From the IMG/VR virus record IMGVR_UViG_3300044691_000591, positions 1 through 64,000 of that record: DNA of 64,000 nt; one strand, written 5' to 3'. The notes below the pieces were generated by a model that ran no database searches, was not told the origin of the DNA, and saw nothing but the letters and a program-made list of their open reading frames with translations. Positions 1 to 64,000 of this stretch are shown one piece after another. Each line of letters starts with the position of its first letter. The first letter of the stretch is position 1. A program made the position numbers and the translations under genes. The stretch comes from a virus.

Positions 1-358
1 GACCTGGGCTTTTGTGCATTTCCGCAGGTGGTACCGACGTACCAGCGTGTGGTACGTCGGAGACGGTGAGGACCGTGCTGTGCTTGCCGCCCGCGAGCAC
101 CTCTCGCGACGCAGTGATGTACCCGAGGGTCTTCAGTTCGGCGAACGCCGACCGGAAGGCACGCCGCCCCGGACTTTCCGTGCCCAGCACGGCCACGGAC
201 TCGCGCCACATGTCGTCGGCGGTCGTCTCCCAGCCGTCGGGGCGGCTGAGGATGTCGACGAGGATGCCCCGGGCCATGTGGCTGAGCCGCCCGTCGCGCG
301 CGGTGGCGTTGGGGACCTGCACGAAGTCCCCGGTGAGCCGGGAACGTCGAATCCTCAC
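1..358 (-). CDS. Winged-helix replication/regulatory-type protein, partial
   Basis: The reading frame starts at a GTG (358) behind an AGAGG ribosome site and runs off the left window edge, so only the N-terminal 119 residues are seen. The start reads VRIRRSRLTGDFVQVPNA, followed by an Arg-Asp-x-Arg-Leu-Ser helix, an ARGILVDILSRPDGW segment and a GYI-type wing at about residue 80. This is the layout of the winged-helix N-terminal domain found in many actinobacterial phage and plasmid DNA-binding or replication proteins. The C-terminal half that would fix the function is missing. It is the next leftward gene after the DUF5131 gene, about 80 nt downstream of it. Confidence 0.7.
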   Translation of the reverse strand, partial: MRIRRSRLTGDFVQVPNATARDGRLSHMARGILVDILSRPDGWETTADDMWRESVAVLGTESPGRRAFRSAFAELKTLGYITASREVLAGGKHSTVLTVSDVPHAGTSVPPAEMHKSPG

Positions 359-438
359 GTGGTGCCTCTTCTCGGTGGTGCTCGTGCGGTCGTGGATAAA
401 GCGGCGAGGCCCTCGCGGGCGGTCTTAATCGGGGCAGG

Positions 439-1368
439 TCAGGCATCCGCAGCGGCCTTCGGGTATTCGCGAATGCGAAGTTCGGCGGGCCAGTACTGCG
501 GGTCGCCGCCCTTCTTGTCCGCGCCGTTCTCGCGGGCCCAGACGGATCCGAGCTGCTTCACGAACGGCGCGATGCCGGCCTGCCAGCAGTCGGCGACGAG
601 GGCGTGTGCCCAGTCCGGATCCATGGGCCTGGCGCCCGGCCCGGACTCGCCGCCGACGATGACCCAGTCGGGTCGGATCTGGTCCGGGCAGTAGCCCGAG
701 CAGAAGCCGCCGGCGAAGTCGTGGGTGGGGCAGTGTGCGTGAAGCCGGTTCAGAGCGATCGGCCCGAGCAGCGGCTCGGCGGACAGGAAGCGCACGGTCG
801 CGGGGGTGCGGACCAGTTCGGGGATGCGGATGTCCGCCCATTTCTGGTCCTCGACCGACACGCCGAGCCACACGTTCGGGAGCGGCCAGCCCGGCTTCGG
901 CAACGGCCATGACCGGCCCGTCAGCTTGGCGTCGGACAGCTTCGGCACTGTCAGGAGCGCCCGGTCGACCTGCTTCTCGAACTCGGGGTTCGCGAGCAGC
1001 GACCGCATGCGGGCGTGGCGCTTCGTGAGGATCTGGAACGTGTGCTGCGGGGTGAGCGACATCACCGCGAATACCCGGGCGATGAACTCGTCCGGCACGC
1101 CCGCGTGGAACAGGTCGCTCATGGAGTTGACGAACACGCGGCGGGGCTTGCGCCACGTCAGCGGTTCGTAGATGACGTCGTCGTGGGTGGTGATGCCGAA
1201 GCCGGGTCCGCTGGTGCGCGGGTCGCCGTCGTTCTGGTACTTGGCCGATCCCATGCCCTTGAGGCGCTTGGCCATGGTCAGGGCGTAGCAGTTGTCGCAG
1301 CCGGGACTCACCCGGTCGCAGCCGGTGGTTGGGTTCCAGGTGGCTTCGGTCCACTCGATCTTGGTCAT
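439..1368 (-). CDS. Phage Gp37/Gp68 family protein (DUF5131)
   Basis: A 309-residue protein starting MTKIEWTEATWNPTTGC behind AAGGAG. The N-terminus has the family's cysteine cluster (Cys17, Cys24, Cys27 in the segment GCDRVSPGCDNCYA) and the typical later motifs VFVNSMSDLFH, LTKR, WLGVSVE, FLSAEPLLGP and WVIVGGESG. Members are common in phages and prophages; the cysteine cluster and overall motifs suggest a radical-SAM-like fold, but the substrate is unknown. The open frame extends further upstream, but that extension reads against the divergent gene and has no ribosome site, so ATG 1368 was chosen. It shares its control region with the rightward genes at 1561 and 1840. Confidence 0.9.
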   Translation of the reverse strand: MTKIEWTEATWNPTTGCDRVSPGCDNCYALTMAKRLKGMGSAKYQNDGDPRTSGPGFGITTHDDVIYEPLTWRKPRRVFVNSMSDLFHAGVPDEFIARVFAVMSLTPQHTFQILTKRHARMRSLLANPEFEKQVDRALLTVPKLSDAKLTGRSWPLPKPGWPLPNVWLGVSVEDQKWADIRIPELVRTPATVRFLSAEPLLGPIALNRLHAHCPTHDFAGGFCSGYCPDQIRPDWVIVGGESGPGARPMDPDWAHALVADCWQAGIAPFVKQLGSVWARENGADKKGGDPQYWPAELRIREYPKAAADA

Positions 1369-1460
1369 GCGGACTCCTTGGGAGAGAGCAGTCGACGGTC
1401 GCGGGCATGGCGAAGCCGTCCTTTGGGGTAGCGCGGAGATTGACTGGCGCGCGGCCCAGT

Positions 1461-1494
1461 AGCCAACATACACTTGTCCACATGTACGTTGGCT
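1461..1494. promoter_or_regulatory. 34-bp inverted repeat between divergent genes
   Basis: Arms AGCCAACATACA (1461-1472) and TGTACGTTGGCT (1483-1494) match in 11 of 12 positions around a 10-nt centre. The dyad lies between the leftward DUF5131 gene and the rightward HTH gene, which is where an operator controlling both would sit. A half-site CCAACATAC also occurs in the control region at 62490. No regulator can be assigned from sequence alone; the protein encoded at 1561 is a candidate. Confidence 0.6.
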
Positions 1495-1560
1495 ATTCCA
1501 TCGAAACCCGCTGTGGCCACACCCCTGTGGGACCATGGCGTCATGAACGAGGAGGAAGTC

Positions 1561-1824
1561 GTGACCCGCCTGAAGCACGTAGCGCGCGCCAAGAAGCGCA
1601 CCGAGGACCGCGCCGAAAAGATCACCAAGGCCGCGAGCCAGGCGTTCGACGCAGAGGTCGTCGCGGCCCTGACTGGTGGCATGAAGCCCGCTAGGGTCGC
1701 CGAGGTCACCGACTACAGCTACGAGACGATCCGCCGAATTGCCCGCGCAAATGGCATCAAGCCGCTGCGCGAGCCCACTGTCACCAGCAGGAAGCACAAG
1801 CCGGGAGACGCCTCCCCGGCCTGA
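1561..1824 (+). CDS. Small helix-turn-helix protein
   Basis: An 87-residue basic protein. GTG 1561 was chosen because GAGGAGGA sits 4-11 nt upstream; an in-frame ATG at 1543 is possible but has no clear ribosome site. An N-terminal Lys/Arg-rich helix is followed by MKPARVAEVTDYSYETIRRIAR (written here only as a landmark at about residues 41-62), which has the spacing of a helix-turn-helix. It precedes the GIY-YIG/Phd gene by 15 nt and is likely co-transcribed. Possible roles are autoregulation at the 1461-1494 dyad or acting with the fusion protein downstream; both are inference. Confidence 0.7.
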   Translation: MTRLKHVARAKKRTEDRAEKITKAASQAFDAEVVAALTGGMKPARVAEVTDYSYETIRRIARANGIKPLREPTVTSRKHKPGDASPA

Positions 1825-1839
1825 CCGAGGAGCACGTTC

Positions 1840-2349
1840 ATGTGGCTTGACGACCAGCGCACCGCCCTCTACCGCCTCTACGGCGAGGGTGGTGCTTTGC
1901 TGTACATCGGCATCACCAACGACCCCACCGCCCGATTCGAGCAGCACGCTGGAGACAAGGAGTGGTGGCCGAGCGTCAACCGCCACACGGTGGAGTGGTT
2001 CGAGGACCGGCCGAGCGCGGCCAAGGCGGAAGCCGACGCCATCCGAGCCGAGGACCCGGCGCACAACTGGACCTACTCGCCCCGCTACGACCGAAGGACC
2101 GCACGAGACATCGTGCTGCCCAGCGGCGTGCGGGAGGTCTCCATCGCCAACGCCCGAAAGATCCTGGGTGACGTGGTCGGCCGCACCCAGCACGGGGGCA
2201 GCCCGACGATCCTCGTCAACCGCAAGAAGCGGGTTGCCGCACTCATTTCCATGGACTTCTACGACGCGGCCAGCGAAAACGAGCGCATCGTCAACGCCCT
2301 GTGTGAAGCCGACCCCGCGCTCTACGCGAAGCTCACCGCCGCCAGCTGA
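1840..2349 (+). CDS. GIY-YIG nuclease-like domain fused to a Phd/YefM-type antitoxin domain
   Basis: A 169-residue protein. Residues 8-60 carry a GIY-YIG-type core: YRLYGEGG, then LLYIGITNDP and RFEQH, then W and E residues to about 66. Residues 95-140 look like a Phd/YefM DNA-binding or antitoxin domain: REVSIANARKILGDVV, then a short glycine-rich turn, then PTILVNRKKRVAALISMDFY. Nuclease-like and antitoxin-like parts in one chain suggest a self-neutralised enzyme or a DNA-targeted nuclease. Its upstream neighbour is a small HTH gene. It converges on the early operon ending at 2376. Whether the nuclease site is complete needs an alignment. Confidence 0.7.
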   Translation: MWLDDQRTALYRLYGEGGALLYIGITNDPTARFEQHAGDKEWWPSVNRHTVEWFEDRPSAAKAEADAIRAEDPAHNWTYSPRYDRRTARDIVLPSGVREVSIANARKILGDVVGRTQHGGSPTILVNRKKRVAALISMDFYDAASENERIVNALCEADPALYAKLTAAS

Positions 2350-2375
2350 CCGTCGACTCTCCATCACCCCTCCTC

Positions 2376-2576
2376 TCAGAACCGGTCGTTGTAGTTGCGT
2401 GCCGCCCGCTCATCGCGGGCGGCAGCGTCGTTTTCGGCGCAGACTTTGTGCGAGGGCTGCTTGTCGTCGTCGCGCAGGTGTGTGGGCTGGTGGCAGTGGC
2501 GGCACGGGGCCTCGGTCCACGCCCAGTGGGAGCGGTCGCCCCAGTCCAGGAGCCGCGGCCGAGAGGCGTCGCTCAT
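2376..2576 (-). CDS. Small Cys/His-rich protein
   Basis: A 66-residue protein whose ATG overlaps the upstream stop as ATGA. It carries a Cys-x2-Cys-like and His-rich patch (PCRHCHQPTH) and a later Cys (HKVCAEND), so it may bind zinc. It is the last gene of the leftward early operon. No function is recognised. Confidence 0.7.
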   Translation of the reverse strand: MSDASRPRLLDWGDRSHWAWTEAPCRHCHQPTHLRDDDKQPSHKVCAENDAAARDERAARNYNDRF

Positions 2577-2773
2577 AAGTCCGCCCCGGCTTTCCGTAGC
2601 CAGGCCCGGTCGTTGAGTGCCGCGCGTTTTCCTCCGCAGGGCGTGGCCGAGAGGGTCACGGTCGCCCCGGTCGCCGGATTGCGGGCCCGGTAGTGGCCGG
2701 ACCCGGCCAGCCATATGAGCCAGCCCTGCGACCGGAGCCGCCGTATCAGCTGCTTCGTGTCCTTGCTCGACAT
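2573..2773 (-). CDS. HicA-like small protein
   Basis: A 66-residue protein reading MSSKDTKQLIRRLRSQGWLI, then LAGSGHYRARNPATGATVTL, ending KAGADL. The helix, then a strand with a Gly-Ser-Gly-His motif (His27), then a strand pattern matches the small double-stranded-RNA-binding fold of HicA mRNA interferases. No HicB-like antitoxin lies next to it. Similar orphan HicA folds occur in actinophages, so it may be an RNA-binding phage protein and not a toxin. It overlaps the gene before it by 1 nt and the gene after it by 4 nt. Confidence 0.65.
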   Translation of the reverse strand: MSSKDTKQLIRRLRSQGWLIWLAGSGHYRARNPATGATVTLSATPCGGKRAALNDRAWLRKAGADL

Positions 2774-3657
2774 CAGCCGGCCTCCCGCTCCGGCGCGAAC
2801 CGAACCGAGAGCGGCACCTCGACGTCGGCACGGCGGTGCACGGCCATGACCGAGTTCCAGTCGATGCCGACCCGGGCGACGATCTCCTCCCGGGTGCAGC
2901 CAAAGCTGGCCAGGTGCTCGGTCTCGTCGATGACTTCCCGGCCCCGCTCGCCCGGATCGCTCTTGAGGTAGCGCGGGGCCCGGATCCTCCCGTTGGGTTT
3001 CTCGTCGGTGTCGATGTCGGTCCACGCCGCAGGTACGGCCCATTTGCGGGCAGCGGCGTAGCCCATGCCCCGCCGGTAGATCACCGGGTCGACGCCGTGG
3101 TCCAGTGGGTTCTGGTCCCGCAGTAGCTCGTACAGGTCGGCGATGCGCTGATGGGTGACGACCTGGGTGTGCTTCCGGGCCAGGAGCTGCCACATGTTCT
3201 TCTCGCTCATGCCGACGCGGGCGCACAGGTTCTTCGCTGGCCAGCCGATCGCTCGTAGCGCCCGGATCCGCCGTGCGGCGCCCCGGGCCGGGACGAGGGC
3301 GTTGGCAGGTAGCCGACTGAAGTGGAGTTCGACGCCGAGGATCGCTCGCTCGGTGTCGGGGCGGATGCGGATCGCGGCCGGACGGGCACCGACGGGCCCG
3401 CGGACGCGGCGGATGTCTTCGAGGTGGAGGCCGGCGAGGATGGCGATGACCGGCAGCGTCATCCCGGCCGCGTGCAGCTTGTTGATGTGCTGGCGGGCCG
3501 GGCCGGCGTCGACAAAGGGCAGCCAGGTTCCGGCTGCGACCTGCTCGCGCCGGTCGGCGAGCCATTCGTTGTAGCCGATGCGGCAGCGTAGGCAGCGGCA
3601 GTTGGAGTGCACGGCGCCGGCCATGGTCGGCGGTCGGGTGGCTACGGCGGTGGTCAC
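2773..3657 (-). CDS. Phage helix-turn-helix DNA-binding protein
   Basis: A 294-residue protein. The start GTG 3657 overlaps the preceding stop (GTGA) and has GGAAGG upstream. Near residue 17 the motif CRCLRCR followed by YNEW recalls the 'CRC-x2-CR' N-terminus of many actinophage HTH proteins. Further on, AIGWPAKNLCARVGMSEKN and FGCTREEIVARVGIDWNS both have helix-turn-helix spacing. It probably binds DNA in early gene control, but the target is unknown. A longer upstream frame is rejected because it would run through the next two genes. Confidence 0.75.
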   Translation of the reverse strand: MTTAVATRPPTMAGAVHSNCRCLRCRIGYNEWLADRREQVAAGTWLPFVDAGPARQHINKLHAAGMTLPVIAILAGLHLEDIRRVRGPVGARPAAIRIRPDTERAILGVELHFSRLPANALVPARGAARRIRALRAIGWPAKNLCARVGMSEKNMWQLLARKHTQVVTHQRIADLYELLRDQNPLDHGVDPVIYRRGMGYAAARKWAVPAAWTDIDTDEKPNGRIRAPRYLKSDPGERGREVIDETEHLASFGCTREEIVARVGIDWNSVMAVHRRADVEVPLSVRFAPEREAG

Positions 3658-3764
3658 CGTCGGTTCCTTCCGCTGATCCGGTAGACGGGTGCCGCGAGCA
3701 GCCCGAGCAGCCCTTCGAGGCCCCACAGGCACACGCAGGCGGTGAGCCACGGGTGGCCGGTCAC
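3654..3764 (-). CDS. 36-residue membrane peptide
   Basis: A very short gene starting at GTG 3764. It overlaps its neighbour on each side by 4 nt (GTGA both times), which is the main support for it being real. It has one hydrophobic stretch (LTACVCLWGLEGLLGLLAA) and a basic C-terminus. Function unknown. Confidence 0.55.
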   Translation of the reverse strand: MTGHPWLTACVCLWGLEGLLGLLAAPVYRISGRNRR

Positions 3765-3979
3765 GGCCGCGTCCCGGGCTCGACGGGTTCCAGCGCCGCG
3801 ATGGCGAGGATGGTCGCGAGGTCGTCTTCGGCCTGGAGTTCGACGCTGCGGATCCATGCCTCGCTGCCCATGCGCCGGTCCAGGGCACGGAGCCGATTGA
3901 CGGTGCCGCGCCCGATCTCCCAGGCGACCAGCGGCAGGGCCAGCACGAGGCCGCCCAGGCGGGTGATGAGGTGGTTCAT
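3761..3979 (-). CDS. Small protein with N-terminal membrane segment
   Basis: A 72-residue protein starting MNHLITRLGGLVLALPLVAW at ATG 3979, whose ATG overlaps the upstream stop (ATGA). Residues 5-22 form a probable membrane helix; the rest is amphipathic and mixed-charge. It sits in a run of three small membrane genes (3654-4203). Function unknown. Confidence 0.65.
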   Translation of the reverse strand: MNHLITRLGGLVLALPLVAWEIGRGTVNRLRALDRRMGSEAWIRSVELQAEDDLATILAIAALEPVEPGTRP

Positions 3980-4203
3980 GCGGACTGCCCTCCTGGCTTG
4001 CGGCGGGCGGCGAGGTCGTCGGCGAAGTCCTGCTCGAAGCGCCCGAAGGACGCGTAGGCGAGCTGGGCTGCGCGCCGGGACTCGACGGAGGCGCGGTATC
4101 GGGTCCACAGGTAGAAGCCGAGGATCGCCAGGTTGGCGACGGCGGCGATCGTCATGACGACCAGGCAGGTGGCGAGGAGCTGGTAGTACGGGTGCTGATC
4201 CAT
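3976..4203 (-). CDS. Small membrane protein
   Basis: A 75-residue protein with one membrane helix at about residues 8-33 (LLATCLVVMTIAAVANLAIL) followed by an Arg-rich, charged cytoplasmic-type tail. It overlaps the downstream gene by 4 nt. Function unknown; a role at the host membrane during early infection is only a guess. Confidence 0.65.
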   Translation of the reverse strand: MDQHPYYQLLATCLVVMTIAAVANLAILGFYLWTRYRASVESRRAAQLAYASFGRFEQDFADDLAARRKPGGQSA

Positions 4204-4270
4204 GGGTTCCCCCGGGTTGGTGGTGGGTGCCCGACCGCGCGGGGTGAGCGCGCGGCCGGAGCGGGGCGGG

Positions 4271-4648
4271 TCAGGGCTGGCGGTGCGTCAGGATGCGTTC
4301 GGCCGCCGTCCACACGCTGCACGGCCACGCGGTCAGGGAGCCGGCCAGGGAGCACGCCTCGCACAGGGCGCCCGCCGCAGTCGGGTCGGCGTGCGGACGC
4401 GGGCGGTGGCTGTCGCGCATCTGGGCGACGTCGTCGCGGATGCGCTTCACCTCGGAGATGGCCTGGCTTCCGGCAGCGAGTGCGCCGGTGACGCTGGTCA
4501 TGAACGAGTCCGCCAGGCTGGGGTCAGGGCTGGCGCCCGGGAGGGGCATCATCAGCTTGACGAGGTTGAACATGGAGTCGCCGATGGCCTTCTTGGCGGC
4601 GTCTGCGTCGAACGGGGCGGTCGGATCGGCGAACGGGGCGGGAGTCAT
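4271..4648 (-). CDS. Hypothetical protein
   Basis: A 125-residue protein with an acidic N-terminus, a central helical region and a C-terminal Cys-containing segment (LCEACSLAG, then WPCSVW). It is separated from its neighbours by 67 and 27 nt, so it may be slightly less coupled than the rest of the operon. No family recognised. Confidence 0.6.
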   Translation of the reverse strand: MTPAPFADPTAPFDADAAKKAIGDSMFNLVKLMMPLPGASPDPSLADSFMTSVTGALAAGSQAISEVKRIRDDVAQMRDSHRPRPHADPTAAGALCEACSLAGSLTAWPCSVWTAAERILTHRQP

Positions 4649-4675
4649 CGGGCGGGCCTTTCGGTTGAGGGTTGG

Positions 4676-5446
4676 TCAGGGGAGTAGGGCGGCGGCGACG
4701 GAGTCCCGGGCGCGCTGCCCGGTGCCGAGCGACACGGGCACGGACTGCTGCCACAGCGGCAGGACCGCGTCGACGACGGTGACCTCGCCGGGCATGGGCG
4801 GCTTGCAGTCAGGCAGCGGCGGGGCGGCGACGACGGGCAGTACCGCGGTGGCACCGAGTCCGGTGGCGTTGCGGAGCGCGGTGACGTCCACGGGCTGCGT
4901 CTCCGCCTCAGTGCGCAGGTCGCGCACGTCGGTGAGCTGCGTCTTGGCGTTGACGTCCGCCGCCTCCGAGTCGACCGGCGCGACGGGTGCGACGGGGCTG
5001 ATCCATTCGTCGGGGCGCGGCGGCCCGTCCGGCTGGTTGATCCACGCCTGCGGGTCGTCCATCAACGCGGGCTGCCCCGGTGCGGCGTCCGGGTCGACGG
5101 GCACCTCCAGCGCCAGCAGCGTGGCCCTCAGCCGCTCGACCTCCGCGCGGGCCTCCTTCAGTTCCTGGCGCGAGCGGATCCACCCGTCCCGGTTCGCGTT
5201 CGACCGGGTACGGGCCTCGTCGCGCTCTGCGGCGATGTCCTTGGACTCCGTGTCGGCGAGGTCCAGCTCCTGCTGCCAGTCGACGCGCTCCTGGGAGTGG
5301 GACCGCTTCAAGGACTCGATGATCTCCAGGGCGGCGCTGTGCTCGGCCCGAAGATCGGCGAATGCCTGCTGCTGCTTCAGCCAGTCGGTGGTGTGCTTCC
5401 CCGGGGCGCGCTGCGGGGCGGGGCGGAGGAGGGTGAGGAGGCTCAT
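4676..5446 (-). CDS. Coiled-coil protein
   Basis: A 256-residue protein starting MSLLTLLRPAPQR at ATG 5446, overlapping the upstream stop (ATGA). Residues 25-105 are strongly helical, rich in Glu, Lys, Arg and Gln, and probably a coiled coil. The rest is Pro/Ala/Asp-rich and likely unstructured. No enzymatic motif seen. The longer in-frame extension upstream reads through the next gene and was not used. Confidence 0.65.
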   Translation of the reverse strand: MSLLTLLRPAPQRAPGKHTTDWLKQQQAFADLRAEHSAALEIIESLKRSHSQERVDWQQELDLADTESKDIAAERDEARTRSNANRDGWIRSRQELKEARAEVERLRATLLALEVPVDPDAAPGQPALMDDPQAWINQPDGPPRPDEWISPVAPVAPVDSEAADVNAKTQLTDVRDLRTEAETQPVDVTALRNATGLGATAVLPVVAAPPLPDCKPPMPGEVTVVDAVLPLWQQSVPVSLGTGQRARDSVAAALLP

Positions 5447-5910
5447 GCCGACACCTGCTCTGCGTGCCGGGCGAGGCCCTGTGCGGCGTGCTCCTCGATG
5501 CGGCGCGCCTGCGCGAGCAGGGCGTTGCGGTGGTGCCGCTCCGCAGCGATCCGGGCGAAGTCCCGCGCCAGCTCCTCCGCCCGCTCCGGCGCGAACCGGT
5601 ACATGGCGATGCGGGGCTGACCGAGGGCCATGTCTTGCCAGTGGGAGCCGTCCCACCACGACGGGGCCCGGTGACCGGCATTGCTGTCGATCACAGCCCA
5701 CGCGTTGCCGTAGCGGTGCATCGCCACGTAGGCCGCGGCGCCCTCGGCGTGACCGGCGATCAGGAACCGGCGCTCGTACACCGAGTCGTCGCAGACGCTG
5801 GCCTCAAGCTGCCCGGCGAGTGCAGCCTTCTCGGCCTCCAGGCGGGCGATGTCCGCGCGCAGGCGCTGGGTCGGGGTTGGGCGGTGCTGGGGCTTCGCTC
5901 CGGTGCTCAC
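5443..5910 (-). CDS. Hypothetical protein with N-terminal helix
   Basis: A 155-residue protein starting at GTG 5910, which overlaps the preceding stop (GTGA). An N-terminal helix (residues 14-40) precedes a compact Trp/Tyr/His-rich middle (VAMHRYGNAWAVID, then PSWWDGSHWQDM) and a C-terminal amphipathic helix. The middle looks like a folded domain, but I do not recognise it. Confidence 0.6.
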   Translation of the reverse strand: MSTGAKPQHRPTPTQRLRADIARLEAEKAALAGQLEASVCDDSVYERRFLIAGHAEGAAAYVAMHRYGNAWAVIDSNAGHRAPSWWDGSHWQDMALGQPRIAMYRFAPERAEELARDFARIAAERHHRNALLAQARRIEEHAAQGLARHAEQVSA

Positions 5911-6149
5911 TTCGCACCGCCCTTGGCGACTGCGGCGGCCAGCTGCTCGTCGGTGCCGTGCAGGAACAGGTCCATCCACGGCATCGGCTGCTCGTTCTCG
6001 TCGGCGATCGTGGCGTCCGAGTGGCAGCGGGCGCACAGCGGCGCCTCCTTGAACTCGTGCCAGCCGGCCGGAACCCACTCGAACGGGAACAGGGGACGGG
6101 TCTGCTGGCAGGAGGTGCACTTGCCCTCGGCGGGCGGCTTGGTCGTCAT
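5907..6149 (-). CDS. Small zinc-ribbon protein
   Basis: An 80-residue protein with two Cys pairs, CTSCQQT near residue 11 and CARCHSD near residue 39, spaced as in a zinc ribbon or HNH-associated finger. It follows the HU gene with a 4-nt overlap. Likely DNA- or protein-binding; exact role unknown. Confidence 0.65.
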   Translation of the reverse strand: MTTKPPAEGKCTSCQQTRPLFPFEWVPAGWHEFKEAPLCARCHSDATIADENEQPMPWMDLFLHGTDEQLAAAVAKGGAK

Positions 6150-6577
6150 CGCGCACCTGCCTGTCCCGCGACCCGGCGGCTGGCGATGGTCAGCTCGGCG
6201 GCCTTACGGTCGGCCTCCAGGCGCGCGGCCTTGACCTCAGCCGGAACGAGCGAGCCCTTCGGGGCCTTCGCCACCGCGGACCTGCCGGCGGGCAGCTGCT
6301 TGTCCTTGTTGACGAGGTCCTTGAAGTTCTGCCCCGGCCGGAACCTGGGCCGGGTGCGGGCGGCGAGGGCAACCGATCCGCCGGTCTGCGGGTTGCGGAC
6401 CTTGCGGGCCGGGTGACTGACTGTCTCGAAGGTGCCGAGGCCGGTGACGCCGACGCTCTCCCCGTTGACGACCGCGCGGACGATGGCGTCCAGGACGGCG
6501 TCGACGTTCCTGGCCGCCTGGGGCACGGCGACGCCGAGCTCCTTGGCGACCGCTTCGATCAGCTGCATCTTGTTCAT
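6146..6577 (-). CDS. HU-family DNA-binding protein
   Basis: A 143-residue protein. Residues 1-90 match HU: MNKMQLIEAVAKELGV start, GESVGVTGLGTFETV, the beta-arm region with RNPQTGG, and a closing FKDLV helix. The HU part is followed by a basic Ala/Lys/Arg-rich C-terminal tail of about 50 residues, as in actinobacterial HupB-like proteins. It bends and compacts DNA and probably helps phage DNA recombination or replication. In the early operon it sits upstream of the small zinc-ribbon gene. Confidence 0.92.
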   Translation of the reverse strand: MNKMQLIEAVAKELGVAVPQAARNVDAVLDAIVRAVVNGESVGVTGLGTFETVSHPARKVRNPQTGGSVALAARTRPRFRPGQNFKDLVNKDKQLPAGRSAVAKAPKGSLVPAEVKAARLEADRKAAELTIASRRVAGQAGAR

Positions 6578-6656
6578 CAGGTTCTCCAGTGAGGGTGTTG
6601 CGACGGGTGGGGCTCGACGCGGGGCGTGATGGGCCCCAGGTCGGGGGTGGTGCCGG

Positions 6657-6938
6657 TCAGAGGTGGCTGTACTCGGTGCCGCAGTGGCGGCAGCGGTAGC
6701 CGGTCGGGCCGATGTCCGCCAACTGCTGGCCGTGGCACTGCGAGCAGTCCCGCTTCGGGTTCGGCCACCACTCCGGGGCCAGCGGGTCGTACATCGGGGC
6801 CGGGACCTCGTCGTCGGGCTCGACGGGCGGGGCCGCCACCTGCTTGTGCCACTGCGCGGTGATCGCGCGGGACGGCAGCGGCGGGTACGGCTCCGGGGCG
6901 TGGGCGGGTCTGCGGCGGCGGAGGTGGAGGGCGGTCAT
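6657..6938 (-). CDS. Small zinc-ribbon protein
   Basis: A 93-residue protein with a basic, Pro-rich N-terminus and a C-terminal zinc ribbon, CSQCHGQQ then YRCRHCGTEY (two Cys pairs about 14 residues apart). Its start overlaps the HNH gene stop by 4 nt. Function unknown. Confidence 0.65.
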   Translation of the reverse strand: MTALHLRRRRPAHAPEPYPPLPSRAITAQWHKQVAAPPVEPDDEVPAPMYDPLAPEWWPNPKRDCSQCHGQQLADIGPTGYRCRHCGTEYSHL

Positions 6939-7537
6939 GAGGCACCGCCCGTCACCGCGTCGTACAGGTCCCGGGCCTCACGGAGCCGGGCCTTGTAGGC
7001 CTTATTCCGCTCGTTCGCGCAGGGGCGACAGACCCGCCGGCCATTCGCGGCAGGCTCCGGCAACGGGTGTCCGCTCGCGCACAACTCCTTGAAGTAGGCG
7101 GCACGCTGGGAGTTCTCCCGATGTGTCACAGCTTCGAGGTGGCGCTCAGCGTTAACGCACGCCCGATTCCGGCAAAGGTGATCCGGCTCCAGCCCCTCCG
7201 GCATCGGACCGCTGGCGAGCTCGAAGGCGTAGGTGTGCGCCTTGCGCGTGCGGCTACCGTCGTAGAAGCGGCCGTACCCCTTGTCGTCCAGCGGTCCGGT
7301 CCAGACCCAGCAGGGGCCGAGGCCGGGGCGATGCTCCGGGGTGGGGCCGTTCCTGTCCACCCGGGCGGCAAAGCGCTCGGCAACGGGCGGGAGGGCCGCT
7401 GCGCGGGCCCGCGCAGACTCGCCCTGGCGGTGAGGAGTCTCAGGGTCGCCCGTGAGGCGCCAACGCTGGTGGTGGTTGCTGCACCAGCCGCGGGCCCGCG
7501 ACGGGCGCTCGCAGGTTGCAATGGAACAGATCTTCAT
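6935..7537 (-). CDS. HNH endonuclease with flanking Cys motifs
   Basis: A 200-residue protein starting MKICSIATCERPSR at ATG 7537 (ATGA overlap). The HNH core is in residues 98-140: KAHTYAFEL, then LEPDHLCRNRACVNAERHLE, then VTHREN. Two Cys clusters flank it: Cys4, Cys9, Cys19 with His22 at the N-terminus, and CASGH plus CRPCAN near residues 152-172. This is the arrangement of phage HNH_3-type homing or packaging nucleases. It may nick or cut phage or host DNA. A homing role is possible, but no intron context is visible. Confidence 0.85.
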   Translation of the reverse strand: MKICSIATCERPSRARGWCSNHHQRWRLTGDPETPHRQGESARARAAALPPVAERFAARVDRNGPTPEHRPGLGPCWVWTGPLDDKGYGRFYDGSRTRKAHTYAFELASGPMPEGLEPDHLCRNRACVNAERHLEAVTHRENSQRAAYFKELCASGHPLPEPAANGRRVCRPCANERNKAYKARLREARDLYDAVTGGAS

Positions 7538-8166
7538 CGGTCGCCACCGCCGGTGGCTGCATCGAACACGGCCTTCGCCCACCTGGCGTCGCCGAGCGCG
7601 GTGTGCGCGACCTCCGGCGAGGGCGGTGCAATACCCATCCGCTCGGATAGTGCGTAGGAGCTGTACGGCAGTGTCGGGTACGAGTCCAGGAACAGCGACC
7701 GGTCGCCCCCGGCCTTGGCCGTCAGCGAACCGTGCAGGTAGCCGGCCGCCAGCGTCGCGACGTCGACCGTGCGGTAGTGCCACGGCGCCATGCCGAGCAT
7801 CACGGTCAGGAATGATGCGTCGAACGCCGGGTTCGAGCCGACCATCACCGCGTCCTTGAGGATCTCGGCGACCCGGTTGTTCAGCGCCCCCAGCGACATG
7901 GGCACCGGCGTGTGGCCGTCGCCGATGTTGTCGAGCATGTCCGCAGCCCACGCTGATCCGGGCACGGCCATGCGCTCGTGGAACCGGCCCATCTCCAACG
8001 CCTTCGGTTCCGCACGGGCCAGCGCGACCGGGCTCGGGCGCCGCTGCCACAGGTGCTCGGTCTCGACACCGTCCTCGTCCCGGGCGATGATCGCGATCTC
8101 CCAGACGTCATGCTCCAGCGGGTCCAGGCCCAGCGTCTCCAAGTCGGTGAAGCACAAGACGGTCAT
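7534..8166 (-). CDS. DnaQ-like 3'-5' exonuclease
   Basis: A 210-residue protein starting MTVLCFTDLETLGLDPLEHD at ATG 8166, behind AAGGGGAG. It shows the DEDDh exonuclease motifs: Asp-x-Glu in FTDLET, Asp in NPAFDASFL, and His-x4-Asp in AHTALGDARW. Such proteins proofread or trim DNA or RNA 3' ends. In phage early operons they support replication. The alternative ATG seven codons upstream lacks a better ribosome site. Confidence 0.88.
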   Translation of the reverse strand: MTVLCFTDLETLGLDPLEHDVWEIAIIARDEDGVETEHLWQRRPSPVALARAEPKALEMGRFHERMAVPGSAWAADMLDNIGDGHTPVPMSLGALNNRVAEILKDAVMVGSNPAFDASFLTVMLGMAPWHYRTVDVATLAAGYLHGSLTAKAGGDRSLFLDSYPTLPYSSYALSERMGIAPPSPEVAHTALGDARWAKAVFDAATGGGDR

Positions 8167-8267
8167 GTCGAACTCCCCTTGCGGCAACGGTGGATGGTGA
8201 GGCGAAGCAGCCCGGCGGCGGCGTAGGCGAAGACCGGGATCAGCACGGCATCCGCGAGGACAGTCAT
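8163..8267 (-). CDS. 34-residue membrane peptide
   Basis: A short reading frame starting at ATG 8267. The ATG overlaps the antirepressor stop (ATGA) and its own stop overlaps the exonuclease start (ATGA). It encodes MTVLADAVLIPVFAYAAAGL followed by a basic tail. This gives one predicted membrane helix. The exact stop-start coupling on both sides supports translation. Function unknown. Confidence 0.55.
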   Translation of the reverse strand: MTVLADAVLIPVFAYAAAGLLRLTIHRCRKGSST

Positions 8268-9082
8268 GCGGCGTCGCTCTCGATGGCGAGTTGGCCGCCG
8301 CGCTCGAACACGACGATCAGGTCGGCGATCTCGTCATAGACCTGCTGCAGGATCGGGCGGTCGTCCTCCGTGTAGACCGCGACCTTCTCGATCCGCGACC
8401 CGGTCGGGCCCGGGATCTTCTCCGGGCGGCGACCGTGGACCTTGAAGTACCGGTTCGAGACGCGCAGCCCGAACCCGGACTGGAACTCGCGGACCGTGCG
8501 GGCACGGTGGCCCTGCTCGGCGAGAAACGTCGCCGCGTACAGCGGGGTCTCGGCCGGCTCCAACTGCGGGCGCTCACCCATCGACCGCGCGACGATGATT
8601 TTGCTGGTGGCCGTGGCATACGGGACCGGGATCGCACCGGCCTGCAGCAGCACCGCGACGATCTGCGCCTGCTCCAGATACGACACCGGTGCGCCAGCGA
8701 CAGCCAGCGGCTTGGGCTCCTCGACTGCGGGCACCGAGTACGTCCCGGTCTTGCGCAGCGCGGGCAGCACCTCATGGAACAGCCAGTGCTGGAACCGCTC
8801 GACCTGGCCGCGGATCGCCTCGTTCTTGATGCGTGCCGCCTGCCGCTGTCCGATGACGCGGTACAGGCCCGGCTCCTTCAGGTGCCAGACGGTCTGGTCG
8901 CCGCCAGGGGTCCGCACTAGTGCGGACCCTTTCTCGTCCTCCGGGAGGCTCCGCAGCATCGTGTGGGCGTCCTTGAAGGCGAGGCCGCGGGCGACGCCGG
9001 GCGCCCGGACGATGAAGCTGTCGCCGTCGGGGATGAGCTCGATGTCGAACTCGCCGTTCGCGAAGCGCTCGATCTCGCTCAT
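8264..9082 (-). CDS. BRO-N/KilAC phage antirepressor
   Basis: A 272-residue protein. Residues 1-115 are a BRO-N domain (FANGEFDIELIPDGDSF, then AFKDAHTMLRSL, then WHLKEPGLYRVI and WLFHEVLPALRKTG). Residues 165-262 resemble a KilAC/ANT DNA-binding domain (TPLYAATFLAEQG, FGLRVSNRYFKVHG, then a charged C-terminal helix). Phage antirepressors of this build switch lysogeny to lytic growth or regulate early genes. It overlaps the small gene upstream (9079) by 4 nt. Confidence 0.9.
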   Translation of the reverse strand: MSEIERFANGEFDIELIPDGDSFIVRAPGVARGLAFKDAHTMLRSLPEDEKGSALVRTPGGDQTVWHLKEPGLYRVIGQRQAARIKNEAIRGQVERFQHWLFHEVLPALRKTGTYSVPAVEEPKPLAVAGAPVSYLEQAQIVAVLLQAGAIPVPYATATSKIIVARSMGERPQLEPAETPLYAATFLAEQGHRARTVREFQSGFGLRVSNRYFKVHGRRPEKIPGPTGSRIEKVAVYTEDDRPILQQVYDEIADLIVVFERGGQLAIESDAA

Positions 9083-9354
9083 CGCTCAACCCCCTGCAGG
9101 AACAGGGCCTCGGCCTGGGCGGAGGTGGTGATGCCGAGCCGCTGCATCTTCGCCTGACCGCTGGCCGTCCACTCGGCGGGCAGCGTGAACGACTCGAATA
9201 CGCCCTCGGCTGCGGGCTTCGTGCGCTGGTAGTCGAACTCGGCGAGGAGGATGCTCTCGTCGACGTCGAACAGCCACGCGGTGAACGCCGTGGAAGCCAG
9301 TTCCACGCCGTCGCGCTCGATCACCGCGGGGTTCGGGGGTGGGATAGTGGACAC
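9079..9354 (-). CDS. Hypothetical early protein
   Basis: A 91-residue protein starting at GTG 9354 behind GGAGAG. It is mixed alpha/beta with no cysteine. It lies just before the antirepressor, after a 71-nt gap following RecT. No family recognised. Confidence 0.65.
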   Translation of the reverse strand: MSTIPPPNPAVIERDGVELASTAFTAWLFDVDESILLAEFDYQRTKPAAEGVFESFTLPAEWTASGQAKMQRLGITTSAQAEALFLQGVER

Positions 9355-9425
9355 GATCTCTCCTACGTAGATGGATCAATGGCTGGGTGGGCGCCGCTTT
9401 CGGCGGGAGAGCGGCGCCCCGCGCG

Positions 9426-10382
9426 TCAGGTCGCGGTGATGTGCGCGATGAACTGCTCCAGCTGCTCGGTCGGGGCCGGGCCCATGGCCTCACCGCCGGA
9501 CCACTGCGCGAACTCGCGCTCGGCCTGCTCCTGATCCCAGCCGCGGGCATTGGCGGCGTTCGCCACCCGCACCCAGATGTCCTCCGACTCGTCCTCGTCG
9601 GTGTCCTTGCGCTGCTCGATCTCCCCGGCGATGTACGCCGGCTCGACCTCGATGGCCTCCGGCGCCGCGTCGACGCGCACCACCCCGTCCTGGGCGACGG
9701 CCTGCGCCAGCTCCACCGACACGGGCAGGAGCTTGAACAACTCCCGGACGCACGTCTTCTTCGCCATCTGGTCGTAGTGGTCGCGCCACGGGCCCGAGTT
9801 CCCGGACTTGGAGAACTTGCGGTGCTTCTCCACGTCGTCCGGCGACAGCACCACGAACGCCGCCCCGCCGGACACGGTCGTGGCGACCGCGTAGTAGGCG
9901 ATGGCCTTGCCCCGGTTGCCCAGCACCGGCTTGTGCTTCAGGTAGGGGTCCAGGCCGTACTGGTAGTCGAACTGGTCGTGCTCGTACACGACCTGCGCGT
10001 CCAGGGACTTGGCCATCGGCGACTGCCAGAACAGCTTCGCCATGCCCTTGTAGCCCAGCACGAACGTGCACTCGCGGCCGAAGGGCACCAGGTACGCCTC
10101 GCCCGTGGCGCCGGGCTCCACGCCCAGCTGGGAGCACGTCATCAGCGCGCCGAGGAACGACTCCGGGGTGCAGTTGCCCAGCTTCGGGGTCTTGCGCAGC
10201 GTCGTCAGGGCGATGCGGGCCATCCGGTCCGCATCCATGTGCTTAGGAAGGGCGCGGGCGATCTCCGGGCGCATCCGCTCGATCTGCTGCGCCAGGGTCG
10301 GCTGCGCGTTGTTCTGGGCAACCGGCCCGGTGTTCTCCGCGCGGCGGGCAACAGCGGCACGGGTGTCGGCGGTGGTGGTCAC
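9426..10382 (-). CDS. recT: RecT-family single-strand annealing recombinase
   Basis: A 318-residue protein with RecT family features: RMARIALTTLRKTPKLGNC, the CTPESFLGALMTCSQLGVEPG segment (cited as a landmark near residues 71-91), EAYLVPF, FVLGYKGMAKLF, and the conserved GNRGKAIAYYAVATT. It anneals single strands during phage homologous recombination and works with the 5'-3' exonuclease encoded just upstream (10379-11380), which it overlaps by 4 nt. The pair forms a lambda Red/RecET-type system. The acidic C-terminal 60 residues are typical of the family. Confidence 0.95.
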   Translation of the reverse strand: MTTTADTRAAVARRAENTGPVAQNNAQPTLAQQIERMRPEIARALPKHMDADRMARIALTTLRKTPKLGNCTPESFLGALMTCSQLGVEPGATGEAYLVPFGRECTFVLGYKGMAKLFWQSPMAKSLDAQVVYEHDQFDYQYGLDPYLKHKPVLGNRGKAIAYYAVATTVSGGAAFVVLSPDDVEKHRKFSKSGNSGPWRDHYDQMAKKTCVRELFKLLPVSVELAQAVAQDGVVRVDAAPEAIEVEPAYIAGEIEQRKDTDEDESEDIWVRVANAANARGWDQEQAEREFAQWSGGEAMGPAPTEQLEQFIAHITAT

Positions 10383-11380
10383 AGGTTCTCCAAGTGGACG
10401 TTGAGGGTGCGTGAGGGATCGCCGCGGAAGGGCTCCGGATCAAGGTCCGGGTCGGCGTCCAGCGCGGCCTTCTTCCAGCTGACCTGGCCGCGCTTCGGGC
10501 GCCACGAATAGGCGAGCTCGCCGCGGATGTGGACGTCGGTGTGCGGGCCGGCCATGTCCTTGAGGTGGTTCTCGGCCTCGGTGATGGCGATGTCCGCGGC
10601 GGCGGCCTGCTCCTTCGCGGAGGCGCGGATCTTCAGCCACTTCTCGACCTCGGCCGCGTCGGCGACTAGCGGTTCCGCGTTCAGCTTCATGTCCGCGTAC
10701 AGGCGGTCCAGGAGCTTGCTGGTGGCAACGGACCCGTCGACGGGGGGAGGGGTGTCGGCGTGGACGTACTGCATGAAGTCCTCGCCGATCTTGATGAGGT
10801 CGGCGATCAGGCCCTCGTCGCGCTCGACGCGGTGCACGATCGTGCGCTGCCCGCCGATCAACGCCGCCGCATAGCCGAACCGCCAGCCGGTGACCGCGAG
10901 ATAGTGCTGGACCTGGATCAGCGGCCCCGCCGGTACCCCGTCCAGCCACTCCGCCAGGGCGTAGGAGGAACGCGTCTTGGCCTCGACGACACCGGGCTTG
11001 CCGCGGTCCTCGGTGAAGCGGTCCAGGTTCGCGACCATCCACGCGTGCTCCGTGGACTGCAAAGTCCCCGGGCCCTCGAACGCGGGCAGGCCCGTGATGT
11101 CGCAGAACCGGCGCGCGACAACCGGCTCCAGCAGATGCCCCATCAGCGCGGCCTCGTCCAGGACCGGATCCTCGCGGCGGGCCACCGGGTTGCCGGTCTT
11201 CTCGTACCAGACCTCCAGCGGCGACCGGTACTTGTCCAGGCCGCACACCGCAGCCATGTCCGAACCGCCCAGGCCCAGCAGCCGGGCAGCGTGCCAAGCG
11301 GCGGAGTCGTCGTCGAACCGGCCAACCACCCGGGCGGGCATGGTGGTCAGGTCGACCATCGGGAGCGTCGGGGCGGTCAC
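10379..11380 (-). CDS. YqaJ-family 5'-3' exonuclease (lambda-exonuclease fold)
   Basis: A 333-residue protein starting at GTG 11380, which overlaps the previous stop (GTGA). The nuclease fold is seen in LGLGGSDMAAVCGLDKY, YEKTGNP, GHLLEPVVARRF, WMVANLDRF and the catalytic Glu-x-Lys in GVVEAKT, then LIQVQHYLAVTG. It resects double-strand ends to make single strands for RecT, which follows directly. The C-terminal 100 residues are helical and charged. A longer upstream frame was rejected because it runs through the next gene. Confidence 0.93.
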   Translation of the reverse strand: MTAPTLPMVDLTTMPARVVGRFDDDSAAWHAARLLGLGGSDMAAVCGLDKYRSPLEVWYEKTGNPVARREDPVLDEAALMGHLLEPVVARRFCDITGLPAFEGPGTLQSTEHAWMVANLDRFTEDRGKPGVVEAKTRSSYALAEWLDGVPAGPLIQVQHYLAVTGWRFGYAAALIGGQRTIVHRVERDEGLIADLIKIGEDFMQYVHADTPPPVDGSVATSKLLDRLYADMKLNAEPLVADAAEVEKWLKIRASAKEQAAAADIAITEAENHLKDMAGPHTDVHIRGELAYSWRPKRGQVSWKKAALDADPDLDPEPFRGDPSRTLNVHLENL

Positions 11381-11799
11381 TCGCCACCGCCGACCGTCTG
11401 CCGGTACGCGGCCTCGAACGGTGCCTCGTGCTCGCGGACGGCGGTCAGCACTTGCGCCGCGATGTCCACCCCGACGCCGGCCCGGAACTCGTCGCTGGTC
11501 TCGGCGTTCCACGCCGGGAAGGCCTCGTTGAGGAGTTCGCAGTACCCGTCATCGACCGGTCCCATGCCGTACGTCAGCCGCGCCGCCACATCCTGGCCGT
11601 CCGCGCTCGGGCGCAGTTCCAGGCAGTAGTGCCGGGCATCGACGCGAAAGCCAGGGTCAGTCAGGTCGGTCCAGACGGTCATGTAGTCGTCCGGCTCGCC
11701 AGAGTCCTCGCGGTCGAACGGGAACGCTTCGAAGCCGAGCCCGCACGCCGCCAGGTTGGTGGCGGCCTCGAACATGGCGTGTGCCTGACGGAGCCTCAT
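11377..11799 (-). CDS. Hypothetical early protein
   Basis: A 140-residue acidic alpha/beta protein starting MRLRQAHAMFEAATNLAACG at ATG 11799 (ATGA overlap upstream). It is coupled to the exonuclease gene by a GTGA overlap. No motif or family recognised. Its position suggests a recombination or replication accessory role, but this is inference only. Confidence 0.65.
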   Translation of the reverse strand: MRLRQAHAMFEAATNLAACGLGFEAFPFDREDSGEPDDYMTVWTDLTDPGFRVDARHYCLELRPSADGQDVAARLTYGMGPVDDGYCELLNEAFPAWNAETSDEFRAGVGVDIAAQVLTAVREHEAPFEAAYRQTVGGGE

Positions 11800-12182
11800 G
11801 CCTGGACCTCCGCGTCCTCGCGGTCGTCCACCGGGTTCTCGGCCAGCTCGCACGCCGCCGAGCAGCAGCCACGACGGCCCTGCCGGTAGCACGGGCGGCC
11901 ACACGACAGGCACTCCCAGCCGCCGAACGCCTCCACCAGTACGGCCTGGGACTCGGCGGCCATGGCGGTCGACCAGCGGAACAGGTCCTCGCCGACCGGG
12001 CCGCCGCAGCGGTCGTCGCCCGGCAGATCCGCGTGACCCGGGGCCGTCGAGATGCACGACAGGACACCCGCAGTGGCGTGGCCGTAGTAGACGGAGGCGC
12101 AGGAGACGGTGACGTCCTCGGTGGGGTAGTACGTCGGGGCCTGCTTCGGCGCGCGGGCCGGGGACCAGGTGTCGAGGCTCAT
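11796..12182 (-). CDS. Hypothetical protein with C-terminal Cys cluster
   Basis: A 128-residue protein. The C-terminal 40 residues contain CLSCGRPCYRQGRRGCCSAACE, cited as a landmark at about residues 90-112, which is a compact treble-clef or zinc-ribbon-like cluster. The N-terminal part is Tyr/Ser-rich. It overlaps neighbours on both sides by 4 nt. Likely a zinc-binding early protein, function unknown. Confidence 0.65.
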   Translation of the reverse strand: MSLDTWSPARAPKQAPTYYPTEDVTVSCASVYYGHATAGVLSCISTAPGHADLPGDDRCGGPVGEDLFRWSTAMAAESQAVLVEAFGGWECLSCGRPCYRQGRRGCCSAACELAENPVDDREDAEVQA

Positions 12183-12421
12183 CGCCGCACCCCCGCCAAC
12201 TGCTGCTCCAGCTCGGCGACCCTCTCCGCGAGCCTCACCGCGGACGGGGCGTACGGGCCCGGGTCCTCGGGCAGCAGGTCCGCCAGGTACGCGCGGTAGG
12301 CGCTGCCCTCCGGCAACTCCTTCACCGCAGCCTCGACACGGGCCCGCTCCTCGGCGGAGGTCACGTACTTGTGCGCCTTGCCGATCTCGGCCGCGCGGGA
12401 CTGGACCAACTCGGGCATCAT
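12179..12421 (-). CDS. Small helical protein
   Basis: An 80-residue protein starting at ATG 12421 (of ATGATG), chosen because it overlaps the upstream stop as ATGA. It is nearly all helical, charged and Ala/Glu-rich, with a C-terminal leucine heptad (LAERVAELEQQL) that suggests a coiled coil. Function unknown. Confidence 0.6.
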   Translation of the reverse strand: MMPELVQSRAAEIGKAHKYVTSAEERARVEAAVKELPEGSAYRAYLADLLPEDPGPYAPSAVRLAERVAELEQQLAGVRR

Positions 12422-12720
12422 CGCTGCACCGCCGATCCGGCGACCGGCGCGGCGATGTACATGCCCGCCAGCGACACCTTCACGTCGTGCCACGTCGTGA
12501 ACAGCTGCTTGCCCCACGCCACGTCCAGCAGGTGCTCAGCACCCAGAACCTCGACGTAGGCCAGGAACGCCGCCTCGTTGCGGATCGTCCCGGACAAGTG
12601 CCCGTCCGGGGCCAGCGTCCAGCGGGCCCGCGGCAGCCTGGGGTGCTCGGTGCGCAGGGCGACCAGCGCCATGGCGGGGCCGAGCTGCGGATCGGTTGCG
12701 ATCAGTGGAAAGATGGACAT
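12418..12720 (-). CDS. Hypothetical early protein
   Basis: A 100-residue protein with mixed alpha/beta character and two Trp-containing strands. It is preceded by an 88-nt gap that separates it from the T5orf172-like gene, and is coupled to the gene that follows it in transcription. No family recognised. Confidence 0.6.
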   Translation of the reverse strand: MSIFPLIATDPQLGPAMALVALRTEHPRLPRARWTLAPDGHLSGTIRNEAAFLAYVEVLGAEHLLDVAWGKQLFTTWHDVKVSLAGMYIAAPVAGSAVQR

Positions 12721-12808
12721 TGAGGTTGCCCACTCCCTTTCTCTTCGTACTGCGGGTGGGTGCTTCGTCGGCCGTCCGGGACTCCACTCCTGGGCGGCCT
12801 TTGACGTG

Positions 12809-13153
12809 TCAGGCGACAGGTGTCAGGCGGCCGGCGAACATGAGCAGCACCTGATCGATGCCGTGGCCGTAGTCCGCCACTTCGTCAAAGTCCGCTCCGG
12901 CGAAGTACTCGCGCCCCCAAGCCGCCCGCCACTGCTCCCGGCAAAAGTTGATGAGGGTCTGCTCGCCTTCGAGGGCGTCCTCGTAGGTGTGGTCGTGCGA
13001 CGCCCAGGAGCGGGCGCGCTCAGCGCCGCGGTCGGAGGCGTCGGTGGTGTGCTGGTTGATGCGCTGCCGCAGGCGAGACGTCCGGCCGACCTTGACCACG
13101 CCGTCCGTGAACTCGACGACGTAGAGGTGGTGCGCGGTGGGAATCTCGGGCAT
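12809..13153 (-). CDS. T5orf172/GIY-YIG-type nuclease-like protein
   Basis: A 114-residue protein starting MPEIPTAHHLYVVEFTDG at ATG 13153. The core HHLYVVEFTDGVVKVGRTS, then RLRQRINQHTTD, then E in ALEGEQTLI, and WGREYF match the T5orf172/MUG113 branch of the GIY-YIG superfamily. These are usually small phage or mobile-element nucleases. It overlaps the upstream gene by 1 nt. It is one of three GIY-YIG-type genes in the window. Confidence 0.75.
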   Translation of the reverse strand: MPEIPTAHHLYVVEFTDGVVKVGRTSRLRQRINQHTTDASDRGAERARSWASHDHTYEDALEGEQTLINFCREQWRAAWGREYFAGADFDEVADYGHGIDQVLLMFAGRLTPVA

Positions 13154-13362
13154 CAGGCGGCCTCGGTCCGCTGTGAGGCGATGAACTGGGCGTCCTCGGA
13201 GCGGCGCTGGACGATCGCTGCCTCGATGGCCTCGACCGTGCCGAGCGGGTGGCCGGGGTACCAGGCGCCTTCGGCGGCCTGCCTTGCCGACAGGGACTCG
13301 CGCTGCTGGACGGCTTGGAGCGCGGCGGTGGCGATGCCGTCGAGGTACTGGTCGCGGGTCAT
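13153..13362 (-). CDS. Hypothetical early protein
   Basis: A 69-residue helical protein, second gene of the leftward early operon, overlapping both neighbours. It shows no Cys or DNA-binding motif. Function unknown. Confidence 0.6.
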   Translation of the reverse strand: MTRDQYLDGIATAALQAVQQRESLSARQAAEGAWYPGHPLGTVEAIEAAIVQRRSEDAQFIASQRTEAA

Positions 13363-13610
13363 GCCACGAGCTCCCTGGACTGCTCTTCTTCCTCTTCCTC
13401 ATCGAGGATGAGCTCGTCGACGGAGAGGCCGTAGGGGCGACCGAGGGCGTGGAAGGTGTCGACCAGGGGCTTCTGGGTAGACCCGGGCTTGGCGAGCCGG
13501 GAGATGGTGGATCCGGAGATGCCGGTCGCGTCGGCGATCTGCATGTCGGTGGTGTGGCCGTGTTCCCTGGCGACGGCGCGCAGTCGTTCTACGTTGAGGC
13601 GGATGGGCAT
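13359..13610 (-). CDS. XRE/Cro-like regulator, first gene of the leftward operon
   Basis: An 83-residue protein starting MPIRLNVERLRAVAREHG at ATG 13610 behind GGAGG. Residues 18-55 form a Cro/CI-type helix-turn-helix (QIADATGISGSTISRLAKPG). It ends in a run of seven Asp/Glu residues. It is the first gene of the early operon and faces the rightward repressor gene (13849), so it is placed like Cro in a lambdoid switch. The two regulators probably compete for the dyads at 13622-13659. An upstream in-frame start would cover the operator and was rejected. Confidence 0.85.
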   Translation of the reverse strand: MPIRLNVERLRAVAREHGHTTDMQIADATGISGSTISRLAKPGSTQKPLVDTFHALGRPYGLSVDELILDEEEEEEQSRELVA

Positions 13611-13621
13611 GTTCACCTCCA

Positions 13622-13659
13622 GTTTTGCGTAAGCGCAATCTCTTGCGTTGATGCAAAAC
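13622..13659. promoter_or_regulatory. Compound operator dyad of the lysogeny switch
   Basis: Two 14-bp elements, TTGCGTAAGCGCAA (13625-13638, perfect TTGCG-N4-CGCAA) and TTGCGTTGATGCAA (13643-13656, TTGC-N6-GCAA), lie 18 bp centre to centre. Together with the outer GTTTTGC and GCAAAAC they form one larger dyad. They lie directly upstream of the leftward XRE gene and downstream of its predicted promoter. Looser variants (GCGCAAGCG at 13681, ACGCAAAAG at 13699) continue towards the repressor. The XRE proteins at 13359 and 13849 are the likely ligands. Confidence 0.65.
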
Positions 13660-13686
13660 CTAGTGCCGGAGGAGTCGCCTGCGCAA
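13657..13686 (-). promoter_or_regulatory. Predicted early leftward promoter
   Basis: Read on the minus strand, TTGCGC (13686-13681) and TAGGTT (13662-13657) are separated by 18 bp. This is a plausible sigma-70-type promoter for the whole early operon. Its -10 end abuts the operator dyad, as expected for a repressor-controlled promoter. Confidence 0.45.
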
Positions 13687-13793
13687 GCGTTTCCGCACAC
13701 GCAAAAGTAAAGCTATGGCAATGCCATTGGCGTGAACATGGCCCTGACTTGTGACTCTTGAGTGAAGGCATGCATCCTGGGTCGACCAGGGAC

Positions 13794-13809
13794 CTTGCAT
13801 GCATGCAAG
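13794..13809. promoter_or_regulatory. Perfect 16-bp palindrome upstream of the repressor
   Basis: CTTGCATGCATGCAAG is a perfect palindrome 39 bp before the start of the rightward repressor gene. It contains TTGCA/TGCAA half-sites similar to those in the 13622-13659 dyad, so it may be a third operator used for autoregulation. A related TGCATGCAAG occurs at about 17033. Confidence 0.5.
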
Positions 13810-13848
13810 ACTTGCCGCTGACGCAACACCCGCAGCTAACCTGCCACC

Positions 13849-14298
13849 ATGGGAGATGTCGACATGACGCCATCCGAGCAGTTCGCCGCCTGGCTCGCCC
13901 CCGCCATGCGCGCCGCCCAATACGACCTCAACAAGCTCAGTGGCGGACGTCTAGCCTTTGCGGAAGCCGTCGGCGTCAGCCCCGGAACCGTCACCCGATG
14001 GCTGTCCGGCAAGTCCATGCCGGACCCCGACAAATTCGAAGCCATCGCCGCCGCCCTCGGCGTCGACCCGATCGACATGCTCATCGAATGCGGAATCATT
14101 TCAGCCAAGTCGGTTACATCAGGACAAGAAACGGCAGTACGGTTGCGTCCCATCACCCCCTCGCAGGCAGCGGATGAACTGGGCATTGACAACCCTGTAG
14201 ACCGAGAGCTGTTCCTCGCCATGGTCGACAGGCTCGCCAAGCGCCCGAACCTCAGCCCCGCCCCACCCGCCGAGGGGAGTGCCACGGCGGAGGGCTAG
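13849..14298 (+). CDS. XRE-family repressor (CI-like)
   Basis: A 149-residue protein. A Cro/CI helix-turn-helix lies at about residues 28-75 (GGRLAFAEAVGVSPGTVTRW, then LSGKSMPDPDKFEAIAAALG). The C-terminal 65 residues may mediate oligomerisation; no LexA-type protease motif is visible. Transcribed away from the early operon and followed by a membrane protein and the integrase, it is the likely lysogeny repressor. ATG 13849 is used; an in-frame ATG at 13864 is an alternative. Confidence 0.85.
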   Translation: MGDVDMTPSEQFAAWLAPAMRAAQYDLNKLSGGRLAFAEAVGVSPGTVTRWLSGKSMPDPDKFEAIAAALGVDPIDMLIECGIISAKSVTSGQETAVRLRPITPSQAADELGIDNPVDRELFLAMVDRLAKRPNLSPAPPAEGSATAEG

Positions 14299-14309
14299 CG
14301 GGGGGCAGA

Positions 14310-14837
14310 GTGCGGCACACCTGGAGACTCATCTACGGAACCACCCTGATCGGCGGCGCAATCGGGGCGGCCCTCATCGCGAGCGGCGTCCGCTCCCACG
14401 ACCCGACCACCGCAGTGGCCGGCCTCTCGCTGCTGTTCACGTCCCTCATGGCATTCCGCACCACCTATGAACAGGCCTGGCTGCAACGATCCCGCAAAAC
14501 ACTCGGCGACCAGGAGCGACTCCTCCAAGCCGAGCGCGGGGTATGGGAACGCGACACCGAGCGCACCCGGCGGGAACTCGCCGACCAGGAACGCGACCAG
14601 ATGGAAGCCATCGCCTCCGAGCGCGAGACCATGCACCGCCAACTCGAAGACGAACGCGATCGAATGCACACCGACTTTGCGAACAAAAAGGCGGAGATGC
14701 AGCGCGCCGCATTCCAAAAGGGCTTCGAAATGGGCGAGAACGGCATCGGCAAGGAAAGCCGCTCGGCAGATGTGATCTACCTGCCCTTCGGCGACGGGCG
14801 CCCCACCACCATGGCACCCGGCACGATGCACAACTAG
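14310..14837 (+). CDS. Membrane-anchored coiled-coil protein
   Basis: A 175-residue protein starting at GTG 14310. Two hydrophobic segments (residues 9-27 and 33-50) are followed by about 85 residues of highly charged coiled coil (Glu/Arg/Gln-rich) and a short globular end. It lies between the repressor and the integrase, where lysogens often express superinfection-exclusion or immunity proteins. That role is inferred from position and topology only. Confidence 0.7.
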   Translation: MRHTWRLIYGTTLIGGAIGAALIASGVRSHDPTTAVAGLSLLFTSLMAFRTTYEQAWLQRSRKTLGDQERLLQAERGVWERDTERTRRELADQERDQMEAIASERETMHRQLEDERDRMHTDFANKKAEMQRAAFQKGFEMGENGIGKESRSADVIYLPFGDGRPTTMAPGTMHN

Positions 14838-14861
14838 ACCAGCGACCCCGGGGGACTCGCC

Positions 14862-22482: not shown

Positions 22483-23343
22483 CTACTTGCCGGCGAGCAG
22501 TTCCTGGTACCGGGCGTAGGTCACGGTGATCGGGCCGGGCACGCCCTTCGAGGTCAGCTTCGCCTCGTCGGTCGGCGTTGCGACATGCAGCACGATGGCC
22601 GGACTGGACTCCAGGACCACGAAGTCCCCGGGCCAGGTGGTGCCCTTCGGAACGGTGGTCCGGTCGATGGTGATCATGAGCATCTTGGGCTCCTTCGGGA
22701 GGGCGGGAACAGGGGTCGGCACCGGCTTCGGGGCAGGCGGCTTCGGTGCGGGGGGCTGGGGCTGGAACGACAGGGCCCACGCCTTGAGCTCGGCAGTGCT
22801 GCCCAGGTGGCAGTAGTCGTGATCGACCGTCGCCGCCGAGTACTGGTGGAACAGCCACGGGGTGCTGATGCCGGGCTGTCCCGCGGGGAGACCTGCGGTG
22901 GCGATCCACAGGAAGTCGCCGTAGTAGCCGGTCTTGTCGACGTTGCGCCAGTAGTCGACGTTGCAGTACATGCCGACCGGGTTGTGCGGCAGCTTGCTCT
23001 TGACGTAGCGGAGCCACGCGTCCTTGTAGGCGGCCTGCTGGGACCTCGGCACGCCCGCGTTGGCCGCGTCGTAGCCCTCCCAGTCCAGGCAGGGCATGTC
23101 TCCCGGCTTCCACGCCACCTTCGACAGGAAGAAGTCCGCCTCGGCCTGCACCGAGTTGCCCATGTGCGGATATGCGTATCCGCCCCACGCCAGGTCGTTG
23201 GCCTTGGCGTGGTCCCGCTGGGACTGCCACTCCGGGTTCGTGTAGCCGGTGCCCTCGGTGATCTTCGTGAAGGCGAACGACAGGCCGCTCGTGTCCGGCG
23301 CTGCGGACTGGTACGACGCCCAGTCCTGGCCGTAGATGCCCAT
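22483..23343 (-). CDS. GH25 muramidase endolysin
   Basis: A 286-residue lysin. The GH25 lysozyme domain (residues 1-190) begins GIYGQDWASYQ with catalytic-type Asp7 and has the Asp87-x-Glu89 pair in PCLDWEG. Other landmarks are FAFTKITEGTGY and WGGYAYPH. A Pro/Ala-rich linker (about residues 193-215) leads to a C-terminal domain of about 70 residues, probably for wall binding. It cuts the MurNAc-GlcNAc bond. It overlaps the cysteine-peptidase gene by 1 nt. Confidence 0.92.
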   Translation of the reverse strand: MGIYGQDWASYQSAAPDTSGLSFAFTKITEGTGYTNPEWQSQRDHAKANDLAWGGYAYPHMGNSVQAEADFFLSKVAWKPGDMPCLDWEGYDAANAGVPRSQQAAYKDAWLRYVKSKLPHNPVGMYCNVDYWRNVDKTGYYGDFLWIATAGLPAGQPGISTPWLFHQYSAATVDHDYCHLGSTAELKAWALSFQPQPPAPKPPAPKPVPTPVPALPKEPKMLMITIDRTTVPKGTTWPGDFVVLESSPAIVLHVATPTDEAKLTSKGVPGPITVTYARYQELLAGK

Positions 23344-24221
23344 CAGGCTCCGATCTGGGTCAGCGCTCCCCGCACGGCGGCGGCGACCTGCGCACCGGTG
23401 GGGCCGGTCGGGGTTGGCGTCGGCACCGGGGTGGGTGCGGGCTGCGGCGGCACGATGGCCGGGAAGGGCTTGCCGGTGATCGCGGTGTAGTCCGCGGCCA
23501 GCGCGGTGAGGTCGACGCCGGCGAGGAACTCGGCGCTCTGCAGGTGCTCGGGCCAGATGACGACCCAGGCCTCCTCGACCTCGTGGCGCCAGAAGGCGTC
23601 AGTGAAGGAGGTCTCGGCCGCCCAGGTGATGAACCGCTCGTCGCCACCCAGCGCCCCGGTGCCGGCCGGGCCGTAGCCGCCGGTGATGACGGAGTGGCCG
23701 CCGTCGACCGGCGAGGACCGGACGTAGTCCCAGGGCTGGCCGTTGCCGAACTCGTCCTGGTTGACGTCCAGCACGGTGATGCCGGTCCACACTGACCCGA
23801 AGATCGCGATGGCGGCCTGGACTTCGGCCGCGTTGGTGTGGTTGACCTGCGCGAACCCGACCGCCTTCACGCCGTCGGGGCCGCCGTGGGTGACGAGGTA
23901 CTCCAGGGCGGTCTGGATGTCCATGCCGTCGTCCTGCTGGGGGAAGCCAGGGTTCTGGGTTTTGTAGAACGCCAGGACCTGGTCCTGCGTCGGGTAGTTC
24001 TCCTTGCCCGCGACCGCGGTGACCAGGCGGCGCACGTTCGCCCAGGTCACGGCTACACAGTCGCCGTATTGGTCGTTGCCGAGCATCTGCCAGCCGGACA
24101 GCCGCGCGAGGTAGTCCGCGGCGGTCGGGTGGGTGGGGACCACGCCGGTCAGGGCGCGGGACAGCTGGATCGCCTTGGCGCGCTTCGGGGCCTTGCGGCC
24201 GTAGCGGCGAGTGTGGGTCAT
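23343..24221 (-). CDS. Cysteine-peptidase-like lysin component
   Basis: A 292-residue protein starting MTHTRRYGRKAPKRAKAIQL behind GGAG. The motif LGNDQYGDCVAVTWAN gives a nucleophile-type Cys55, and GGHSVITGGYG gives His176, the pattern of papain/C39-like peptidases that occur in actinophage lysins. A Pro/Thr-rich linker (about residues 248-270) and a short helical end follow. It probably cleaves peptide cross-links together with the GH25 lysin. A processing role in virion assembly is an alternative. Confidence 0.8.
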   Translation of the reverse strand: MTHTRRYGRKAPKRAKAIQLSRALTGVVPTHPTAADYLARLSGWQMLGNDQYGDCVAVTWANVRRLVTAVAGKENYPTQDQVLAFYKTQNPGFPQQDDGMDIQTALEYLVTHGGPDGVKAVGFAQVNHTNAAEVQAAIAIFGSVWTGITVLDVNQDEFGNGQPWDYVRSSPVDGGHSVITGGYGPAGTGALGGDERFITWAAETSFTDAFWRHEVEEAWVVIWPEHLQSAEFLAGVDLTALAADYTAITGKPFPAIVPPQPAPTPVPTPTPTGPTGAQVAAAVRGALTQIGA

Positions 24222-24285
24222 GTACGGCTCCGGGAGAGAAGACAGCAGGGGCTCCCGGGGCGGCGGGTGATCACAGCGTAGCGCT

Positions 24286-24297
24286 GGCACTGTACAA
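24286..24297 (-). promoter_or_regulatory. TTGTACAG motif upstream of the lysis genes
   Basis: On the minus strand this reads TTGTACAGTGCC, 65 nt before the start of the peptidase gene. An 11-of-12 match, TTGTACAGTTCC, lies at 45434-45445 before the rightward head genes. The 237-nt divergent gap (24222-24458) also holds further TGTAC copies at about 24323 and 24487. It may be a late activator or promoter element. Confidence 0.4.
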
Positions 24298-24458
24298 AGT
24301 GGAGTGCTAGGAGTTCATAGCTGTACGTGATGGACAAGAGCGGGATACCGTGACAGGACGGCCACCGCTTCCCCCGAGGCAGGCCCGCGGCGGGCGGCAT
24401 TGGACGGCTCCGGTGCCCCCGCCGCCCCAGGAGCCGAACCGCAGCCGGAGACCAACCC

Positions 24459-25511
24459 ATGCTTGAGCAGCCCAACCGTCTTGATGTGTACGGCTGGTGC
24501 GCCGACCGCACCGCCTGCGGACTCCTCCGCGTCGAACTCCCACTCCTGGCCCTGCGCACGCGCGGCCTGCGCACCGCATTCTCCGGCGAGGCCCTGCCCG
24601 ACCTCGCGCCCCGCGTCCTGATCGGCCAGCGCGTCTGCATGCCCAACCCCGCAGAGACCTGGCAGCGCCTCGCCGCCAGCCGCGGCCGGGACGTCCGGCT
24701 CATAGCCGAGGCCGACGACGACCTCCTGGAGGTCGACCCCAGCTCGCCGGCGTACCCGTTCTACGGATCGCCCGAGGTCCGCGCCCGGCTGCAGGACTGG
24801 CTGCGGGTGGCCGACGCGGTGACGGTGACCACGGAGCCGCTGGCTGAGGCGATGCGCCGGTACACCGCGGCTGAGGTGCACGTGGTCCCCAACTACCTGC
24901 CGGAGTGGCTGCTCCAGCACGAGCGCCCGCGCCGGGTCGACGGCGGCCTCACGATCGGCTGGGGCGGCTCGAACACGCACCGCATGGACTGGGCGGAGTG
25001 CGCGGACCAGGTGCGGCGCTTCTTCGCCCGCGCGCGGCCGGACGTCGAGCTGCACCTGATGGGCGCGGCCCACGAGGACTGTGCGCGGCACGGGCATGCT
25101 GCGGTGTGCGACTGCCCGTGCCACCAGCTGCGGCTGCCTGAGGGCCGGACCCGGTACTCGCCGTGGACCAGTTCGGTGCCGGACTACTGGCGGGCGATCG
25201 ACTACGACGTGATGCTGTGCCCGCTGCGCCCGCACCAGTTCAACAGGTCCAAGTCGAACTTGCGCGTCCTGGAGGCGGCCATGCTGGGCATACCGGTCGT
25301 GGCCAGCGAGTACGGCCCCTACGCCCAGTTCGTTCAGCACGGCGTGACCGGCCTGCTGGTGCGCCGCGATCACGAGTGGGCGCAGCACCTGCGGGCCCTG
25401 GTCGAGGACGAGGCGATGCGCGAGGAGATGGGTGGTGCGGCCCGGCGGCAGGCTGCGGCGTGGACCCTCGAAGGGCACGTCGACGAATGGGCGAAGGTGC
25501 TGGCGCCATGA
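24459..25511 (+). CDS. GT4-type glycosyltransferase
   Basis: A 350-residue protein with a GT-B fold signature. The C-terminal half has LTIGWGGSNTHR, then VELHLMGAAHED, then YDVMLCPLRPHQFNRSKSNL and the donor-binding LEAAMLGIPVVASEYGPY. These match the GT4 family, which transfers a sugar from an activated donor. An unusual Cys/His insertion sits at about residues 208-225 (CARHGH, then CDCPCHQ). It opens a rightward sugar operon and ends with a 4-nt overlap with the next gene. Confidence 0.88.
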   Translation: MLEQPNRLDVYGWCADRTACGLLRVELPLLALRTRGLRTAFSGEALPDLAPRVLIGQRVCMPNPAETWQRLAASRGRDVRLIAEADDDLLEVDPSSPAYPFYGSPEVRARLQDWLRVADAVTVTTEPLAEAMRRYTAAEVHVVPNYLPEWLLQHERPRRVDGGLTIGWGGSNTHRMDWAECADQVRRFFARARPDVELHLMGAAHEDCARHGHAAVCDCPCHQLRLPEGRTRYSPWTSSVPDYWRAIDYDVMLCPLRPHQFNRSKSNLRVLEAAMLGIPVVASEYGPYAQFVQHGVTGLLVRRDHEWAQHLRALVEDEAMREEMGGAARRQAAAWTLEGHVDEWAKVLAP

Positions 25512-26047
25512 GCGGCGGATCTTACGACTACCTCTACTGCCATACCGAGGACCTGTCTGGGCGTCGCGGGACGGTCGAGGAGATGGCGGAGCGGCTCGAA
25601 GGGCTGCCCTATGCCGCTGTGGCTGCCGCCGCTACCCGGCGTGTCCTCACGCTGCTCGCCGACGCGCAGGTCCTCGCGGACCAACTAGCGGCCGTGTGGC
25701 ACGACGTCGAGTGGTGGGACTCGTCCGACAGCACCGAGACCGAGGTGGTGACGTCCACTCAGATATTCGCCATCAGCGCCCCAGTGCCCGAGCTCGTCGG
25801 TAGGCGTCTGGCCATCCATGCAGATCTTCCCGCGCCCTCTGAGCGACGGCGACTACGGAAGTCCGCAGGACTCTCGCAGGCCGAGTTGGCACACATTGTT
25901 GGCGTCACCACTGCCGCCGTTGGCCACTGGGAAACCGGCACCCGCAGCACTCCTCGCGGGCAACTCCTTGACCGGTACGTCGAAGCGCTGCGCAAGTTCC
26001 GGACGCTGGATGCTGCAGCAACCACGGGAGCCGTGACTGATGCCTGA
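25508..26047 (+). CDS. MSGGSYDYLY-type phage protein fused to an XRE HTH
   Basis: A 179-residue protein. The first 75 residues (MSGGSYDYLYCHTEDL, then MAERLEGLPYAAVAAA, then VWHDVEWWDS) match a short conserved phage and prophage family of unknown function. Residues 112-165 form an XRE helix-turn-helix (RKSAGLSQAELAHIVGVTTA, then HWETGTRSTP). An HTH inside the sugar operon could give local regulation. Overlaps of 4 and 8 nt couple it to both neighbours. Confidence 0.75.
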   Translation: MSGGSYDYLYCHTEDLSGRRGTVEEMAERLEGLPYAAVAAAATRRVLTLLADAQVLADQLAAVWHDVEWWDSSDSTETEVVTSTQIFAISAPVPELVGRRLAIHADLPAPSERRRLRKSAGLSQAELAHIVGVTTAAVGHWETGTRSTPRGQLLDRYVEALRKFRTLDAAATTGAVTDA

Positions 26048-26738
26048 CCTGACGATGATCGTGCCCACCCGGGGCAGGCCCGACAACCTGCGCCAGCTCT
26101 GGGCCGCATGGCGCGCCACCTCCAGCAGCTACAGCCTGCTCGTCGCTGTCATCGACACCGACGACCCCGAGCACGACAACTACTGGCGGGTCCGCGACGA
26201 GATCGGCGACGACCCGCACTTCAAGATGGTCGCCGGTCCCCGGCTGCGCCTCGGACCCACCCTCGACCTCGCCGCACGCGAGGCCGCCGACCGCTCCTTC
26301 GCCGTCGGGTTCCTGGGCGACGACCACCGCCCGCGCACCGACGGCTGGGACACCGCCTACCTCGCCGAGCTGCGCCGCCTCGACACGGGCATCGTCTACG
26401 GCGACGACCTCATCCAGCACGAGGCGCTGCCCACCCAGGTCGCCATGACCTCCGACATCATCCGCGCGACCGGCCACATGGTGCCCCCGGGTGCCATTCA
26501 CATGTACCTCGACAATGCGTGGAAGTCCCTCGGCGAGGCCCTGGGTGCCCTGTCGTACCTGCCGCAGGTGGTGGTCGAGCACTGCCATCCCATCGCCGGA
26601 ACCGCCGAATGGGACGCCGGGTACCGCGAGGTCAACGACGGCGCGGTGTACGACTTCGACAAGGCCGTGTTCGAGCAGTGGCAGAGCATCGACCTGCCCC
26701 GCTGGGTCCAGCAGATCAAGGAGTTCCCGCGTGGCTGA
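26040..26738 (+). CDS. GT2/GT-A-like glycosyltransferase
   Basis: A 232-residue protein starting MPDLTMIVPTRGRPDNLRQL, the usual GT-A start. An AVIDTDDPEHDNY segment and AVGFLGDDHRPRTDGWD supply the acidic metal- and nucleotide-sugar-binding residues (Asp-Asp). The C-terminal part carries the acceptor region. It probably transfers a sugar in the same pathway as its neighbours. It is shorter than typical GT2 enzymes but complete. Confidence 0.8.
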   Translation: MPDLTMIVPTRGRPDNLRQLWAAWRATSSSYSLLVAVIDTDDPEHDNYWRVRDEIGDDPHFKMVAGPRLRLGPTLDLAAREAADRSFAVGFLGDDHRPRTDGWDTAYLAELRRLDTGIVYGDDLIQHEALPTQVAMTSDIIRATGHMVPPGAIHMYLDNAWKSLGEALGALSYLPQVVVEHCHPIAGTAEWDAGYREVNDGAVYDFDKAVFEQWQSIDLPRWVQQIKEFPRG

Positions 26739-27345
26739 GCACCGCCTCTACCCGGAGGGCACTGTGCCGCCGGTGTCGACGTTCGAGTTCCACGAGCACC
26801 GCGAGCGGGCACCGCACCTGGAGCAGCCCGTCCACCGGCCGCGCCTCGACAAGGCCCTGGAGTTCATCCTCGACGCCGACGAGCGCAGCGGCCGCCAGCA
26901 GCGCGGATGCGCCACGTCCGTCACCGACCTCGGCTGCGGCGACGGCGGCCTTCTGTCGCTGCTGAAGGATCATGACTTCTGGCCGCGAGGCTACGACTTC
27001 CAGCCCTCGAACGCCGCCGGATGGGCTGAGCGCGGTGTCAGCGCTCAGGCTTTCGACGTCTTCGGCGCAGATCAGCACCGGATCATCTTCGGCGAGATCG
27101 CCGTTACCACCGAGGTCCTGGAGCATCTCGCCGACCCGCACGAGGCCGTCCGGTTCATCGGGCAGATGTCCCGTTACCTGGTCGCATCCTCGCCCTGGAA
27201 CGAGACCCCCGAGTCCCACGATGCCTGTCACGCCTGGGCCTGGGATCAGGACGGCTACCGGGCGCTGATCGAGCAGGGCGGCTTCGCGGTCCTGCGGCAC
27301 GAGACCGTCGGGCAGTTCCAGGTCATCCTGGGAGGCCGCTCGTGA
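26731..27345 (+). CDS. SAM-dependent methyltransferase
   Basis: A 204-residue protein starting at GTG 26731 behind AAGGAG. The class I motif I is VTDLGCGDGGLLSLL (about residues 63-77), followed by an acidic RGYDFQPSN motif II and VTTEVLEHLADP. It may methylate a sugar or its precursor, given the neighbouring glycosyltransferases and epimerase. DNA methylation is less likely, as no target-recognition region is seen. Confidence 0.85.
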   Translation: MAEHRLYPEGTVPPVSTFEFHEHRERAPHLEQPVHRPRLDKALEFILDADERSGRQQRGCATSVTDLGCGDGGLLSLLKDHDFWPRGYDFQPSNAAGWAERGVSAQAFDVFGADQHRIIFGEIAVTTEVLEHLADPHEAVRFIGQMSRYLVASSPWNETPESHDACHAWAWDQDGYRALIEQGGFAVLRHETVGQFQVILGGRS

Positions 27346-28208
27346 GGGCACTCGTAACTGGCCACAGGGGCTTCGTTGGCCGCCACCTCACCACCGCGCT
27401 GATCGAGCGGGGGTGGATCGTCCGGGGCATCGACCTGCTGGACGGCGAGGACGCCCTCGACTTCTTCCGCACCGACAGCACGTACTTCGATCTGGCCGTG
27501 CACTGCGCCGCCACCATCGGCGGCCGTGCAGCCATCGACGGCAGCCCCCTGGCGCTCGGCACCAACCTGGCCCTCGACAGCTGGTACATGCACTGGCTGG
27601 CCAAGACCGGCACACCGCGCGCCGTCTACTTCTCCAGCTCGGCCGCCTACCCGGTCGACCTCCAGCAGCCCGGCGAGATCACCAAGCTGCACGAGTCCGA
27701 CATCGACCCCACCGCGCCGGAGCAGCCCGACGCCACCTACGGGCTGGCCAAGGTGGTCGGCGAGAAGCTGGCCGGGTACGCCGCCGAGCTCGGGTGTCAG
27801 ATCGCCATTCCCAGGCCGTTCAGCGGCTACGGAGAGGACCAGGCACTCGACTACCCGTTCCCCAGCTTCATCGCGCGCGCCCGCCGCCGCGACGACCCGT
27901 TCGAGATCTGGGGCGACGGCAGCTCCACCCGCGACTGGGTACACGTGAGCGACATCGTCGGCGCCACCCTGGCGGCCGTCGACCAGGGCATCACGGGACC
28001 GTTCAACATCGGCTGGGGCCGGGCCACATCGTTCGACGACCTCGCGCGAATCGTCACCAAGCGCGCCGGGTACAGCCCGCTGCTCAAGCACCTCGGTGGC
28101 CAGCCGACCGGCGTGCACCACCGGGTGTCGGACCCGGGCCGGATGCTCGGCTTCTACCAGCCCGCTGTGACATTGGAAGAGGGCGTTCGACGCGCCCTCG
28201 CCGCCTAA
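27342..28208 (+). CDS. NAD-dependent epimerase/dehydratase
   Basis: A 288-residue extended short-chain dehydrogenase. GHRGFVGRHL at residues 7-16 is the Gly-rich cofactor loop. The Ser/Tyr/Lys catalytic set is YFSSSAAYP plus YGLAKVVGEK, and RPFSGYGEDQ and GSSTRDWVHVSDIV follow as in UDP- or GDP-sugar epimerases. It probably makes a nucleotide-sugar donor for the nearby glycosyltransferases. The exact sugar cannot be assigned. Confidence 0.9.
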   Translation: MRALVTGHRGFVGRHLTTALIERGWIVRGIDLLDGEDALDFFRTDSTYFDLAVHCAATIGGRAAIDGSPLALGTNLALDSWYMHWLAKTGTPRAVYFSSSAAYPVDLQQPGEITKLHESDIDPTAPEQPDATYGLAKVVGEKLAGYAAELGCQIAIPRPFSGYGEDQALDYPFPSFIARARRRDDPFEIWGDGSSTRDWVHVSDIVGATLAAVDQGITGPFNIGWGRATSFDDLARIVTKRAGYSPLLKHLGGQPTGVHHRVSDPGRMLGFYQPAVTLEEGVRRALAA

Positions 28209-28224
28209 CCCGAAAGGACACCCC

Positions 28225-28509
28225 ATGCCCGAGCAGCAGCCCAGCGTCGGCCGCATCGTCCACTACGTCAGCTACGGTTCGCCCGTGCGCCCGGATGGGA
28301 CGCAGGCATTCACCTCGCAATGCCGCGCGGCAACGGTCACGGAGGTCGGCGACGGGGGCACCGTGGGCCTGATGGTGGCCAACCCGACCGGCCTGTTCTT
28401 CCACTCGCTCGCCGACGGCGGATCGCCCTACGACGAGTGGGACAGCACCACCGCGCTGGCGGGCGCACAGCCGCAGGGCGGCTCCTGGCACTGGCCCGAG
28501 CGAGTCTGA
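28225..28509 (+). CDS. Conserved phage-type small protein
   Basis: A 94-residue, beta-rich protein starting MPEQQPSVGRIVHYVSYGSP, behind AAAGGA. The pattern VGRIVHYVS, then a middle V-x-G-G-x-V-x-L-x-V, then GGSWHWPERV is found in many actinophage proteins of unknown function. It follows the epimerase by 16 nt. Confidence 0.75.
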   Translation: MPEQQPSVGRIVHYVSYGSPVRPDGTQAFTSQCRAATVTEVGDGGTVGLMVANPTGLFFHSLADGGSPYDEWDSTTALAGAQPQGGSWHWPERV

Positions 28510-28511
28510 CC

Positions 28512-28778
28512 ATGACCGAACTGCCCAAGTGGGCCTGGGACCTCGTTATCGCCGTCCAGAAGCACGAGGACGAACACCCGAAGGGCGGCGCTTGCTTCGA
28601 AGCCGTGCTCGCACCCATCCCCGCAGAGATCCGCGACCAGGCCGCAGCCATCCACTCCTACACGACCGGCACGAGCACGGCCGCCTGGGGGCGCGTGCAC
28701 GCGCAGACGGCTGAGTTCCTGGCGTCAGTCGAAGGCCTTGAGTTCGGTCCGACCATCCCCGGCCGGTCCGGTGGCTGA
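28512..28778 (+). CDS. Small hypothetical protein
   Basis: An 88-residue helical protein starting MTELPKWAWDLVIAVQKHED at ATG 28512. It overlaps the last glycosyltransferase gene by 8 nt. No family recognised beyond similar small phage genes. Confidence 0.65.
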   Translation: MTELPKWAWDLVIAVQKHEDEHPKGGACFEAVLAPIPAEIRDQAAAIHSYTTGTSTAAWGRVHAQTAEFLASVEGLEFGPTIPGRSGG

Positions 28779-29370
28779 CAGCGTGGCGGCGATCATCGCC
28801 GCACACCCGCCCCGCATCCGCAGCGGCCAACTGGCCCGCGCCGTTGCCTCCGTATGGGCGCAGACCCAGCCCGTGACCGAGCTGCACGTCGCCATCGACC
28901 ACGAGCGCGAAGGCGCGCCCGCGACTCGCCAGCGCGCACTCATGGCCGCCACCACCGACTGGGTGGCGTTCCTCGACAGCGACGACTGGTGGTACCCCCA
29001 GCACGTCATGACGCTGCTCGCCGCCGCTCAGAAGACCGGCGCGGACTACCTCTACTCCTACTTCCAGGTCCACGACGACCACGGCACCGAGCAGCCCAGC
29101 TGGGACCCCCTCGGCCACTTCGGCAAGCCGTTCAACCCCGCCGACCCGCACCAGACCACCATCACCACCCTGGTGCGCCGCGATCTCGCCCAAGCAGTCG
29201 GCTTCGCCCAGCCCGGCGAAGGCGGCACCATCGGCGGCCAGCGCGCAGGTGAGGACTGGGAATTCACCCTCGGCTGCCTCGACAAAGGCGCCCACATCGC
29301 CCACGTGCCGCAGCGCACCTGGGCCTGGTGCCACCACGACACCAACACCTCCGGGCTCCCGAGCTGGTGA
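28771..29370 (+). CDS. GT2-family glycosyltransferase
   Basis: A 199-residue protein starting at GTG 28771, with a weak ribosome site and likely coupling to the gene before it. The GT-A core shows PATRQRALMAATTDWVAFLD as a landmark near residues 50-69, with the DxD-like SDDWW motif, then GEDWEFTLGCL and a C-terminal WAWCHHDTNT. It is the last gene of the sugar operon and ends 1 nt before the facing structural gene. Confidence 0.85.
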   Translation: MADSVAAIIAAHPPRIRSGQLARAVASVWAQTQPVTELHVAIDHEREGAPATRQRALMAATTDWVAFLDSDDWWYPQHVMTLLAAAQKTGADYLYSYFQVHDDHGTEQPSWDPLGHFGKPFNPADPHQTTITTLVRRDLAQAVGFAQPGEGGTIGGQRAGEDWEFTLGCLDKGAHIAHVPQRTWAWCHHDTNTSGLPSW

Positions 29371-29371
29371 C

Positions 29372-29659
29372 TCAGCCAGGCTTCACCGTCACCTCGATGC
29401 CCTCGCCGAACTCGCCCCGGTACTGATCCGGGGTCCACGCCCGGCCGCCGGCGAGGAACACCGGGTCCACCCGTGCCCCACCGGCCGCCGCAGCGTCACC
29501 GACCAGCACCCAGCCCACCACCGCCGTGGGCGCGGGCGCCCCCGTGGCCGCCTCGGCGGTAGGCGCCGAGGCCACAGCCAGCAGGCCAACTGTCGCCGGC
29601 GTCAGCGACAGGACGGCCCCGGCCGGCTGCTCCTTCTCTTCACCTGTGATGATCGGCAT
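29372..29659 (-). CDS. Small protein after the tail-fibre gene
   Basis: A 95-residue Ala/Gly/Pro-rich protein starting MPIITGEEKEQPAG and following the fibre gene by 6 nt. Its composition and place suggest a virion-associated accessory protein. No family recognised. Confidence 0.6.
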   Translation of the reverse strand: MPIITGEEKEQPAGAVLSLTPATVGLLAVASAPTAEAATGAPAPTAVVGWVLVGDAAAAGGARVDPVFLAGGRAWTPDQYRGEFGEGIEVTVKPG

Positions 29660-29665
29660 CCCGGG

Positions 29666-31687
29666 CTACGTGAGTCCGGCCCAGAAGGGCGCGTTCAGGG
29701 CGGTGTTGCTGCCCGGCGTGATCGACCCGGCCAGGGCGGTGGTCGCCGTGCCGTTGGTGGCGAAGCGGTTGCGGGCCGCCGTCGTGGTCCCGTTGTAGAG
29801 GGTGGCGTCGAGCGCGTTGTTGTTCTTCCCGAAGGCGGGCGGCGTGGTGCCGACGGAGAAGAACGCCACCCAGTAGTAGCCGGGCGTCAGCGTGAACGGG
29901 CCACCGCTCAAGGCCATTGACTTGCGGCCGGTGGAGTTCCAGCTGCTGGACTGGCTGGCTGTGGTGGCTACCAGGGTGCCAGCCGAGTTGTAGATCCCGG
30001 CAAAACTCTGCCCCGCAGTGAGGGTGGCCCCCGCCGTCACGACGTACAGGACCACGTTGCTCACCGAGATGGGCTGCGGCACCAAGACCTTCGCCAGGTT
30101 GACGACCCCCGACGTCGGGGCGACGCCGGTGCCCGAGACCGATATCGGGTCGAAGGTCCACGCAAGGTATCCGCTGTCGTTGGGCAGTGCGGTGAAGTTC
30201 GTCGACCAGGTCGGGCCCCCGGTCGCGGTGCCGTCGGTGGTGAAGTTCCAGACCCCAGCGCCGGTGTTGTTGCTGAGCGTTTGGGCGCGGTTGTTGGCCA
30301 GGATGACGCCGCCGGCGCCGTTCAGGTTGATGAACGGGTGGCCGGTGAAGGTGCCCGGGATGTCACGCACGTCGTACTGCGAGATCTCGGTCTGCAGGCA
30401 GGTGGCCTCCAGGTACACGTCGTAGGTGGCGGAGCCGTCCGGGCCCTGCAGGTCGCGGCCACAGGAGCGGAGGGCCGTGTTGGTGGAGGGCCAGGTGGAG
30501 TTGGTGGCCTGGCCGATGTAGAACAGCGAGTTGCCGACCGTGGCCCCGGTGAAGATGTCGTAGGCGCGGCAGTTCTCCAGGGTGGTGCCGTGGCCGGACA
30601 GGGACTTCACGCAGCCGCCGAACGGGCGCTCGAAGTAGCAGTCCCGCAGCGCGTTCTGCTCGTGATAGGTGCGGGCGGAGGACCCGGAGTCGGCCTGGAT
30701 CAGCACCTGGTACTGGGTATTGTCTCCGTCGATGTTCTGGAACAGGCAGTGGTCCCAGGTCAGGTTGGCCACGTCCGCGGTGGAGACTCCCGTGATGGAC
30801 CAGGCGGGCACGGAGCGCGTGGCCCCGTACACGCTGGAGATGATGTTCTCGAACTTGACCCACAGCAGGGTGCTCGACGAGTTCCAGACGCTCTTGTTCG
30901 AGGAGCGGGCGTAGCACACCAGGTCGTGGAAGGAGCCCTGGTTGATGTTGGCGCCGGTGAAGCAGTGGCCGCCGGTGGCGTCCAGGATCAGGTGGTCGAC
31001 CTCGATGAACCCGGGCTGGCTGTTGTAGCCAGGGTGCATGTAGTTGTTGTTGAAGTTGAAGATGTTGGTCGTGGCGGTCTTCAGGGTGGCGCCGTAGCCG
31101 CCGGTGAAGCGCAGGCCCACCGTCGGCCTCAGGGATGTGCCCAGCAGGTAGGTGCCGGACGGGAAGTAGATGACGCCGCGGCCGCCGGTGGCTGCGGCGG
31201 TGGCTGCGTCGATCGCGGCCTGGATCGCGGCGCTGTCGTCGGCCAGGCCGTCGCCGACCGCCCCGAAGGTCGGGTTCTTGACGTTGAAGACGTCCGTCAC
31301 CCCCGCGGCCCACAGGTGGCCCTGGACCACGAGGTCGCCGGTGACGGTGCCCCCGGTCAGCGGCAGCAGCCCGGCGACCGAGCCGGACAGGGCGTCCACC
31401 TGCGTGCCCAGGTCGGTGGCCTGCATCAGGTAGCGGGACGTGTAGCCGAAGTCGACGTACACGGTGGAGGATCCCGCCGCGGGGCCGTAGAACCCGACAC
31501 CGCCGTTGGTGTCCGCAGTCACCGTGGTGACGGGGTTGCCGGACAGGTCGGTCAGGTCGGTGAGCTGCGTGCCGCCGGTCAGCGAGTCGAAGACCTGGCC
31601 GACCGCGCCGCCGCGGATGACCAGGGCGTCGCCGACGCGCTCCAGGGCGATGTCGGCCGGGCTGAGCCCGAAGAGGTGCCGTGCCAT
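29666..31687 (-). CDS. Tail fibre/spike with pectate-lyase-type beta-helix
   Basis: A 673-residue protein starting MARHLFGLSPADIALERVGD at ATG 31687. After an N-terminal attachment part, FNVKNPTFGAVGDGLADDSAAI marks the start of a pectate-lyase-superfamily right-handed beta-helix (landmark near residues 133-154), with the repeated turn-rich strands of such spikes up to about residue 480. The last 180 residues are Thr/Ser-rich and beta. It probably binds or cleaves a host surface glycan. The longer upstream frame overlaps the preceding gene and was rejected. Confidence 0.88.
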   Translation of the reverse strand: MARHLFGLSPADIALERVGDALVIRGGAVGQVFDSLTGGTQLTDLTDLSGNPVTTVTADTNGGVGFYGPAAGSSTVYVDFGYTSRYLMQATDLGTQVDALSGSVAGLLPLTGGTVTGDLVVQGHLWAAGVTDVFNVKNPTFGAVGDGLADDSAAIQAAIDAATAAATGGRGVIYFPSGTYLLGTSLRPTVGLRFTGGYGATLKTATTNIFNFNNNYMHPGYNSQPGFIEVDHLILDATGGHCFTGANINQGSFHDLVCYARSSNKSVWNSSSTLLWVKFENIISSVYGATRSVPAWSITGVSTADVANLTWDHCLFQNIDGDNTQYQVLIQADSGSSARTYHEQNALRDCYFERPFGGCVKSLSGHGTTLENCRAYDIFTGATVGNSLFYIGQATNSTWPSTNTALRSCGRDLQGPDGSATYDVYLEATCLQTEISQYDVRDIPGTFTGHPFINLNGAGGVILANNRAQTLSNNTGAGVWNFTTDGTATGGPTWSTNFTALPNDSGYLAWTFDPISVSGTGVAPTSGVVNLAKVLVPQPISVSNVVLYVVTAGATLTAGQSFAGIYNSAGTLVATTASQSSSWNSTGRKSMALSGGPFTLTPGYYWVAFFSVGTTPPAFGKNNNALDATLYNGTTTAARNRFATNGTATTALAGSITPGSNTALNAPFWAGLT

Positions 31688-31698
31688 GTTGTGCCTCT

Positions 31699-32691
31699 CT
31701 AGGCTGTTTCGTAGATCCCGTGGACGGCGATGACGTCGCCGGACGCGGCCTTGAGGGGTGAACCCGACACGGTCCAGCCCATGCTCGCCGCCCCGCCGGT
31801 CTGGAACCACACCCCTGCTCGCGTCGCGATCCCCGCCGACGGCTGGGACACGCCCGCGTACACCGTGCCGCCGCGCGTCATGGAGACGCCGAACACGTCC
31901 AGGTGGGACGTCTGCGCGGCGAAGGGCAGCGTCACGCCCATGGCGAAGGTGGGCCACGTCGAAATGTTCCCGACCTTGATCTGGGCGGTGAACTCGCAGG
32001 ACTTGCCGCGCAGCTTGTAGCGGCCCACATTGACCGCCCCCGAGCCCCAGTTGACGGTGGTGCCCGTCGCGTCCCACACCGGGGTGTAGGCCGACCACGC
32101 CGGGTCGCCCGCGGTGCCGACATAGTTCCAGGTGGTGCCGTCGCCCATGTAGATGTCATTGCCCTCGACCAGCAGCAGGCCCTTGCGCGAGGGGCGGCGC
32201 TGACCGGCGATGCCGGACACGACAGGCTTGCCCGTGAGCCAGCGCTGGTCGGTGACATTGGGGCCGGTCACCACCGAGGACCCGGCGGCCACCGTGCACT
32301 GGGCCAGGGGGATCTCCCAGATCCCGGCCGGGTCCTGGGTGAGCGCTGGCGCGCCGGTCCCGCCCGTCTTGTAGACGGGATGGATGGAGTCCGCGGTCGG
32401 ATCCAGGCGCAGCACCACGCGGTCCACGCGGGCACTGCTGCCGGTGGCGTTCGGGGTGACGTTGACCGCCAGGTTCCCGCCGGCCAGGGAGTAGTAGAAG
32501 CCGTTGACGAAGCCTTCGCCCGGGGCGACGTTGACGGTGCTGGCGCCCGAGCCGGTGACCTTCAGGTCGGTGCCGGCCACGTCGTCGGCGAGGATGCCGT
32601 CCAGGCCCCAGGCGCGGGCCAGCCGCGACCACTGGTACTCGGTGGCCACGGCGCTGCTGGTGAACGGTGCGGAGAACTCGGTGACCGCCAT
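31699..32691 (-). CDS. Minor tail/baseplate protein
   Basis: A 330-residue protein starting MAVTEFSAPFTSSAVATEYQ. The N-terminal 160 residues (VNVAPGEGFVNGFYYSLAGG, then VLRLDPTADSIHP, then WEIPLAQCTVAAGS) resemble baseplate-anchored receptor-binding proteins. The rest is Gly/Thr-rich beta structure. It sits between the Gp37-like protein and the fibre, as in other actino-siphoviruses. Confidence 0.75.
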   Translation of the reverse strand: MAVTEFSAPFTSSAVATEYQWSRLARAWGLDGILADDVAGTDLKVTGSGASTVNVAPGEGFVNGFYYSLAGGNLAVNVTPNATGSSARVDRVVLRLDPTADSIHPVYKTGGTGAPALTQDPAGIWEIPLAQCTVAAGSSVVTGPNVTDQRWLTGKPVVSGIAGQRRPSRKGLLLVEGNDIYMGDGTTWNYVGTAGDPAWSAYTPVWDATGTTVNWGSGAVNVGRYKLRGKSCEFTAQIKVGNISTWPTFAMGVTLPFAAQTSHLDVFGVSMTRGGTVYAGVSQPSAGIATRAGVWFQTGGAASMGWTVSGSPLKAASGDVIAVHGIYETA

Positions 32692-32695
32692 GTTG

Positions 32696-33874
32696 TCAGG
32701 CCGCCTTTCGGGTCTTGAGGCGGGTGAGGTCCGCCTTGATCTGGCCGATGTACCGATACACCCGGGCGATGACGTCGGCCGGCGGGTTGGAGGTGTTGCC
32801 GATGGTCGCCTTCAGCTGGGTGCCCTCGGTGGCGGAGGCGGTGAGGGTGAGTTCACGCACGACGTCGGTGATCCAGGTGTCGCGGACCTTCACGGCCACG
32901 GTGTCGCCCAGGCCGTAATCGCGGCCGTAGGCCAGCTGCGGAATGTCGACAGGCGTGATGGCCAGTGAGCCCTGGCCGGCGCCGGCGGCCAGGGCCTCGG
33001 TGCCGGCCTGCAGCATCTGCGCGGCCAGGTCCACCGCGGTGGTGTCCACGGAGGTGGCGTCGACCATCTGCTCGATGACCAGGCTGGGGAACAGCGGGTC
33101 GATCTGGGCGTAGGAGGCGCAGACCCGGGCCGTGGACTGGCCACCGGCCACGACCAGGGCGCGGGTGACGGTGGGCGGGGTGGTGGTGTAGGAGGCTGCG
33201 GTGAGGTTGCCGAGGTCGAAGCTGAAGCGGGCGGTGGTGGACTTGTCGGTGGGTGAGTAGACCTGGAACTGGAGGCCGGTGCCGATCTGGACGACGCGGA
33301 AGCCCAGTCCGGCGGCGGTGGCGATGGCCTGGAGGTTCGTCAGGAGGTTGTCGAACTGGTTGACCTGGCGGGTCACGCTCGCGCCCAGGCCCGTGTCGGC
33401 GGCCATGGTGAGGCCTGTGATGCGGCGCACCGACTGCCCGGAGGGGCCGATGTTGAGGTTGACGAGCCGGATCATGGCGGTGCCCGCGGCCACTCCGGCG
33501 ATCTTGTAGACGGGGTCGGTCTGGGCGGTGATGACGGCGGTGGGGTCGGGCCAGCAGGTGGCCTCCGCCAGGATCGTGTCGTCGGAGGGTCCGGCGACGG
33601 TGAGCTTCCCGGCGCCGCCGTCGGTGGCGGTCCGGGACCAGTCGACGGTGCGGATCGGCCCGGACACCACGGTGGTGGCGCCGCGGGACACGATCAGGCC
33701 GTTGCCCTCGACCATGAGGGCGGCCTGCGGCGAGGCGGCGTTAATCTCCAGGGTGAACGCGCCCACCGCGTTGAAGCGGGGCACGGCGCTGATGGTGACG
33801 TAGTCGTCCACCGCGCCGATGGTGTGCAGTGCGGCGTTGCGGACCCGCACCTGGAGCGGGGGCCGGGTGCCCAT
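32696..33874 (-). CDS. Siphovirus ReqiPepy6 Gp37-like tail protein
   Basis: A 392-residue protein starting MGTRPPLQVRVRNAALHTIG. It carries the family pattern of beta-rich N-terminus (FTLEINAASPQAALMVEGNG as landmark) and a C-terminal part with PQLAYGRDYGLGDTVAVKVR, consistent with the Gp37-like/tail-associated hub family. It probably forms part of the tail-tip hub after the distal tail protein. It overlaps that gene by 1 nt. Confidence 0.82.
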   Translation of the reverse strand: MGTRPPLQVRVRNAALHTIGAVDDYVTISAVPRFNAVGAFTLEINAASPQAALMVEGNGLIVSRGATTVVSGPIRTVDWSRTATDGGAGKLTVAGPSDDTILAEATCWPDPTAVITAQTDPVYKIAGVAAGTAMIRLVNLNIGPSGQSVRRITGLTMAADTGLGASVTRQVNQFDNLLTNLQAIATAAGLGFRVVQIGTGLQFQVYSPTDKSTTARFSFDLGNLTAASYTTTPPTVTRALVVAGGQSTARVCASYAQIDPLFPSLVIEQMVDATSVDTTAVDLAAQMLQAGTEALAAGAGQGSLAITPVDIPQLAYGRDYGLGDTVAVKVRDTWITDVVRELTLTASATEGTQLKATIGNTSNPPADVIARVYRYIGQIKADLTRLKTRKAA

Positions 33875-34800
33875 CAGGCCGCCAGGTAGCGCGGCTGGTA
33901 GTCCAGTCGCAGCATCGTGGCGGACGTGGATCCGGCGACAGTGAGCATGAGTTGGTTGTCGCCGGCGGCCAGGCCCCACATGACGCTGGCGGCCGACAGG
34001 TTGGGCCACAGGTTCGTGGCGCCGTTGAGCAGTGCGGTCTGCTGGCGCTCGCGGGTGTCGATGACGACGGTGTCGCCGGGGCTCATGGTCTGCGTCAGGA
34101 CCAGGGTCTCGCCGGTCGTGGCGTTGGTCAGGGTCATCGAGGTGGCCGGGCCGCTGATCGTCCACACTGGGTAGGCGATGTCGTCGCCGTCGTTGGTGAC
34201 CGTCGTCGAGCCGAGTACCTGGGACTCGGACACGGCCAGGGGCAGGATCGGCAGCCACATGCCGGAGCCCGGCGCGGCCCAGGTCGTGGAGACCGGGGCG
34301 CCGAGCCAGAACGGGGAGGGCGCGTGCAGGGTGACGGTGGCGATGGTCCAGGCCCGCCCGGAGGCGTCCAGGCCCTCGTCGCCCTCCATGCCCGCCGTGT
34401 AGTAGCAGCCGATGGTGCGGGCCTCACCGTCGGGCTGGACGACGGTCAAGGTGCCCGGCCCGAGCTTGGGGTTCAGGGAGCGGATGAAGGCGCGGCGGCG
34501 GGCGAGGTAGTCGGCGCGGCCGTCGTCGGACCAGAACGCCAGCGGGAGGACCAGGTCCTTGCCCTGGCCGCGGACCGAGCGCACGTACTCGCCGTCGATG
34601 TCGGGGGACTGGTCGGTGACGATCTGATAGGTGGGCATGTCCCAGCCGCGCGGGCCCGGCTGCAGCGCCCAGCCGTTCTGCCAGTCCGTGAACGTCGTCA
34701 CCCGCCCGAGCGGGTCGGTGAACGACACCTGCGGCATCTCGACGGGCTCGGGCTGGCTGCCGGGCGGCGGAACGACGGCGGGTGCTACGAGGATCGGCAT
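33874..34800 (-). CDS. Distal tail protein
   Basis: A 308-residue protein with FTDPLGRVTTFTDWQNGWAL (landmark), then RSVRGQGKDLVLPLAFWSDD and a C-terminal beta-rich Ig/galectin-like region. Length, motifs and position directly after the tape measure fit the Dit-type distal tail family that joins tail tube to tip. It starts at ATG 34800, 3 nt after the tape-measure stop. Confidence 0.85.
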   Translation of the reverse strand: MPILVAPAVVPPPGSQPEPVEMPQVSFTDPLGRVTTFTDWQNGWALQPGPRGWDMPTYQIVTDQSPDIDGEYVRSVRGQGKDLVLPLAFWSDDGRADYLARRRAFIRSLNPKLGPGTLTVVQPDGEARTIGCYYTAGMEGDEGLDASGRAWTIATVTLHAPSPFWLGAPVSTTWAAPGSGMWLPILPLAVSESQVLGSTTVTNDGDDIAYPVWTISGPATSMTLTNATTGETLVLTQTMSPGDTVVIDTRERQQTALLNGATNLWPNLSAASVMWGLAAGDNQLMLTVAGSTSATMLRLDYQPRYLAA

Positions 34801-34803
34801 GGG

Positions 34804-37800
34804 TCAGCCCCCCACTACAGAGCGGTGCAGGAGTTCCTCGTGCGCGAGCGCATCCAGGACCGACTGCCGGGATGCGACCTCGCGGGTCGTCGCGTGGTAC
34901 TCCAGGGTTCGCGGACCCCCGTTGGTGACCGTGGTGGCCGAGTGGGCGGCGCCGGGTGCGGCGGCCGTGCCGGAGACCAGCCCGGCCATCTGCCGGGCCA
35001 TGCGCGCGGACACATCCGACGGGTACACCTGGGAGGGGCCGCCGGTGCGGATCAGTTCGGGGCCGCGTTCGCCGACCACTGAGAGGCCGCCGATCTGCGG
35101 GAAGCCGCCGTCGGCGTACCAGCCCAGCTGGAGTTCGTGGGCCCAGGCGTTGGCGGGGCTGCCGTAGCGCGACAGGATGTAGCCCAGTCCCCACTTCTCC
35201 TGCGTGGACGGGTTGGTGAGCCAGTCCAGTCCGGCCGTCGCCATCTTGGAGGGGGGCAGGGCCTGCGGGATGCCGTAGGCGCCCGAGGTGGGGTTGGTGG
35301 CCCGGTAGTTCCACCCGGACTCGCGGGTCCACAGCTGCTGCAGGGCGGGCCACTGGTCCATGCCCCAGCCGAACTGGGGCAGCATGGCCTGCGCCGCGGC
35401 CTGGGCGACCACGGGGGCTGCGCCGGTGGCCAGCCCCGGGCCGGACAGCTGGGCGATGCCGGGGACGCGGCCGATGCTCGTGTAGGCGCCCAGGCCCTCC
35501 TCGCGGACCACGGTGCCGGTGTGCGGGGCGTCGAGCATGGTGCCCGGCTTCACGTACATGCCCACGTGGTGCGCGGGCTGGCCGAAGAACACCAGGTCGC
35601 CCGGCTGCGCGGCGGCGGCCGACACGGGATTGGTGAACGACTGCTGCACCTGGGAGGTGCGCGGGATCGCGATGTGCGGGCCGTTCTGGTAGGCGTACTG
35701 CATCAGCCCGGAGCAGTCGAAGCCGGTCGGGGACTCGCCGCCCCACAGGTACTGGACGCCCTTGAAGCCCTCGGCGACGTGCAGCGCGGACAGGCCGGCG
35801 CCGCCGGCGCTGGTGGCCTCCTTGCCGCGGATGAACGCGATGGCCTTGGTGATGGTGGTCTCGGGCAGCAGGCGGGCGCTGTCGCCCCAGGAGCCGGGTG
35901 CGTTGCCGCCCAGGGCGGCGTCGATGATGGAGCGGACCGGCTTGAAGGCGGCTTCGGCGAGGTCGGCGATGCCTTGGCGGGCCCAGTCGACGCCCTTGCT
36001 GACGACGTGTCCGACGTCCCCGGCCAGGCTGGAGGCGGCGCCCGCGATGCCGCTGAAGATGCCGCCGCCGTCGAAGCCCTGGAGGCCGAGTGCGTCGCGG
36101 ATGGCCTGGACGCCTCCGGTGCGGGCGGCGGCGTTCATGGTGTGGACGTAGTCGGGGCCAACGGCTCGGGTCCATTCGGGGCGCATGATGGCCTCGCCGC
36201 CGCTCAGGGCGACGGGGCCGCTGACGGAGGGGACGAGGTGGACGTCGCGGCCCGGGGTGTAGCCGGGCATGATGCCGCCGCTGGCGAAGCCCTTGGGCAG
36301 GGCGACGTTGGGCAGGTTGCCGAGCCCGATCTTTCCGGCGGTGGCGTTCCAGACGGTGCGGATGCCCTGGTCGTAGACGGTCTGGACCAGGAACTTGATG
36401 GGCGCGGAGAAGAGCGCTTTGACGCCGCCCCAGATCAGGCCGATGCCGTCGCGCAGGAGTTTGAACGCGCCCTGGAAGACGGTCGCGAAGGTGTTGAAGC
36501 CGGTCTTGACGGCGCCCCAGGCGGCGGCGGCAACGGTTTTGATGCCGGACCAGAGTCCGCCCCAGAGCGTTTCGACGACGCCCACGATGGTCGAGAAGAT
36601 CGACTCGACGTGGTGCCAGAGGGTGGTGAACCAGCTGACGATGCCGTTGACGATGTCGGGGATGATCGAGTGCCCGAGCAGGATGTCGAACAGGTGGGTG
36701 AACCAGGTGATGATGCTGGTCACCGCGTTGACGATCATGGTGACGAACCGGGTGATCCACGTGATCACCTTGACGATGATCGGGATCAGGAAGTTGATCG
36801 CCGCCGCCAGCACCTTCACGAGCACCCCGGCGACCGCCGCGACCACGGTGATCAGCGGGGTGAGCACGACCATCAGCAGGTTCAGCAGCGGGGTGAGCAG
36901 CCCGAGCACTGCGGTCATCAGCAGGCCGATCACCGGGACCAGGGGCATGAGCGCGGGGAGCAGGCGCACGAACGTGCCGACGATCAACGTCAGCACCGGT
37001 GCGATGATCTTCAGGGCGGTGCCGATGAGCAGGCCAAAAATGTTGCCGATCATCGTCAGCACCGGAGCCAGCGGCGTCAGCACCGCGATCAGCAACTGAG
37101 CCAGCAGCGTCACGATGCCGGTGACCAGAGGGATCAACGACATCAGGATCGGCAGCAGCGCACGCACAGCCGCAGCGAAGATCGTCGCGAACACCCCGGC
37201 AATCGCGGAGACCACCGCCAGCAGCGGCTTCAGCACAGGCATCAGCGCCGCCAGCATCCCCGCGATCAGCGAACCGACCAGGTTGACCACCGGGATCAGC
37301 GTGTTGATCACACTGGTCAGGGGTCCGACCAGGGCCGCGACCAGCTGAACGATCACGCTGACCACCGCGGTGACCACCGGCGCCAGGGCCTTCACGATTG
37401 CGGTCAGCAGCGCACTGATGGGCGCGAGCAGCGGGGTGAGGGCCGAAACCACCTGCACCGCACCCAGCAGCACCGTCTGCAGCACCGGCGCCAATCCCTT
37501 GATCAGCGGCAGCAGCGCCCCACCCAGCGCGACAGCCAGCTGCTTCAGCACCGGCCCCAGCGCCACAGCGACCGCCGTGACCGCCGGTGCCAGCGCGGCC
37601 AGGAGCGGCAGCGCGGCCTGGATGAGCGACCCGAACACCCCGGCGATGCCCTTGCCCAGCGCCGCGAGCGCGCCGAAGATCTGCTTCAGGGCCGCCTGCA
37701 CAGCAGGCATCGCCGAGATCTTCGCGATCTCCGCGACCGTCTGGCCCAGCACCCCCAGCACCCCGGTGCCGGCCGTCGACGCCGCAGACAGGACGTTCTT

Positions 37801-39894
37801 GACGACCGTGAGCACACTGCCCACCAGTGTCATCAGCTGCTTGAACAGGTCGACCGCGACCTTGATGTCCGACCCCAGGGCGCCTCTGGAGAACAGGCCC
37901 GTCAGCTTTCCCGCAACCTTGTCCACCAGCGAGCCGACAGCACTGGTCAGCTTGTTGAACTCGGGCTGCGCGGCCACCGTGATCTGCCCGAACGCGGTGA
38001 CGACCTGGCCCGGGATCGCCATCAGCGGACGCAGCCCCGTCGCCGCACCGGCCAGGATCTGCTTCAGCTGCCCCGACTTCTCCAGATTCCCGAACGCGCT
38101 CAGGGCGTTTTTGCCCATCAGGTTCAGGTCCCCGGCCACGCCCATCAGGCCGGTGCGCAGCGTCGGCAGCACCGACCGGGCCAGCGATCCCACCCGGGTG
38201 CCGATCCCGGCCAGCAGCGTGTCCTGCACGCCAAGCTGCAGCCCGTGCCAGGCCGGCGCGAGCGCCACGATCTCGTTGACGAACGCGCGCGCGTTCGGCG
38301 ACAGCTGCGACATGGCCTTGGACAGCGCCGAGGTCTGCGCGGCGGCCGACTGCTGCGCCTGGGCCAGGGCCTCGGTGGCGTCCGCCACGTTCTGCTGGGC
38401 GTCGGCGATGCCCTGCTGCGCGTCCGCGACCTTCTGCTGCGCGTTGGCCAGGTTCTGGCCTGCGTCCGCGACCTTCTGCTGCGCGGCGGCCAGCGCCCCC
38501 TGCTTGTCGATGACAGTCTGGTTCGCGGAGGCGACGTTCTGCTGCGCGGTGGTCATCGCCGTCGTTCCGGCGATGCCCTTCTTGTTCGCCGCCGCCGTGT
38601 CGTTGGACAGTTCGGTGACCTGCTGGCGCTGCTCCAGCAACTGCTGCTGGGCCTGCGCGAACGTCAGCTGGGCCTGCTGGCGCTGGTCGATGGTGGACTT
38701 GGGGTTGGCCAGCACCGCGTTCAGGTTGGTCTGCGCGGCGGCGACGTTGAGGATGTCCTGCTGCTGGGAGAGCTTCGCGTCGGCGAGGCTGTTGTTCATC
38801 GACTCCAGCTCGCGCCGGCCCTGCTCGCGCGCGGAGGTCAGGGCCTGCTGGGCGGCCACTGCGGCCCGCTGCGCGTTCGCGAGGTCCTGCTCGGCGGTCT
38901 TCACACCGGTGACGGCCTGCGCCTGCTGGCGCTGCGCGGACGACACGCCCTGCGTGGCCTGCTGCAGCTGCTGCTGGGCCGTGGTGACCCCGCGGATCGC
39001 GGTGGCCACCGCCTTCTGCGCGGACTCGACGGCCTTGGCGGAGCTGGCGGCCTTGGTGGCGTCCGTGGTCGAGGTCGAGAAGGCGGCCTTGAACGCAGCA
39101 CCCAGACCGGTCGTGCCGATCTTGATGGCGGCCAGGGCCGAGCCGACCCCGGCGATGGCCGGGACTGCGAGGGCCGCGGCTGGTGCCATGGCGATCAGGG
39201 CCTGCCCCACCGAGGCCAGGGTCGGCACAGAGGTGATCGCAGTGACCTTGAGGGCGCTGAGGGCCCGGTCCATCAGACTGAGCGCCCGGTCGCTGTTGCC
39301 CGAGTCCACGCCGACGCTGATCGAGGTGCGCCGGTCGCGGGCCGCCCGGTCGATGGCCGCATCCGCGGTCGCTGTGCCGTGCTCGGACACGTCGATGACC
39401 ACGCTGCGGTTCTGCGCAAGGTTGTTCAGCGCGGTCCGGACCGACACCGTCGCTGCGTAGTCGAGCTCCGGGACGACCTTGATCGTGACCTTGTTCTTGA
39501 GCGCCACCCCCAACTGGTTCTTCAGCCGGGTGACGGACGCCTGGTCGAGCTCCAGGCCGACCTTCAGCGTCGTGCCCGCGATGGCCCCGACCTGGCTGCG
39601 GACCGAGGCAACGGACCCGGTGTCCAGCTGCACCTTGAGCTTGACGGTGCGGTCCGCGCCCAGCGCGTCCAGGCGCGTCTTCACCGCGGTGTCGCCGGTC
39701 AGCGACGTGGAGAACTTGACCTGCCGGTCGCCCGCCAGCAGGTCCAGCTTGGTCTTGATCGGAGCGGTCGGCGCCAGGTCCAGGCCGACCTTGACGACCG
39801 GCGTCAGCCTGCCCAGCTCCAGCTGCAACTGCGGCCCGAAGCTGCCGGTGTCCGGCATGACCTTGACCGACGTGGAACCAACCGTCGTAGGCAC
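34804..39894 (-). CDS. Tape measure protein with NlpC/P60 and SLT domains
   Basis: A 1,696-residue protein. Repeating beta segments in the first 230 residues precede a long coiled coil (about 320-560) and then a hydrophobic, helix-rich region (about 800-1150) typical of tape measures. Near the end are an NlpC/P60 peptidase (Cys1394 in FDCSG, His1442) and a soluble lytic transglycosylase (Glu1525 in WTRESGWNYR, then GAYGIPQ). It sets tail length and locally opens the wall during DNA entry. Its length predicts a tail of roughly 250 nm (inference from 0.15 nm per residue). Long frames on the opposite strand and in another frame are shadows. Confidence 0.95.
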   Translation of the reverse strand: MPTTVGSTSVKVMPDTGSFGPQLQLELGRLTPVVKVGLDLAPTAPIKTKLDLLAGDRQVKFSTSLTGDTAVKTRLDALGADRTVKLKVQLDTGSVASVRSQVGAIAGTTLKVGLELDQASVTRLKNQLGVALKNKVTIKVVPELDYAATVSVRTALNNLAQNRSVVIDVSEHGTATADAAIDRAARDRRTSISVGVDSGNSDRALSLMDRALSALKVTAITSVPTLASVGQALIAMAPAAALAVPAIAGVGSALAAIKIGTTGLGAAFKAAFSTSTTDATKAASSAKAVESAQKAVATAIRGVTTAQQQLQQATQGVSSAQRQQAQAVTGVKTAEQDLANAQRAAVAAQQALTSAREQGRRELESMNNSLADAKLSQQQDILNVAAAQTNLNAVLANPKSTIDQRQQAQLTFAQAQQQLLEQRQQVTELSNDTAAANKKGIAGTTAMTTAQQNVASANQTVIDKQGALAAAQQKVADAGQNLANAQQKVADAQQGIADAQQNVADATEALAQAQQSAAAQTSALSKAMSQLSPNARAFVNEIVALAPAWHGLQLGVQDTLLAGIGTRVGSLARSVLPTLRTGLMGVAGDLNLMGKNALSAFGNLEKSGQLKQILAGAATGLRPLMAIPGQVVTAFGQITVAAQPEFNKLTSAVGSLVDKVAGKLTGLFSRGALGSDIKVAVDLFKQLMTLVGSVLTVVKNVLSAASTAGTGVLGVLGQTVAEIAKISAMPAVQAALKQIFGALAALGKGIAGVFGSLIQAALPLLAALAPAVTAVAVALGPVLKQLAVALGGALLPLIKGLAPVLQTVLLGAVQVVSALTPLLAPISALLTAIVKALAPVVTAVVSVIVQLVAALVGPLTSVINTLIPVVNLVGSLIAGMLAALMPVLKPLLAVVSAIAGVFATIFAAAVRALLPILMSLIPLVTGIVTLLAQLLIAVLTPLAPVLTMIGNIFGLLIGTALKIIAPVLTLIVGTFVRLLPALMPLVPVIGLLMTAVLGLLTPLLNLLMVVLTPLITVVAAVAGVLVKVLAAAINFLIPIIVKVITWITRFVTMIVNAVTSIITWFTHLFDILLGHSIIPDIVNGIVSWFTTLWHHVESIFSTIVGVVETLWGGLWSGIKTVAAAAWGAVKTGFNTFATVFQGAFKLLRDGIGLIWGGVKALFSAPIKFLVQTVYDQGIRTVWNATAGKIGLGNLPNVALPKGFASGGIMPGYTPGRDVHLVPSVSGPVALSGGEAIMRPEWTRAVGPDYVHTMNAAARTGGVQAIRDALGLQGFDGGGIFSGIAGAASSLAGDVGHVVSKGVDWARQGIADLAEAAFKPVRSIIDAALGGNAPGSWGDSARLLPETTITKAIAFIRGKEATSAGGAGLSALHVAEGFKGVQYLWGGESPTGFDCSGLMQYAYQNGPHIAIPRTSQVQQSFTNPVSAAAAQPGDLVFFGQPAHHVGMYVKPGTMLDAPHTGTVVREEGLGAYTSIGRVPGIAQLSGPGLATGAAPVVAQAAAQAMLPQFGWGMDQWPALQQLWTRESGWNYRATNPTSGAYGIPQALPPSKMATAGLDWLTNPSTQEKWGLGYILSRYGSPANAWAHELQLGWYADGGFPQIGGLSVVGERGPELIRTGGPSQVYPSDVSARMARQMAGLVSGTAAAPGAAHSATTVTNGGPRTLEYHATTREVASRQSVLDALAHEELLHRSVVGG

Positions 39895-39912
39895 TGCGAC
39901 CTCCCTTCCCGA

Positions 39913-40416
39913 TCAGACGGACTGCTGCTCCAGGGCCGCGATCCGGGCCCGCCACTCCTCCACGCCCACCGGCTCCGCAACCGGGGCACTCGCCGGGCTG
40001 AGACTGTCCAGCACCGCCCGCACCCTGGCCGCCTTCGCCGACCTCGCCGCCGCCACCTCCTCGTCCTCGACCAGATGAGGAGGATCAGCCGCCTTCAGAT
40101 CCGGCGGCGCGCCCTTGAACTGCCAGCCCGTCCACGCCAGACGGACCAGCAGAATCAGGGCGTTGTACTGCGCCGCCTGCAGGTAGGTGGCCTGTGACCA
40201 GCGACGACCCTCGACGTCGCCGGCCACAGCCGCCTTGGTGGCCGAGTCCTCAGGGAGGGCGTCGACCAGGTCCCGCAGCTCCGCCCACGACATGGAGCCC
40301 TCGCCCCACGACAGCGCCCAGAACTCGTCCAGGCGCCGCCCCGGGTAGTAGCGCTGAATATCGGCGCGCACATGGCCGGCGTGCTCCTGAAGGAGGCTCA
40401 GGAGCCGGAGCCTTCC
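39913..40416 (-). CDS. Tail assembly chaperone, frameshift extension
   Basis: This frame has no good start of its own. It continues the chaperone gene (40398-40742) after a -1 slip at 40413-40419 and adds about 168 residues, beginning GRLRLLSLLQEHAGHVRADI and including YYPGRRLDEFWALSWGE and a Trp/Arg-rich middle. The layout is the gpG/gpGT arrangement known across tailed phages, in which a minority fusion protein helps load the tape measure. Confidence 0.8.
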   Translation of the reverse strand, partial: GRLRLLSLLQEHAGHVRADIQRYYPGRRLDEFWALSWGEGSMSWAELRDLVDALPEDSATKAAVAGDVEGRRWSQATYLQAAQYNALILLVRLAWTGWQFKGAPPDLKAADPPHLVEDEEVAAARSAKAARVRAVLDSLSPASAPVAEPVGVEEWRARIAALEQQSV

Positions 40417-40742
40417 CCCGCCGTGGTGCCCGCCTCCCCGTCCAACTCGCCGATGATCTCCTTGAGCTCGCCGACGGTGAGCTTCATCTCCCGCACCAGC
40501 ACGTCGAACTCCTCGGGCGGGCTGGCGATCTCGCGCAGGATGGCGATGTTCGCGTCGCCGCCCTTGGCCTGCACCTCCTCGATGAGTTCGATCGGCCACA
40601 GGTCCTGTGCCAGAAACGAGCACGTGTGCTCCTTGCCGTCGGCGGTCTCGAAGTCCAGGTCGAGGTGCGTGACCTTGGCGGCTGCGGTCTGCTGGGCGCG
40701 CATCTCGGACAGGCGCATGCGCTTGCGGTTGGGCTTGGACAT
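40398..40742 (-). CDS. Tail assembly chaperone, short form (gpG-like)
   Basis: A 114-residue protein starting MSKPNRKRMRLSEMRAQQTA. It contains LDLDFETADGKEHTCSFLAQ (landmark) and the acidic helix GELKEIIGELDGEA, as in other short tail chaperones. It ends five codons after the slippery heptamer. It lies between the tail tube gene and the tape measure, the invariant position for this gene pair. Confidence 0.85.
   Translation of the reverse strand: MSKPNRKRMRLSEMRAQQTAAAKVTHLDLDFETADGKEHTCSFLAQDLWPIELIEEVQAKGGDANIAILREIASPPEEFDVLVREMKLTVGELKEIIGELDGEAGTTAGEGSGS
40413..40419 (-). promoter_or_regulatory. Programmed -1 frameshift site
   Basis: On the transcribed strand the heptamer GGGGGAA is read in frame as G-GGG-GAA. 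It lies five codons before the stop of the first chaperone frame (40398-40400). Slipping back by one joins the two frames exactly. The poly-G part allows perfect P-site re-pairing; the GAA to GGA shift is weaker, so efficiency may be low. Confidence 0.65.
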
Positions 40743-40782
40743 GACTGCGGTTCCTCATCCGGCGGGGACTGGGCGGGGTGTG

Positions 40783-40827
40783 GTGGCCGGTGCGCCCGCC
40801 CCCGCCCGGAAGGGGCACACCGGCCAC
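40783..40827 (-). other. Stem-loop after the tail tube gene
   Basis: GTGGCCGGTG (40783-40792) and CACCGGCCAC (40818-40827) are perfect 10-bp arms with a 25-nt loop. It starts 15 nt past the tail tube stop and 41 nt before the chaperone start. It may attenuate transcription so that tube protein exceeds chaperone. Confidence 0.5.
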
Positions 40828-40841
40828 GATCAGGGGGCGGG

Positions 40842-41411
40842 TCAGGACAGGGTGATGCCGTTGCTGTACCGGTTCACGCTCTTGCCGCCGGACGGGTTGG
40901 TCAGGGCCGTGAACGTCATCTCCATGGACGCGGCGTCGTTGGCGTTGAACTTGCGGTCGCCGCGGTTGGTGACGTCCGCACGCGCGATCATGATCCGCTC
41001 GATCTTGTTGTCCATGACGACGTCCAGGCCCAGGGCCGTGGTGTAGGCCGTGGTCGTCGAGGCGGAGCCGAAGGCCACGAAGGCGCCCGTACCGGCCCCG
41101 GAGGCGTTCATGTCGGAGGCCTTGACCGCGTAGTAGAGCTGCAGGGTTGCGGCCGTGGTCTCCAGGAACGTCATCTTGAACGTCTGCTGGCGGTTCTTCA
41201 CCCGGGTGATGACCGGCGAGTTCTCGCCCCAGGCGTCGATCTCGGTGCGGTTCTCGCCCAGGCTCTCGTCCAGGCCGTCGGTGGAGATGTAGCCCAGGTC
41301 CACCCACGGGGTCGCCCACGCCGTGAAGGGGTCGGCGGGGAAGGCGGTGCCGACGACGGCCATGTAGGCCTTGCCGGTGACACCGATGATCACATTGTCC
41401 GCTGTGCCCAC
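40842..41411 (-). CDS. Major tail tube protein
   Basis: A 189-residue beta-rich protein starting MGTADNVIIGVTGKAYMAVV. It contains FTAWATPWVDLGYISTDGLD and the typical FKMTFLETTAATLQLYY (landmarks). Size, composition and place between tail terminator and chaperones fit a siphovirus tail tube subunit. Confidence 0.9.
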   Translation of the reverse strand: MGTADNVIIGVTGKAYMAVVGTAFPADPFTAWATPWVDLGYISTDGLDESLGENRTEIDAWGENSPVITRVKNRQQTFKMTFLETTAATLQLYYAVKASDMNASGAGTGAFVAFGSASTTTAYTTALGLDVVMDNKIERIMIARADVTNRGDRKFNANDAASMEMTFTALTNPSGGKSVNRYSNGITLS

Positions 41412-41421
41412 GAGGGCCTCC

Positions 41422-41853
41422 TCAAGATCCGGCTCGGGGCGGGCGCACGCTCATGCCTGCGATCCAGCCAAAGCGGGTGATATTGGTGTTCGGCTCCTCC
41501 GGTCGGGCCGTGGGCCCGACTTCCTCCCACGCCCTGCTGACCGATCCCTGCGGTGTCGAGGCCCCCGCCATCGACATCCACGCGGCCCGCACGCGCGCCA
41601 CCAACTCCTTGCACTGCGCCCGGCTCGCGGCGTAGCAGTCCACCGACAGGCGCGGGTTGTCCCGCAGCACGTCGCCGCCCCACGCCGCGATGTCCGGCAG
41701 GCCGCCGGCCCGCAGCACCCGCACCACCGGCAGCGCCGCAGTGAACGCGGATCCGTCCGGCAGGTCGGTGCACACCGTCACGCCGTCCAGCGCCGCCGTC
41801 AGGAGGGCGACGGCCATCAACTCCTCGTCGGGCAGCAGCACACCCCCTGCCAT
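41422..41853 (-). CDS. Tail terminator-type protein
   Basis: A 143-residue protein starting MAGGVLLPDEELMAVALLTA. Its alpha/beta layout with DCYAASRAQCKELVARVRAA (landmark) and its position between the neck protein and tail tube support a tail-completion/terminator role. It overlaps the neck gene by 1 nt. Confidence 0.7.
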   Translation of the reverse strand: MAGGVLLPDEELMAVALLTAALDGVTVCTDLPDGSAFTAALPVVRVLRAGGLPDIAAWGGDVLRDNPRLSVDCYAASRAQCKELVARVRAAWMSMAGASTPQGSVSRAWEEVGPTARPEEPNTNITRFGWIAGMSVRPPRAGS

Positions 41854-42170
41854 CAGGAATCGCCCCCGGCCGCATCCAGGGCCCGCGTCAGGGTGAAACG
41901 GGCCGGATGGATCGAGCGGCCGTGCCGGTCGGTCTGCCGCGTGCCGTGCTCCACATAGATCGCGTAGTGCACGTCCGCGGTGACCGTGCGGGCCCCGTCG
42001 GCGTCGTACTGCGGCTCCTGGTGGATCGACGCCCGGTACGCGCCGGTCAGTACCGGGGCGGTGGATTTCGCCGCCTGCACCACCATGTCCGTGCGCCGCT
42101 GCAGATCCCGCTGCACATCCGGATCCACCACGAGGCGGTTGATCGCGGCCTGGTCCAGGGTCACGTCCAT
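41853..42170 (-). CDS. HK97 gp10-like neck protein
   Basis: A 105-residue protein starting MDVTLDQAAINRLVVDPDVQ. QAAKSTAPVLTGAYRASIHQ (landmark) and YAIYVEHGTRQ are the standard motifs of the HK97 gp10/neck family that links head completion proteins to the tail. It overlaps the next gene upstream by 1 nt. Confidence 0.85.
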   Translation of the reverse strand: MDVTLDQAAINRLVVDPDVQRDLQRRTDMVVQAAKSTAPVLTGAYRASIHQEPQYDADGARTVTADVHYAIYVEHGTRQTDRHGRSIHPARFTLTRALDAAGGDS

Positions 42171-42499
42171 CAGCCCTGCACCTCCTTCAGGACCACCGAG
42201 AGATGCGCCAGCGGACCGCCCCGGTAGATGTCGGGGCGCCCGTCGACCTCCCACGTGCGGTCCAGCCACTGGATGCGCGAGAACTCGCCGACCGGCGAAT
42301 TGGCGGGCATGATCGCCCGCATGGTCGTCGTGGTCTGGTCGTTGGCCGTCGTGTTCTCCTGGCCGGACAGCGGATCGACCGTTACCCGGCCGATGACCGT
42401 GGCGACCGCCGCATCCCAGTCCCGGACCTGATTGCCGTACCCGTCCTTGGACAGGGGCGCGTTCAGGACCGTGACCCGCTCGTTTCCGATGACCGGCAC
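42170..42499 (-). CDS. Head closure protein
   Basis: A 109-residue beta-rich protein with VTVLNAPLSKDGYGNQVRDW (landmark), then SRIQWLDRTWEVDGRPDIY. It matches the short head-tail joining or 'stopper' proteins by motif and place. Confidence 0.78.
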   Translation of the reverse strand: MPVIGNERVTVLNAPLSKDGYGNQVRDWDAAVATVIGRVTVDPLSGQENTTANDQTTTTMRAIMPANSPVGEFSRIQWLDRTWEVDGRPDIYRGGPLAHLSVVLKEVQG

Positions 42500-42505
42500 G
42501 CGCCA

Positions 42506-42898
42506 TCACCCGAACGTCACAGGGAAGGGATGCAGCAGGCCGGAGGTGCGCAGGGCCTGCGCCGCCCTCGGCCCCAACTGCGGGGTCGTGGCAGCCGCAT
42601 TGGCCCCGGTGCGGCGCGTGACGGACCGCGACCCGGTCGTCATCGACTGCACGTCCGAGGTCGCCCCCGTCTCGTCGTCGCGGTCCATCAGCCAGTGCAC
42701 CTGCCGCTCGCACGCCTTGCGCAGCGCCGTCTGGACCGCCGCATCCGTCGGCATCCCGCTGTCGTCGGTGGCGTAGCGCGCACCGACGAGCACGCCGTCC
42801 AGGTCGTCCGACGCCTCCTCCAGGAGGCGCGACACGTCCAGGGGCAGCGGCAGGGAGCCGAGGAATGCGGTGAGGTCGTCGACGGACGCGTATGGCAC
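42506..42898 (-). CDS. Head-tail adaptor protein
   Basis: A 130-residue protein starting at GTG 42898 (VPYASVDDLTAFLG). The helical pattern with LLEEASDDLDGVLVGARYAT and VQTALRKACERQVHWLMDRD (landmarks) matches the HK97 gp6/SPP1 gp15-like adaptor class that docks on the portal ring. Confidence 0.8.
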   Translation of the reverse strand: MPYASVDDLTAFLGSLPLPLDVSRLLEEASDDLDGVLVGARYATDDSGMPTDAAVQTALRKACERQVHWLMDRDDETGATSDVQSMTTGSRSVTRRTGANAAATTPQLGPRAAQALRTSGLLHPFPVTFG

Positions 42899-42900
42899 GG

Positions 42901-43242
42901 CTACACGACCCCCGCGCTGTCCAGGTCCTCGGTGCCGTCCTGGTCGGCCCACAGCAGCAGGGCCTTCTTGGACATGCCCTCGGCCTCGTACTTCGCCAGG
43001 CCCTGGGTGATGGCCCAGTCGCGCCACTGGCCGACGGAGGCGCTGGCTGCCGGACGCCCGTGGACGACCTCGCCCTTGGCGTCGGCCTCCAGTTCGGTGT
43101 CGTCGGCCCGGCGCAGCGCGCCCTTGGCGAGCTGCTTGGCCATCAGCGGATCCGCGGGAGTCCCGGGCCGGGACTCGTCGAGGTGCAGCACAATGCCGCC
43201 CTCGCCGACGTAGGTGCCCACCTGGGCGGAGGTGTCGGTCAT
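42901..43242 (-). CDS. Hypothetical head-region protein
   Basis: A 113-residue protein starting MTDTSAQVGTYVGEGGIVLH. The N-terminus is beta-like and the middle helical and charged. It sits between the decoration-like protein and the adaptor and ends 2 nt before the adaptor start. A role in the virion is likely from position only. Confidence 0.65.
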   Translation of the reverse strand: MTDTSAQVGTYVGEGGIVLHLDESRPGTPADPLMAKQLAKGALRRADDTELEADAKGEVVHGRPAASASVGQWRDWAITQGLAKYEAEGMSKKALLLWADQDGTEDLDSAGVV

Positions 43243-43243
43243 G

Positions 43244-43633
43244 TCAGGTGTACCTCGGGTACTTGAGGGCCTTGATCGACCCGGTGAACCCGGTCGCGAA
43301 GTCGATGCTGACCGAGCCGTCGGCCTGCAGGATCCGCGCCGAGGCGAACGGCCCCAGCCAGGAGGTGCCCGGTGCGGCAGCGACCGGCAGGACCAGGTCG
43401 CCGGCGCCGCCCTGGAAGCGGTTGCCCGCCCGCAGGGTCACGGTCAGGGCGCCGGCGGTGGTGTTGGACACGAGCAGGATCAGGTGCTCGGGGGAGACGC
43501 CGGGGGCGATGGTGGCGCCGTTGGTCACCAGAGTGGAGTCGATGGTGGTGCCGAGCGCGGAGCCGCCCGATGTGGCGTCGGACAGGTTGCTGTTCGGGGC
43601 GAGGGCGCTGGGCACGATTGCGGTACGAGACAT
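43244..43633 (-). CDS. Capsid decoration-like protein
   Basis: A 129-residue, Ala/Thr/Ser-rich beta protein with EHLILLVSNTTAGALTVTLR and WLGPFASARILQADGSVSID (landmarks). It directly follows the major capsid gene, the usual place of head decoration or stabilising proteins. Confidence 0.7.
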   Translation of the reverse strand: MSRTAIVPSALAPNSNLSDATSGGSALGTTIDSTLVTNGATIAPGVSPEHLILLVSNTTAGALTVTLRAGNRFQGGAGDLVLPVAAAPGTSWLGPFASARILQADGSVSIDFATGFTGSIKALKYPRYT

Positions 43634-43651
43634 GGCAGTGGTCCCTTCGGC

Positions 43652-44512
43652 TCAGGCGGCCGGGTCGATGACGGCGACGGCGAGGCCGGTGGGGCGCACG
43701 AGCTTGCCGCCGTAGACGTGCAGTCCGCGCACGGCGTCGGCGAACGTGGTCTGGAGGCGCAGGGCCTCGGTCTCCACGATCTGCTCGGCGTAGGACAGCG
43801 CCCCCGGGTACCCGGCGATGACCGCCTGGTAGTCGCTGGACGGGTTCGGGGTGTTGTTGGATTCGAGGATGTCGAACCCGGCGGCCCTGCCGACCATGCC
43901 GTTGCGCAGACCGGTGTCGGTCCCGGCCTCGTTGGCGCGGATGAAGCGCGGGTCCAGCAGCAGGGAGCCCATGAACTCGGGGGACACGACGCAGTACCGG
44001 CCCTGGGAGGGCACGTTGCTCTTGGTCAGGCGGGTGCGCAGCGGCACCAGGACCTTGTCGTAGGCGTCGGTGACCGTGGTGTACGTGTTGATCGGCGAAC
44101 CGGTCGACCCGATCTGGTTCGCGGCGGCCACGCCGGTCCACATCGAGGCCACGAACTGGTCGGCCTTGTCCGCCAGGACGTAGGCCGAGTTCTGCATGAC
44201 CTGCACCATCGGGTCCCCGAGGGCCTGGGCGCGGTCGATGTCGTCCAACTTCTGCGCCCACGACTTGCCCTGGTCGATGTGCAGGGTCGTCCCGGCGTCG
44301 GACACGTCCTCGTAGGTCAGGACGGAGCCGTTGGTGTAGTCGGTGACCGTCGGGTTGCCGATCCCGGAGATGTGGACGGTGTCGCCGCGCTGGGCGATCT
44401 CACCCTCGTAGTCGCGGTTCACGATGGTGGGCTGCGCATAGATCAGGGTCTTGCGGAGCTCCACCAGGAGCATCGCGGACCACACTTCCGGCTTGAACGC
44501 CAGAATGGACAT
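43652..44512 (-). CDS. Major capsid protein (HK97 fold)
   Basis: A 286-residue protein starting MSILAFKPEVWSAMLLVELR. The N-terminal arm, DTVHISGIGNPTVTDYTNG, a helix with DPMVQVMQNSAYVLADKADQ, and RYCVVSPEFMGSLL are typical of HK97-fold/P22-like coat proteins (landmarks). It follows the scaffold gene by 8 nt. No N-terminal delta domain or protease is evident, consistent with a separate scaffold. Confidence 0.9.
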   Translation of the reverse strand: MSILAFKPEVWSAMLLVELRKTLIYAQPTIVNRDYEGEIAQRGDTVHISGIGNPTVTDYTNGSVLTYEDVSDAGTTLHIDQGKSWAQKLDDIDRAQALGDPMVQVMQNSAYVLADKADQFVASMWTGVAAANQIGSTGSPINTYTTVTDAYDKVLVPLRTRLTKSNVPSQGRYCVVSPEFMGSLLLDPRFIRANEAGTDTGLRNGMVGRAAGFDILESNNTPNPSSDYQAVIAGYPGALSYAEQIVETEALRLQTTFADAVRGLHVYGGKLVRPTGLAVAVIDPAA

Positions 44513-44520
44513 TCAGGTTC

Positions 44521-45312
44521 CTATCCGGCACCGGAGAGGTAGTCGCGGAGCTGACCACTCTTGCGGGCCTGATCGATCTGGTCGGGGGTCATTCGCTTCA
44601 CCTCCGCCCCTGTGAGCTGCCTCTTTCCGCCTGGCGTCCCGTTGAGGTCAGCCCCTCCGCGCGCCGGTGGCTGTGGGGCCTCGGGCTGCTTGAGGGCGAG
44701 CTTCGGATTGCCTTCGACCGCCTTGGCGACTGCCGCCGCGACGTCGTCCGCAAAGGTGCTCGCGGCCGGGTCGAGGTCCCGGATGGAGCGCAGGAAGCTG
44801 CGCGAGTCCAGGAGTGCGTCCGCGTCCCCGCCGGCACTGCCGGCAGATCGGTACACGGCGAGCTCGACGTCGCGCTGGCGGGCCAGGGCCTGCGTCTTCT
44901 CGGTCTCCGTGCGCGCGTCGGCGAGCTGCTTGGTCAGTTCCTCCACTGACGGCGGCTTCGCCTCCTCGCCCTGGAGCCCGAATGCGGCGGCGAGCTTCTT
45001 GACCAGGTCGGCCTGCTGCTGAGCGGCCTGCTCAGTCGCGGACTTCTCTGCGGCGGTGCGCTTCTCGCGCTCGGTGGCGACCTCGCCTCGGAGGTTCTCG
45101 ACCAGGCGCTCGAACTTGGCGGGGTCGAACTCGCCCTCGAACTTGGGGGCCTTGCCCTGCGGTTCGGCGGCGGGTGCGTCGGCGGCGGGTGCCGCAGGCG
45201 CTGGCGATGCAGGTGCGGGAGGTGCTGCCGGTGCCGGGTTGGCGTCGGCGGCGGGGGTGACCGGCGGGGCGTCGCCAGAAGGCGCAGCGGTGCCGGGGGC
45301 GGGAGTGGTCAT
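44521..45312 (-). CDS. Capsid scaffold protein
   Basis: A 263-residue protein starting at ATG 45312 behind GGAGGA. A Pro/Ala-rich N-terminus is followed by a charged coiled coil (residues 65-150) and a basic C-terminus, the usual scaffold layout. It is first in the leftward head-tail operon and lies directly before the capsid gene. Confidence 0.85.
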   Translation of the reverse strand: MTTPAPGTAAPSGDAPPVTPAADANPAPAAPPAPASPAPAAPAADAPAAEPQGKAPKFEGEFDPAKFERLVENLRGEVATEREKRTAAEKSATEQAAQQQADLVKKLAAAFGLQGEEAKPPSVEELTKQLADARTETEKTQALARQRDVELAVYRSAGSAGGDADALLDSRSFLRSIRDLDPAASTFADDVAAAVAKAVEGNPKLALKQPEAPQPPARGGADLNGTPGGKRQLTGAEVKRMTPDQIDQARKSGQLRDYLSGAG

Positions 45313-45433
45313 GTGGGATTCCTCCAAAGAGACCGGCATCGCCTTGGGTGCCGTGTACGCGCAGAGACCGCCCTTGACGGCCGCGTACTGAGAAGGATCA
45401 TATATCCCAAGTGGCCAAGAAGCGCCACACTAC

Positions 45434-45445
45434 TTGTACAGTTCC
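45434..45445 (+). promoter_or_regulatory. TTGTACAG motif upstream of the rightward head genes
   Basis: TTGTACAGTTCC matches the element at 24286-24297 in 11 of 12 positions. It overlaps a TTGTA-N7-TACAA dyad (45434-45450), 25 nt before the minor head start. The same 157-nt gap has a low-GC patch ATCATATAT (45397-45405) with TTGACG 17 nt before it. Divergent late promoters probably lie here. Confidence 0.4.
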
Positions 45446-45469
45446 TACAAAAAGGCTGGAGGTGTGATC

Positions 45470-46354
45470 GTGGCGCTCCCCACAGCGACCCTCGGCGACA
45501 TCGCCCAGCGGCAGACCACCGCCCTGGCCGAACACACCCACGCCGCCAACTACACCGCCACTGCCCCGCTCACCTACGCCCTCCAGGCGGCGCAGACCGC
45601 AGCCACCCACGACTGGATCCGCACCACCGGCGGCCTGCACACGCCACCAACACCCGCCCAAGCCAAGGCCCTCGCCGCCTGCACCCGCGCCCGCGTCACC
45701 GCCGCCATGACCGGACAGGCCGCCCACGCCCAGCGCATCGCCACCGCAGCCGCCCACACCGCAGGCCAACTCGGCACCCAGCAAGCCACCGCCTTCGCCC
45801 GCCACGCCGGATTCACCGCACCGGCTGCCGAAGCCCCACCCCTCGCCGACGACGTCACCGTCGGAATCGACCAACTCCCGCACGGCATCAAGCAGGACCA
45901 CGACGCCGCCATCGCCATGCTCACCGCCGCAACCCTGACCGCCCTCGGCCTCGCCGCGATCACCGCGGCCGTCAACCGGGCCAAACGCGCAGCCGGCCGC
46001 ATCCGGGCCACCATCGGATGGTCCGTCACCCAGCAGGTCGCAGCCGGCGTCACCGCCGTGGCGCGAGCCATCGGGCGCGTGCTCGCGGGCGACGGCGTGA
46101 TGGTCATGTGGGTGGCCGAACCCGGCGCCTGCCCCGCCTGCCAGGGCTACGCCGGACACTCCGTCAAACCCGGACGCCTCTTCCCCGGCGGCCTGTCCAC
46201 GGACCCGGCGAAGGTCTCCTACCCCGGCGCGATCAACGGCCCCCCGCGGCACATCAACTGCCGCTGCACCACCATCCCCTGGCACCCGGACTGGCAGGAC
46301 CCCACACAGCCACCCATGGCCAGCGTCCTGCAGGACCGCGCCACCCGCCCCTGA
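45470..46354 (+). CDS. Mu F-like minor head protein
   Basis: A 294-residue protein. GTG 45470 follows GGAGG by 7 nt; an earlier in-frame TTG at 45434 was rejected. The C-terminal part MWVAEPGACPACQGYAG, then PHINCRCTT (as RHINCRCTT) is the signature of the Mu F/SPP1 gp7 family of minor head proteins, which bind the portal and the packaged DNA end. It is first in the rightward head operon. Confidence 0.85.
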   Translation: MALPTATLGDIAQRQTTALAEHTHAANYTATAPLTYALQAAQTAATHDWIRTTGGLHTPPTPAQAKALAACTRARVTAAMTGQAAHAQRIATAAAHTAGQLGTQQATAFARHAGFTAPAAEAPPLADDVTVGIDQLPHGIKQDHDAAIAMLTAATLTALGLAAITAAVNRAKRAAGRIRATIGWSVTQQVAAGVTAVARAIGRVLAGDGVMVMWVAEPGACPACQGYAGHSVKPGRLFPGGLSTDPAKVSYPGAINGPPRHINCRCTTIPWHPDWQDPTQPPMASVLQDRATRP

Positions 46355-46398
46355 TCATGACCAGTCGAGACGCCCCGCGCGGGCGCGAAGGAGAACCG

Positions 46399-46914
46399 AT
46401 GGCCCGCCCGCTCGGCGACGACGAGAAGGCCGAGATTCGCCGCCTGTACGCGGATGGCCTGGGCCGCAATGCCATCGCCCGCACGATTGACCGGGCCGTG
46501 GGTACGGTCACGGCCTACTGCGCCGCGCAGGGCCTGCTCTTCGACCGGTCCGAGACCGAGGTCGCCGTCCACGCCCGCAAGGTCGACCTCGCCGCGATGC
46601 GCGCCCAGTCCGCCATCGAGCTGCAGGAGGATGCGGACCGGCTTCGGCGGCAGATGTGGGAGCCGGCCGTGGTCTTCGCGTTCGGCGGCAAGGAGAACGT
46701 GTACACCGAGGAGCCGGTGTCCGAGCCGCCGCCGGCGGACAAGCGCACGTTGATGGCCGCCGCTGTGATGGCCTACGACCGGTCGTTGAAGCTGTCGCCG
46801 CCGAAGGCCGGGGGCGGCTCGCAGGAGAACCGGAGCATGCTCGGGACGCTGGCCGAGGACCTGCGCGCATGGGTGTCCGAGAACGAGTCGGACCGCCCGG
46901 AGCAGGTCGACTGA
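46399..46914 (+). CDS. Small terminase subunit
   Basis: A 171-residue protein starting MARPLGDDEKAEIRRLYADG behind AAGGAG; an ATG at 46357 is an alternative. The N-terminal helix-turn-helix (LGRNAIARTIDRAVGTVTAY, landmark) and the coiled-coil middle fit a small terminase that recognises phage DNA. It precedes the large terminase by 21 nt. Confidence 0.8.
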   Translation: MARPLGDDEKAEIRRLYADGLGRNAIARTIDRAVGTVTAYCAAQGLLFDRSETEVAVHARKVDLAAMRAQSAIELQEDADRLRRQMWEPAVVFAFGGKENVYTEEPVSEPPPADKRTLMAAAVMAYDRSLKLSPPKAGGGSQENRSMLGTLAEDLRAWVSENESDRPEQVD

Positions 46915-46935
46915 CGATGCGCCAGGCGATGCGGG

Positions 46936-48195
46936 GTGTCCATGCGCGGACTTAGCCTCGCCCTGTCCCCGAAGCAGATGGGGTTCATCGCGAACTCGAC
47001 GGCGCGCATCAACATCGCCCACGGGTCGGTGCGGTCGGGCAAGTCGATCGCGGCGACGGTGGCGTTCTTCATCGCCGTCAACGAGGCCCCGGACTCGGGG
47101 CTGGTGCTCATCATCGGCCGCTCCCTGCAGACCATCGAGCGCAACGTCCTGGACCCGATGATGGACCCGGAGCTGTTCGGGTCCCTGTCAGCGGATGTGC
47201 AGCACACGCGTGGAGCGACGACGGCAACGATCTTGGGCCGCACCGTGCACCTGATCGGCGCCTCGGATGCGCGCGCGGAGGGCCGGCTGCGCGGCCTGAC
47301 GGCCTGCCTGGCCTTGGTGGATGAGGCGACGCTGCTGCCTGAGGGCTTCTGGAACCAGCTTCTGGGCCGCCTGTCCGTGCCTGGGGCGAGGCTGCTGGCG
47401 AGTACTAACCCGGACTCGCCGCAGCATTGGCTGCGGCGTGACTTCCTGCGCCGCGAGGACACCCTGAACCTGCGCTCGTGGCACTTCACCCTGAAGGACA
47501 ATCCTTCGCTTACCCGCGAGTACGTCGACGGTCTGTCGGCGGAGTACACGGGCCTGTGGCGCAAGCGGTTCCTGGAGGGCCTGTGGGTCGCCGCGGAGGG
47601 CGCGATCTTCGACATGTGGGACGAGGACGTCCACGTCGTCGACCGGGTGCCCATCGGCCGGATCCGGCGCTGGATCGCGCTGGGCGTGGACTACGGCACG
47701 ACGAACCCGTTCCACGCAGTGCTGATCGGCATCAGTGAGGAGCGGCGCCTGTACGCGGCGGCGGAGTGGCGCTACGACTCGCGGCACATGCGCCGTCAGC
47801 TCACCGACGTGGAGTACTCGGAGCGGCTGCGCGCCTGGATGTCCGACGTGCCGCACATCGGCCCGGTGCGCCCGCAGTACGTGGCCGTGGACCCGTCGGC
47901 GGCCTCGTTCAAGACACAGCTGTTCCGCGACAAGCTGCGCCCCCACGCGGCCGACAATGCGGTCCTGGACGGCATTCGCACCATGTCGTCGCTCCTGGCG
48001 GGCCGCCAGCTCTTCGTTGACGCCTCGTGCACGGAGTTGATCTCTGAGATCCCCGGCTACTCGTGGGACGACCGCGCCCAACTGTTGGGAGACGACAAGC
48101 CCATCAAGGTCGCCGACCACGGAATCGACGGGCTCCGCTACGGCCTGATGACCACCCGGTCCCAGTGGCAGCACCAGCTCGCCCCCGCCGCCTAA
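46936..48195 (+). CDS. Large terminase subunit
   Basis: A 419-residue protein. Walker A is GSVRSGKS (residues 30-37), Walker B is CLALVDEAT, and the nuclease domain has LGVDYGTT and VAVDPSAA. It is the ATPase/nuclease that pumps DNA into the prohead and cuts it. GTG 46936 is used; ATG 46942 is equally possible. It lies between small terminase and portal as usual. Confidence 0.95.
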   Translation: MSMRGLSLALSPKQMGFIANSTARINIAHGSVRSGKSIAATVAFFIAVNEAPDSGLVLIIGRSLQTIERNVLDPMMDPELFGSLSADVQHTRGATTATILGRTVHLIGASDARAEGRLRGLTACLALVDEATLLPEGFWNQLLGRLSVPGARLLASTNPDSPQHWLRRDFLRREDTLNLRSWHFTLKDNPSLTREYVDGLSAEYTGLWRKRFLEGLWVAAEGAIFDMWDEDVHVVDRVPIGRIRRWIALGVDYGTTNPFHAVLIGISEERRLYAAAEWRYDSRHMRRQLTDVEYSERLRAWMSDVPHIGPVRPQYVAVDPSAASFKTQLFRDKLRPHAADNAVLDGIRTMSSLLAGRQLFVDASCTELISEIPGYSWDDRAQLLGDDKPIKVADHGIDGLRYGLMTTRSQWQHQLAPAA

Positions 48196-48214
48196 CCCCT
48201 CTTGGAGACCCGAC

Positions 48215-49903
48215 ATGCCGCTGCCCCTGGACGACGCCCCCTGGCCGCCGCCGGACCTCAACCCGGTGTGGAACTCGCTGCAGGTGTGGCACGCCTGGTA
48301 TGCGGGGCTGCCCAAGGACCTGCAGTCCGTGTACGGGGGTGTGGCCACCGCGGGATCGTCGCCGCTGGCCCGGCAGTTCTTCGACATGGACAAGCCCGGC
48401 TCCAACCAGGTGTCCGTGGTCGCGCGCACGTTCTGGGGCGAGCCGATCCCGCCTGGTGAGCGGCGCGTCAAGTTGCACATTCCGCTGCCGGGCGACATCT
48501 CGGAGCTGTCGGCGTCGTTGCTGTACTCCGAGCTGCCGCAGATCCGGGCCGCGGACACCAGCGGCCTGGGCACGGCGACGACGGACCGCATTGCCCGTTA
48601 CCTGGACGACCGTGGCCACGCCACCCTGCTGCAGGGCGCCGACACTGGCTCGGGGCTGGGCGGCGTCTATCTGCGGGTGGTGTGGGACGCGACGCTGCGC
48701 GATCACCCGTGGCTGACCGTGGTGCACCCGGACATGGCCGTCCCGGAGTGGCGCTGGGGCTGCCTCACCGCGGTGACGTTTTGGCAGACTGTGCAGCAGG
48801 ACCCGTCGGGCACCGAGGAGTGGCGGCTCCTCGAATACCACACCCCGGGCCTGATCGAGTACGGCCTGTACAAGGGATCGCTGACGGAGATCGGCGAACG
48901 CCTGCCCCTCGCCGCACACCCCAAGGGCGTGGAGCTGATGGGGCAGCTCACCGACAAGACGCCGGGCCGCGAGCAGCAGGTCACCGGCGTCGACAAGCTC
49001 CTGGCCGTGTACATCCCCAACATGCTCCCGAACCGGGTGTGGCGTACCGTGCCCGGCTCCGAGCCGCTGGGGCGCTCGGACTACACGGGCATCGAGCAGC
49101 TCTTCGACTCCCTGGACGAGACGTGGACGTCGTGGATGCGGGACCTGCGCCTCGCCCGCTCCCGGATCATGATCCCGCAGTCGATGCTGGAGACCGACGG
49201 CCCGGGGCAGGGGGCGATCTTCCGCGACAAGGAAGTGTTCGTGCAGATCAACAGCCTCGCCGACGGCACCAGCGGCGAGGCCATCACCATGAACCAGTTC
49301 CAGATCCGCGTGAAGGAGCACGAGGACACGTGCACCGCGATCGTCAACCAGGTCCTGCGGTCCGCCGGCTACTCATCGCAGTCCATGGGCGCGGACAAGG
49401 GCATGGTCGCGGTGACGGCCACGGAGATCGCCGCCCGCAAGGAGCAGTCCCTCGCCACCCGGGACACGAAGATCCTGTACCAGCGTCCGGCGCTGGATCA
49501 GGTGTTGAAGGTGCTGCTGGCCGTGGACGCGAAGTGGTTCAAGGCTGCCGTGGACCCGACGGCGGACCTGACCATCGCGTGGCCGGACGCGGTGCAGGCC
49601 GACCCTCAGTCCCAGGCCACCACGCTGTCGTTCCTGAAGGCCGCCTCCGCAGCATCCACGGACACCATGGTGCGGATGCTGCACCCGGAGTGGGAGGACA
49701 TTGAGGTCGCCGAGGAGGTGGCCCGCATCCGCGAGGAGTCCGCACCGCCGGTCACCCTCACCGCCCCTGCTGCACAGCCGACAGGGCAGGTTCAGCAGCA
49801 GGGCCAGGAACCGGGGCAGGCGGAGGAGGGCACGGCGGCCTCGGCGTGGGCGGACCAGGCCGATTCGGAGGGAGCAGCCCAGCCGGGGGCTGCGGCGGCG
49901 TAG
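48215..49903 (+). CDS. Portal protein (SPP1 gp6-like)
   Basis: A 562-residue protein starting MPLPLDDAPWPPPDLNPVWN. Landmarks are VRLHIPLPGDISE-like (as VKLHIPLPGDISE), GSGLGGVYLRVVWD, a long helix FDSLDETWTSWMRDLRLARS and the disordered Gln/Pro/Ala-rich tail. Size and position after the large terminase identify the portal ring subunit. Confidence 0.9.
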   Translation: MPLPLDDAPWPPPDLNPVWNSLQVWHAWYAGLPKDLQSVYGGVATAGSSPLARQFFDMDKPGSNQVSVVARTFWGEPIPPGERRVKLHIPLPGDISELSASLLYSELPQIRAADTSGLGTATTDRIARYLDDRGHATLLQGADTGSGLGGVYLRVVWDATLRDHPWLTVVHPDMAVPEWRWGCLTAVTFWQTVQQDPSGTEEWRLLEYHTPGLIEYGLYKGSLTEIGERLPLAAHPKGVELMGQLTDKTPGREQQVTGVDKLLAVYIPNMLPNRVWRTVPGSEPLGRSDYTGIEQLFDSLDETWTSWMRDLRLARSRIMIPQSMLETDGPGQGAIFRDKEVFVQINSLADGTSGEAITMNQFQIRVKEHEDTCTAIVNQVLRSAGYSSQSMGADKGMVAVTATEIAARKEQSLATRDTKILYQRPALDQVLKVLLAVDAKWFKAAVDPTADLTIAWPDAVQADPQSQATTLSFLKAASAASTDTMVRMLHPEWEDIEVAEEVARIREESAPPVTLTAPAAQPTGQVQQQGQEPGQAEEGTAASAWADQADSEGAAQPGAAAA

Positions 49904-49915
49904 GCTGCCCGCCTG

Positions 49916-49935
49916 TGCACGCCAAGTGGCGTGCA
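49916..49935. other. Perfect 9-bp inverted repeat after the portal gene
   Basis: TGCACGCCA-AG-TGGCGTGCA starts 13 nt after the portal stop. The 2-nt centre is too small for an RNA hairpin loop without opening one or two pairs, so it is equally likely to be a protein-binding site. Confidence 0.5.
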
Positions 49936-49951
49936 GGTGGGGGGATGCGGG

Positions 49952-50164
49952 ATGTCGGTACGTCTGCGCGGCGGGGTGGGCCCGGTTCGGGTGTCGGTGC
50001 CGCTCATGCCCCGAGGGATGCTGCGCGCCTTCGTGATGCTCTTCGTCTACACCGGCGTCGGGGTGTGGCTGCTGTGCAAGTTCATCTACTGGACCGCCCC
50101 GGTGTGGATCTGGCGGACCTCGCATCGGGCGTGGCTGCGCTCGCGGGCAGGCCAGCAGCCATAG
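49952..50164 (+). CDS. Small membrane protein
   Basis: A 70-residue protein with an Arg-rich N-terminus and one membrane helix (MLRAFVMLFVYTGVGVWLLC, landmark) followed by Trp-rich ends. It is the last gene of the rightward head operon. It could be a late membrane protein such as a superinfection-exclusion factor, but nothing proves this. Confidence 0.6.
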   Translation: MSVRLRGGVGPVRVSVPLMPRGMLRAFVMLFVYTGVGVWLLCKFIYWTAPVWIWRTSHRAWLRSRAGQQP

Positions 50165-50182
50165 CGATCCGGTGCGGGCGGC

Positions 50183-50524
50183 TCAGCCGGTGACGGTCAG
50201 CGGATAGGCGGGGATGGCGACGATCTCCGGATTGTCGGTGACCCGCACCGACACCTGGTACTGACCCGGCGCCAGCTGCGTCGTACCACCCGGCCCGACC
50301 ATGCACAGGGCCGTGTACCAGCCGCCCGCAGCAGTCGGGGTCACGCCGTCCCAGGAGCCCGCATACCAGTGCGCACCAACAAGAGCAGCCCCAGGCCCGG
50401 TGAACGCGAACTCGACCGTGTCGCCGGTCGGGTCGTGCGGGGCACCGCCTGAGGTCGCCCTCACCCAGGCCGGAACGAACTCCAGGGATGCCGCAGAAAT
50501 GGACCTGGTCACGGGCACAGTCAC
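50183..50524 (-). CDS. Ig-like structural protein
   Basis: A 113-residue, all-beta protein starting MTVPVTRSISAASLEFVPAW. The alternating strands and the ending GQYQVSVRVTDNPEIV suggest an Ig-like or BACON-type domain. It sits with two other leftward structural-type genes and is probably a virion decoration. Confidence 0.65.
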   Translation of the reverse strand: MTVPVTRSISAASLEFVPAWVRATSGGAPHDPTGDTVEFAFTGPGAALVGAHWYAGSWDGVTPTAAGGWYTALCMVGPGGTTQLAPGQYQVSVRVTDNPEIVAIPAYPLTVTG

Positions 50525-50533
50525 GGGCTCACC

Positions 50534-51778
50534 TTACGCATCGGGTTCACGGGCGGTCCAGCGCTGGACACCGGCCCTGGCCGTCCAGCGGGACTGTTCG
50601 GGGGCGCAGGCCGTCCAGCGCTCGGGGGCGGCCCTGACGGTGAAGACAATGTCCCGACTGGCGGCGCCTGCGACGATCGGCCTCGCGGTGCCGGTCTCCA
50701 CGGCCGGCCCGAGGGCGGCGGCCTTGGCGCCCGTCAGCGGCTGGGCCGCCTCGACGGATACGGCCACGCCGAGGGTTTGACTCGCCATGTGCGCCAGGGG
50801 CTGTGCGGACTCGGTCTGCGCGGCGACAGGAAGCGGCGCGGCCTTGGCCCCGGCGACGGCCTGCCCGGCGGCGACCTCAACCGCAGCACCGGGCGTGGCC
50901 GTCTTGCCGCCGGCCGGGGCCTGCGCGGAGTCGGCCGTGGCGGCAGGGCCGAGGAGGCTTGCCTTCGTGCCGGCCAGTGCCTGTGCCGACTCGGCCGCGG
51001 CGGCGAAGGCCAGGGCAGCGGCCTTGGCGCCCGTGGCGGGCTGCGCCGTCTCGGTGGCGGCTCCGATACTGAGCGGTGTCGTCTTCGTCCCGGTCACCGA
51101 CTGGGCGGACTCGACGGCGCCCGCAAAAGTGATGGTGGCCGTCTTGGCGCCGGCGAGCGACTGCGCGGCGTCGGGCCCCGCGGCGATGCCGAGGGTGGCC
51201 GACTTCGCCCCCGTGAGCGTCTGGGTGGTCTCAATGCCGCTGGCGATGCCGAGGGTTGCGCCTTCGGTCACGTCCGCGGCGGCGAAGTTGTCGTAGCGGA
51301 GCGCGCTGGCTGAGTCGCCGCGGATGCCGACGCTGGTGCCGGTCGTGACGGCCGTGTTGGTGACGGAGATGCGCAGGGTGCCGTTGACGTATCCGGTGAT
51401 TGCCGAGCCGACTGCCTGGATCTTGACGACGTCGCCCGCTACGGCTGCCGCAGCGTAGGTGCCGATGCTGGTGAAGCTGCTGCCGACAACCTGGAACAGG
51501 TCCCAGCTCGTGCCGTTGTTGCGCAGCAGGTAGCCCTGGGTGAAGCCCACATTTCCGCGGCACCACACGCCCTGGCTCGCCACCGTGGTTGCGGGGATGG
51601 CGACCTGCGCGTAGTGGTCGTTGCTGGCCATGGCGGTCGCGGCGCGCAGGACGATCGTGCCGCCTGCTGCGCCGGGTGAGAGCTGGTTGGAGACGACCGT
51701 CCAAGTGCCGGATACCTGGACCCAGCTGGCGCCGACAGCTCCGTCGGCGCGGTTGAAGTCGTCGGTGAACGTCGTCAC
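50534..51778 (-). CDS. Lectin-like protein with ten 20-residue repeats
   Basis: A 414-residue protein starting at GTG 51778 behind GGGAGG. Residues 1-173 have a concanavalin A/LamG-like jelly roll (TTFTDDFNRADG, then GVWCRGNVGFTQGYLLRNNG, then GIRGDSASALRYDNF). Residues 174-373 are ten tandem repeats of exactly 20 residues. The last 41 residues contain three RWTA copies. It is probably a sugar-binding virion protein. A longer upstream frame was rejected. Confidence 0.75.
   Translation of the reverse strand: MTTFTDDFNRADGAVGASWVQVSGTWTVVSNQLSPGAAGGTIVLRAATAMASNDHYAQVAIPATTVASQGVWCRGNVGFTQGYLLRNNGTSWDLFQVVGSSFTSIGTYAAAAVAGDVVKIQAVGSAITGYVNGTLRISVTNTAVTTGTSVGIRGDSASALRYDNFAAADVTEGATLGIASGIETTQTLTGAKSATLGIAAGPDAAQSLAGAKTATITFAGAVESAQSVTGTKTTPLSIGAATETAQPATGAKAAALAFAAAAESAQALAGTKASLLGPAATADSAQAPAGGKTATPGAAVEVAAGQAVAGAKAAPLPVAAQTESAQPLAHMASQTLGVAVSVEAAQPLTGAKAAALGPAVETGTARPIVAGAASRDIVFTVRAAPERWTACAPEQSRWTARAGVQRWTAREPDA
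50660..51259 (-). repeat. Ten tandem 60-bp (20-residue) coding repeats
   Basis: The repeats share a consensus like A-T-L-G-I-A-A-x-x-E-S-A-Q-x-L-T-G-A-K-x with no insertions. First copy: ATLGIASGIETTQTLTGAKS; second: ATLGIAAGPDAAQSLAGAKT. The later copies drift, mainly to Ala and Pro. The fixed period suggests a beta-strand solenoid or regular fibre. Confidence 0.85.
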
Positions 51779-51810
51779 GTCGGCGCCTCCCGCTGTCGGC
51801 CCGGTGGGAG

Positions 51811-52257
51811 TTACGCGGCGGAGGTGGCCCGGTAGAGGTCCGCGATGGCCAGGACGAAGGTGTTGCCGTCCGGCGTCCACGGCAGGTCGTGCTTGGTGAG
51901 CGGGATGAGGTCCGCGTCGGTGCCGGTGGTGGTATCGGGGTCGTAGCAGACCACGACGGCGCTGATCGCGTTGCCGGTCGGTGCGGTGAAGGTGACGTCG
52001 GCGGCGTCGACGGCCACGCGGTCGCTGGTGTTGTCGACGGTGACGGTGACGCTGGCGAGCGCCTTCCTGGTGACGGTGGTCTGCTCGTTGGTGGTGCCGG
52101 CGACCACGGAGCCGAAGTCGGCCTTGTCGCGCAGGACGGTGTCGGTCTCCAGGCCGCTGGTCTCCAGGGCGATGAGGACGAGGCCGTCGTTTGCGGCGGG
52201 CAGGCTGGCGTAGTAGGCCACCTTGCCGAGGGCGATGTTGAAGACGATGTTGGCCAC
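51811..52257 (-). CDS. Structural-type protein upstream of the repeat protein
   Basis: A 148-residue protein starting at GTG 52257 behind GGAGGAG. It has beta-rich segments KALASVTVTVDNTSDRVAVD and AISAVVVCYDPDTTTG (landmarks) like other phage surface proteins. It is first in a three-gene leftward unit. No family recognised. Confidence 0.7.
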   Translation of the reverse strand: MANIVFNIALGKVAYYASLPAANDGLVLIALETSGLETDTVLRDKADFGSVVAGTTNEQTTVTRKALASVTVTVDNTSDRVAVDAADVTFTAPTGNAISAVVVCYDPDTTTGTDADLIPLTKHDLPWTPDGNTFVLAIADLYRATSAA

Positions 52258-52393
52258 GCTGATCTCCTCCACTCGGTCGAGTCGGGGGTGAACTGCGCGT
52301 TCGGCTTCGCGCGGGTCGCTGCCCTTGCTGTCGTGCTGCCAGCGTAGGGCATCAGGGGCGGCCATGGTCATCGTCGCCGGGCTGGCCGTGACA

Positions 52394-52440
52394 TGCCGCA
52401 GCCCCCACTCGGCGGGGGGATGCGAGTGGGGGCTGCGGTG
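52394..52440. terminator. 16-bp stem terminator-like hairpin
   Basis: Arms 52396-52411 and 52423-52438 pair perfectly over 16 bp (CCGCAGCCCCCACTCG), with two further wobble pairs and an 11-nt loop. It lies in the 291-nt gap between the leftward structural genes and the transfer module, so it insulates them. No T-run. Confidence 0.7.
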
Positions 52441-52548
52441 CACGGGTGTACCAACCGTGCACCCAGCATGCCCGGTTGCGGGGCACACCGTGGGCGAATC
52501 ACGCTGTTTCTGCTGCGCCGTCGGTGACTTGGCGTCACGATGGGGCGC

Positions 52549-52710
52549 ATGGAGACCGTCGTGACGGTGCAGGCGCGCAGCGAGGCCGAGGCTGAGCGGT
52601 GGCTGGAGAAGCTGCGCACGATCGGACTGGAGCCCGTGTCGGCGCCGAAGCAGCCGGTGGGGCGCGACAGGTGGATGGTCCGCGCCCGGCCCGCGACTCA
52701 GCCAGGTTGA
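52549..52710 (+). CDS. Small hypothetical protein
   Basis: A 53-residue frame starting METVVTVQARSEAEAERWLE. The alternating strand, then helix, then strand pattern is protein-like. It converges on the 52698 gene with a 13-nt overlap. There is no clear ribosome site, so it is less certain than its neighbours. Confidence 0.45.
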   Translation: METVVTVQARSEAEAERWLEKLRTIGLEPVSAPKQPVGRDRWMVRARPATQPG

Positions 52711-52898
52711 TCGACGCGACTGCCGCTGTCCACGTCCACGCCGATCTTCTGCAGCTTCCCCCCGAACGACACCGTCGCGTTGACCACCGTCCCGCCGTCG
52801 GCCCCGGTCCGCATCGCGTCCTGCACGAACGCGGCCACCTCGTCCAGCGTCAGGAACTGGCCTCTGTCGGCCGCGTGCTCGACCTTCTTCTTCGCCAT
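52698..52898 (-). CDS. Small hypothetical protein
   Basis: A 66-residue protein starting MAKKKVEHAADRGQFLTLDE at ATG 52898 with GAGG upstream. It has an amphipathic helix (LDEVAAFVQDAMRTG) and a beta-rich end. It follows the Mrr-like gene. Similar short genes occur in Streptomyces elements; function unknown. Confidence 0.65.
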   Translation of the reverse strand: MAKKKVEHAADRGQFLTLDEVAAFVQDAMRTGADGGTVVNATVSFGGKLQKIGVDVDSGSRVDQPG

Positions 52899-52947
52899 GC
52901 CCTCATCCTCTCGCGTCCACCGCGCCACCGTCCGGCGGTCGCGGGCG

Positions 52948-53580
52948 TCAGTGCCACGGTGCGGGGCCGGTCCGGGACGCCCAGGCGGCCAGGGCCTGCT
53001 CGTCGAACAGGCGCAGCCCGACGCGCCGGCCGAACGCGGCGGCCTGCTCGGTGAACGTGGACGTCGTCACCACTGCGGCGAGGTCTGCGCCGTGGATCTG
53101 CCGGTACGTGCCGTTGACCGCCTGCACCATCGGGGAGCGAACCGGGTTGCCGACGGCGTAGCGCTTGGCCTGGATCAGGATCCGGCGGCCGTCCGGGGTG
53201 GTGGCCAGTACGTCGGCGGCGAGGTCTCCTGCTCCGCCGACGACGGTGACGTTGCGGCAGCCGTCGCGGCGGCACAGGTCGGCGAGGGCGTGCTCGAACT
53301 GGGTCGGGCTGAGCCGCCGGAAGTCCATGACGGGGCGCCGGCAGTAGGGCGCGATGGTGCGGCGCTGAGCGCGGTGCATCTTGATGTACACGAAGCCAAT
53401 GGCGGTGGTGGCTGCGATTGCCGCAACGCAGATCATGATCTGCGGGTGCCGGGAGAGCCACAGTGCGGCGTCGAACAGGATCAGGGCGGCAATGATCAAC
53501 ATGGGGCCGGTGATCCGCTGGCGCTGTACGCGCCTGCGCAGTTGGGCTTTCGCCTGGCGCACGCGGAGAGGTGTGGTCAC
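52948..53580 (-). CDS. Membrane-anchored Mrr-like restriction endonuclease
   Basis: A 210-residue protein starting at GTG 53580 (overlapping the DNA-pump stop as GTGA). Two membrane helices lie in residues 22-65. The C-terminal nuclease has LSPTQFEHALADLCRRDG, then DLAADVLATTPDGRRILIQA (landmark) and QAKRY, i.e. the Asp, then Gln-x-Lys site of Mrr/DUF2034 nucleases. It sits next to the FtsK/TraB-type gene in the transfer module. A role in cutting incoming or modified DNA, or in element stability, is inferred. Confidence 0.85.
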   Translation of the reverse strand: MTTPLRVRQAKAQLRRRVQRQRITGPMLIIAALILFDAALWLSRHPQIMICVAAIAATTAIGFVYIKMHRAQRRTIAPYCRRPVMDFRRLSPTQFEHALADLCRRDGCRNVTVVGGAGDLAADVLATTPDGRRILIQAKRYAVGNPVRSPMVQAVNGTYRQIHGADLAAVVTTSTFTEQAAAFGRRVGLRLFDEQALAAWASRTGPAPWH

Positions 53581-55844
53581 GACTGGCTCATCTCGGGGAC
53601 AGGCAGCCCGTACTCGCCGCTGGCGGCCGGGTTGCGGAGGATGGTGCCGTCCTTGACCAGGCGGCTGACCGTGTTCTCGACCGTCTTGCGGGCGACACCG
53701 GACTGGTCCGTGATGGCGTCCAGGTGCAGGTAACCGACGTCCAGACCGATCGGGTCGCGGTACTCGCCCAGGACCGTGAGGATCTTCTCCTGCGCCGTCG
53801 GCTCCTTCGCCGCGGCCGGCTTCGCCTGACCGGGCGTCCACTTCGCGGCGCCGTCCTCATCCTCGTCTTCGGCGGCTGGCCCGACGGGGACCAGCGCGAT
53901 CTCGCCGCGGTCCTCCCACTCGGGCCAGTCGGCGGGAATGACGATCTGCTCCGGATCGAACAGGCCGGCGGCGGACTCCAGGATCCACAGGCGCATCATC
54001 TCGGCGCGGTCGTCGGGCCCGACGGTGTAGCCGACGCCGAACGTGCGGCTGGGGTCGTCGTCGGGGACCGTCGGGTCGTAGATCAGAGTGTCGTCCTCGT
54101 CGCTCTTCCAGAACGCCGGGATCTTGGCGGGGTCGACGCCCGCGAACGCGTCGGGCAGGTCGACCCGGTTCCTCTGGTCGCTGTCGGAGCGCAGCAGGAT
54201 CAGGGCGCCGCCGTAGAACACGTTGTCGCGGATGGAGGTGTCCGAGCCCATCTTGTCGAGGTTCAGGATCTGCCCGCACAGGATCAGGATCAGGCCCAGT
54301 GAGCGGCCCTGCTCGGCCAGGGCGGCGATGATGAATGCCGCCTCGGCCTTGTTGGTTGCCTTCTCGCCGAGGAGCTGGGCGAACTCGTCCAGGACCACGG
54401 CGGTGTAGGGCATGTCGGCGGTCGGGACGAAGTTCTTCATCCGCAGCCGCTGCGACTGCTCGACGCGGTGCAGGAGGAGGGCGTAGGCCACGCGCAGGGC
54501 GCCCATCGCACCGTCGATACCGCAGCCGGGGTAGGTGGCCATGTCCTCGACGTCGGGGTTGCTGGAGCCCTTGGGGTCGGCGTAGATGATCGCGACCCGG
54601 TTGACGTGGTAGCTGAGGCACAGGAGCTGCAGCGCCCCGCCCTTCCCGGAGCCGGTCACCCCGGCGATCAGGACGTGCCGGGCGCCCATCCTGGTGTCGT
54701 ACAGCTGCACGCGGGCAGGGCGGCCGGAGATGCCGGTACCCAGGTTCACGAACCCGTTGGCGTTGGCGAGCAGCGTCTCGGGGCCAGGCAGGGGCTGGCC
54801 GGCTTCCAGGGGTGAGCGGTCCATGAGCCGGAGCTTGGCCCGGCGGGGGTTGTTCGTGGGTTCGACGGACGTCAGCAGGGTGGTGGTGCGAAGTGCTCCG
54901 GCGATGCGGTATGAGTCGGGGGCGGTGACGGCGTCGGTGTCCTCGTCGGCGACGACCCATGCGGCGATGCCACCGGTTGCAGGGTCGGGGACGATGCCCT
55001 CCAGGTGGGTGCCGGGCATGCAGCCGCCCTTGTGGCCCACACGCCGCAGCCACAGTGCCTCCAGGGCGCTGTACTCGGCCACGTCGACGGTCGGCGCGAC
55101 CACGTCGACGTGGATGTGGCGAGAGCTGGTGTGCGGACCGTCAATGAGGTGGACCCGCGCCTCGGGGACGCCGTAGACCCCGGACACGGTCTCGGCGGTG
55201 ACCGAGACGGGGCGGCCGGGCATCGAGTGGATCGTGCCCTCCCACGCCTCCGGGCTGTAGCCGGTCAGGGTGAGGTGCTGGCCGGGGTGCGCGCCGTCCT
55301 CGCTGGAGATCCAGTCGTGCCAGTACTGCAGGACGTCGCGCTCCGGCGTCGGCTCTGGGACTGGGGCGGCGGGCGCGCGGTAGGCGGCGACCGCGCGGGG
55401 CTTGCGCAGGACGCGGCGCAGCGCGAAGTGGATGTAGCCGGTCGCGGACCACCAGGCCACCGACACAAAGCCGGCCACGGAGGGCAGCGTCATCCAGCCG
55501 GCGGCCAGGGAGTCGATTCCGGGCCAGCCGTACTGCGTCGCGGTGGCCGCCGCGGTGGCGGTCGCGATCGCGGAGACCAGGAACGGCTCGCGGTGGGCGC
55601 GCACGATGTCACCGCCCGGCAGGGCGTCCAAGTGCTCATCGGACAGCAGGTGCATGTAGTTCGCGCCGGCGGCCAGGGCGGGTACGGCCAGCAGGCAGCT
55701 GACGGTACTCGCGGCCTGACCGTCCAGCAGCGGCAGGGTCAGGGCGGTCGCCAGCGGGGCGGCGACCTGAGCCACGGCAAACCGCTTCTCGGCGGCAGGG
55801 TTCGGCAGCGCCTTGGCCGCGGGCGTGGTGTCGTTGGTGGTCAC
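53577..55844 (-). CDS. FtsK/TraB-type DNA translocase of conjugative type
   Basis: A 755-residue protein starting at GTG 55844. Hydrophobic segments in residues 25-150 anchor it in the membrane. The motor domain has Walker A GVTGSGKGG (about 395-403) and Walker B TAVVLDEFAQ (about 481-490). A winged-helix C-terminal domain (about 680-755: QEKILTVLGEY, DQSGVARKTVENTVSRLVK) follows. This is the layout of Streptomyces TraB/TraSA pumps, which bind short DNA repeats at a clt site and move double-stranded DNA between cells; a phage packaging role is unlikely because a large terminase is present. It is coupled to the Mrr-like gene by 4 nt. Confidence 0.88.
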   Translation of the reverse strand: MTTNDTTPAAKALPNPAAEKRFAVAQVAAPLATALTLPLLDGQAASTVSCLLAVPALAAGANYMHLLSDEHLDALPGGDIVRAHREPFLVSAIATATAAATATQYGWPGIDSLAAGWMTLPSVAGFVSVAWWSATGYIHFALRRVLRKPRAVAAYRAPAAPVPEPTPERDVLQYWHDWISSEDGAHPGQHLTLTGYSPEAWEGTIHSMPGRPVSVTAETVSGVYGVPEARVHLIDGPHTSSRHIHVDVVAPTVDVAEYSALEALWLRRVGHKGGCMPGTHLEGIVPDPATGGIAAWVVADEDTDAVTAPDSYRIAGALRTTTLLTSVEPTNNPRRAKLRLMDRSPLEAGQPLPGPETLLANANGFVNLGTGISGRPARVQLYDTRMGARHVLIAGVTGSGKGGALQLLCLSYHVNRVAIIYADPKGSSNPDVEDMATYPGCGIDGAMGALRVAYALLLHRVEQSQRLRMKNFVPTADMPYTAVVLDEFAQLLGEKATNKAEAAFIIAALAEQGRSLGLILILCGQILNLDKMGSDTSIRDNVFYGGALILLRSDSDQRNRVDLPDAFAGVDPAKIPAFWKSDEDDTLIYDPTVPDDDPSRTFGVGYTVGPDDRAEMMRLWILESAAGLFDPEQIVIPADWPEWEDRGEIALVPVGPAAEDEDEDGAAKWTPGQAKPAAAKEPTAQEKILTVLGEYRDPIGLDVGYLHLDAITDQSGVARKTVENTVSRLVKDGTILRNPAASGEYGLPVPEMSQS

Positions 55845-55848
55845 AGTC

Positions 55849-56217
55849 CTACTCCTGCCGGTACCAGGTGCGGTTGGCCATCTCGACGGGGGAGCGGTCG
55901 CGGGCTTCCTTGATGCCGCCGTGGGTGGTGACGGTCGCCTGCTCGGCGGCGACCGCCGCGCGGGATGCCTCGTCGGCGGCGTTGGCGTAGGCGAGCGCGG
56001 CCGTGGACACGCCCTGCATGATTCGCGAGACCTCGCGGGTCTCGGCAACGGTCGCCGGATCGACCTTGAGGGCGGCGGTCTGCTCGGCGATGCGCCCGGT
56101 GTCCTTGGCCTGGGCGTCCATCGCGGAGGCCATCTTCTTGTGCCTCTGGGTGGCGCGCCGCACGTCCCGGGCCAGGGCCCGCGTCTCGCGCAGCAGTTCG
56201 CCATAGGTCAGTGCCAC
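55849..56217 (-). CDS. Spd-like helical protein
   Basis: A 122-residue, all-helical protein starting MALTYGELLRETRALARDVR. The C-terminus VTTHGGIKEARDRSPVEMAN, then RTWYRQE resembles the end of the next gene's product (RHGGIYRAVVDSP, then REFYMDKQ). The position, 5 nt before the DNA-pump start, fits plasmid 'spread' genes that help intramycelial transfer. Role inferred. Confidence 0.7.
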   Translation of the reverse strand: MALTYGELLRETRALARDVRRATQRHKKMASAMDAQAKDTGRIAEQTAALKVDPATVAETREVSRIMQGVSTAALAYANAADEASRAAVAAEQATVTTHGGIKEARDRSPVEMANRTWYRQE

Positions 56218-56218
56218 G

Positions 56219-57886
56219 TCAGCCCCCCTGCTTGTCCATGTAGAACTCCCGCTCGGCGGGCGTGGTCAGAGGCGAGTCGACGACTGCCCGATAGATGCCG
56301 CCGTGCCGGGTCTCGGCGTTGGCGGCCAGGACGCGCACCGCTTCACTGCCGCGCTGGGCGCTCTTCTCGATCTCCTCGGCCCTCAGGCGCAGCACCTGGG
56401 ATCGTTCCGCGAGGCGCGACAGAAGCGCGACGATCCGGGCACCCCCATGGACGCTCTTCGCGTTCTCGGCCAGGCGCTGCGCCCGGGTCGCCATCTCCAC
56501 GGCCTGCAGGCGGGTGGCCTTGCTGCCCTCGGCGACGCGGCCCATCGCGGCCTTCTTGTCACCCAGGCGGCGTTCGAAGGCCTTGAGGGTGCGGACCTCG
56601 CCGCGGCTCATCGTGTGGCTCGCCCCGTCGGCGACGAACTCGACGGCCTTGTCTCCGACGGAGGTCACCCGTGCGGGCTCTGCAGCAGTCGGGGCCGGCT
56701 TCTTGGCGAGGTCGACGGTCGACCCGCTGGCCGGCGGCAGCTTCGGAGCGGCTGACTTCTTGGGCTTGACGGCGTTGCGGGCCCGGGTGTCGCTCATCTT
56801 CTTGCCCTCCGCCTTGTCGGCGGCGGTGCGGTCGTCCCAGCCGTCGACAGCGCCGTCCTTGTAGGCCCTGGCCTGTCCGACGGTCGCGGCGACGCGGGTG
56901 CCGTCGCGGTACCCGGCCTCCCGCGCGGGGCGGGTGCGCAGCTTCGGAGCGGCGGCCGGCTCGGTTGTCGCGGCCGGGCTCGGCTTGGCCGCGGCGCTGG
57001 TGTCCTTCACCAGATCGACGGGCGCAGTGTCGTCGGGCTTGATCGCAGCGGCGGTCTTGGTGTTCAGGCTCTTCGGGTCGGCCTTCTTCGTCAGGTCCGG
57101 TCCGTCGGGGCGCGCGGCAGCGGGCGTCGAGGGTTCCGGCGTCTTGGCTGCGGTGCCGCCTTTCGCGCTCGCGGGCCCCGCGGTCTTGGCGTCCGCCCCC
57201 TTGGGGCTCGGGCCCTTGGCGGTCTTGGTGTCGCGGTAGTCCCGGTCGTCGTTCTTGGAGACCGTGTCCGCTGTCGCGGCCTTCGCGTTCGACGTCTTCG
57301 CGGCGCTACTGTCCGCCTTCTTCAGATCCTTGTTGTCCCGGGCTGCAGTGTCGGCCTTCGACGTCCTGGCGTCGGAGGTCTTGGCGTCCGTCGCGGCCTT
57401 GCGGTCGCGGTTGGTCCTGCCCTGCTGCGTCTTGTTCCGGAGGTCGGCCAGCTTGCTGTCGCGGGTGGCGTGGGCCTTGCCGTCGTGCCGGTGCGTGCGC
57501 TCGGCCTTGTTCGTGCCGGTGCTGGTAGCGCCGGAGACCCGGGCCTCAGTGATGGTGTGGGTCCGCTTGACCGCTGTACCGCCGCGGGCCAGCCGGGCGG
57601 CCAGGGCGTGCACCAGGGCGGCCACGGCGCTGCCGCGGTTGTTGTCGCCTGGACTGGCCTTGCCGTTCTTGCCGTTGCCGCCCTTGGCGCTGGCCTCCTC
57701 GGAGACCTCGCCCATGGTCGCCGTGGTCCCCAGCGGCTTCACCGGCCGGGCGGGCTCGACCGGCGTCAGGATCCGCGCAAGCGGGCCCGGCGCCGTGGCC
57801 GGGGCGGCTGCAGCAGCGGGTCCTGCGGGCGCGGCCGACTGCTCGGTCACACCGGCCGGGACGGGCGGCGCGGTCGCTGTCGCCAT
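56219..57886 (-). CDS. Large Spd-like protein with lysine-rich disordered region
   Basis: A 555-residue protein starting at ATG 57886 with GGAG upstream. The N-terminal half is low-complexity, rich in Ala, Lys, Asp and Thr (repeated KTxDARTS-like segments). The C-terminal 170 residues are helical (RLQAVEMATRAQRLAENAKS) and end in the HGGI...DSP...FY motif shared with the neighbour. It is probably part of the transfer machinery. No enzymatic motif. Confidence 0.65.
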   Translation of the reverse strand: MATATAPPVPAGVTEQSAAPAGPAAAAAPATAPGPLARILTPVEPARPVKPLGTTATMGEVSEEASAKGGNGKNGKASPGDNNRGSAVAALVHALAARLARGGTAVKRTHTITEARVSGATSTGTNKAERTHRHDGKAHATRDSKLADLRNKTQQGRTNRDRKAATDAKTSDARTSKADTAARDNKDLKKADSSAAKTSNAKAATADTVSKNDDRDYRDTKTAKGPSPKGADAKTAGPASAKGGTAAKTPEPSTPAAARPDGPDLTKKADPKSLNTKTAAAIKPDDTAPVDLVKDTSAAAKPSPAATTEPAAAPKLRTRPAREAGYRDGTRVAATVGQARAYKDGAVDGWDDRTAADKAEGKKMSDTRARNAVKPKKSAAPKLPPASGSTVDLAKKPAPTAAEPARVTSVGDKAVEFVADGASHTMSRGEVRTLKAFERRLGDKKAAMGRVAEGSKATRLQAVEMATRAQRLAENAKSVHGGARIVALLSRLAERSQVLRLRAEEIEKSAQRGSEAVRVLAANAETRHGGIYRAVVDSPLTTPAEREFYMDKQGG

Positions 57887-57908
57887 CACGGACTCCTCTC
57901 TCGATTGA

Positions 57909-58014
57909 CCCCCCACCCACCCCCCACCCGACCTGAGAGAACAGGGTCGGGGCTCTGACCTGCACGGGAGAGCCGTATGCGCGCTCTCTTGGCGGGTGGG
58001 GGGTGGGTGGGGGG
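57909..58014. repeat. Perfect 22-bp G/C inverted repeat with G-quadruplex potential
   Basis: Arms 57909-57930 (six C, A, three C, A, six C, A, three C, G) and 57993-58014 are exact reverse complements, separated by 62 nt. The right arm on the plus strand is GGGTGGGGGGTGGGTGGGGG plus one more G, four G-tracts with 1-nt loops. It lies between the starts and ends of two transfer genes and could be a clt-type transfer locus or a strong transcription regulator. Confidence 0.9.
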
Positions 58015-58020
58015 AGATGA

Positions 58021-58590
58021 CTAACGGCTGCGTGCGGTCAGCAACTTCTTCGCCTTGCCGCCGACCAGCACGACACCGATCGACCCCAGGACGATCAGCC
58101 CGACGTTCGAGCCGGTCCCCGCCCCACCGCCGGTGCTGCTGGTGCTCGACGCGTCGGCCAGGGCGGGCGAACCGGTCGCCGGGTAGATCGAGCCGCAGTC
58201 CGACACCCCGCCGAAGTTGTTGCCGGCCTTCGCGATGCACGCCTCCACCGCGAGACGACGAGCCCGCTGAGCAGGGGTTTCCTGCGCAGCGGCCTTCGCC
58301 TGGGCGGCGGCCTGCTGCTCCTGGGCCAGCTGCACCCTCGCCGCATCCACGGCGACCTGGCCGGCGCGGATATGCGCGTTGGCCTGGTTGGCCTCGTACT
58401 GCGACCACGTGAACATGCCAGTGGCCGCCACGGCCGCGAAGCCAAGACCGAGACCGGCCTTGGCGCGAGGGCTGAGCTTGGCCGGCGGCGGGGGCTCCGT
58501 CGGCTTCGGCGTCTGGTAGGGCTGATAGGGCATCGAGCTGATGTTGTAGCCGGGATCGTTGTAGGGGGACTGGTAGCGGTACTCGGTCAT
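58021..58590 (-). CDS. Membrane protein of the transfer module
   Basis: A 189-residue protein starting MTEYRYQSPYNDPGYNISSM. It has a Pro/Tyr-rich N-terminus, a membrane helix at about 48-66, a helical Gln/Ala-rich stalk, two Cys in EACIAKAGNN and VSDCGSIYP that may pair, and a second membrane helix near residue 165-182. It overlaps the DUF2637 gene by 4 nt. Probably an Spd-type membrane protein. Confidence 0.7.
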   Translation of the reverse strand: MTEYRYQSPYNDPGYNISSMPYQPYQTPKPTEPPPPAKLSPRAKAGLGLGFAAVAATGMFTWSQYEANQANAHIRAGQVAVDAARVQLAQEQQAAAQAKAAAQETPAQRARRLAVEACIAKAGNNFGGVSDCGSIYPATGSPALADASSTSSTGGGAGTGSNVGLIVLGSIGVVLVGGKAKKLLTARSR

Positions 58591-59486
58591 TGCTCTTCTC
58601 CATTCAGGGCTGGGACATCTGCGCGGTCGAGGATCTCCGCGCGGATCGTCTTCGCGACGGTGTCCGAAGGCAGCCCGTGGCCGGCTCGGTCGATCGCTTG
58701 GGCGAACTCGTTGGCGGTCGGCTGGCGCCGGAGGCGTTGGAACTCGGCGTGGAAAATCGGCTTGGCGATCTCCACCCACTCGTCGAGTGGGCGACGGGGC
58801 GGTCGCTTCCCGGCGGCGGAACGGGGCGCCTTCGGTCGACGAGTCGTCGGCGGCTTGGCCGGCTTCTCGTCGACGGAAGGTGCGTCGGAACGGTCGACGG
58901 AAGCCGTCGGGTCGTCGACGGTTCGGGCCGGTTCCGACGCGACGGGAAGCGTCGGTTCGACGCCGCTCCCGTCGACGGGAGCCCGTGTTCCGTCGGTCGT
59001 TCCGTCGTCGGCAGCGGACTGATCCGTCGCAGCATCCGTCAATGACTCGGTCGGCTCCCGTCGCGGGGTGAGGAACTTCTTGATCTGTCCCATGAGGACT
59101 GCGAATGACAAAAGCGCGCCGCAAGGTGGGACCGCTGCGACGACGTAGGTCATGGGCGCGGCGCCTGCTCCGACGCCGGCAACGTTGAGGGCAACGGAGC
59201 CGACGGAGCCGATCAGAGTCAGGCAGATGGCCCACCCGTCAGTCCGGCGGAGCAGGTTGGCGACGAGGACCATCACCTCGCCGAGGACGATGAAGGTGTC
59301 GACGGTGCCGGGCCACGCCCAGGCGCGAGCTGCTCTGAGGCCGTGGCCGCTGGCAACGTCGTGGAGGTGCTCGTAGGAGAGCCAGAACGCTGCGGCGGTC
59401 AGGGCGATGGAGAGGATGACCGCGAGCAGCATGAGGCGCCGGATAGTCTCCGGCGAAGCGACGGGACTGTCGTCGGTCTCGGTCAT
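58587..59486 (-). CDS. DUF2637 membrane protein with C-terminal winged-helix-like domain
   Basis: A 299-residue protein starting MTETDDSPVASPETIRRLML. Four membrane helices (about 15-140) include WAWPGTVDTFIVLGEVMVLV, the DUF2637 signature found in Streptomyces integrative elements. After an acidic linker, the last 70 residues (RPLDEWVEIAKPIFHAEFQR, then LPSDTVAKTIRAEIL) look like a winged helix. It may tether element DNA to the membrane near the pump. Confidence 0.8.
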   Translation of the reverse strand: MTETDDSPVASPETIRRLMLLAVILSIALTAAAFWLSYEHLHDVASGHGLRAARAWAWPGTVDTFIVLGEVMVLVANLLRRTDGWAICLTLIGSVGSVALNVAGVGAGAAPMTYVVAAVPPCGALLSFAVLMGQIKKFLTPRREPTESLTDAATDQSAADDGTTDGTRAPVDGSGVEPTLPVASEPARTVDDPTASVDRSDAPSVDEKPAKPPTTRRPKAPRSAAGKRPPRRPLDEWVEIAKPIFHAEFQRLRRQPTANEFAQAIDRAGHGLPSDTVAKTIRAEILDRADVPALNGEEQ

Positions 59487-59488
59487 GG

Positions 59489-60379
59489 TCAGCTCCCCTG
59501 CTTGGCGGCGGTGAGCGCCTGCTCGTTGTGCCCCCGGATGAAGTCGGCCAGGGGTCCGGTGTTCTCGAACCACTCGGTGCTGCCGACGCGCTGGTCGGCG
59601 AAGCGCTTGTGCATGGCCTGCTCCATGCGGCGGTCACCGGCAATGAGCAGGACGATGTCGCTGGTGCGCAGCGAGAGGGCGCTCACCCGGGCGCGGAGGC
59701 TGCTGGTCGTGCCGATCTTGACGCGGCTGCCGTTGCCGATGAAGTAAACGTGGGCCTTGTGCTTGCCCTCCGGGACCGGCCAGTTGAAGCGCGGCTCTGC
59801 CGGCTTGGCAGCCATGGGCGCGGTCGCCGGCGCGTCGAGGTTGAGGTGGGCGAGCGCAGCCAGCCGCCTTTCCAGCCGAGCCTTCTGCCTCTTCGCTTCG
59901 AGCGCTACGCCGCGCTGCTTGTTCCGCTCGATCAGGAGGTGGTCGATCTCGGACTGATCGTCCGGGTGCAGGGACTGGGTCTTCATCCAGGCGCGCCACA
60001 GCCACGTCACGGGGATGGCGAGCATCGAGATCACCGCGCCGTCCCAGGGTCCAGTGCGAGGCCAGCCCGTCCAGGTGATCAGCGAGAGGATGATCACCTG
60101 GAGCAGCAGACCGCCGCGGCGGCCGAGAAAGGCGCCCTCGGAGTCGTAGCGGTTGTCCCACTCGACCCAGGCGCACCAGAGCCAGAGCAGGCCAAAGATG
60201 CCGCCGGCGAGATACATCTGGACTTGGTCCTGCCACGTCTTGGCCCATGGAGCGAGCAGGGACCCAAGGAGCCCCGCCTCGCAGGTGGCAGTCACGAACA
60301 TCAGGACGGCGGTGATCCATCCGGTGACTGCTGCCTCGTGGTCGCGGGACTCCTTGGTGGGCTGCTCGATCGTGCTCAC
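59489..60379 (-). CDS. Four-helix membrane protein fused to a T5orf172/GIY-YIG domain
   Basis: A 296-residue protein starting at GTG 60379 behind GGAG. Four membrane helices occupy residues 20-132, a charged coiled coil follows (150-185), and residues 205-280 hold a T5orf172/MUG113-type domain (HVYFIGNGSRVKIGTTSSLR, then EQAMHKRF and TEWFEN). The C-terminal enzyme-like domain would face the cytoplasm. Fusing a nuclease-like fold to an SpdB-like membrane part is unusual. Confidence 0.8.
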   Translation of the reverse strand: MSTIEQPTKESRDHEAAVTGWITAVLMFVTATCEAGLLGSLLAPWAKTWQDQVQMYLAGGIFGLLWLWCAWVEWDNRYDSEGAFLGRRGGLLLQVIILSLITWTGWPRTGPWDGAVISMLAIPVTWLWRAWMKTQSLHPDDQSEIDHLLIERNKQRGVALEAKRQKARLERRLAALAHLNLDAPATAPMAAKPAEPRFNWPVPEGKHKAHVYFIGNGSRVKIGTTSSLRARVSALSLRTSDIVLLIAGDRRMEQAMHKRFADQRVGSTEWFENTGPLADFIRGHNEQALTAAKQGS

Positions 60380-60518
60380 GTGTTGCTGCTCCTATTCGGG
60401 CGACGTGGATGCGTGCTCTGCGGGGTGGCGCCCGTCCCGCCGGGGGTGCGGGCCGGGCGCCGGGCGTCCAGTCCGGCCGCGGGGGACGGAATCGGGCTGG
60501 ACGCGTCTTGGGGCTGCC

Positions 60519-60743
60519 TCAGTGGCTGAGGCAGCGGTCGTGGTTGGACATGGTGCAGGCGGCGCGGCGGGCGCGGCGCTGGGGCATGATCTCGGCGTAG
60601 TAGGCGTCGGAAGCCTTCTGGCGGGCGGCCGCGTCGGCGGCTTGGCGCCGGTTGTCGGCGGCGGCTTCCTGGCGGCGCTTCTCGGAGTCGTGGTAGCTGG
60701 TGTCGGTGGCGGGTGCCTTGGGTGCGAACGGGTTCCAGGCCAT
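60519..60743 (-). CDS. Small Ala/Arg-rich protein
   Basis: A 74-residue, helical protein starting MAWNPFAPKAPATDTSYHDS and ending ACTMSNHDRCLSH with two Cys and two His. It lies between the membrane GIY-YIG gene (139-nt gap) and the next small gene. Short 'MAWNPF' proteins are seen in Streptomyces elements. Function unknown. Confidence 0.7.
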   Translation of the reverse strand: MAWNPFAPKAPATDTSYHDSEKRRQEAAADNRRQAADAAARQKASDAYYAEIMPQRRARRAACTMSNHDRCLSH

Positions 60744-60746
60744 GCG

Positions 60747-61067
60747 TCAGTCCTCCATTGCGGTGAGCTGGGGCAGGTGTCCGCCGTTGAGTTCCCGCAG
60801 CTGGTTGAGGGCGGTGCGGAAGGCGTCGGCGGCGTCGGGGCGTTGGGCGTAGCTGGCGTCGACGAGGTTCTGGGCGAGCTGGTTGACGCGGGCGACGGCG
60901 GCGGTGACCTGGTCGCGCTTCTCTTCGGCCTGACTCGCGAGCCAGAGGGCGTGGAAGTCGACGGCACCGTCGGCTGCGGTGTACTGGTCGAGGACGGCTT
61001 TGATCTCCGCGTCGGTGGCGGGGCGTCCGCCGGGCTGGTCTGCGCTGTAGATCGTGGGCTGGGTCAT
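60747..61067 (-). CDS. Small helical protein
   Basis: A 106-residue protein starting MTQPTIYSADQPGGRPATDA at ATG 61067, which overlaps the stop of a 47-residue gene (ATGA). It is nearly all helical. Function unknown; it belongs to the transfer-module operon. Confidence 0.65.
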   Translation of the reverse strand: MTQPTIYSADQPGGRPATDAEIKAVLDQYTAADGAVDFHALWLASQAEEKRDQVTAAVARVNQLAQNLVDASYAQRPDAADAFRTALNQLRELNGGHLPQLTAMED

Positions 61068-61207
61068 CGGTGGGCCTTCTTCGTGGCGTGCACGGTCGGG
61101 TGGCTGGGCGCGTAGGTGTGGGCGCTGGCGGTTCCGGCGTGGCTGTAGCACCAGATCGCGGCGCCGATGATCGCGGCGACGGCGCACTTGGCGAGGAAGG
61201 CCCTCAT
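61064..61207 (-). CDS. 47-residue membrane or secreted peptide
   Basis: A frame starting MRAFLAKCAVAAIIGAAIWC at ATG 61207, with ATGA overlaps at both ends. A basic start and 15 hydrophobic residues look like a signal or anchor; the rest is His/Thr-rich. The double coupling supports it as a real gene. Confidence 0.55.
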   Translation of the reverse strand: MRAFLAKCAVAAIIGAAIWCYSHAGTASAHTYAPSHPTVHATKKAHR

Positions 61208-61617
61208 CGCGCACCGCCTGCCTGGTTGTAGAGCACGGCACCGTCGGGGTAGCTGAGGCCGTAGGCGGCGGCGAGTTTGCGGGCCATGTCTTCGACGCCG
61301 TCCTCGAAGCCGTCCGCGTCTTCGCTGCCGGTGAGGTAGTGGTCGACGTAGGTGAGGAGCACGTCCTGGGCGGTGTCGTTGTCGGCGTCGAGGGCGTCTC
61401 CGAGGTAGGTGAGTGCGGCGTTGAGGGTGTCGGCGTGGTCTTGGTCGCTGGCTTCGAGGTGGTCGCGGGCGGCGGTGAGGAGTTCGGCGAGGGTGACGCC
61501 GTCGATGTCGGTGTGGCCGCCGGGTGGGCAGCCGGGGGCGAGGAATGCGATGTCGTTGGCGTGGCGGGCGATGATCGCTTTGAGGCGGGGGCTGGCGTCC
61601 GGGTCGGTGGCGGTCAT
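61204..61617 (-). CDS. Acidic helical protein
   Basis: A 137-residue, strongly acidic, all-helical protein starting MTATDPDASPRLKAIIARHA at ATG 61617. It contains GFEDGVEDMARKLAAAYGLS. It overlaps neighbours on both sides by 4 nt. No family recognised. Confidence 0.65.
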   Translation of the reverse strand: MTATDPDASPRLKAIIARHANDIAFLAPGCPPGGHTDIDGVTLAELLTAARDHLEASDQDHADTLNAALTYLGDALDADNDTAQDVLLTYVDHYLTGSEDADGFEDGVEDMARKLAAAYGLSYPDGAVLYNQAGGAR

Positions 61618-61865
61618 GCCGGGCTCCCGAGCTGGTTGGGCTCCAGGGAGAAGAACAGGACCGTCGGGGGCTGGCCGCCAGTGGCGTCCTTCATCACGAA
61701 GGCGCGGACGACCTCGTACACCTCGGCGCGGGTCTGGCCCGGCTCCGGGGTGAAGGTGGAGCGCCAGGTGCCGGAGATTTCGCCGTCCCGGGTGGGCCAC
61801 TGTGCGGACATGACCCAGTGGTGGCTGCCCTGCGGGTTCGGGCCGGGAGGCGTCGGGGTGCTCAT
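61614..61865 (-). CDS. Small beta-type protein, tandem paralogue A
   Basis: An 83-residue protein starting MSTPTPPGPNPQGSHHWVMS. HHWVMSAQWPTRDGEISGTW, then TVLFFSLEPNQLG, align with the neighbour encoded at 61862-62098 (LHWIMTALSPRGLQGTFDG, then VVLFFSLTPDAIGG). They are likely an old tandem duplication. Function unknown. Confidence 0.7.
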   Translation of the reverse strand: MSTPTPPGPNPQGSHHWVMSAQWPTRDGEISGTWRSTFTPEPGQTRAEVYEVVRAFVMKDATGGQPPTVLFFSLEPNQLGSPA

Positions 61866-62098
61866 GCCGCACCGCCGATGGCGTCCGGTGTGAGCGAGAA
61901 GAACAGGACGACGAACTCGGCACTGCCGATCTTGTCGGCCACGATGTCGCGGATGACGTTGTAGCTGCTGGTGTGGGTGTGCATGCCGGGGACGGCGTTG
62001 ATCGATCCGTCGAAGGTTCCCTGGAGTCCACGGGGCGATAGGGCCGTCATGATCCAGTGGAGTTCGATCTCGGGGAGCCCTGCCTCGGCGGCGTTCAC
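61862..62098 (-). CDS. Small beta-type protein, tandem paralogue B
   Basis: A 78-residue protein starting at GTG 62098 (GTGA overlap). It aligns over most of its length with the downstream product at 61614-61865, with conserved H-W-x-M near the start and LFFSL-x-P near the end. Function unknown. Confidence 0.7.
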   Translation of the reverse strand: MNAAEAGLPEIELHWIMTALSPRGLQGTFDGSINAVPGMHTHTSSYNVIRDIVADKIGSAEFVVLFFSLTPDAIGGAA

Positions 62099-62334
62099 GC
62101 CGCACCGCCGGGCAGGTCCTCGCCGAACGCCCGGTCGGCCGCGAACTGGAACCGGTCGTAGCTGCCGTAAGCCCCGAGGGCGTGGTCGACGTCAGCGTCG
62201 GTGGGCCAGGTGGCGGGGACCTCGGTGAGCGGACGCGACGGCGGGGCCGGAAGGGCGGTGACCCGAGCGCCGGAGCTGGGCTCTGACGGCGAGGGGGTGA
62301 CGTGGTCAATGAGGTTGGCGCTACGATCTGCCAT
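62095..62334 (-). CDS. First gene of the transfer-module operon
   Basis: A 79-residue protein starting MADRSANLIDHVTPSPSEPS at ATG 62334 behind AGGAAG. It has a Pro/Ser-rich N-terminus and an acidic helical end. As the most upstream leftward gene it probably heads the operon reaching to 52698. Function unknown. Confidence 0.65.
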   Translation of the reverse strand: MADRSANLIDHVTPSPSEPSSGARVTALPAPPSRPLTEVPATWPTDADVDHALGAYGSYDRFQFAADRAFGEDLPGGAA

Positions 62335-62380
62335 GTTCGCTTCCTGTTCAGAGCAGGTGGCGGATGTACTCAGCCCGGTG

Positions 62381-62471
62381 TGCAACCACCGGATTGAGGT
62401 TGGGCCGCCGGGTGTGCAACCACCCGGCGGCCGTTCTGCGGCCCCGATCCGACTGCAACACCGGATTGGGG
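62381..62471 (+). repeat. Three TGCAAC-CCGG repeats in a divergent control region
   Basis: TGCAACCACCGGATTGAGG (62381-62399), TGCAACCACCCGG (62415-62427) and TGCAACACCGGATTGGGG (62454-62471) recur in the same direction at about 34- and 39-bp spacing. They could be iterons for replication or partition, or regulator sites. Confidence 0.55.
62403..62432. terminator. Perfect 12-bp stem-loop
   Basis: GGCCGCCGGGTG and CACCCGGCGGCC pair exactly around TGCAAC. It is the strongest hairpin of this gap and its loop carries the TGCAAC repeat core. It may be a terminator between divergent units or a structured repeat. No T-run. Confidence 0.6.
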
Positions 62472-62489
62472 CTTTGTGTTGTGCGGGTT

Positions 62490-62521
62490 CCAACATACGC
62501 AGACCCGATTGACCGCGTCAA
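62490..62521 (+). promoter_or_regulatory. Control elements upstream of the HTH gene
   Basis: CCAACATACG (62490-62499) repeats the half-site of the 1461-1494 dyad. TTGAC-CGC-GTCAA (62509-62521) is a perfect 5-bp palindrome that could also give a TTGACC -35. They lie 24-55 nt before the start at 62545. Confidence 0.45.
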
Positions 62522-62544
62522 CAAGGTACGGGAGACTTCACCAT

Positions 62545-62814
62545 ATGCCGACGACCTCCACCGGAGAGGAGCACCCCGACCTGATGACCATTCCGGAGAT
62601 CGCCGCGTACAAGGGCCTCACCCGGCAGCGGATCCACAAGCTGGCCACGACCGATCCGAACTGGCCAGCCCCCGCGATTCAGGCAGCCAGGACTCGTGTC
62701 TACCGGCGCACGGACGTCGACTTGTACTTCGAGACGCGCCAGGTCAATCCGGGACGCCGCACGGATCTGGAGTCGAAGCCCGACGCCACCCCACCGTCCG
62801 AGCAAGGAGCCTGA
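62545..62814 (+). CDS. AlpA/excisionase-like HTH protein
   Basis: An 89-residue protein starting MPTTSTGEEHPDLMTIPEIA. IPEIAAYKGLTRQRIHKLAT (landmark), then VYRRTDVDLYFETRQ is the MerR/AlpA-type winged helix seen in excisionases and small activators. It stands divergent to the transfer operon and may control it through the repeats upstream. A role as recombination directionality factor is possible but unproven. Confidence 0.8.
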   Translation: MPTTSTGEEHPDLMTIPEIAAYKGLTRQRIHKLATTDPNWPAPAIQAARTRVYRRTDVDLYFETRQVNPGRRTDLESKPDATPPSEQGA

Positions 62815-62816
62815 TC

Positions 62817-63068
62817 ATGTCCGCCCGCTGCGACTTCACCGACCTGCCCGTAGACCAGTGCAGCCACTGCCTGAAGCAGCCCGACCCGGAGCGGGAGGAG
62901 CGCCGCGAGCTGGCCGCGCTGCTCGGCCGGCCGGGTTGGGTCGCGTCGTCGTTCCGTGGCCAGTGCGGGCATTGCGGGGAGTGGTACGGGGCTGGGATGC
63001 CGATCCATATTGCCCGGGATGAGCGGGCCTGGGTGGGCGGCTGCTGCGCGGACGTGTTCCAGCAGTAG
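62817..63068 (+). CDS. Zinc-ribbon protein of mobile elements
   Basis: An 83-residue protein starting MSARCDFTDLPVDQCSHCLK behind AAGGAG. Two Cys clusters (DQCSHCLK and GQCGHCGEWY) plus CCADVF near the end suggest two metal sites. The same N-terminal pattern is frequent in Streptomyces plasmids and phages. It follows the HTH gene by 2 nt. Function unknown. Confidence 0.75.
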   Translation: MSARCDFTDLPVDQCSHCLKQPDPEREERRELAALLGRPGWVASSFRGQCGHCGEWYGAGMPIHIARDERAWVGGCCADVFQQ

Positions 63069-63082
63069 CCCGGGCATGCAGG

Positions 63083-63113
63083 AGCGCCCCCGACCGCGAT
63101 GGTCGGGGGCGCT
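63083..63113. terminator. Terminator hairpin
   Basis: AGCGCCCCCGACC and GGTCGGGGGCGCT form a perfect 13-bp stem with a 5-nt loop, 15 nt after the stop at 63068 and 14 nt before the leftward stop at 63127. It separates convergent genes. Confidence 0.85.
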
Positions 63114-63126
63114 CTGTCGTGCCGTC

Positions 63127-63396
63127 CTACCCGAGCTTGCTCCGCCCGGTCTTCCCGCGCTGCGCGGGCGCCTTGCCGGCGCGCCTGGGTCCGCGGGTGC
63201 GGGGCTTGATCATGCCGTCGGCGAGGTTGATCCCGGGCAGTGCTGCAACGGCGGCGGGATGGTTGGGCTGGCAGGTGGCGCAGAAGATCTCCGACGCCGG
63301 TCCCTCGGGGTAGGTCATGGTCGAGGGCGGCAGGTAGTGGTTGCCGCAGCGCTCGTCCTGGCAGACGAAGATCCCGCGGGTGATGTCGTCGGTCAT
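63127..63396 (-). CDS. Small zinc-ribbon protein with basic tail
   Basis: An 89-residue protein starting MTDDITRGIFVCQDERCGNH. Cys12, Cys17, Cys41 and Cys44 (in IFCATCQPNH) form a four-Cys ribbon. The last 25 residues are very basic (PRTRGPRRAGK). It probably binds nucleic acid. It overlaps the next upstream gene by 4 nt. Confidence 0.7.
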   Translation of the reverse strand: MTDDITRGIFVCQDERCGNHYLPPSTMTYPEGPASEIFCATCQPNHPAAVAALPGINLADGMIKPRTRGPRRAGKAPAQRGKTGRSKLG

Positions 63397-63548
63397 CCGA
63401 TCCTCCCGGATCCGCCGCAGCTGGAGCAGGTGCCGTAGGTGTGGTGGGCGACGGGCACGGTCTCGCCCTTCTCGTTGATCTCGTAGGTGTATTCGACCTT
63501 GGGTGTCTGGCCGCTTCCGCCGCACGCCGAGCAGGGCTGGTCGGGCAT
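63393..63548 (-). CDS. DnaJ-type Cys-rich peptide
   Basis: A 51-residue protein starting MPDQPCSACGGSGQTPKVEY with a second CSSCGGSGRIG at the end. The two CxxCGGSG repeats match half of a DnaJ central zinc domain. Many phages carry such short genes. Function unknown. Confidence 0.7.
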   Translation of the reverse strand: MPDQPCSACGGSGQTPKVEYTYEINEKGETVPVAHHTYGTCSSCGGSGRIG

Positions 63549-63675
63549 CGTCGCCTCCGAGGGTTGAGGTCTATCCACGGTAGCGGCGCCGGGGCTGGCA
63601 GAGGAGATGGTCACCCGAACGTGAGCGGCGCGCCCCGTGCCCCTTCGTTGTGCTCGACGCGCGCCGCAGGACAGG

Positions 63676-64000
63676 CTAGCGGGGCGGGTCGTCGTCGGTG
63701 GCGGGCCCGATGTGCGTGGGTGGGGTCACGCCGGCCTGGCGGTAGGCCTCGCTGAGCGCGGGGGAGAGGCGGATCTCGCCCGATAGCGTACTGCGGAAGT
63801 GTCGGCGGCCGGGCGGCTTGGCGCGGGACTCGAAGGCGTTCCAGTACTCGCCGTCGTCGTCGGGCGGCACGTGCAGTGGCCGGTTGCCCTCGGCCCAGTC
63901 CCAGACGCGCTCGGCCTCGTTCATGTAGTCCGAGATCAGCACGATGCGCCCCTCGGCCGTCGGCGGTAGGAGCAGGGCGGACGGCGGGACGTCGAAGACC
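63676..64000 (-). CDS. Hypothetical protein, partial at the window end
   Basis: The frame ending at 63676 stays open to the window edge (visible part starts VFDVPPSALLLPPTAEG, then RIVLISDYMNEAERVWDWAE). A GTG at 63942 is the first internal start, but the upstream residues look coding, so the real start is probably outside. At least 107 residues. No family recognised. Confidence 0.6.
   Translation of the reverse strand, partial: VFDVPPSALLLPPTAEGRIVLISDYMNEAERVWDWAEGNRPLHVPPDDDGEYWNAFESRAKPPGRRHFRSTLSGEIRLSPALSEAYRQAGVTPPTHIGPATDDDPPR

What the first reader, a model, noticed from the sequence alone, without database searches (positions are those of the whole stretch)
45470..60379. A virion programme and a plasmid-type DNA-transfer programme in one element
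The window encodes terminase, portal, capsid, tape measure and lysis genes, and a TraB/FtsK-type membrane DNA pump with a winged-helix tail, Spd-like proteins, a DUF2637 protein and an Mrr-like nuclease in one coupled operon. The large terminase already serves packaging, so the second pump is best explained by conjugation-like transfer. Phage-plasmids are known in Streptomyces, but a complete siphovirus set beside a complete clt-type transfer set suggests an element that can spread both as particles and between mycelia.
Basis: partly seen in the sequence, partly recalled or inferred. Interest (0 to 1): 0.85.

Follow-up and report, generated by a model that had tools for sequence, protein, structure and literature searches.

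The report
Phage that also carries conjugation genes
An 85-kb virus of a Streptomyces-like bacterium carries both a full set of virus-particle genes and a plasmid-style DNA pump for moving DNA from cell to cell; such double elements were already known in Streptomyces, but relatives show that this virus family keeps replacing the pump at the same place, and that a fast-changing hairpin lies beside most of the pumps.

Summary
Observation confirmed. The window is part of an 84.8-kb IMG/VR virus record holding a complete siphovirus set and, 3.7 kb past the portal, an operon with a TraB/FtsK-type dsDNA translocase (53577-55844, 755 aa), DUF2637 and Mrr-like proteins. It is one element: a second contig (21.5 kb, 99.99% identical) spans the join, and closed Streptomyces plasmids show the same arrangement. 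The pump lies outside chromosomal FtsK; its C-terminal winged helix matches the pIJ101 transfer protein, not FtsK-gamma.

The idea is not new: Streptomyces plasmid-phages that conjugate and also make particles (pZL12, pFP4) are published. New here: (1) this virion's head and packaging genes are unrelated to pZL12's; (2) five distinct 80-93-kb elements with this virion lineage all keep a pump in that slot, from five pump lineages, whereas smaller prophages with related terminase generally lack it; (3) the operon's 134-bp gap holds the element's strongest inverted repeat, and the same gap in relatives holds hairpins of different sequence whose arms co-vary: a candidate cis-acting transfer site (clt).

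Conjugation and particle formation by this element remain inferred. It has a serine integrase and no detectable ParA/ParB.

The parts
14862..16442 (+). large serine recombinase (integrase)
   Evidence: Pfam Resolvase 2.7e-17, Zn_ribbon_recom, Recombinase
22483..23343 (-). endolysin, glycosyl hydrolase family 25
   Evidence: Pfam PF01183 5.7e-24
29666..31687 (-). tail fibre/spike with pectate-lyase-like domain
   Evidence: phrog_14726, PF12708
32696..33874 (-). Gp37-like siphovirus tail protein
   Evidence: PF14594 1.2e-62
33874..34800 (-). distal tail (Dit) protein
   Evidence: SPP1_Dit 2.5e-12
34804..39894 (-). tape measure protein with NlpC/P60 domain
   Evidence: phrog_4197 1.7e-140; PF00877
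40842..41411 (-). tail tube protein
   Evidence: PF25681 7e-25
43652..44512 (-). major head protein
   Evidence: phrog_267 1.4e-72; orthologues in NZ_CP107843/NZ_CP046906 annotated as P22 coat type
44521..45312 (-). scaffold-like protein
   Evidence: weak phrog_2592 match at C-terminus; syntenic in relatives
45470..46354 (+). minor head protein
   Evidence: phrog_115 9.7e-13
46399..46914 (+). probable small terminase (HTH)
   Evidence: phrog_5536; HTH_38 weak; position before TerL; inference
46942..48195 (+). terminase large subunit
   Evidence: phrog_2 2e-48; Terminase_6N
48215..49903 (+). portal protein
   Evidence: phrog_533 5e-101; SPP1_portal
52948..53502 (-). membrane-anchored Mrr-like nuclease
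   Evidence: Mrr_cat 5.5e-24; next to the pump also in G032 and G033
53577..55844 (-). TraB/FtsK-type dsDNA translocase: N-terminal helical membrane part, RecA motor (Walker A GSGKGG at about 398-403), C-terminal winged helix
55849..56217 (-). 122-aa transfer-operon protein, conserved beside the pump
   Evidence: orthologues in KITA, pSAM1, pSLE1, CALI and viral contigs
56219..57886 (-). 555-aa low-complexity transfer-operon protein with conserved C-terminus
   Evidence: orthologues at the same place in family members examined
57887..58020 (-). candidate cis-acting transfer site (clt): long inverted repeat 57909-58014 with internal direct repeats
   Evidence: strongest inverted repeat of the element; arms co-vary across 30 loci
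58021..58590 (-). 189-aa membrane protein of the transfer operon
   Evidence: orthologues in the same position
58587..59486 (-). DUF2637 multi-span membrane protein (Spd-like by position only)
   Evidence: PF10935 3.3e-15; no BLAST similarity to pIJ101 SpdB
59489..60379 (-). membrane protein with C-terminal T5orf172/GIY-YIG-type domain
   Evidence: T5orf172 1.1e-6, MUG113 9.6e-7
60519..62334 (-). seven small translationally coupled genes at the head of the transfer operon
   Evidence: most junctions are 4-bp overlaps; 61614-61865 has homologues in KITA, G032, G033 and QHH

Best explanation
One temperate actinophage element with two exit routes. Its virion genes make a siphovirus particle. Its transfer operon encodes a hexameric FtsK/TraB-type motor anchored in the membrane, which recognises a cis-acting site on the element through a C-terminal winged helix and pumps double-stranded DNA into a neighbouring hypha; DUF2637 and the other small membrane proteins help it spread through the mycelium. 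Shown here: gene content, single element, purifying selection, family assignment of the pump, repeated replacement of the pump in the same slot, a conserved co-varying hairpin in the operon. Inferred: dsDNA transfer between cells, that the hairpin is the recognised site (clt), and particle formation.
For: Independent contig spans the join at 99.99% identity. The pump groups with plasmid and plasmid-phage translocases with support 1.0, apart from chromosomal FtsK; the family aligns with pIJ101 Tra over motor and C-terminus (310 columns, E 1e-6) and its winged helix with pIJ101 Tra (6e-6) but not FtsK-gamma; the fold matches FtsK motors and the conjugation protein TcpA. The nearest pump of a named organism is on a Kitasatospora linear plasmid with no annotated virion genes (67%). 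Five distinct 80-93-kb elements with this virion lineage all keep a pump by the portal: window clade; pSAM1 clade (NZ_CP046906); pSLE1 clade (NZ_CP107843, 78%); pZL12 type (NZ_CP109440, 78% to pZL12.71c); FtsK-like (G002). Among 27 other records with related terminase, one has a weak FtsK-domain match above cut-off and one below. dN/dS of the pump is 0.33-0.52. [quoted passage not shown] Streptomyces plasmid-phages conjugate and make infective particles (PMC4170104). Known clt sites vary in sequence but hold direct and/or inverted repeats, and pSVH1 TraB reads its repeats with its C-terminal winged helix (PMC3583192).
Against: No transfer or particle data for this element. Most operon partners have no known function. 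No similarity to pIJ101 SpdB. Walker A has G in place of S/T after the lysine throughout the family, so ATPase activity needs to be shown. No ParA/ParB found, so the resident state is unclear. Homology between this pump family and pZL12.71c, the best precedent, is not detectable by BLAST.
Confidence: 0.72

Rival explanations
1. The pump is a segregation or spreading motor: it moves copies of the element across cross-walls or into spores within one mycelium, doing the job of a partition system, and does not mediate transfer between strains.
For: FtsK-type fold; the window element has no detectable ParA/ParB; Spd/TraB complexes are known to act in intramycelial spreading (PMC12857230).
Against: Relatives with the same pump family also carry ParA/ParB (pSAM1, pSLE1, QHH-9511). 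The C-terminal domain matches a conjugative Tra, not FtsK-gamma. The pump family also occurs on plasmids where no terminase was found.
Confidence: 0.15
2. The transfer operon is a passenger, recently acquired from a plasmid, not used by the phage.
For: Pump and virion histories disagree; the closest pumps sit with other virions or none.
Against: All five distinct large elements with this virion lineage keep a pump in the same slot although of five different lineages; purifying selection; intact frames in 22 aligned members.
Confidence: 0.07
3. The pump assists the phage cycle itself (DNA ejection, packaging or superinfection control).
For: It lies near terminase and portal, also in the pZL12 group.
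Against: The same module is on a plasmid without annotated virion genes; prophages with related terminase generally lack it.
Confidence: 0.04
4. Assembly chimera of a phage and a plasmid.
For: The source is a metagenome-type virus record.
Against: Second contig 99.99% identical across the join; closed plasmids of isolates with the same order.
Confidence: 0.02

Closest known systems
Streptomyces plasmid-phage pZL12 (GQ919031) and pFP4
   Same: pZL12: about 90 kb, siphovirus genes plus an FtsK-type gene near the terminase; [quoted passage not shown] plasmid-phages are described as conjugating and producing particles (PMC3583192, PMC4170104).
   Different: Head and packaging genes of pZL12 not homologous; only weak tail similarity. 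Pump not detectably homologous by BLAST. Window has a serine integrase and no detectable ParA/ParB; pZL12 has ParA/ParB and an annotated integrase/recombinase. pFP4 was not compared by sequence.
pSAM1 (S. ambofaciens) and pSLE1 (S. leeuwenhoekii)
   Same: Same pump family (42-43%) and same operon order of 122-aa, ~555-aa and ~189-aa partners, hairpin gap included.
   Different: TerL, portal and capsid without detectable similarity; circular plasmids with ParA/ParB.
S. europaeiscabiei NBC_00515 plasmid unnamed2 (NZ_CP107843) and Streptomyces sp. QHH-9511 plasmid (NZ_CP046906)
   Same: Orthologous virion (MCP 68-70%, TerL 56-63%) with the same divergent layout, and a pump of the same family in the same slot.
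   Different: Pumps belong to the pSLE1 and pSAM1 clades; QHH-9511 has ParA/ParB and a tyrosine recombinase. I found no paper describing either.
Kitasatospora indigofera linear plasmid NZ_CP108209
   Same: Pump 67%, 122-aa protein 75%, same operon and hairpin.
   Different: No annotated virion genes.
TraB/Tra of pSVH1, pIJ101, pWTY27
   Same: FtsK-like motor with C-terminal winged helix; clt sites with direct and inverted repeats.
   Different: About 24% identity to pIJ101 Tra in the motor; below the plasmid_TraB equivalog cut-off.

Membership tests
Streptomyces conjugative plasmid-phage (pZL12/pFP4 kind) | complete tailed-phage virion set on the element | tested here: met
Streptomyces conjugative plasmid-phage (pZL12/pFP4 kind) | TraB/FtsK-type transfer gene on the same molecule | tested here: met
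Streptomyces conjugative plasmid-phage (pZL12/pFP4 kind) | virion genes homologous to pZL12 | tested here: not met
   only weak tail similarity; so not a member of the pZL12 lineage
Streptomyces conjugative plasmid-phage (pZL12/pFP4 kind) | propagates as a plasmid in the resident state | tested here: inconclusive
   no ParA/ParB, serine integrase present; contig ends share a palindromic repeat, as a circle broken there would
Streptomyces conjugative plasmid-phage (pZL12/pFP4 kind) | transfers by mating and by particles | not testable with these tools
   needs bench work
TraB/Tra dsDNA conjugation translocases | FtsK/SpoIIIE RecA motor | tested here: met
   PF01580 over cut-off; FtsK and TcpA by fold
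TraB/Tra dsDNA conjugation translocases | C-terminal winged helix like Tra | tested here: met
   hhalign to pIJ101 Tra C-terminus E 6e-6
TraB/Tra dsDNA conjugation translocases | score above the plasmid_TraB equivalog cut-off (NF041214) | tested here: not met
   46.8 bits against a cut-off of 800; a distant relative, not a TraB equivalog
TraB/Tra dsDNA conjugation translocases | binds repeats in a clt site | tested here: inconclusive
   candidate site found with direct and inverted repeats; binding not testable here
Chromosomal FtsK | groups with Streptomyces FtsK and has FtsK-gamma | tested here: not met
AICE (pSAM2/SLP1 kind) | integrase, Rep and TraB without virion genes | tested here: not met
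   full virion set present

The most novel reading that the evidence does not exclude
In these elements pump, partner proteins and a pump-specific co-varying hairpin (a new kind of clt) form an exchangeable transfer cassette that has been plugged beside the terminase/portal of several unrelated actinophage virion modules, so that DNA transfer by conjugation is a core, repeatedly replaced function of a whole class of phages.
Probability: 0.35. Interest if true: 0.7.

Novelty: new variant of a known kind. Interest (0 to 1): 0.5.

Why it matters
Conjugative plasmid-phages in Streptomyces were known, as far as I could find, from a few examples such as pZL12 and pFP4. Here the same double design is found in a second siphovirus lineage with unrelated head genes, and with a third virion type (G032), with the pump swapped several times in the same place. 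That makes it testable whether spread by mating is selected for in these phages and is not a leftover. The hairpin gives a specific candidate for the cis-acting transfer site of a large pump family whose clt is, as far as I could find, undescribed. PLSDB labels the phage-plasmids checked here 'non-mobilizable', although they carry a transfer pump.

Tried and rejected
Chromosomal FtsK origin of the pump: rejected. Contig chimera: rejected. sps palindrome of Streptomyces plasmids: no match better than 2 mismatches and none in the transfer region. Clusters of 8-bp direct repeats as clt: one at 58869-58978 inside the DUF2637 gene, not found in relatives, so not preferred. RNA-element reading of the hairpin: Rfam hits are all below gathering and are miRNA/snoRNA models; stem mismatches are A-C 13 and G-T 7, so no bias towards wobble pairs in the tra transcript; an expression-control hairpin is not excluded. 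SpdB homology of the membrane proteins: none by BLAST. ParA/ParB in the window element: none. pSAM1 is not the Samy prophage: in the paper Samy is a separate chromosomal prophage. The original pZL12 and phage-plasmid survey papers are not held, so the pZL12 results are cited second-hand.
Full report
What is there. The window is bases 1-64000 of an 84,849-base IMG/VR virus record, 67-73% GC. Both contig ends lie in the same palindromic repeat (GACGTACCAGCGTGTGGTACGTCGG), as expected if a circle was broken there, but this is not proof. A codon-usage gene call gave 140 genes. Leftward from 45312 to 29666: scaffold-like protein, major head protein, head-tail proteins, tail tube, tape measure, Dit, Gp37-like protein, fibre. 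Rightward from 45470 to 49903: minor head protein, small and large terminase, portal. Further left are a GH25 endolysin, a serine integrase, RecT and a YqaJ exonuclease; to the right a DnaB helicase. From 62334 down to 52698 runs a minus-strand operon: seven small coupled genes, a T5orf172-type membrane protein, DUF2637, 189-aa, [134-bp gap], 555-aa, 122-aa, pump, Mrr-like nuclease.

One element. G001, a 21,475-base contig of IMG/VR metagenome 3300044830, matches 40914-62388 at 99.99% and so joins capsid, terminase, portal and transfer operon. Closed plasmids NZ_CP107843 (S. europaeiscabiei, 92.8 kb, circular) and NZ_CP046906 (Streptomyces sp. QHH-9511, 91.2 kb, circular) have orthologous virion genes in the same divergent layout and a pump of the same family beside the portal.

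The pump. 755 aa; helical N-terminal membrane part, RecA motor, C-terminal winged helix (mean pLDDT 78). FtsK_SpoIIIE is over cut-off. No homologue was found in the phage collection, but there were matches in 135 Streptomyces/Kitasatospora plasmids. Foldseek finds FtsK motors (4e-12) and the conjugation protein TcpA. In a motor-domain tree it lies in a nine-member clade (support 1.0) with G033, G032/L098, L101 and a Kitasatospora linear plasmid that has no annotated virion genes, inside the pSAM1/pSLE1 family; chromosomal FtsK forms its own clade. Profile alignment reaches pIJ101 Tra over motor and tail, and the tail alone matches pIJ101 Tra, not FtsK-gamma. All 22 aligned members have GSGKGG at Walker A, with G where S/T is usual. 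Pairwise dN/dS is 0.33-0.52 within the clade; dS is approximate because of codon bias.

Virion and pump have different histories. Window head and packaging genes do not match those of pZL12, pSAM1, pSLE1 or the S. californicus plasmid; only two tail genes match weakly. Those elements carry their pump near their own, unrelated terminase. Conversely, elements with the window's virion lineage carry different pumps in the same slot: G002 an FtsK-like 737-aa pump; NZ_CP046906 a pSAM1-clade pump; NZ_CP107843 a pump 78% identical to pSLE1's; NZ_CP109440 a pump 78% identical to pZL12.71c, with its neighbour 51% identical to pZL12.72c. G032 has another type of terminase/portal and a pump 76% identical to the window's. 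Of 35 clear-homologue pump contigs in IMG/VR searched with both terminases, most also hold the pSAM1-type terminase and three the window type. Of the 34 best pump-bearing PLSDB plasmids, my comparison of the lists finds 18 with the pSAM1-type terminase, 3 with the window type and 13 with neither listed. In 28 records with related terminases only G002 has a strong FtsK-domain match; one more has a weak match above cut-off and one below it. The slot is therefore kept filled in the large elements while the sequence is exchanged, which argues for function.

The hairpin. The 134-bp gap 57887-58020 holds the strongest inverted repeat of the whole element (score 22, next 16), arms CCCCCCACCCACCCCCCACCCG/CGGGTGGGGGGTGGGTGGGGGG with 11-bp direct repeats inside. 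In pump-family relatives the gap at the same place holds hairpins of different arm sequence, for example TTCATTCCTCACTCACTCAC, TTCCTTCCCTCCTTCCTTCCC, AGTTCCTACTACTCATCCC. Over 30 non-redundant loci (window included) own-arm complementarity averages 30.5, arms of different loci 16.6, shuffled 13.4; 113 other intergenic gaps of similar size average 14.4 (Mann-Whitney p 3.5e-15; the loci are related, so this p is optimistic). Some members (for example S. californicus, L125) show only weak hairpins. A GCGGGGC-type inverted repeat also lies by the 72c gene of pZL12 and by its NZ_CP109440 relative, and the strongest inverted repeat of G002 is just past its pump. Known clt sites vary in sequence but share direct and/or inverted repeats, and pSVH1 TraB reads its repeats with its winged helix (PMC3583192). 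I therefore propose the hairpin as clt. Mismatch types show no wobble bias, which favours a DNA site, but transcript processing or expression control is not excluded.

What is known. [quoted passage not shown] That pZL12.71c is that tra gene is my inference from its annotation. pSLE1 was annotated by analogy with pZL12 (PMC4487206).

Limits. No bench data; the resident state of the window element is open (serine integrase, no ParA/ParB). The 175-kb G033 carries two terminases and may be a composite, so it is not used as key evidence. The gene calls are from a simple codon-usage script, so some starts may be off.

Noticed in passing
57887-58020: Long inverted repeat with internal direct repeats in the largest gap of the tra operon core; same-place hairpins with unrelated but co-varying arms in pump relatives; candidate clt or processing site.
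   Followed up: yes
53577-55844, residues about 398-403: Walker A reads GSGKGG in all 22 aligned family members: glycine replaces the usual Ser/Thr after the lysine; the G002 pump, of another lineage, has RSGKGM.
   Followed up: partly
55849-56217 and 56219-57886: The 122-aa and 555-aa proteins end alike (HGGI...SP...Y), suggesting a shared C-terminal motif, perhaps a common docking site.
   Followed up: no
14862-16442: Large serine integrase, but no ParA/ParB in the whole record, unlike several relatives; the element may integrate.
   Followed up: partly
L199, L201 (G033): 175-kb virus record with two window-type terminases; possible cointegrate of two phage-plasmids.
   Followed up: no
L187:14879-15724; L260:26127-26813: HNH endonuclease gene inserted just before the large terminase in G002 and S. 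europaeiscabiei, absent from the window.
   Followed up: no
9837-9929: ARAGORN tRNA-Ser (act) call overlaps the recT gene; probably false.
   Followed up: no
439-1368: DUF5131 (phage Gp37/Gp68) protein, 68% identical to one on the S. californicus phage-plasmid; shared outside virion and tra modules.
   Followed up: no
plasmids NZ_CP012383, NZ_LN831788, NZ_CP046906, NZ_CP107843, NZ_CP109440: PLSDB mobility typing calls these pump-bearing phage-plasmids non-mobilizable; such typing appears to miss TraB-type transfer systems.
   Followed up: no
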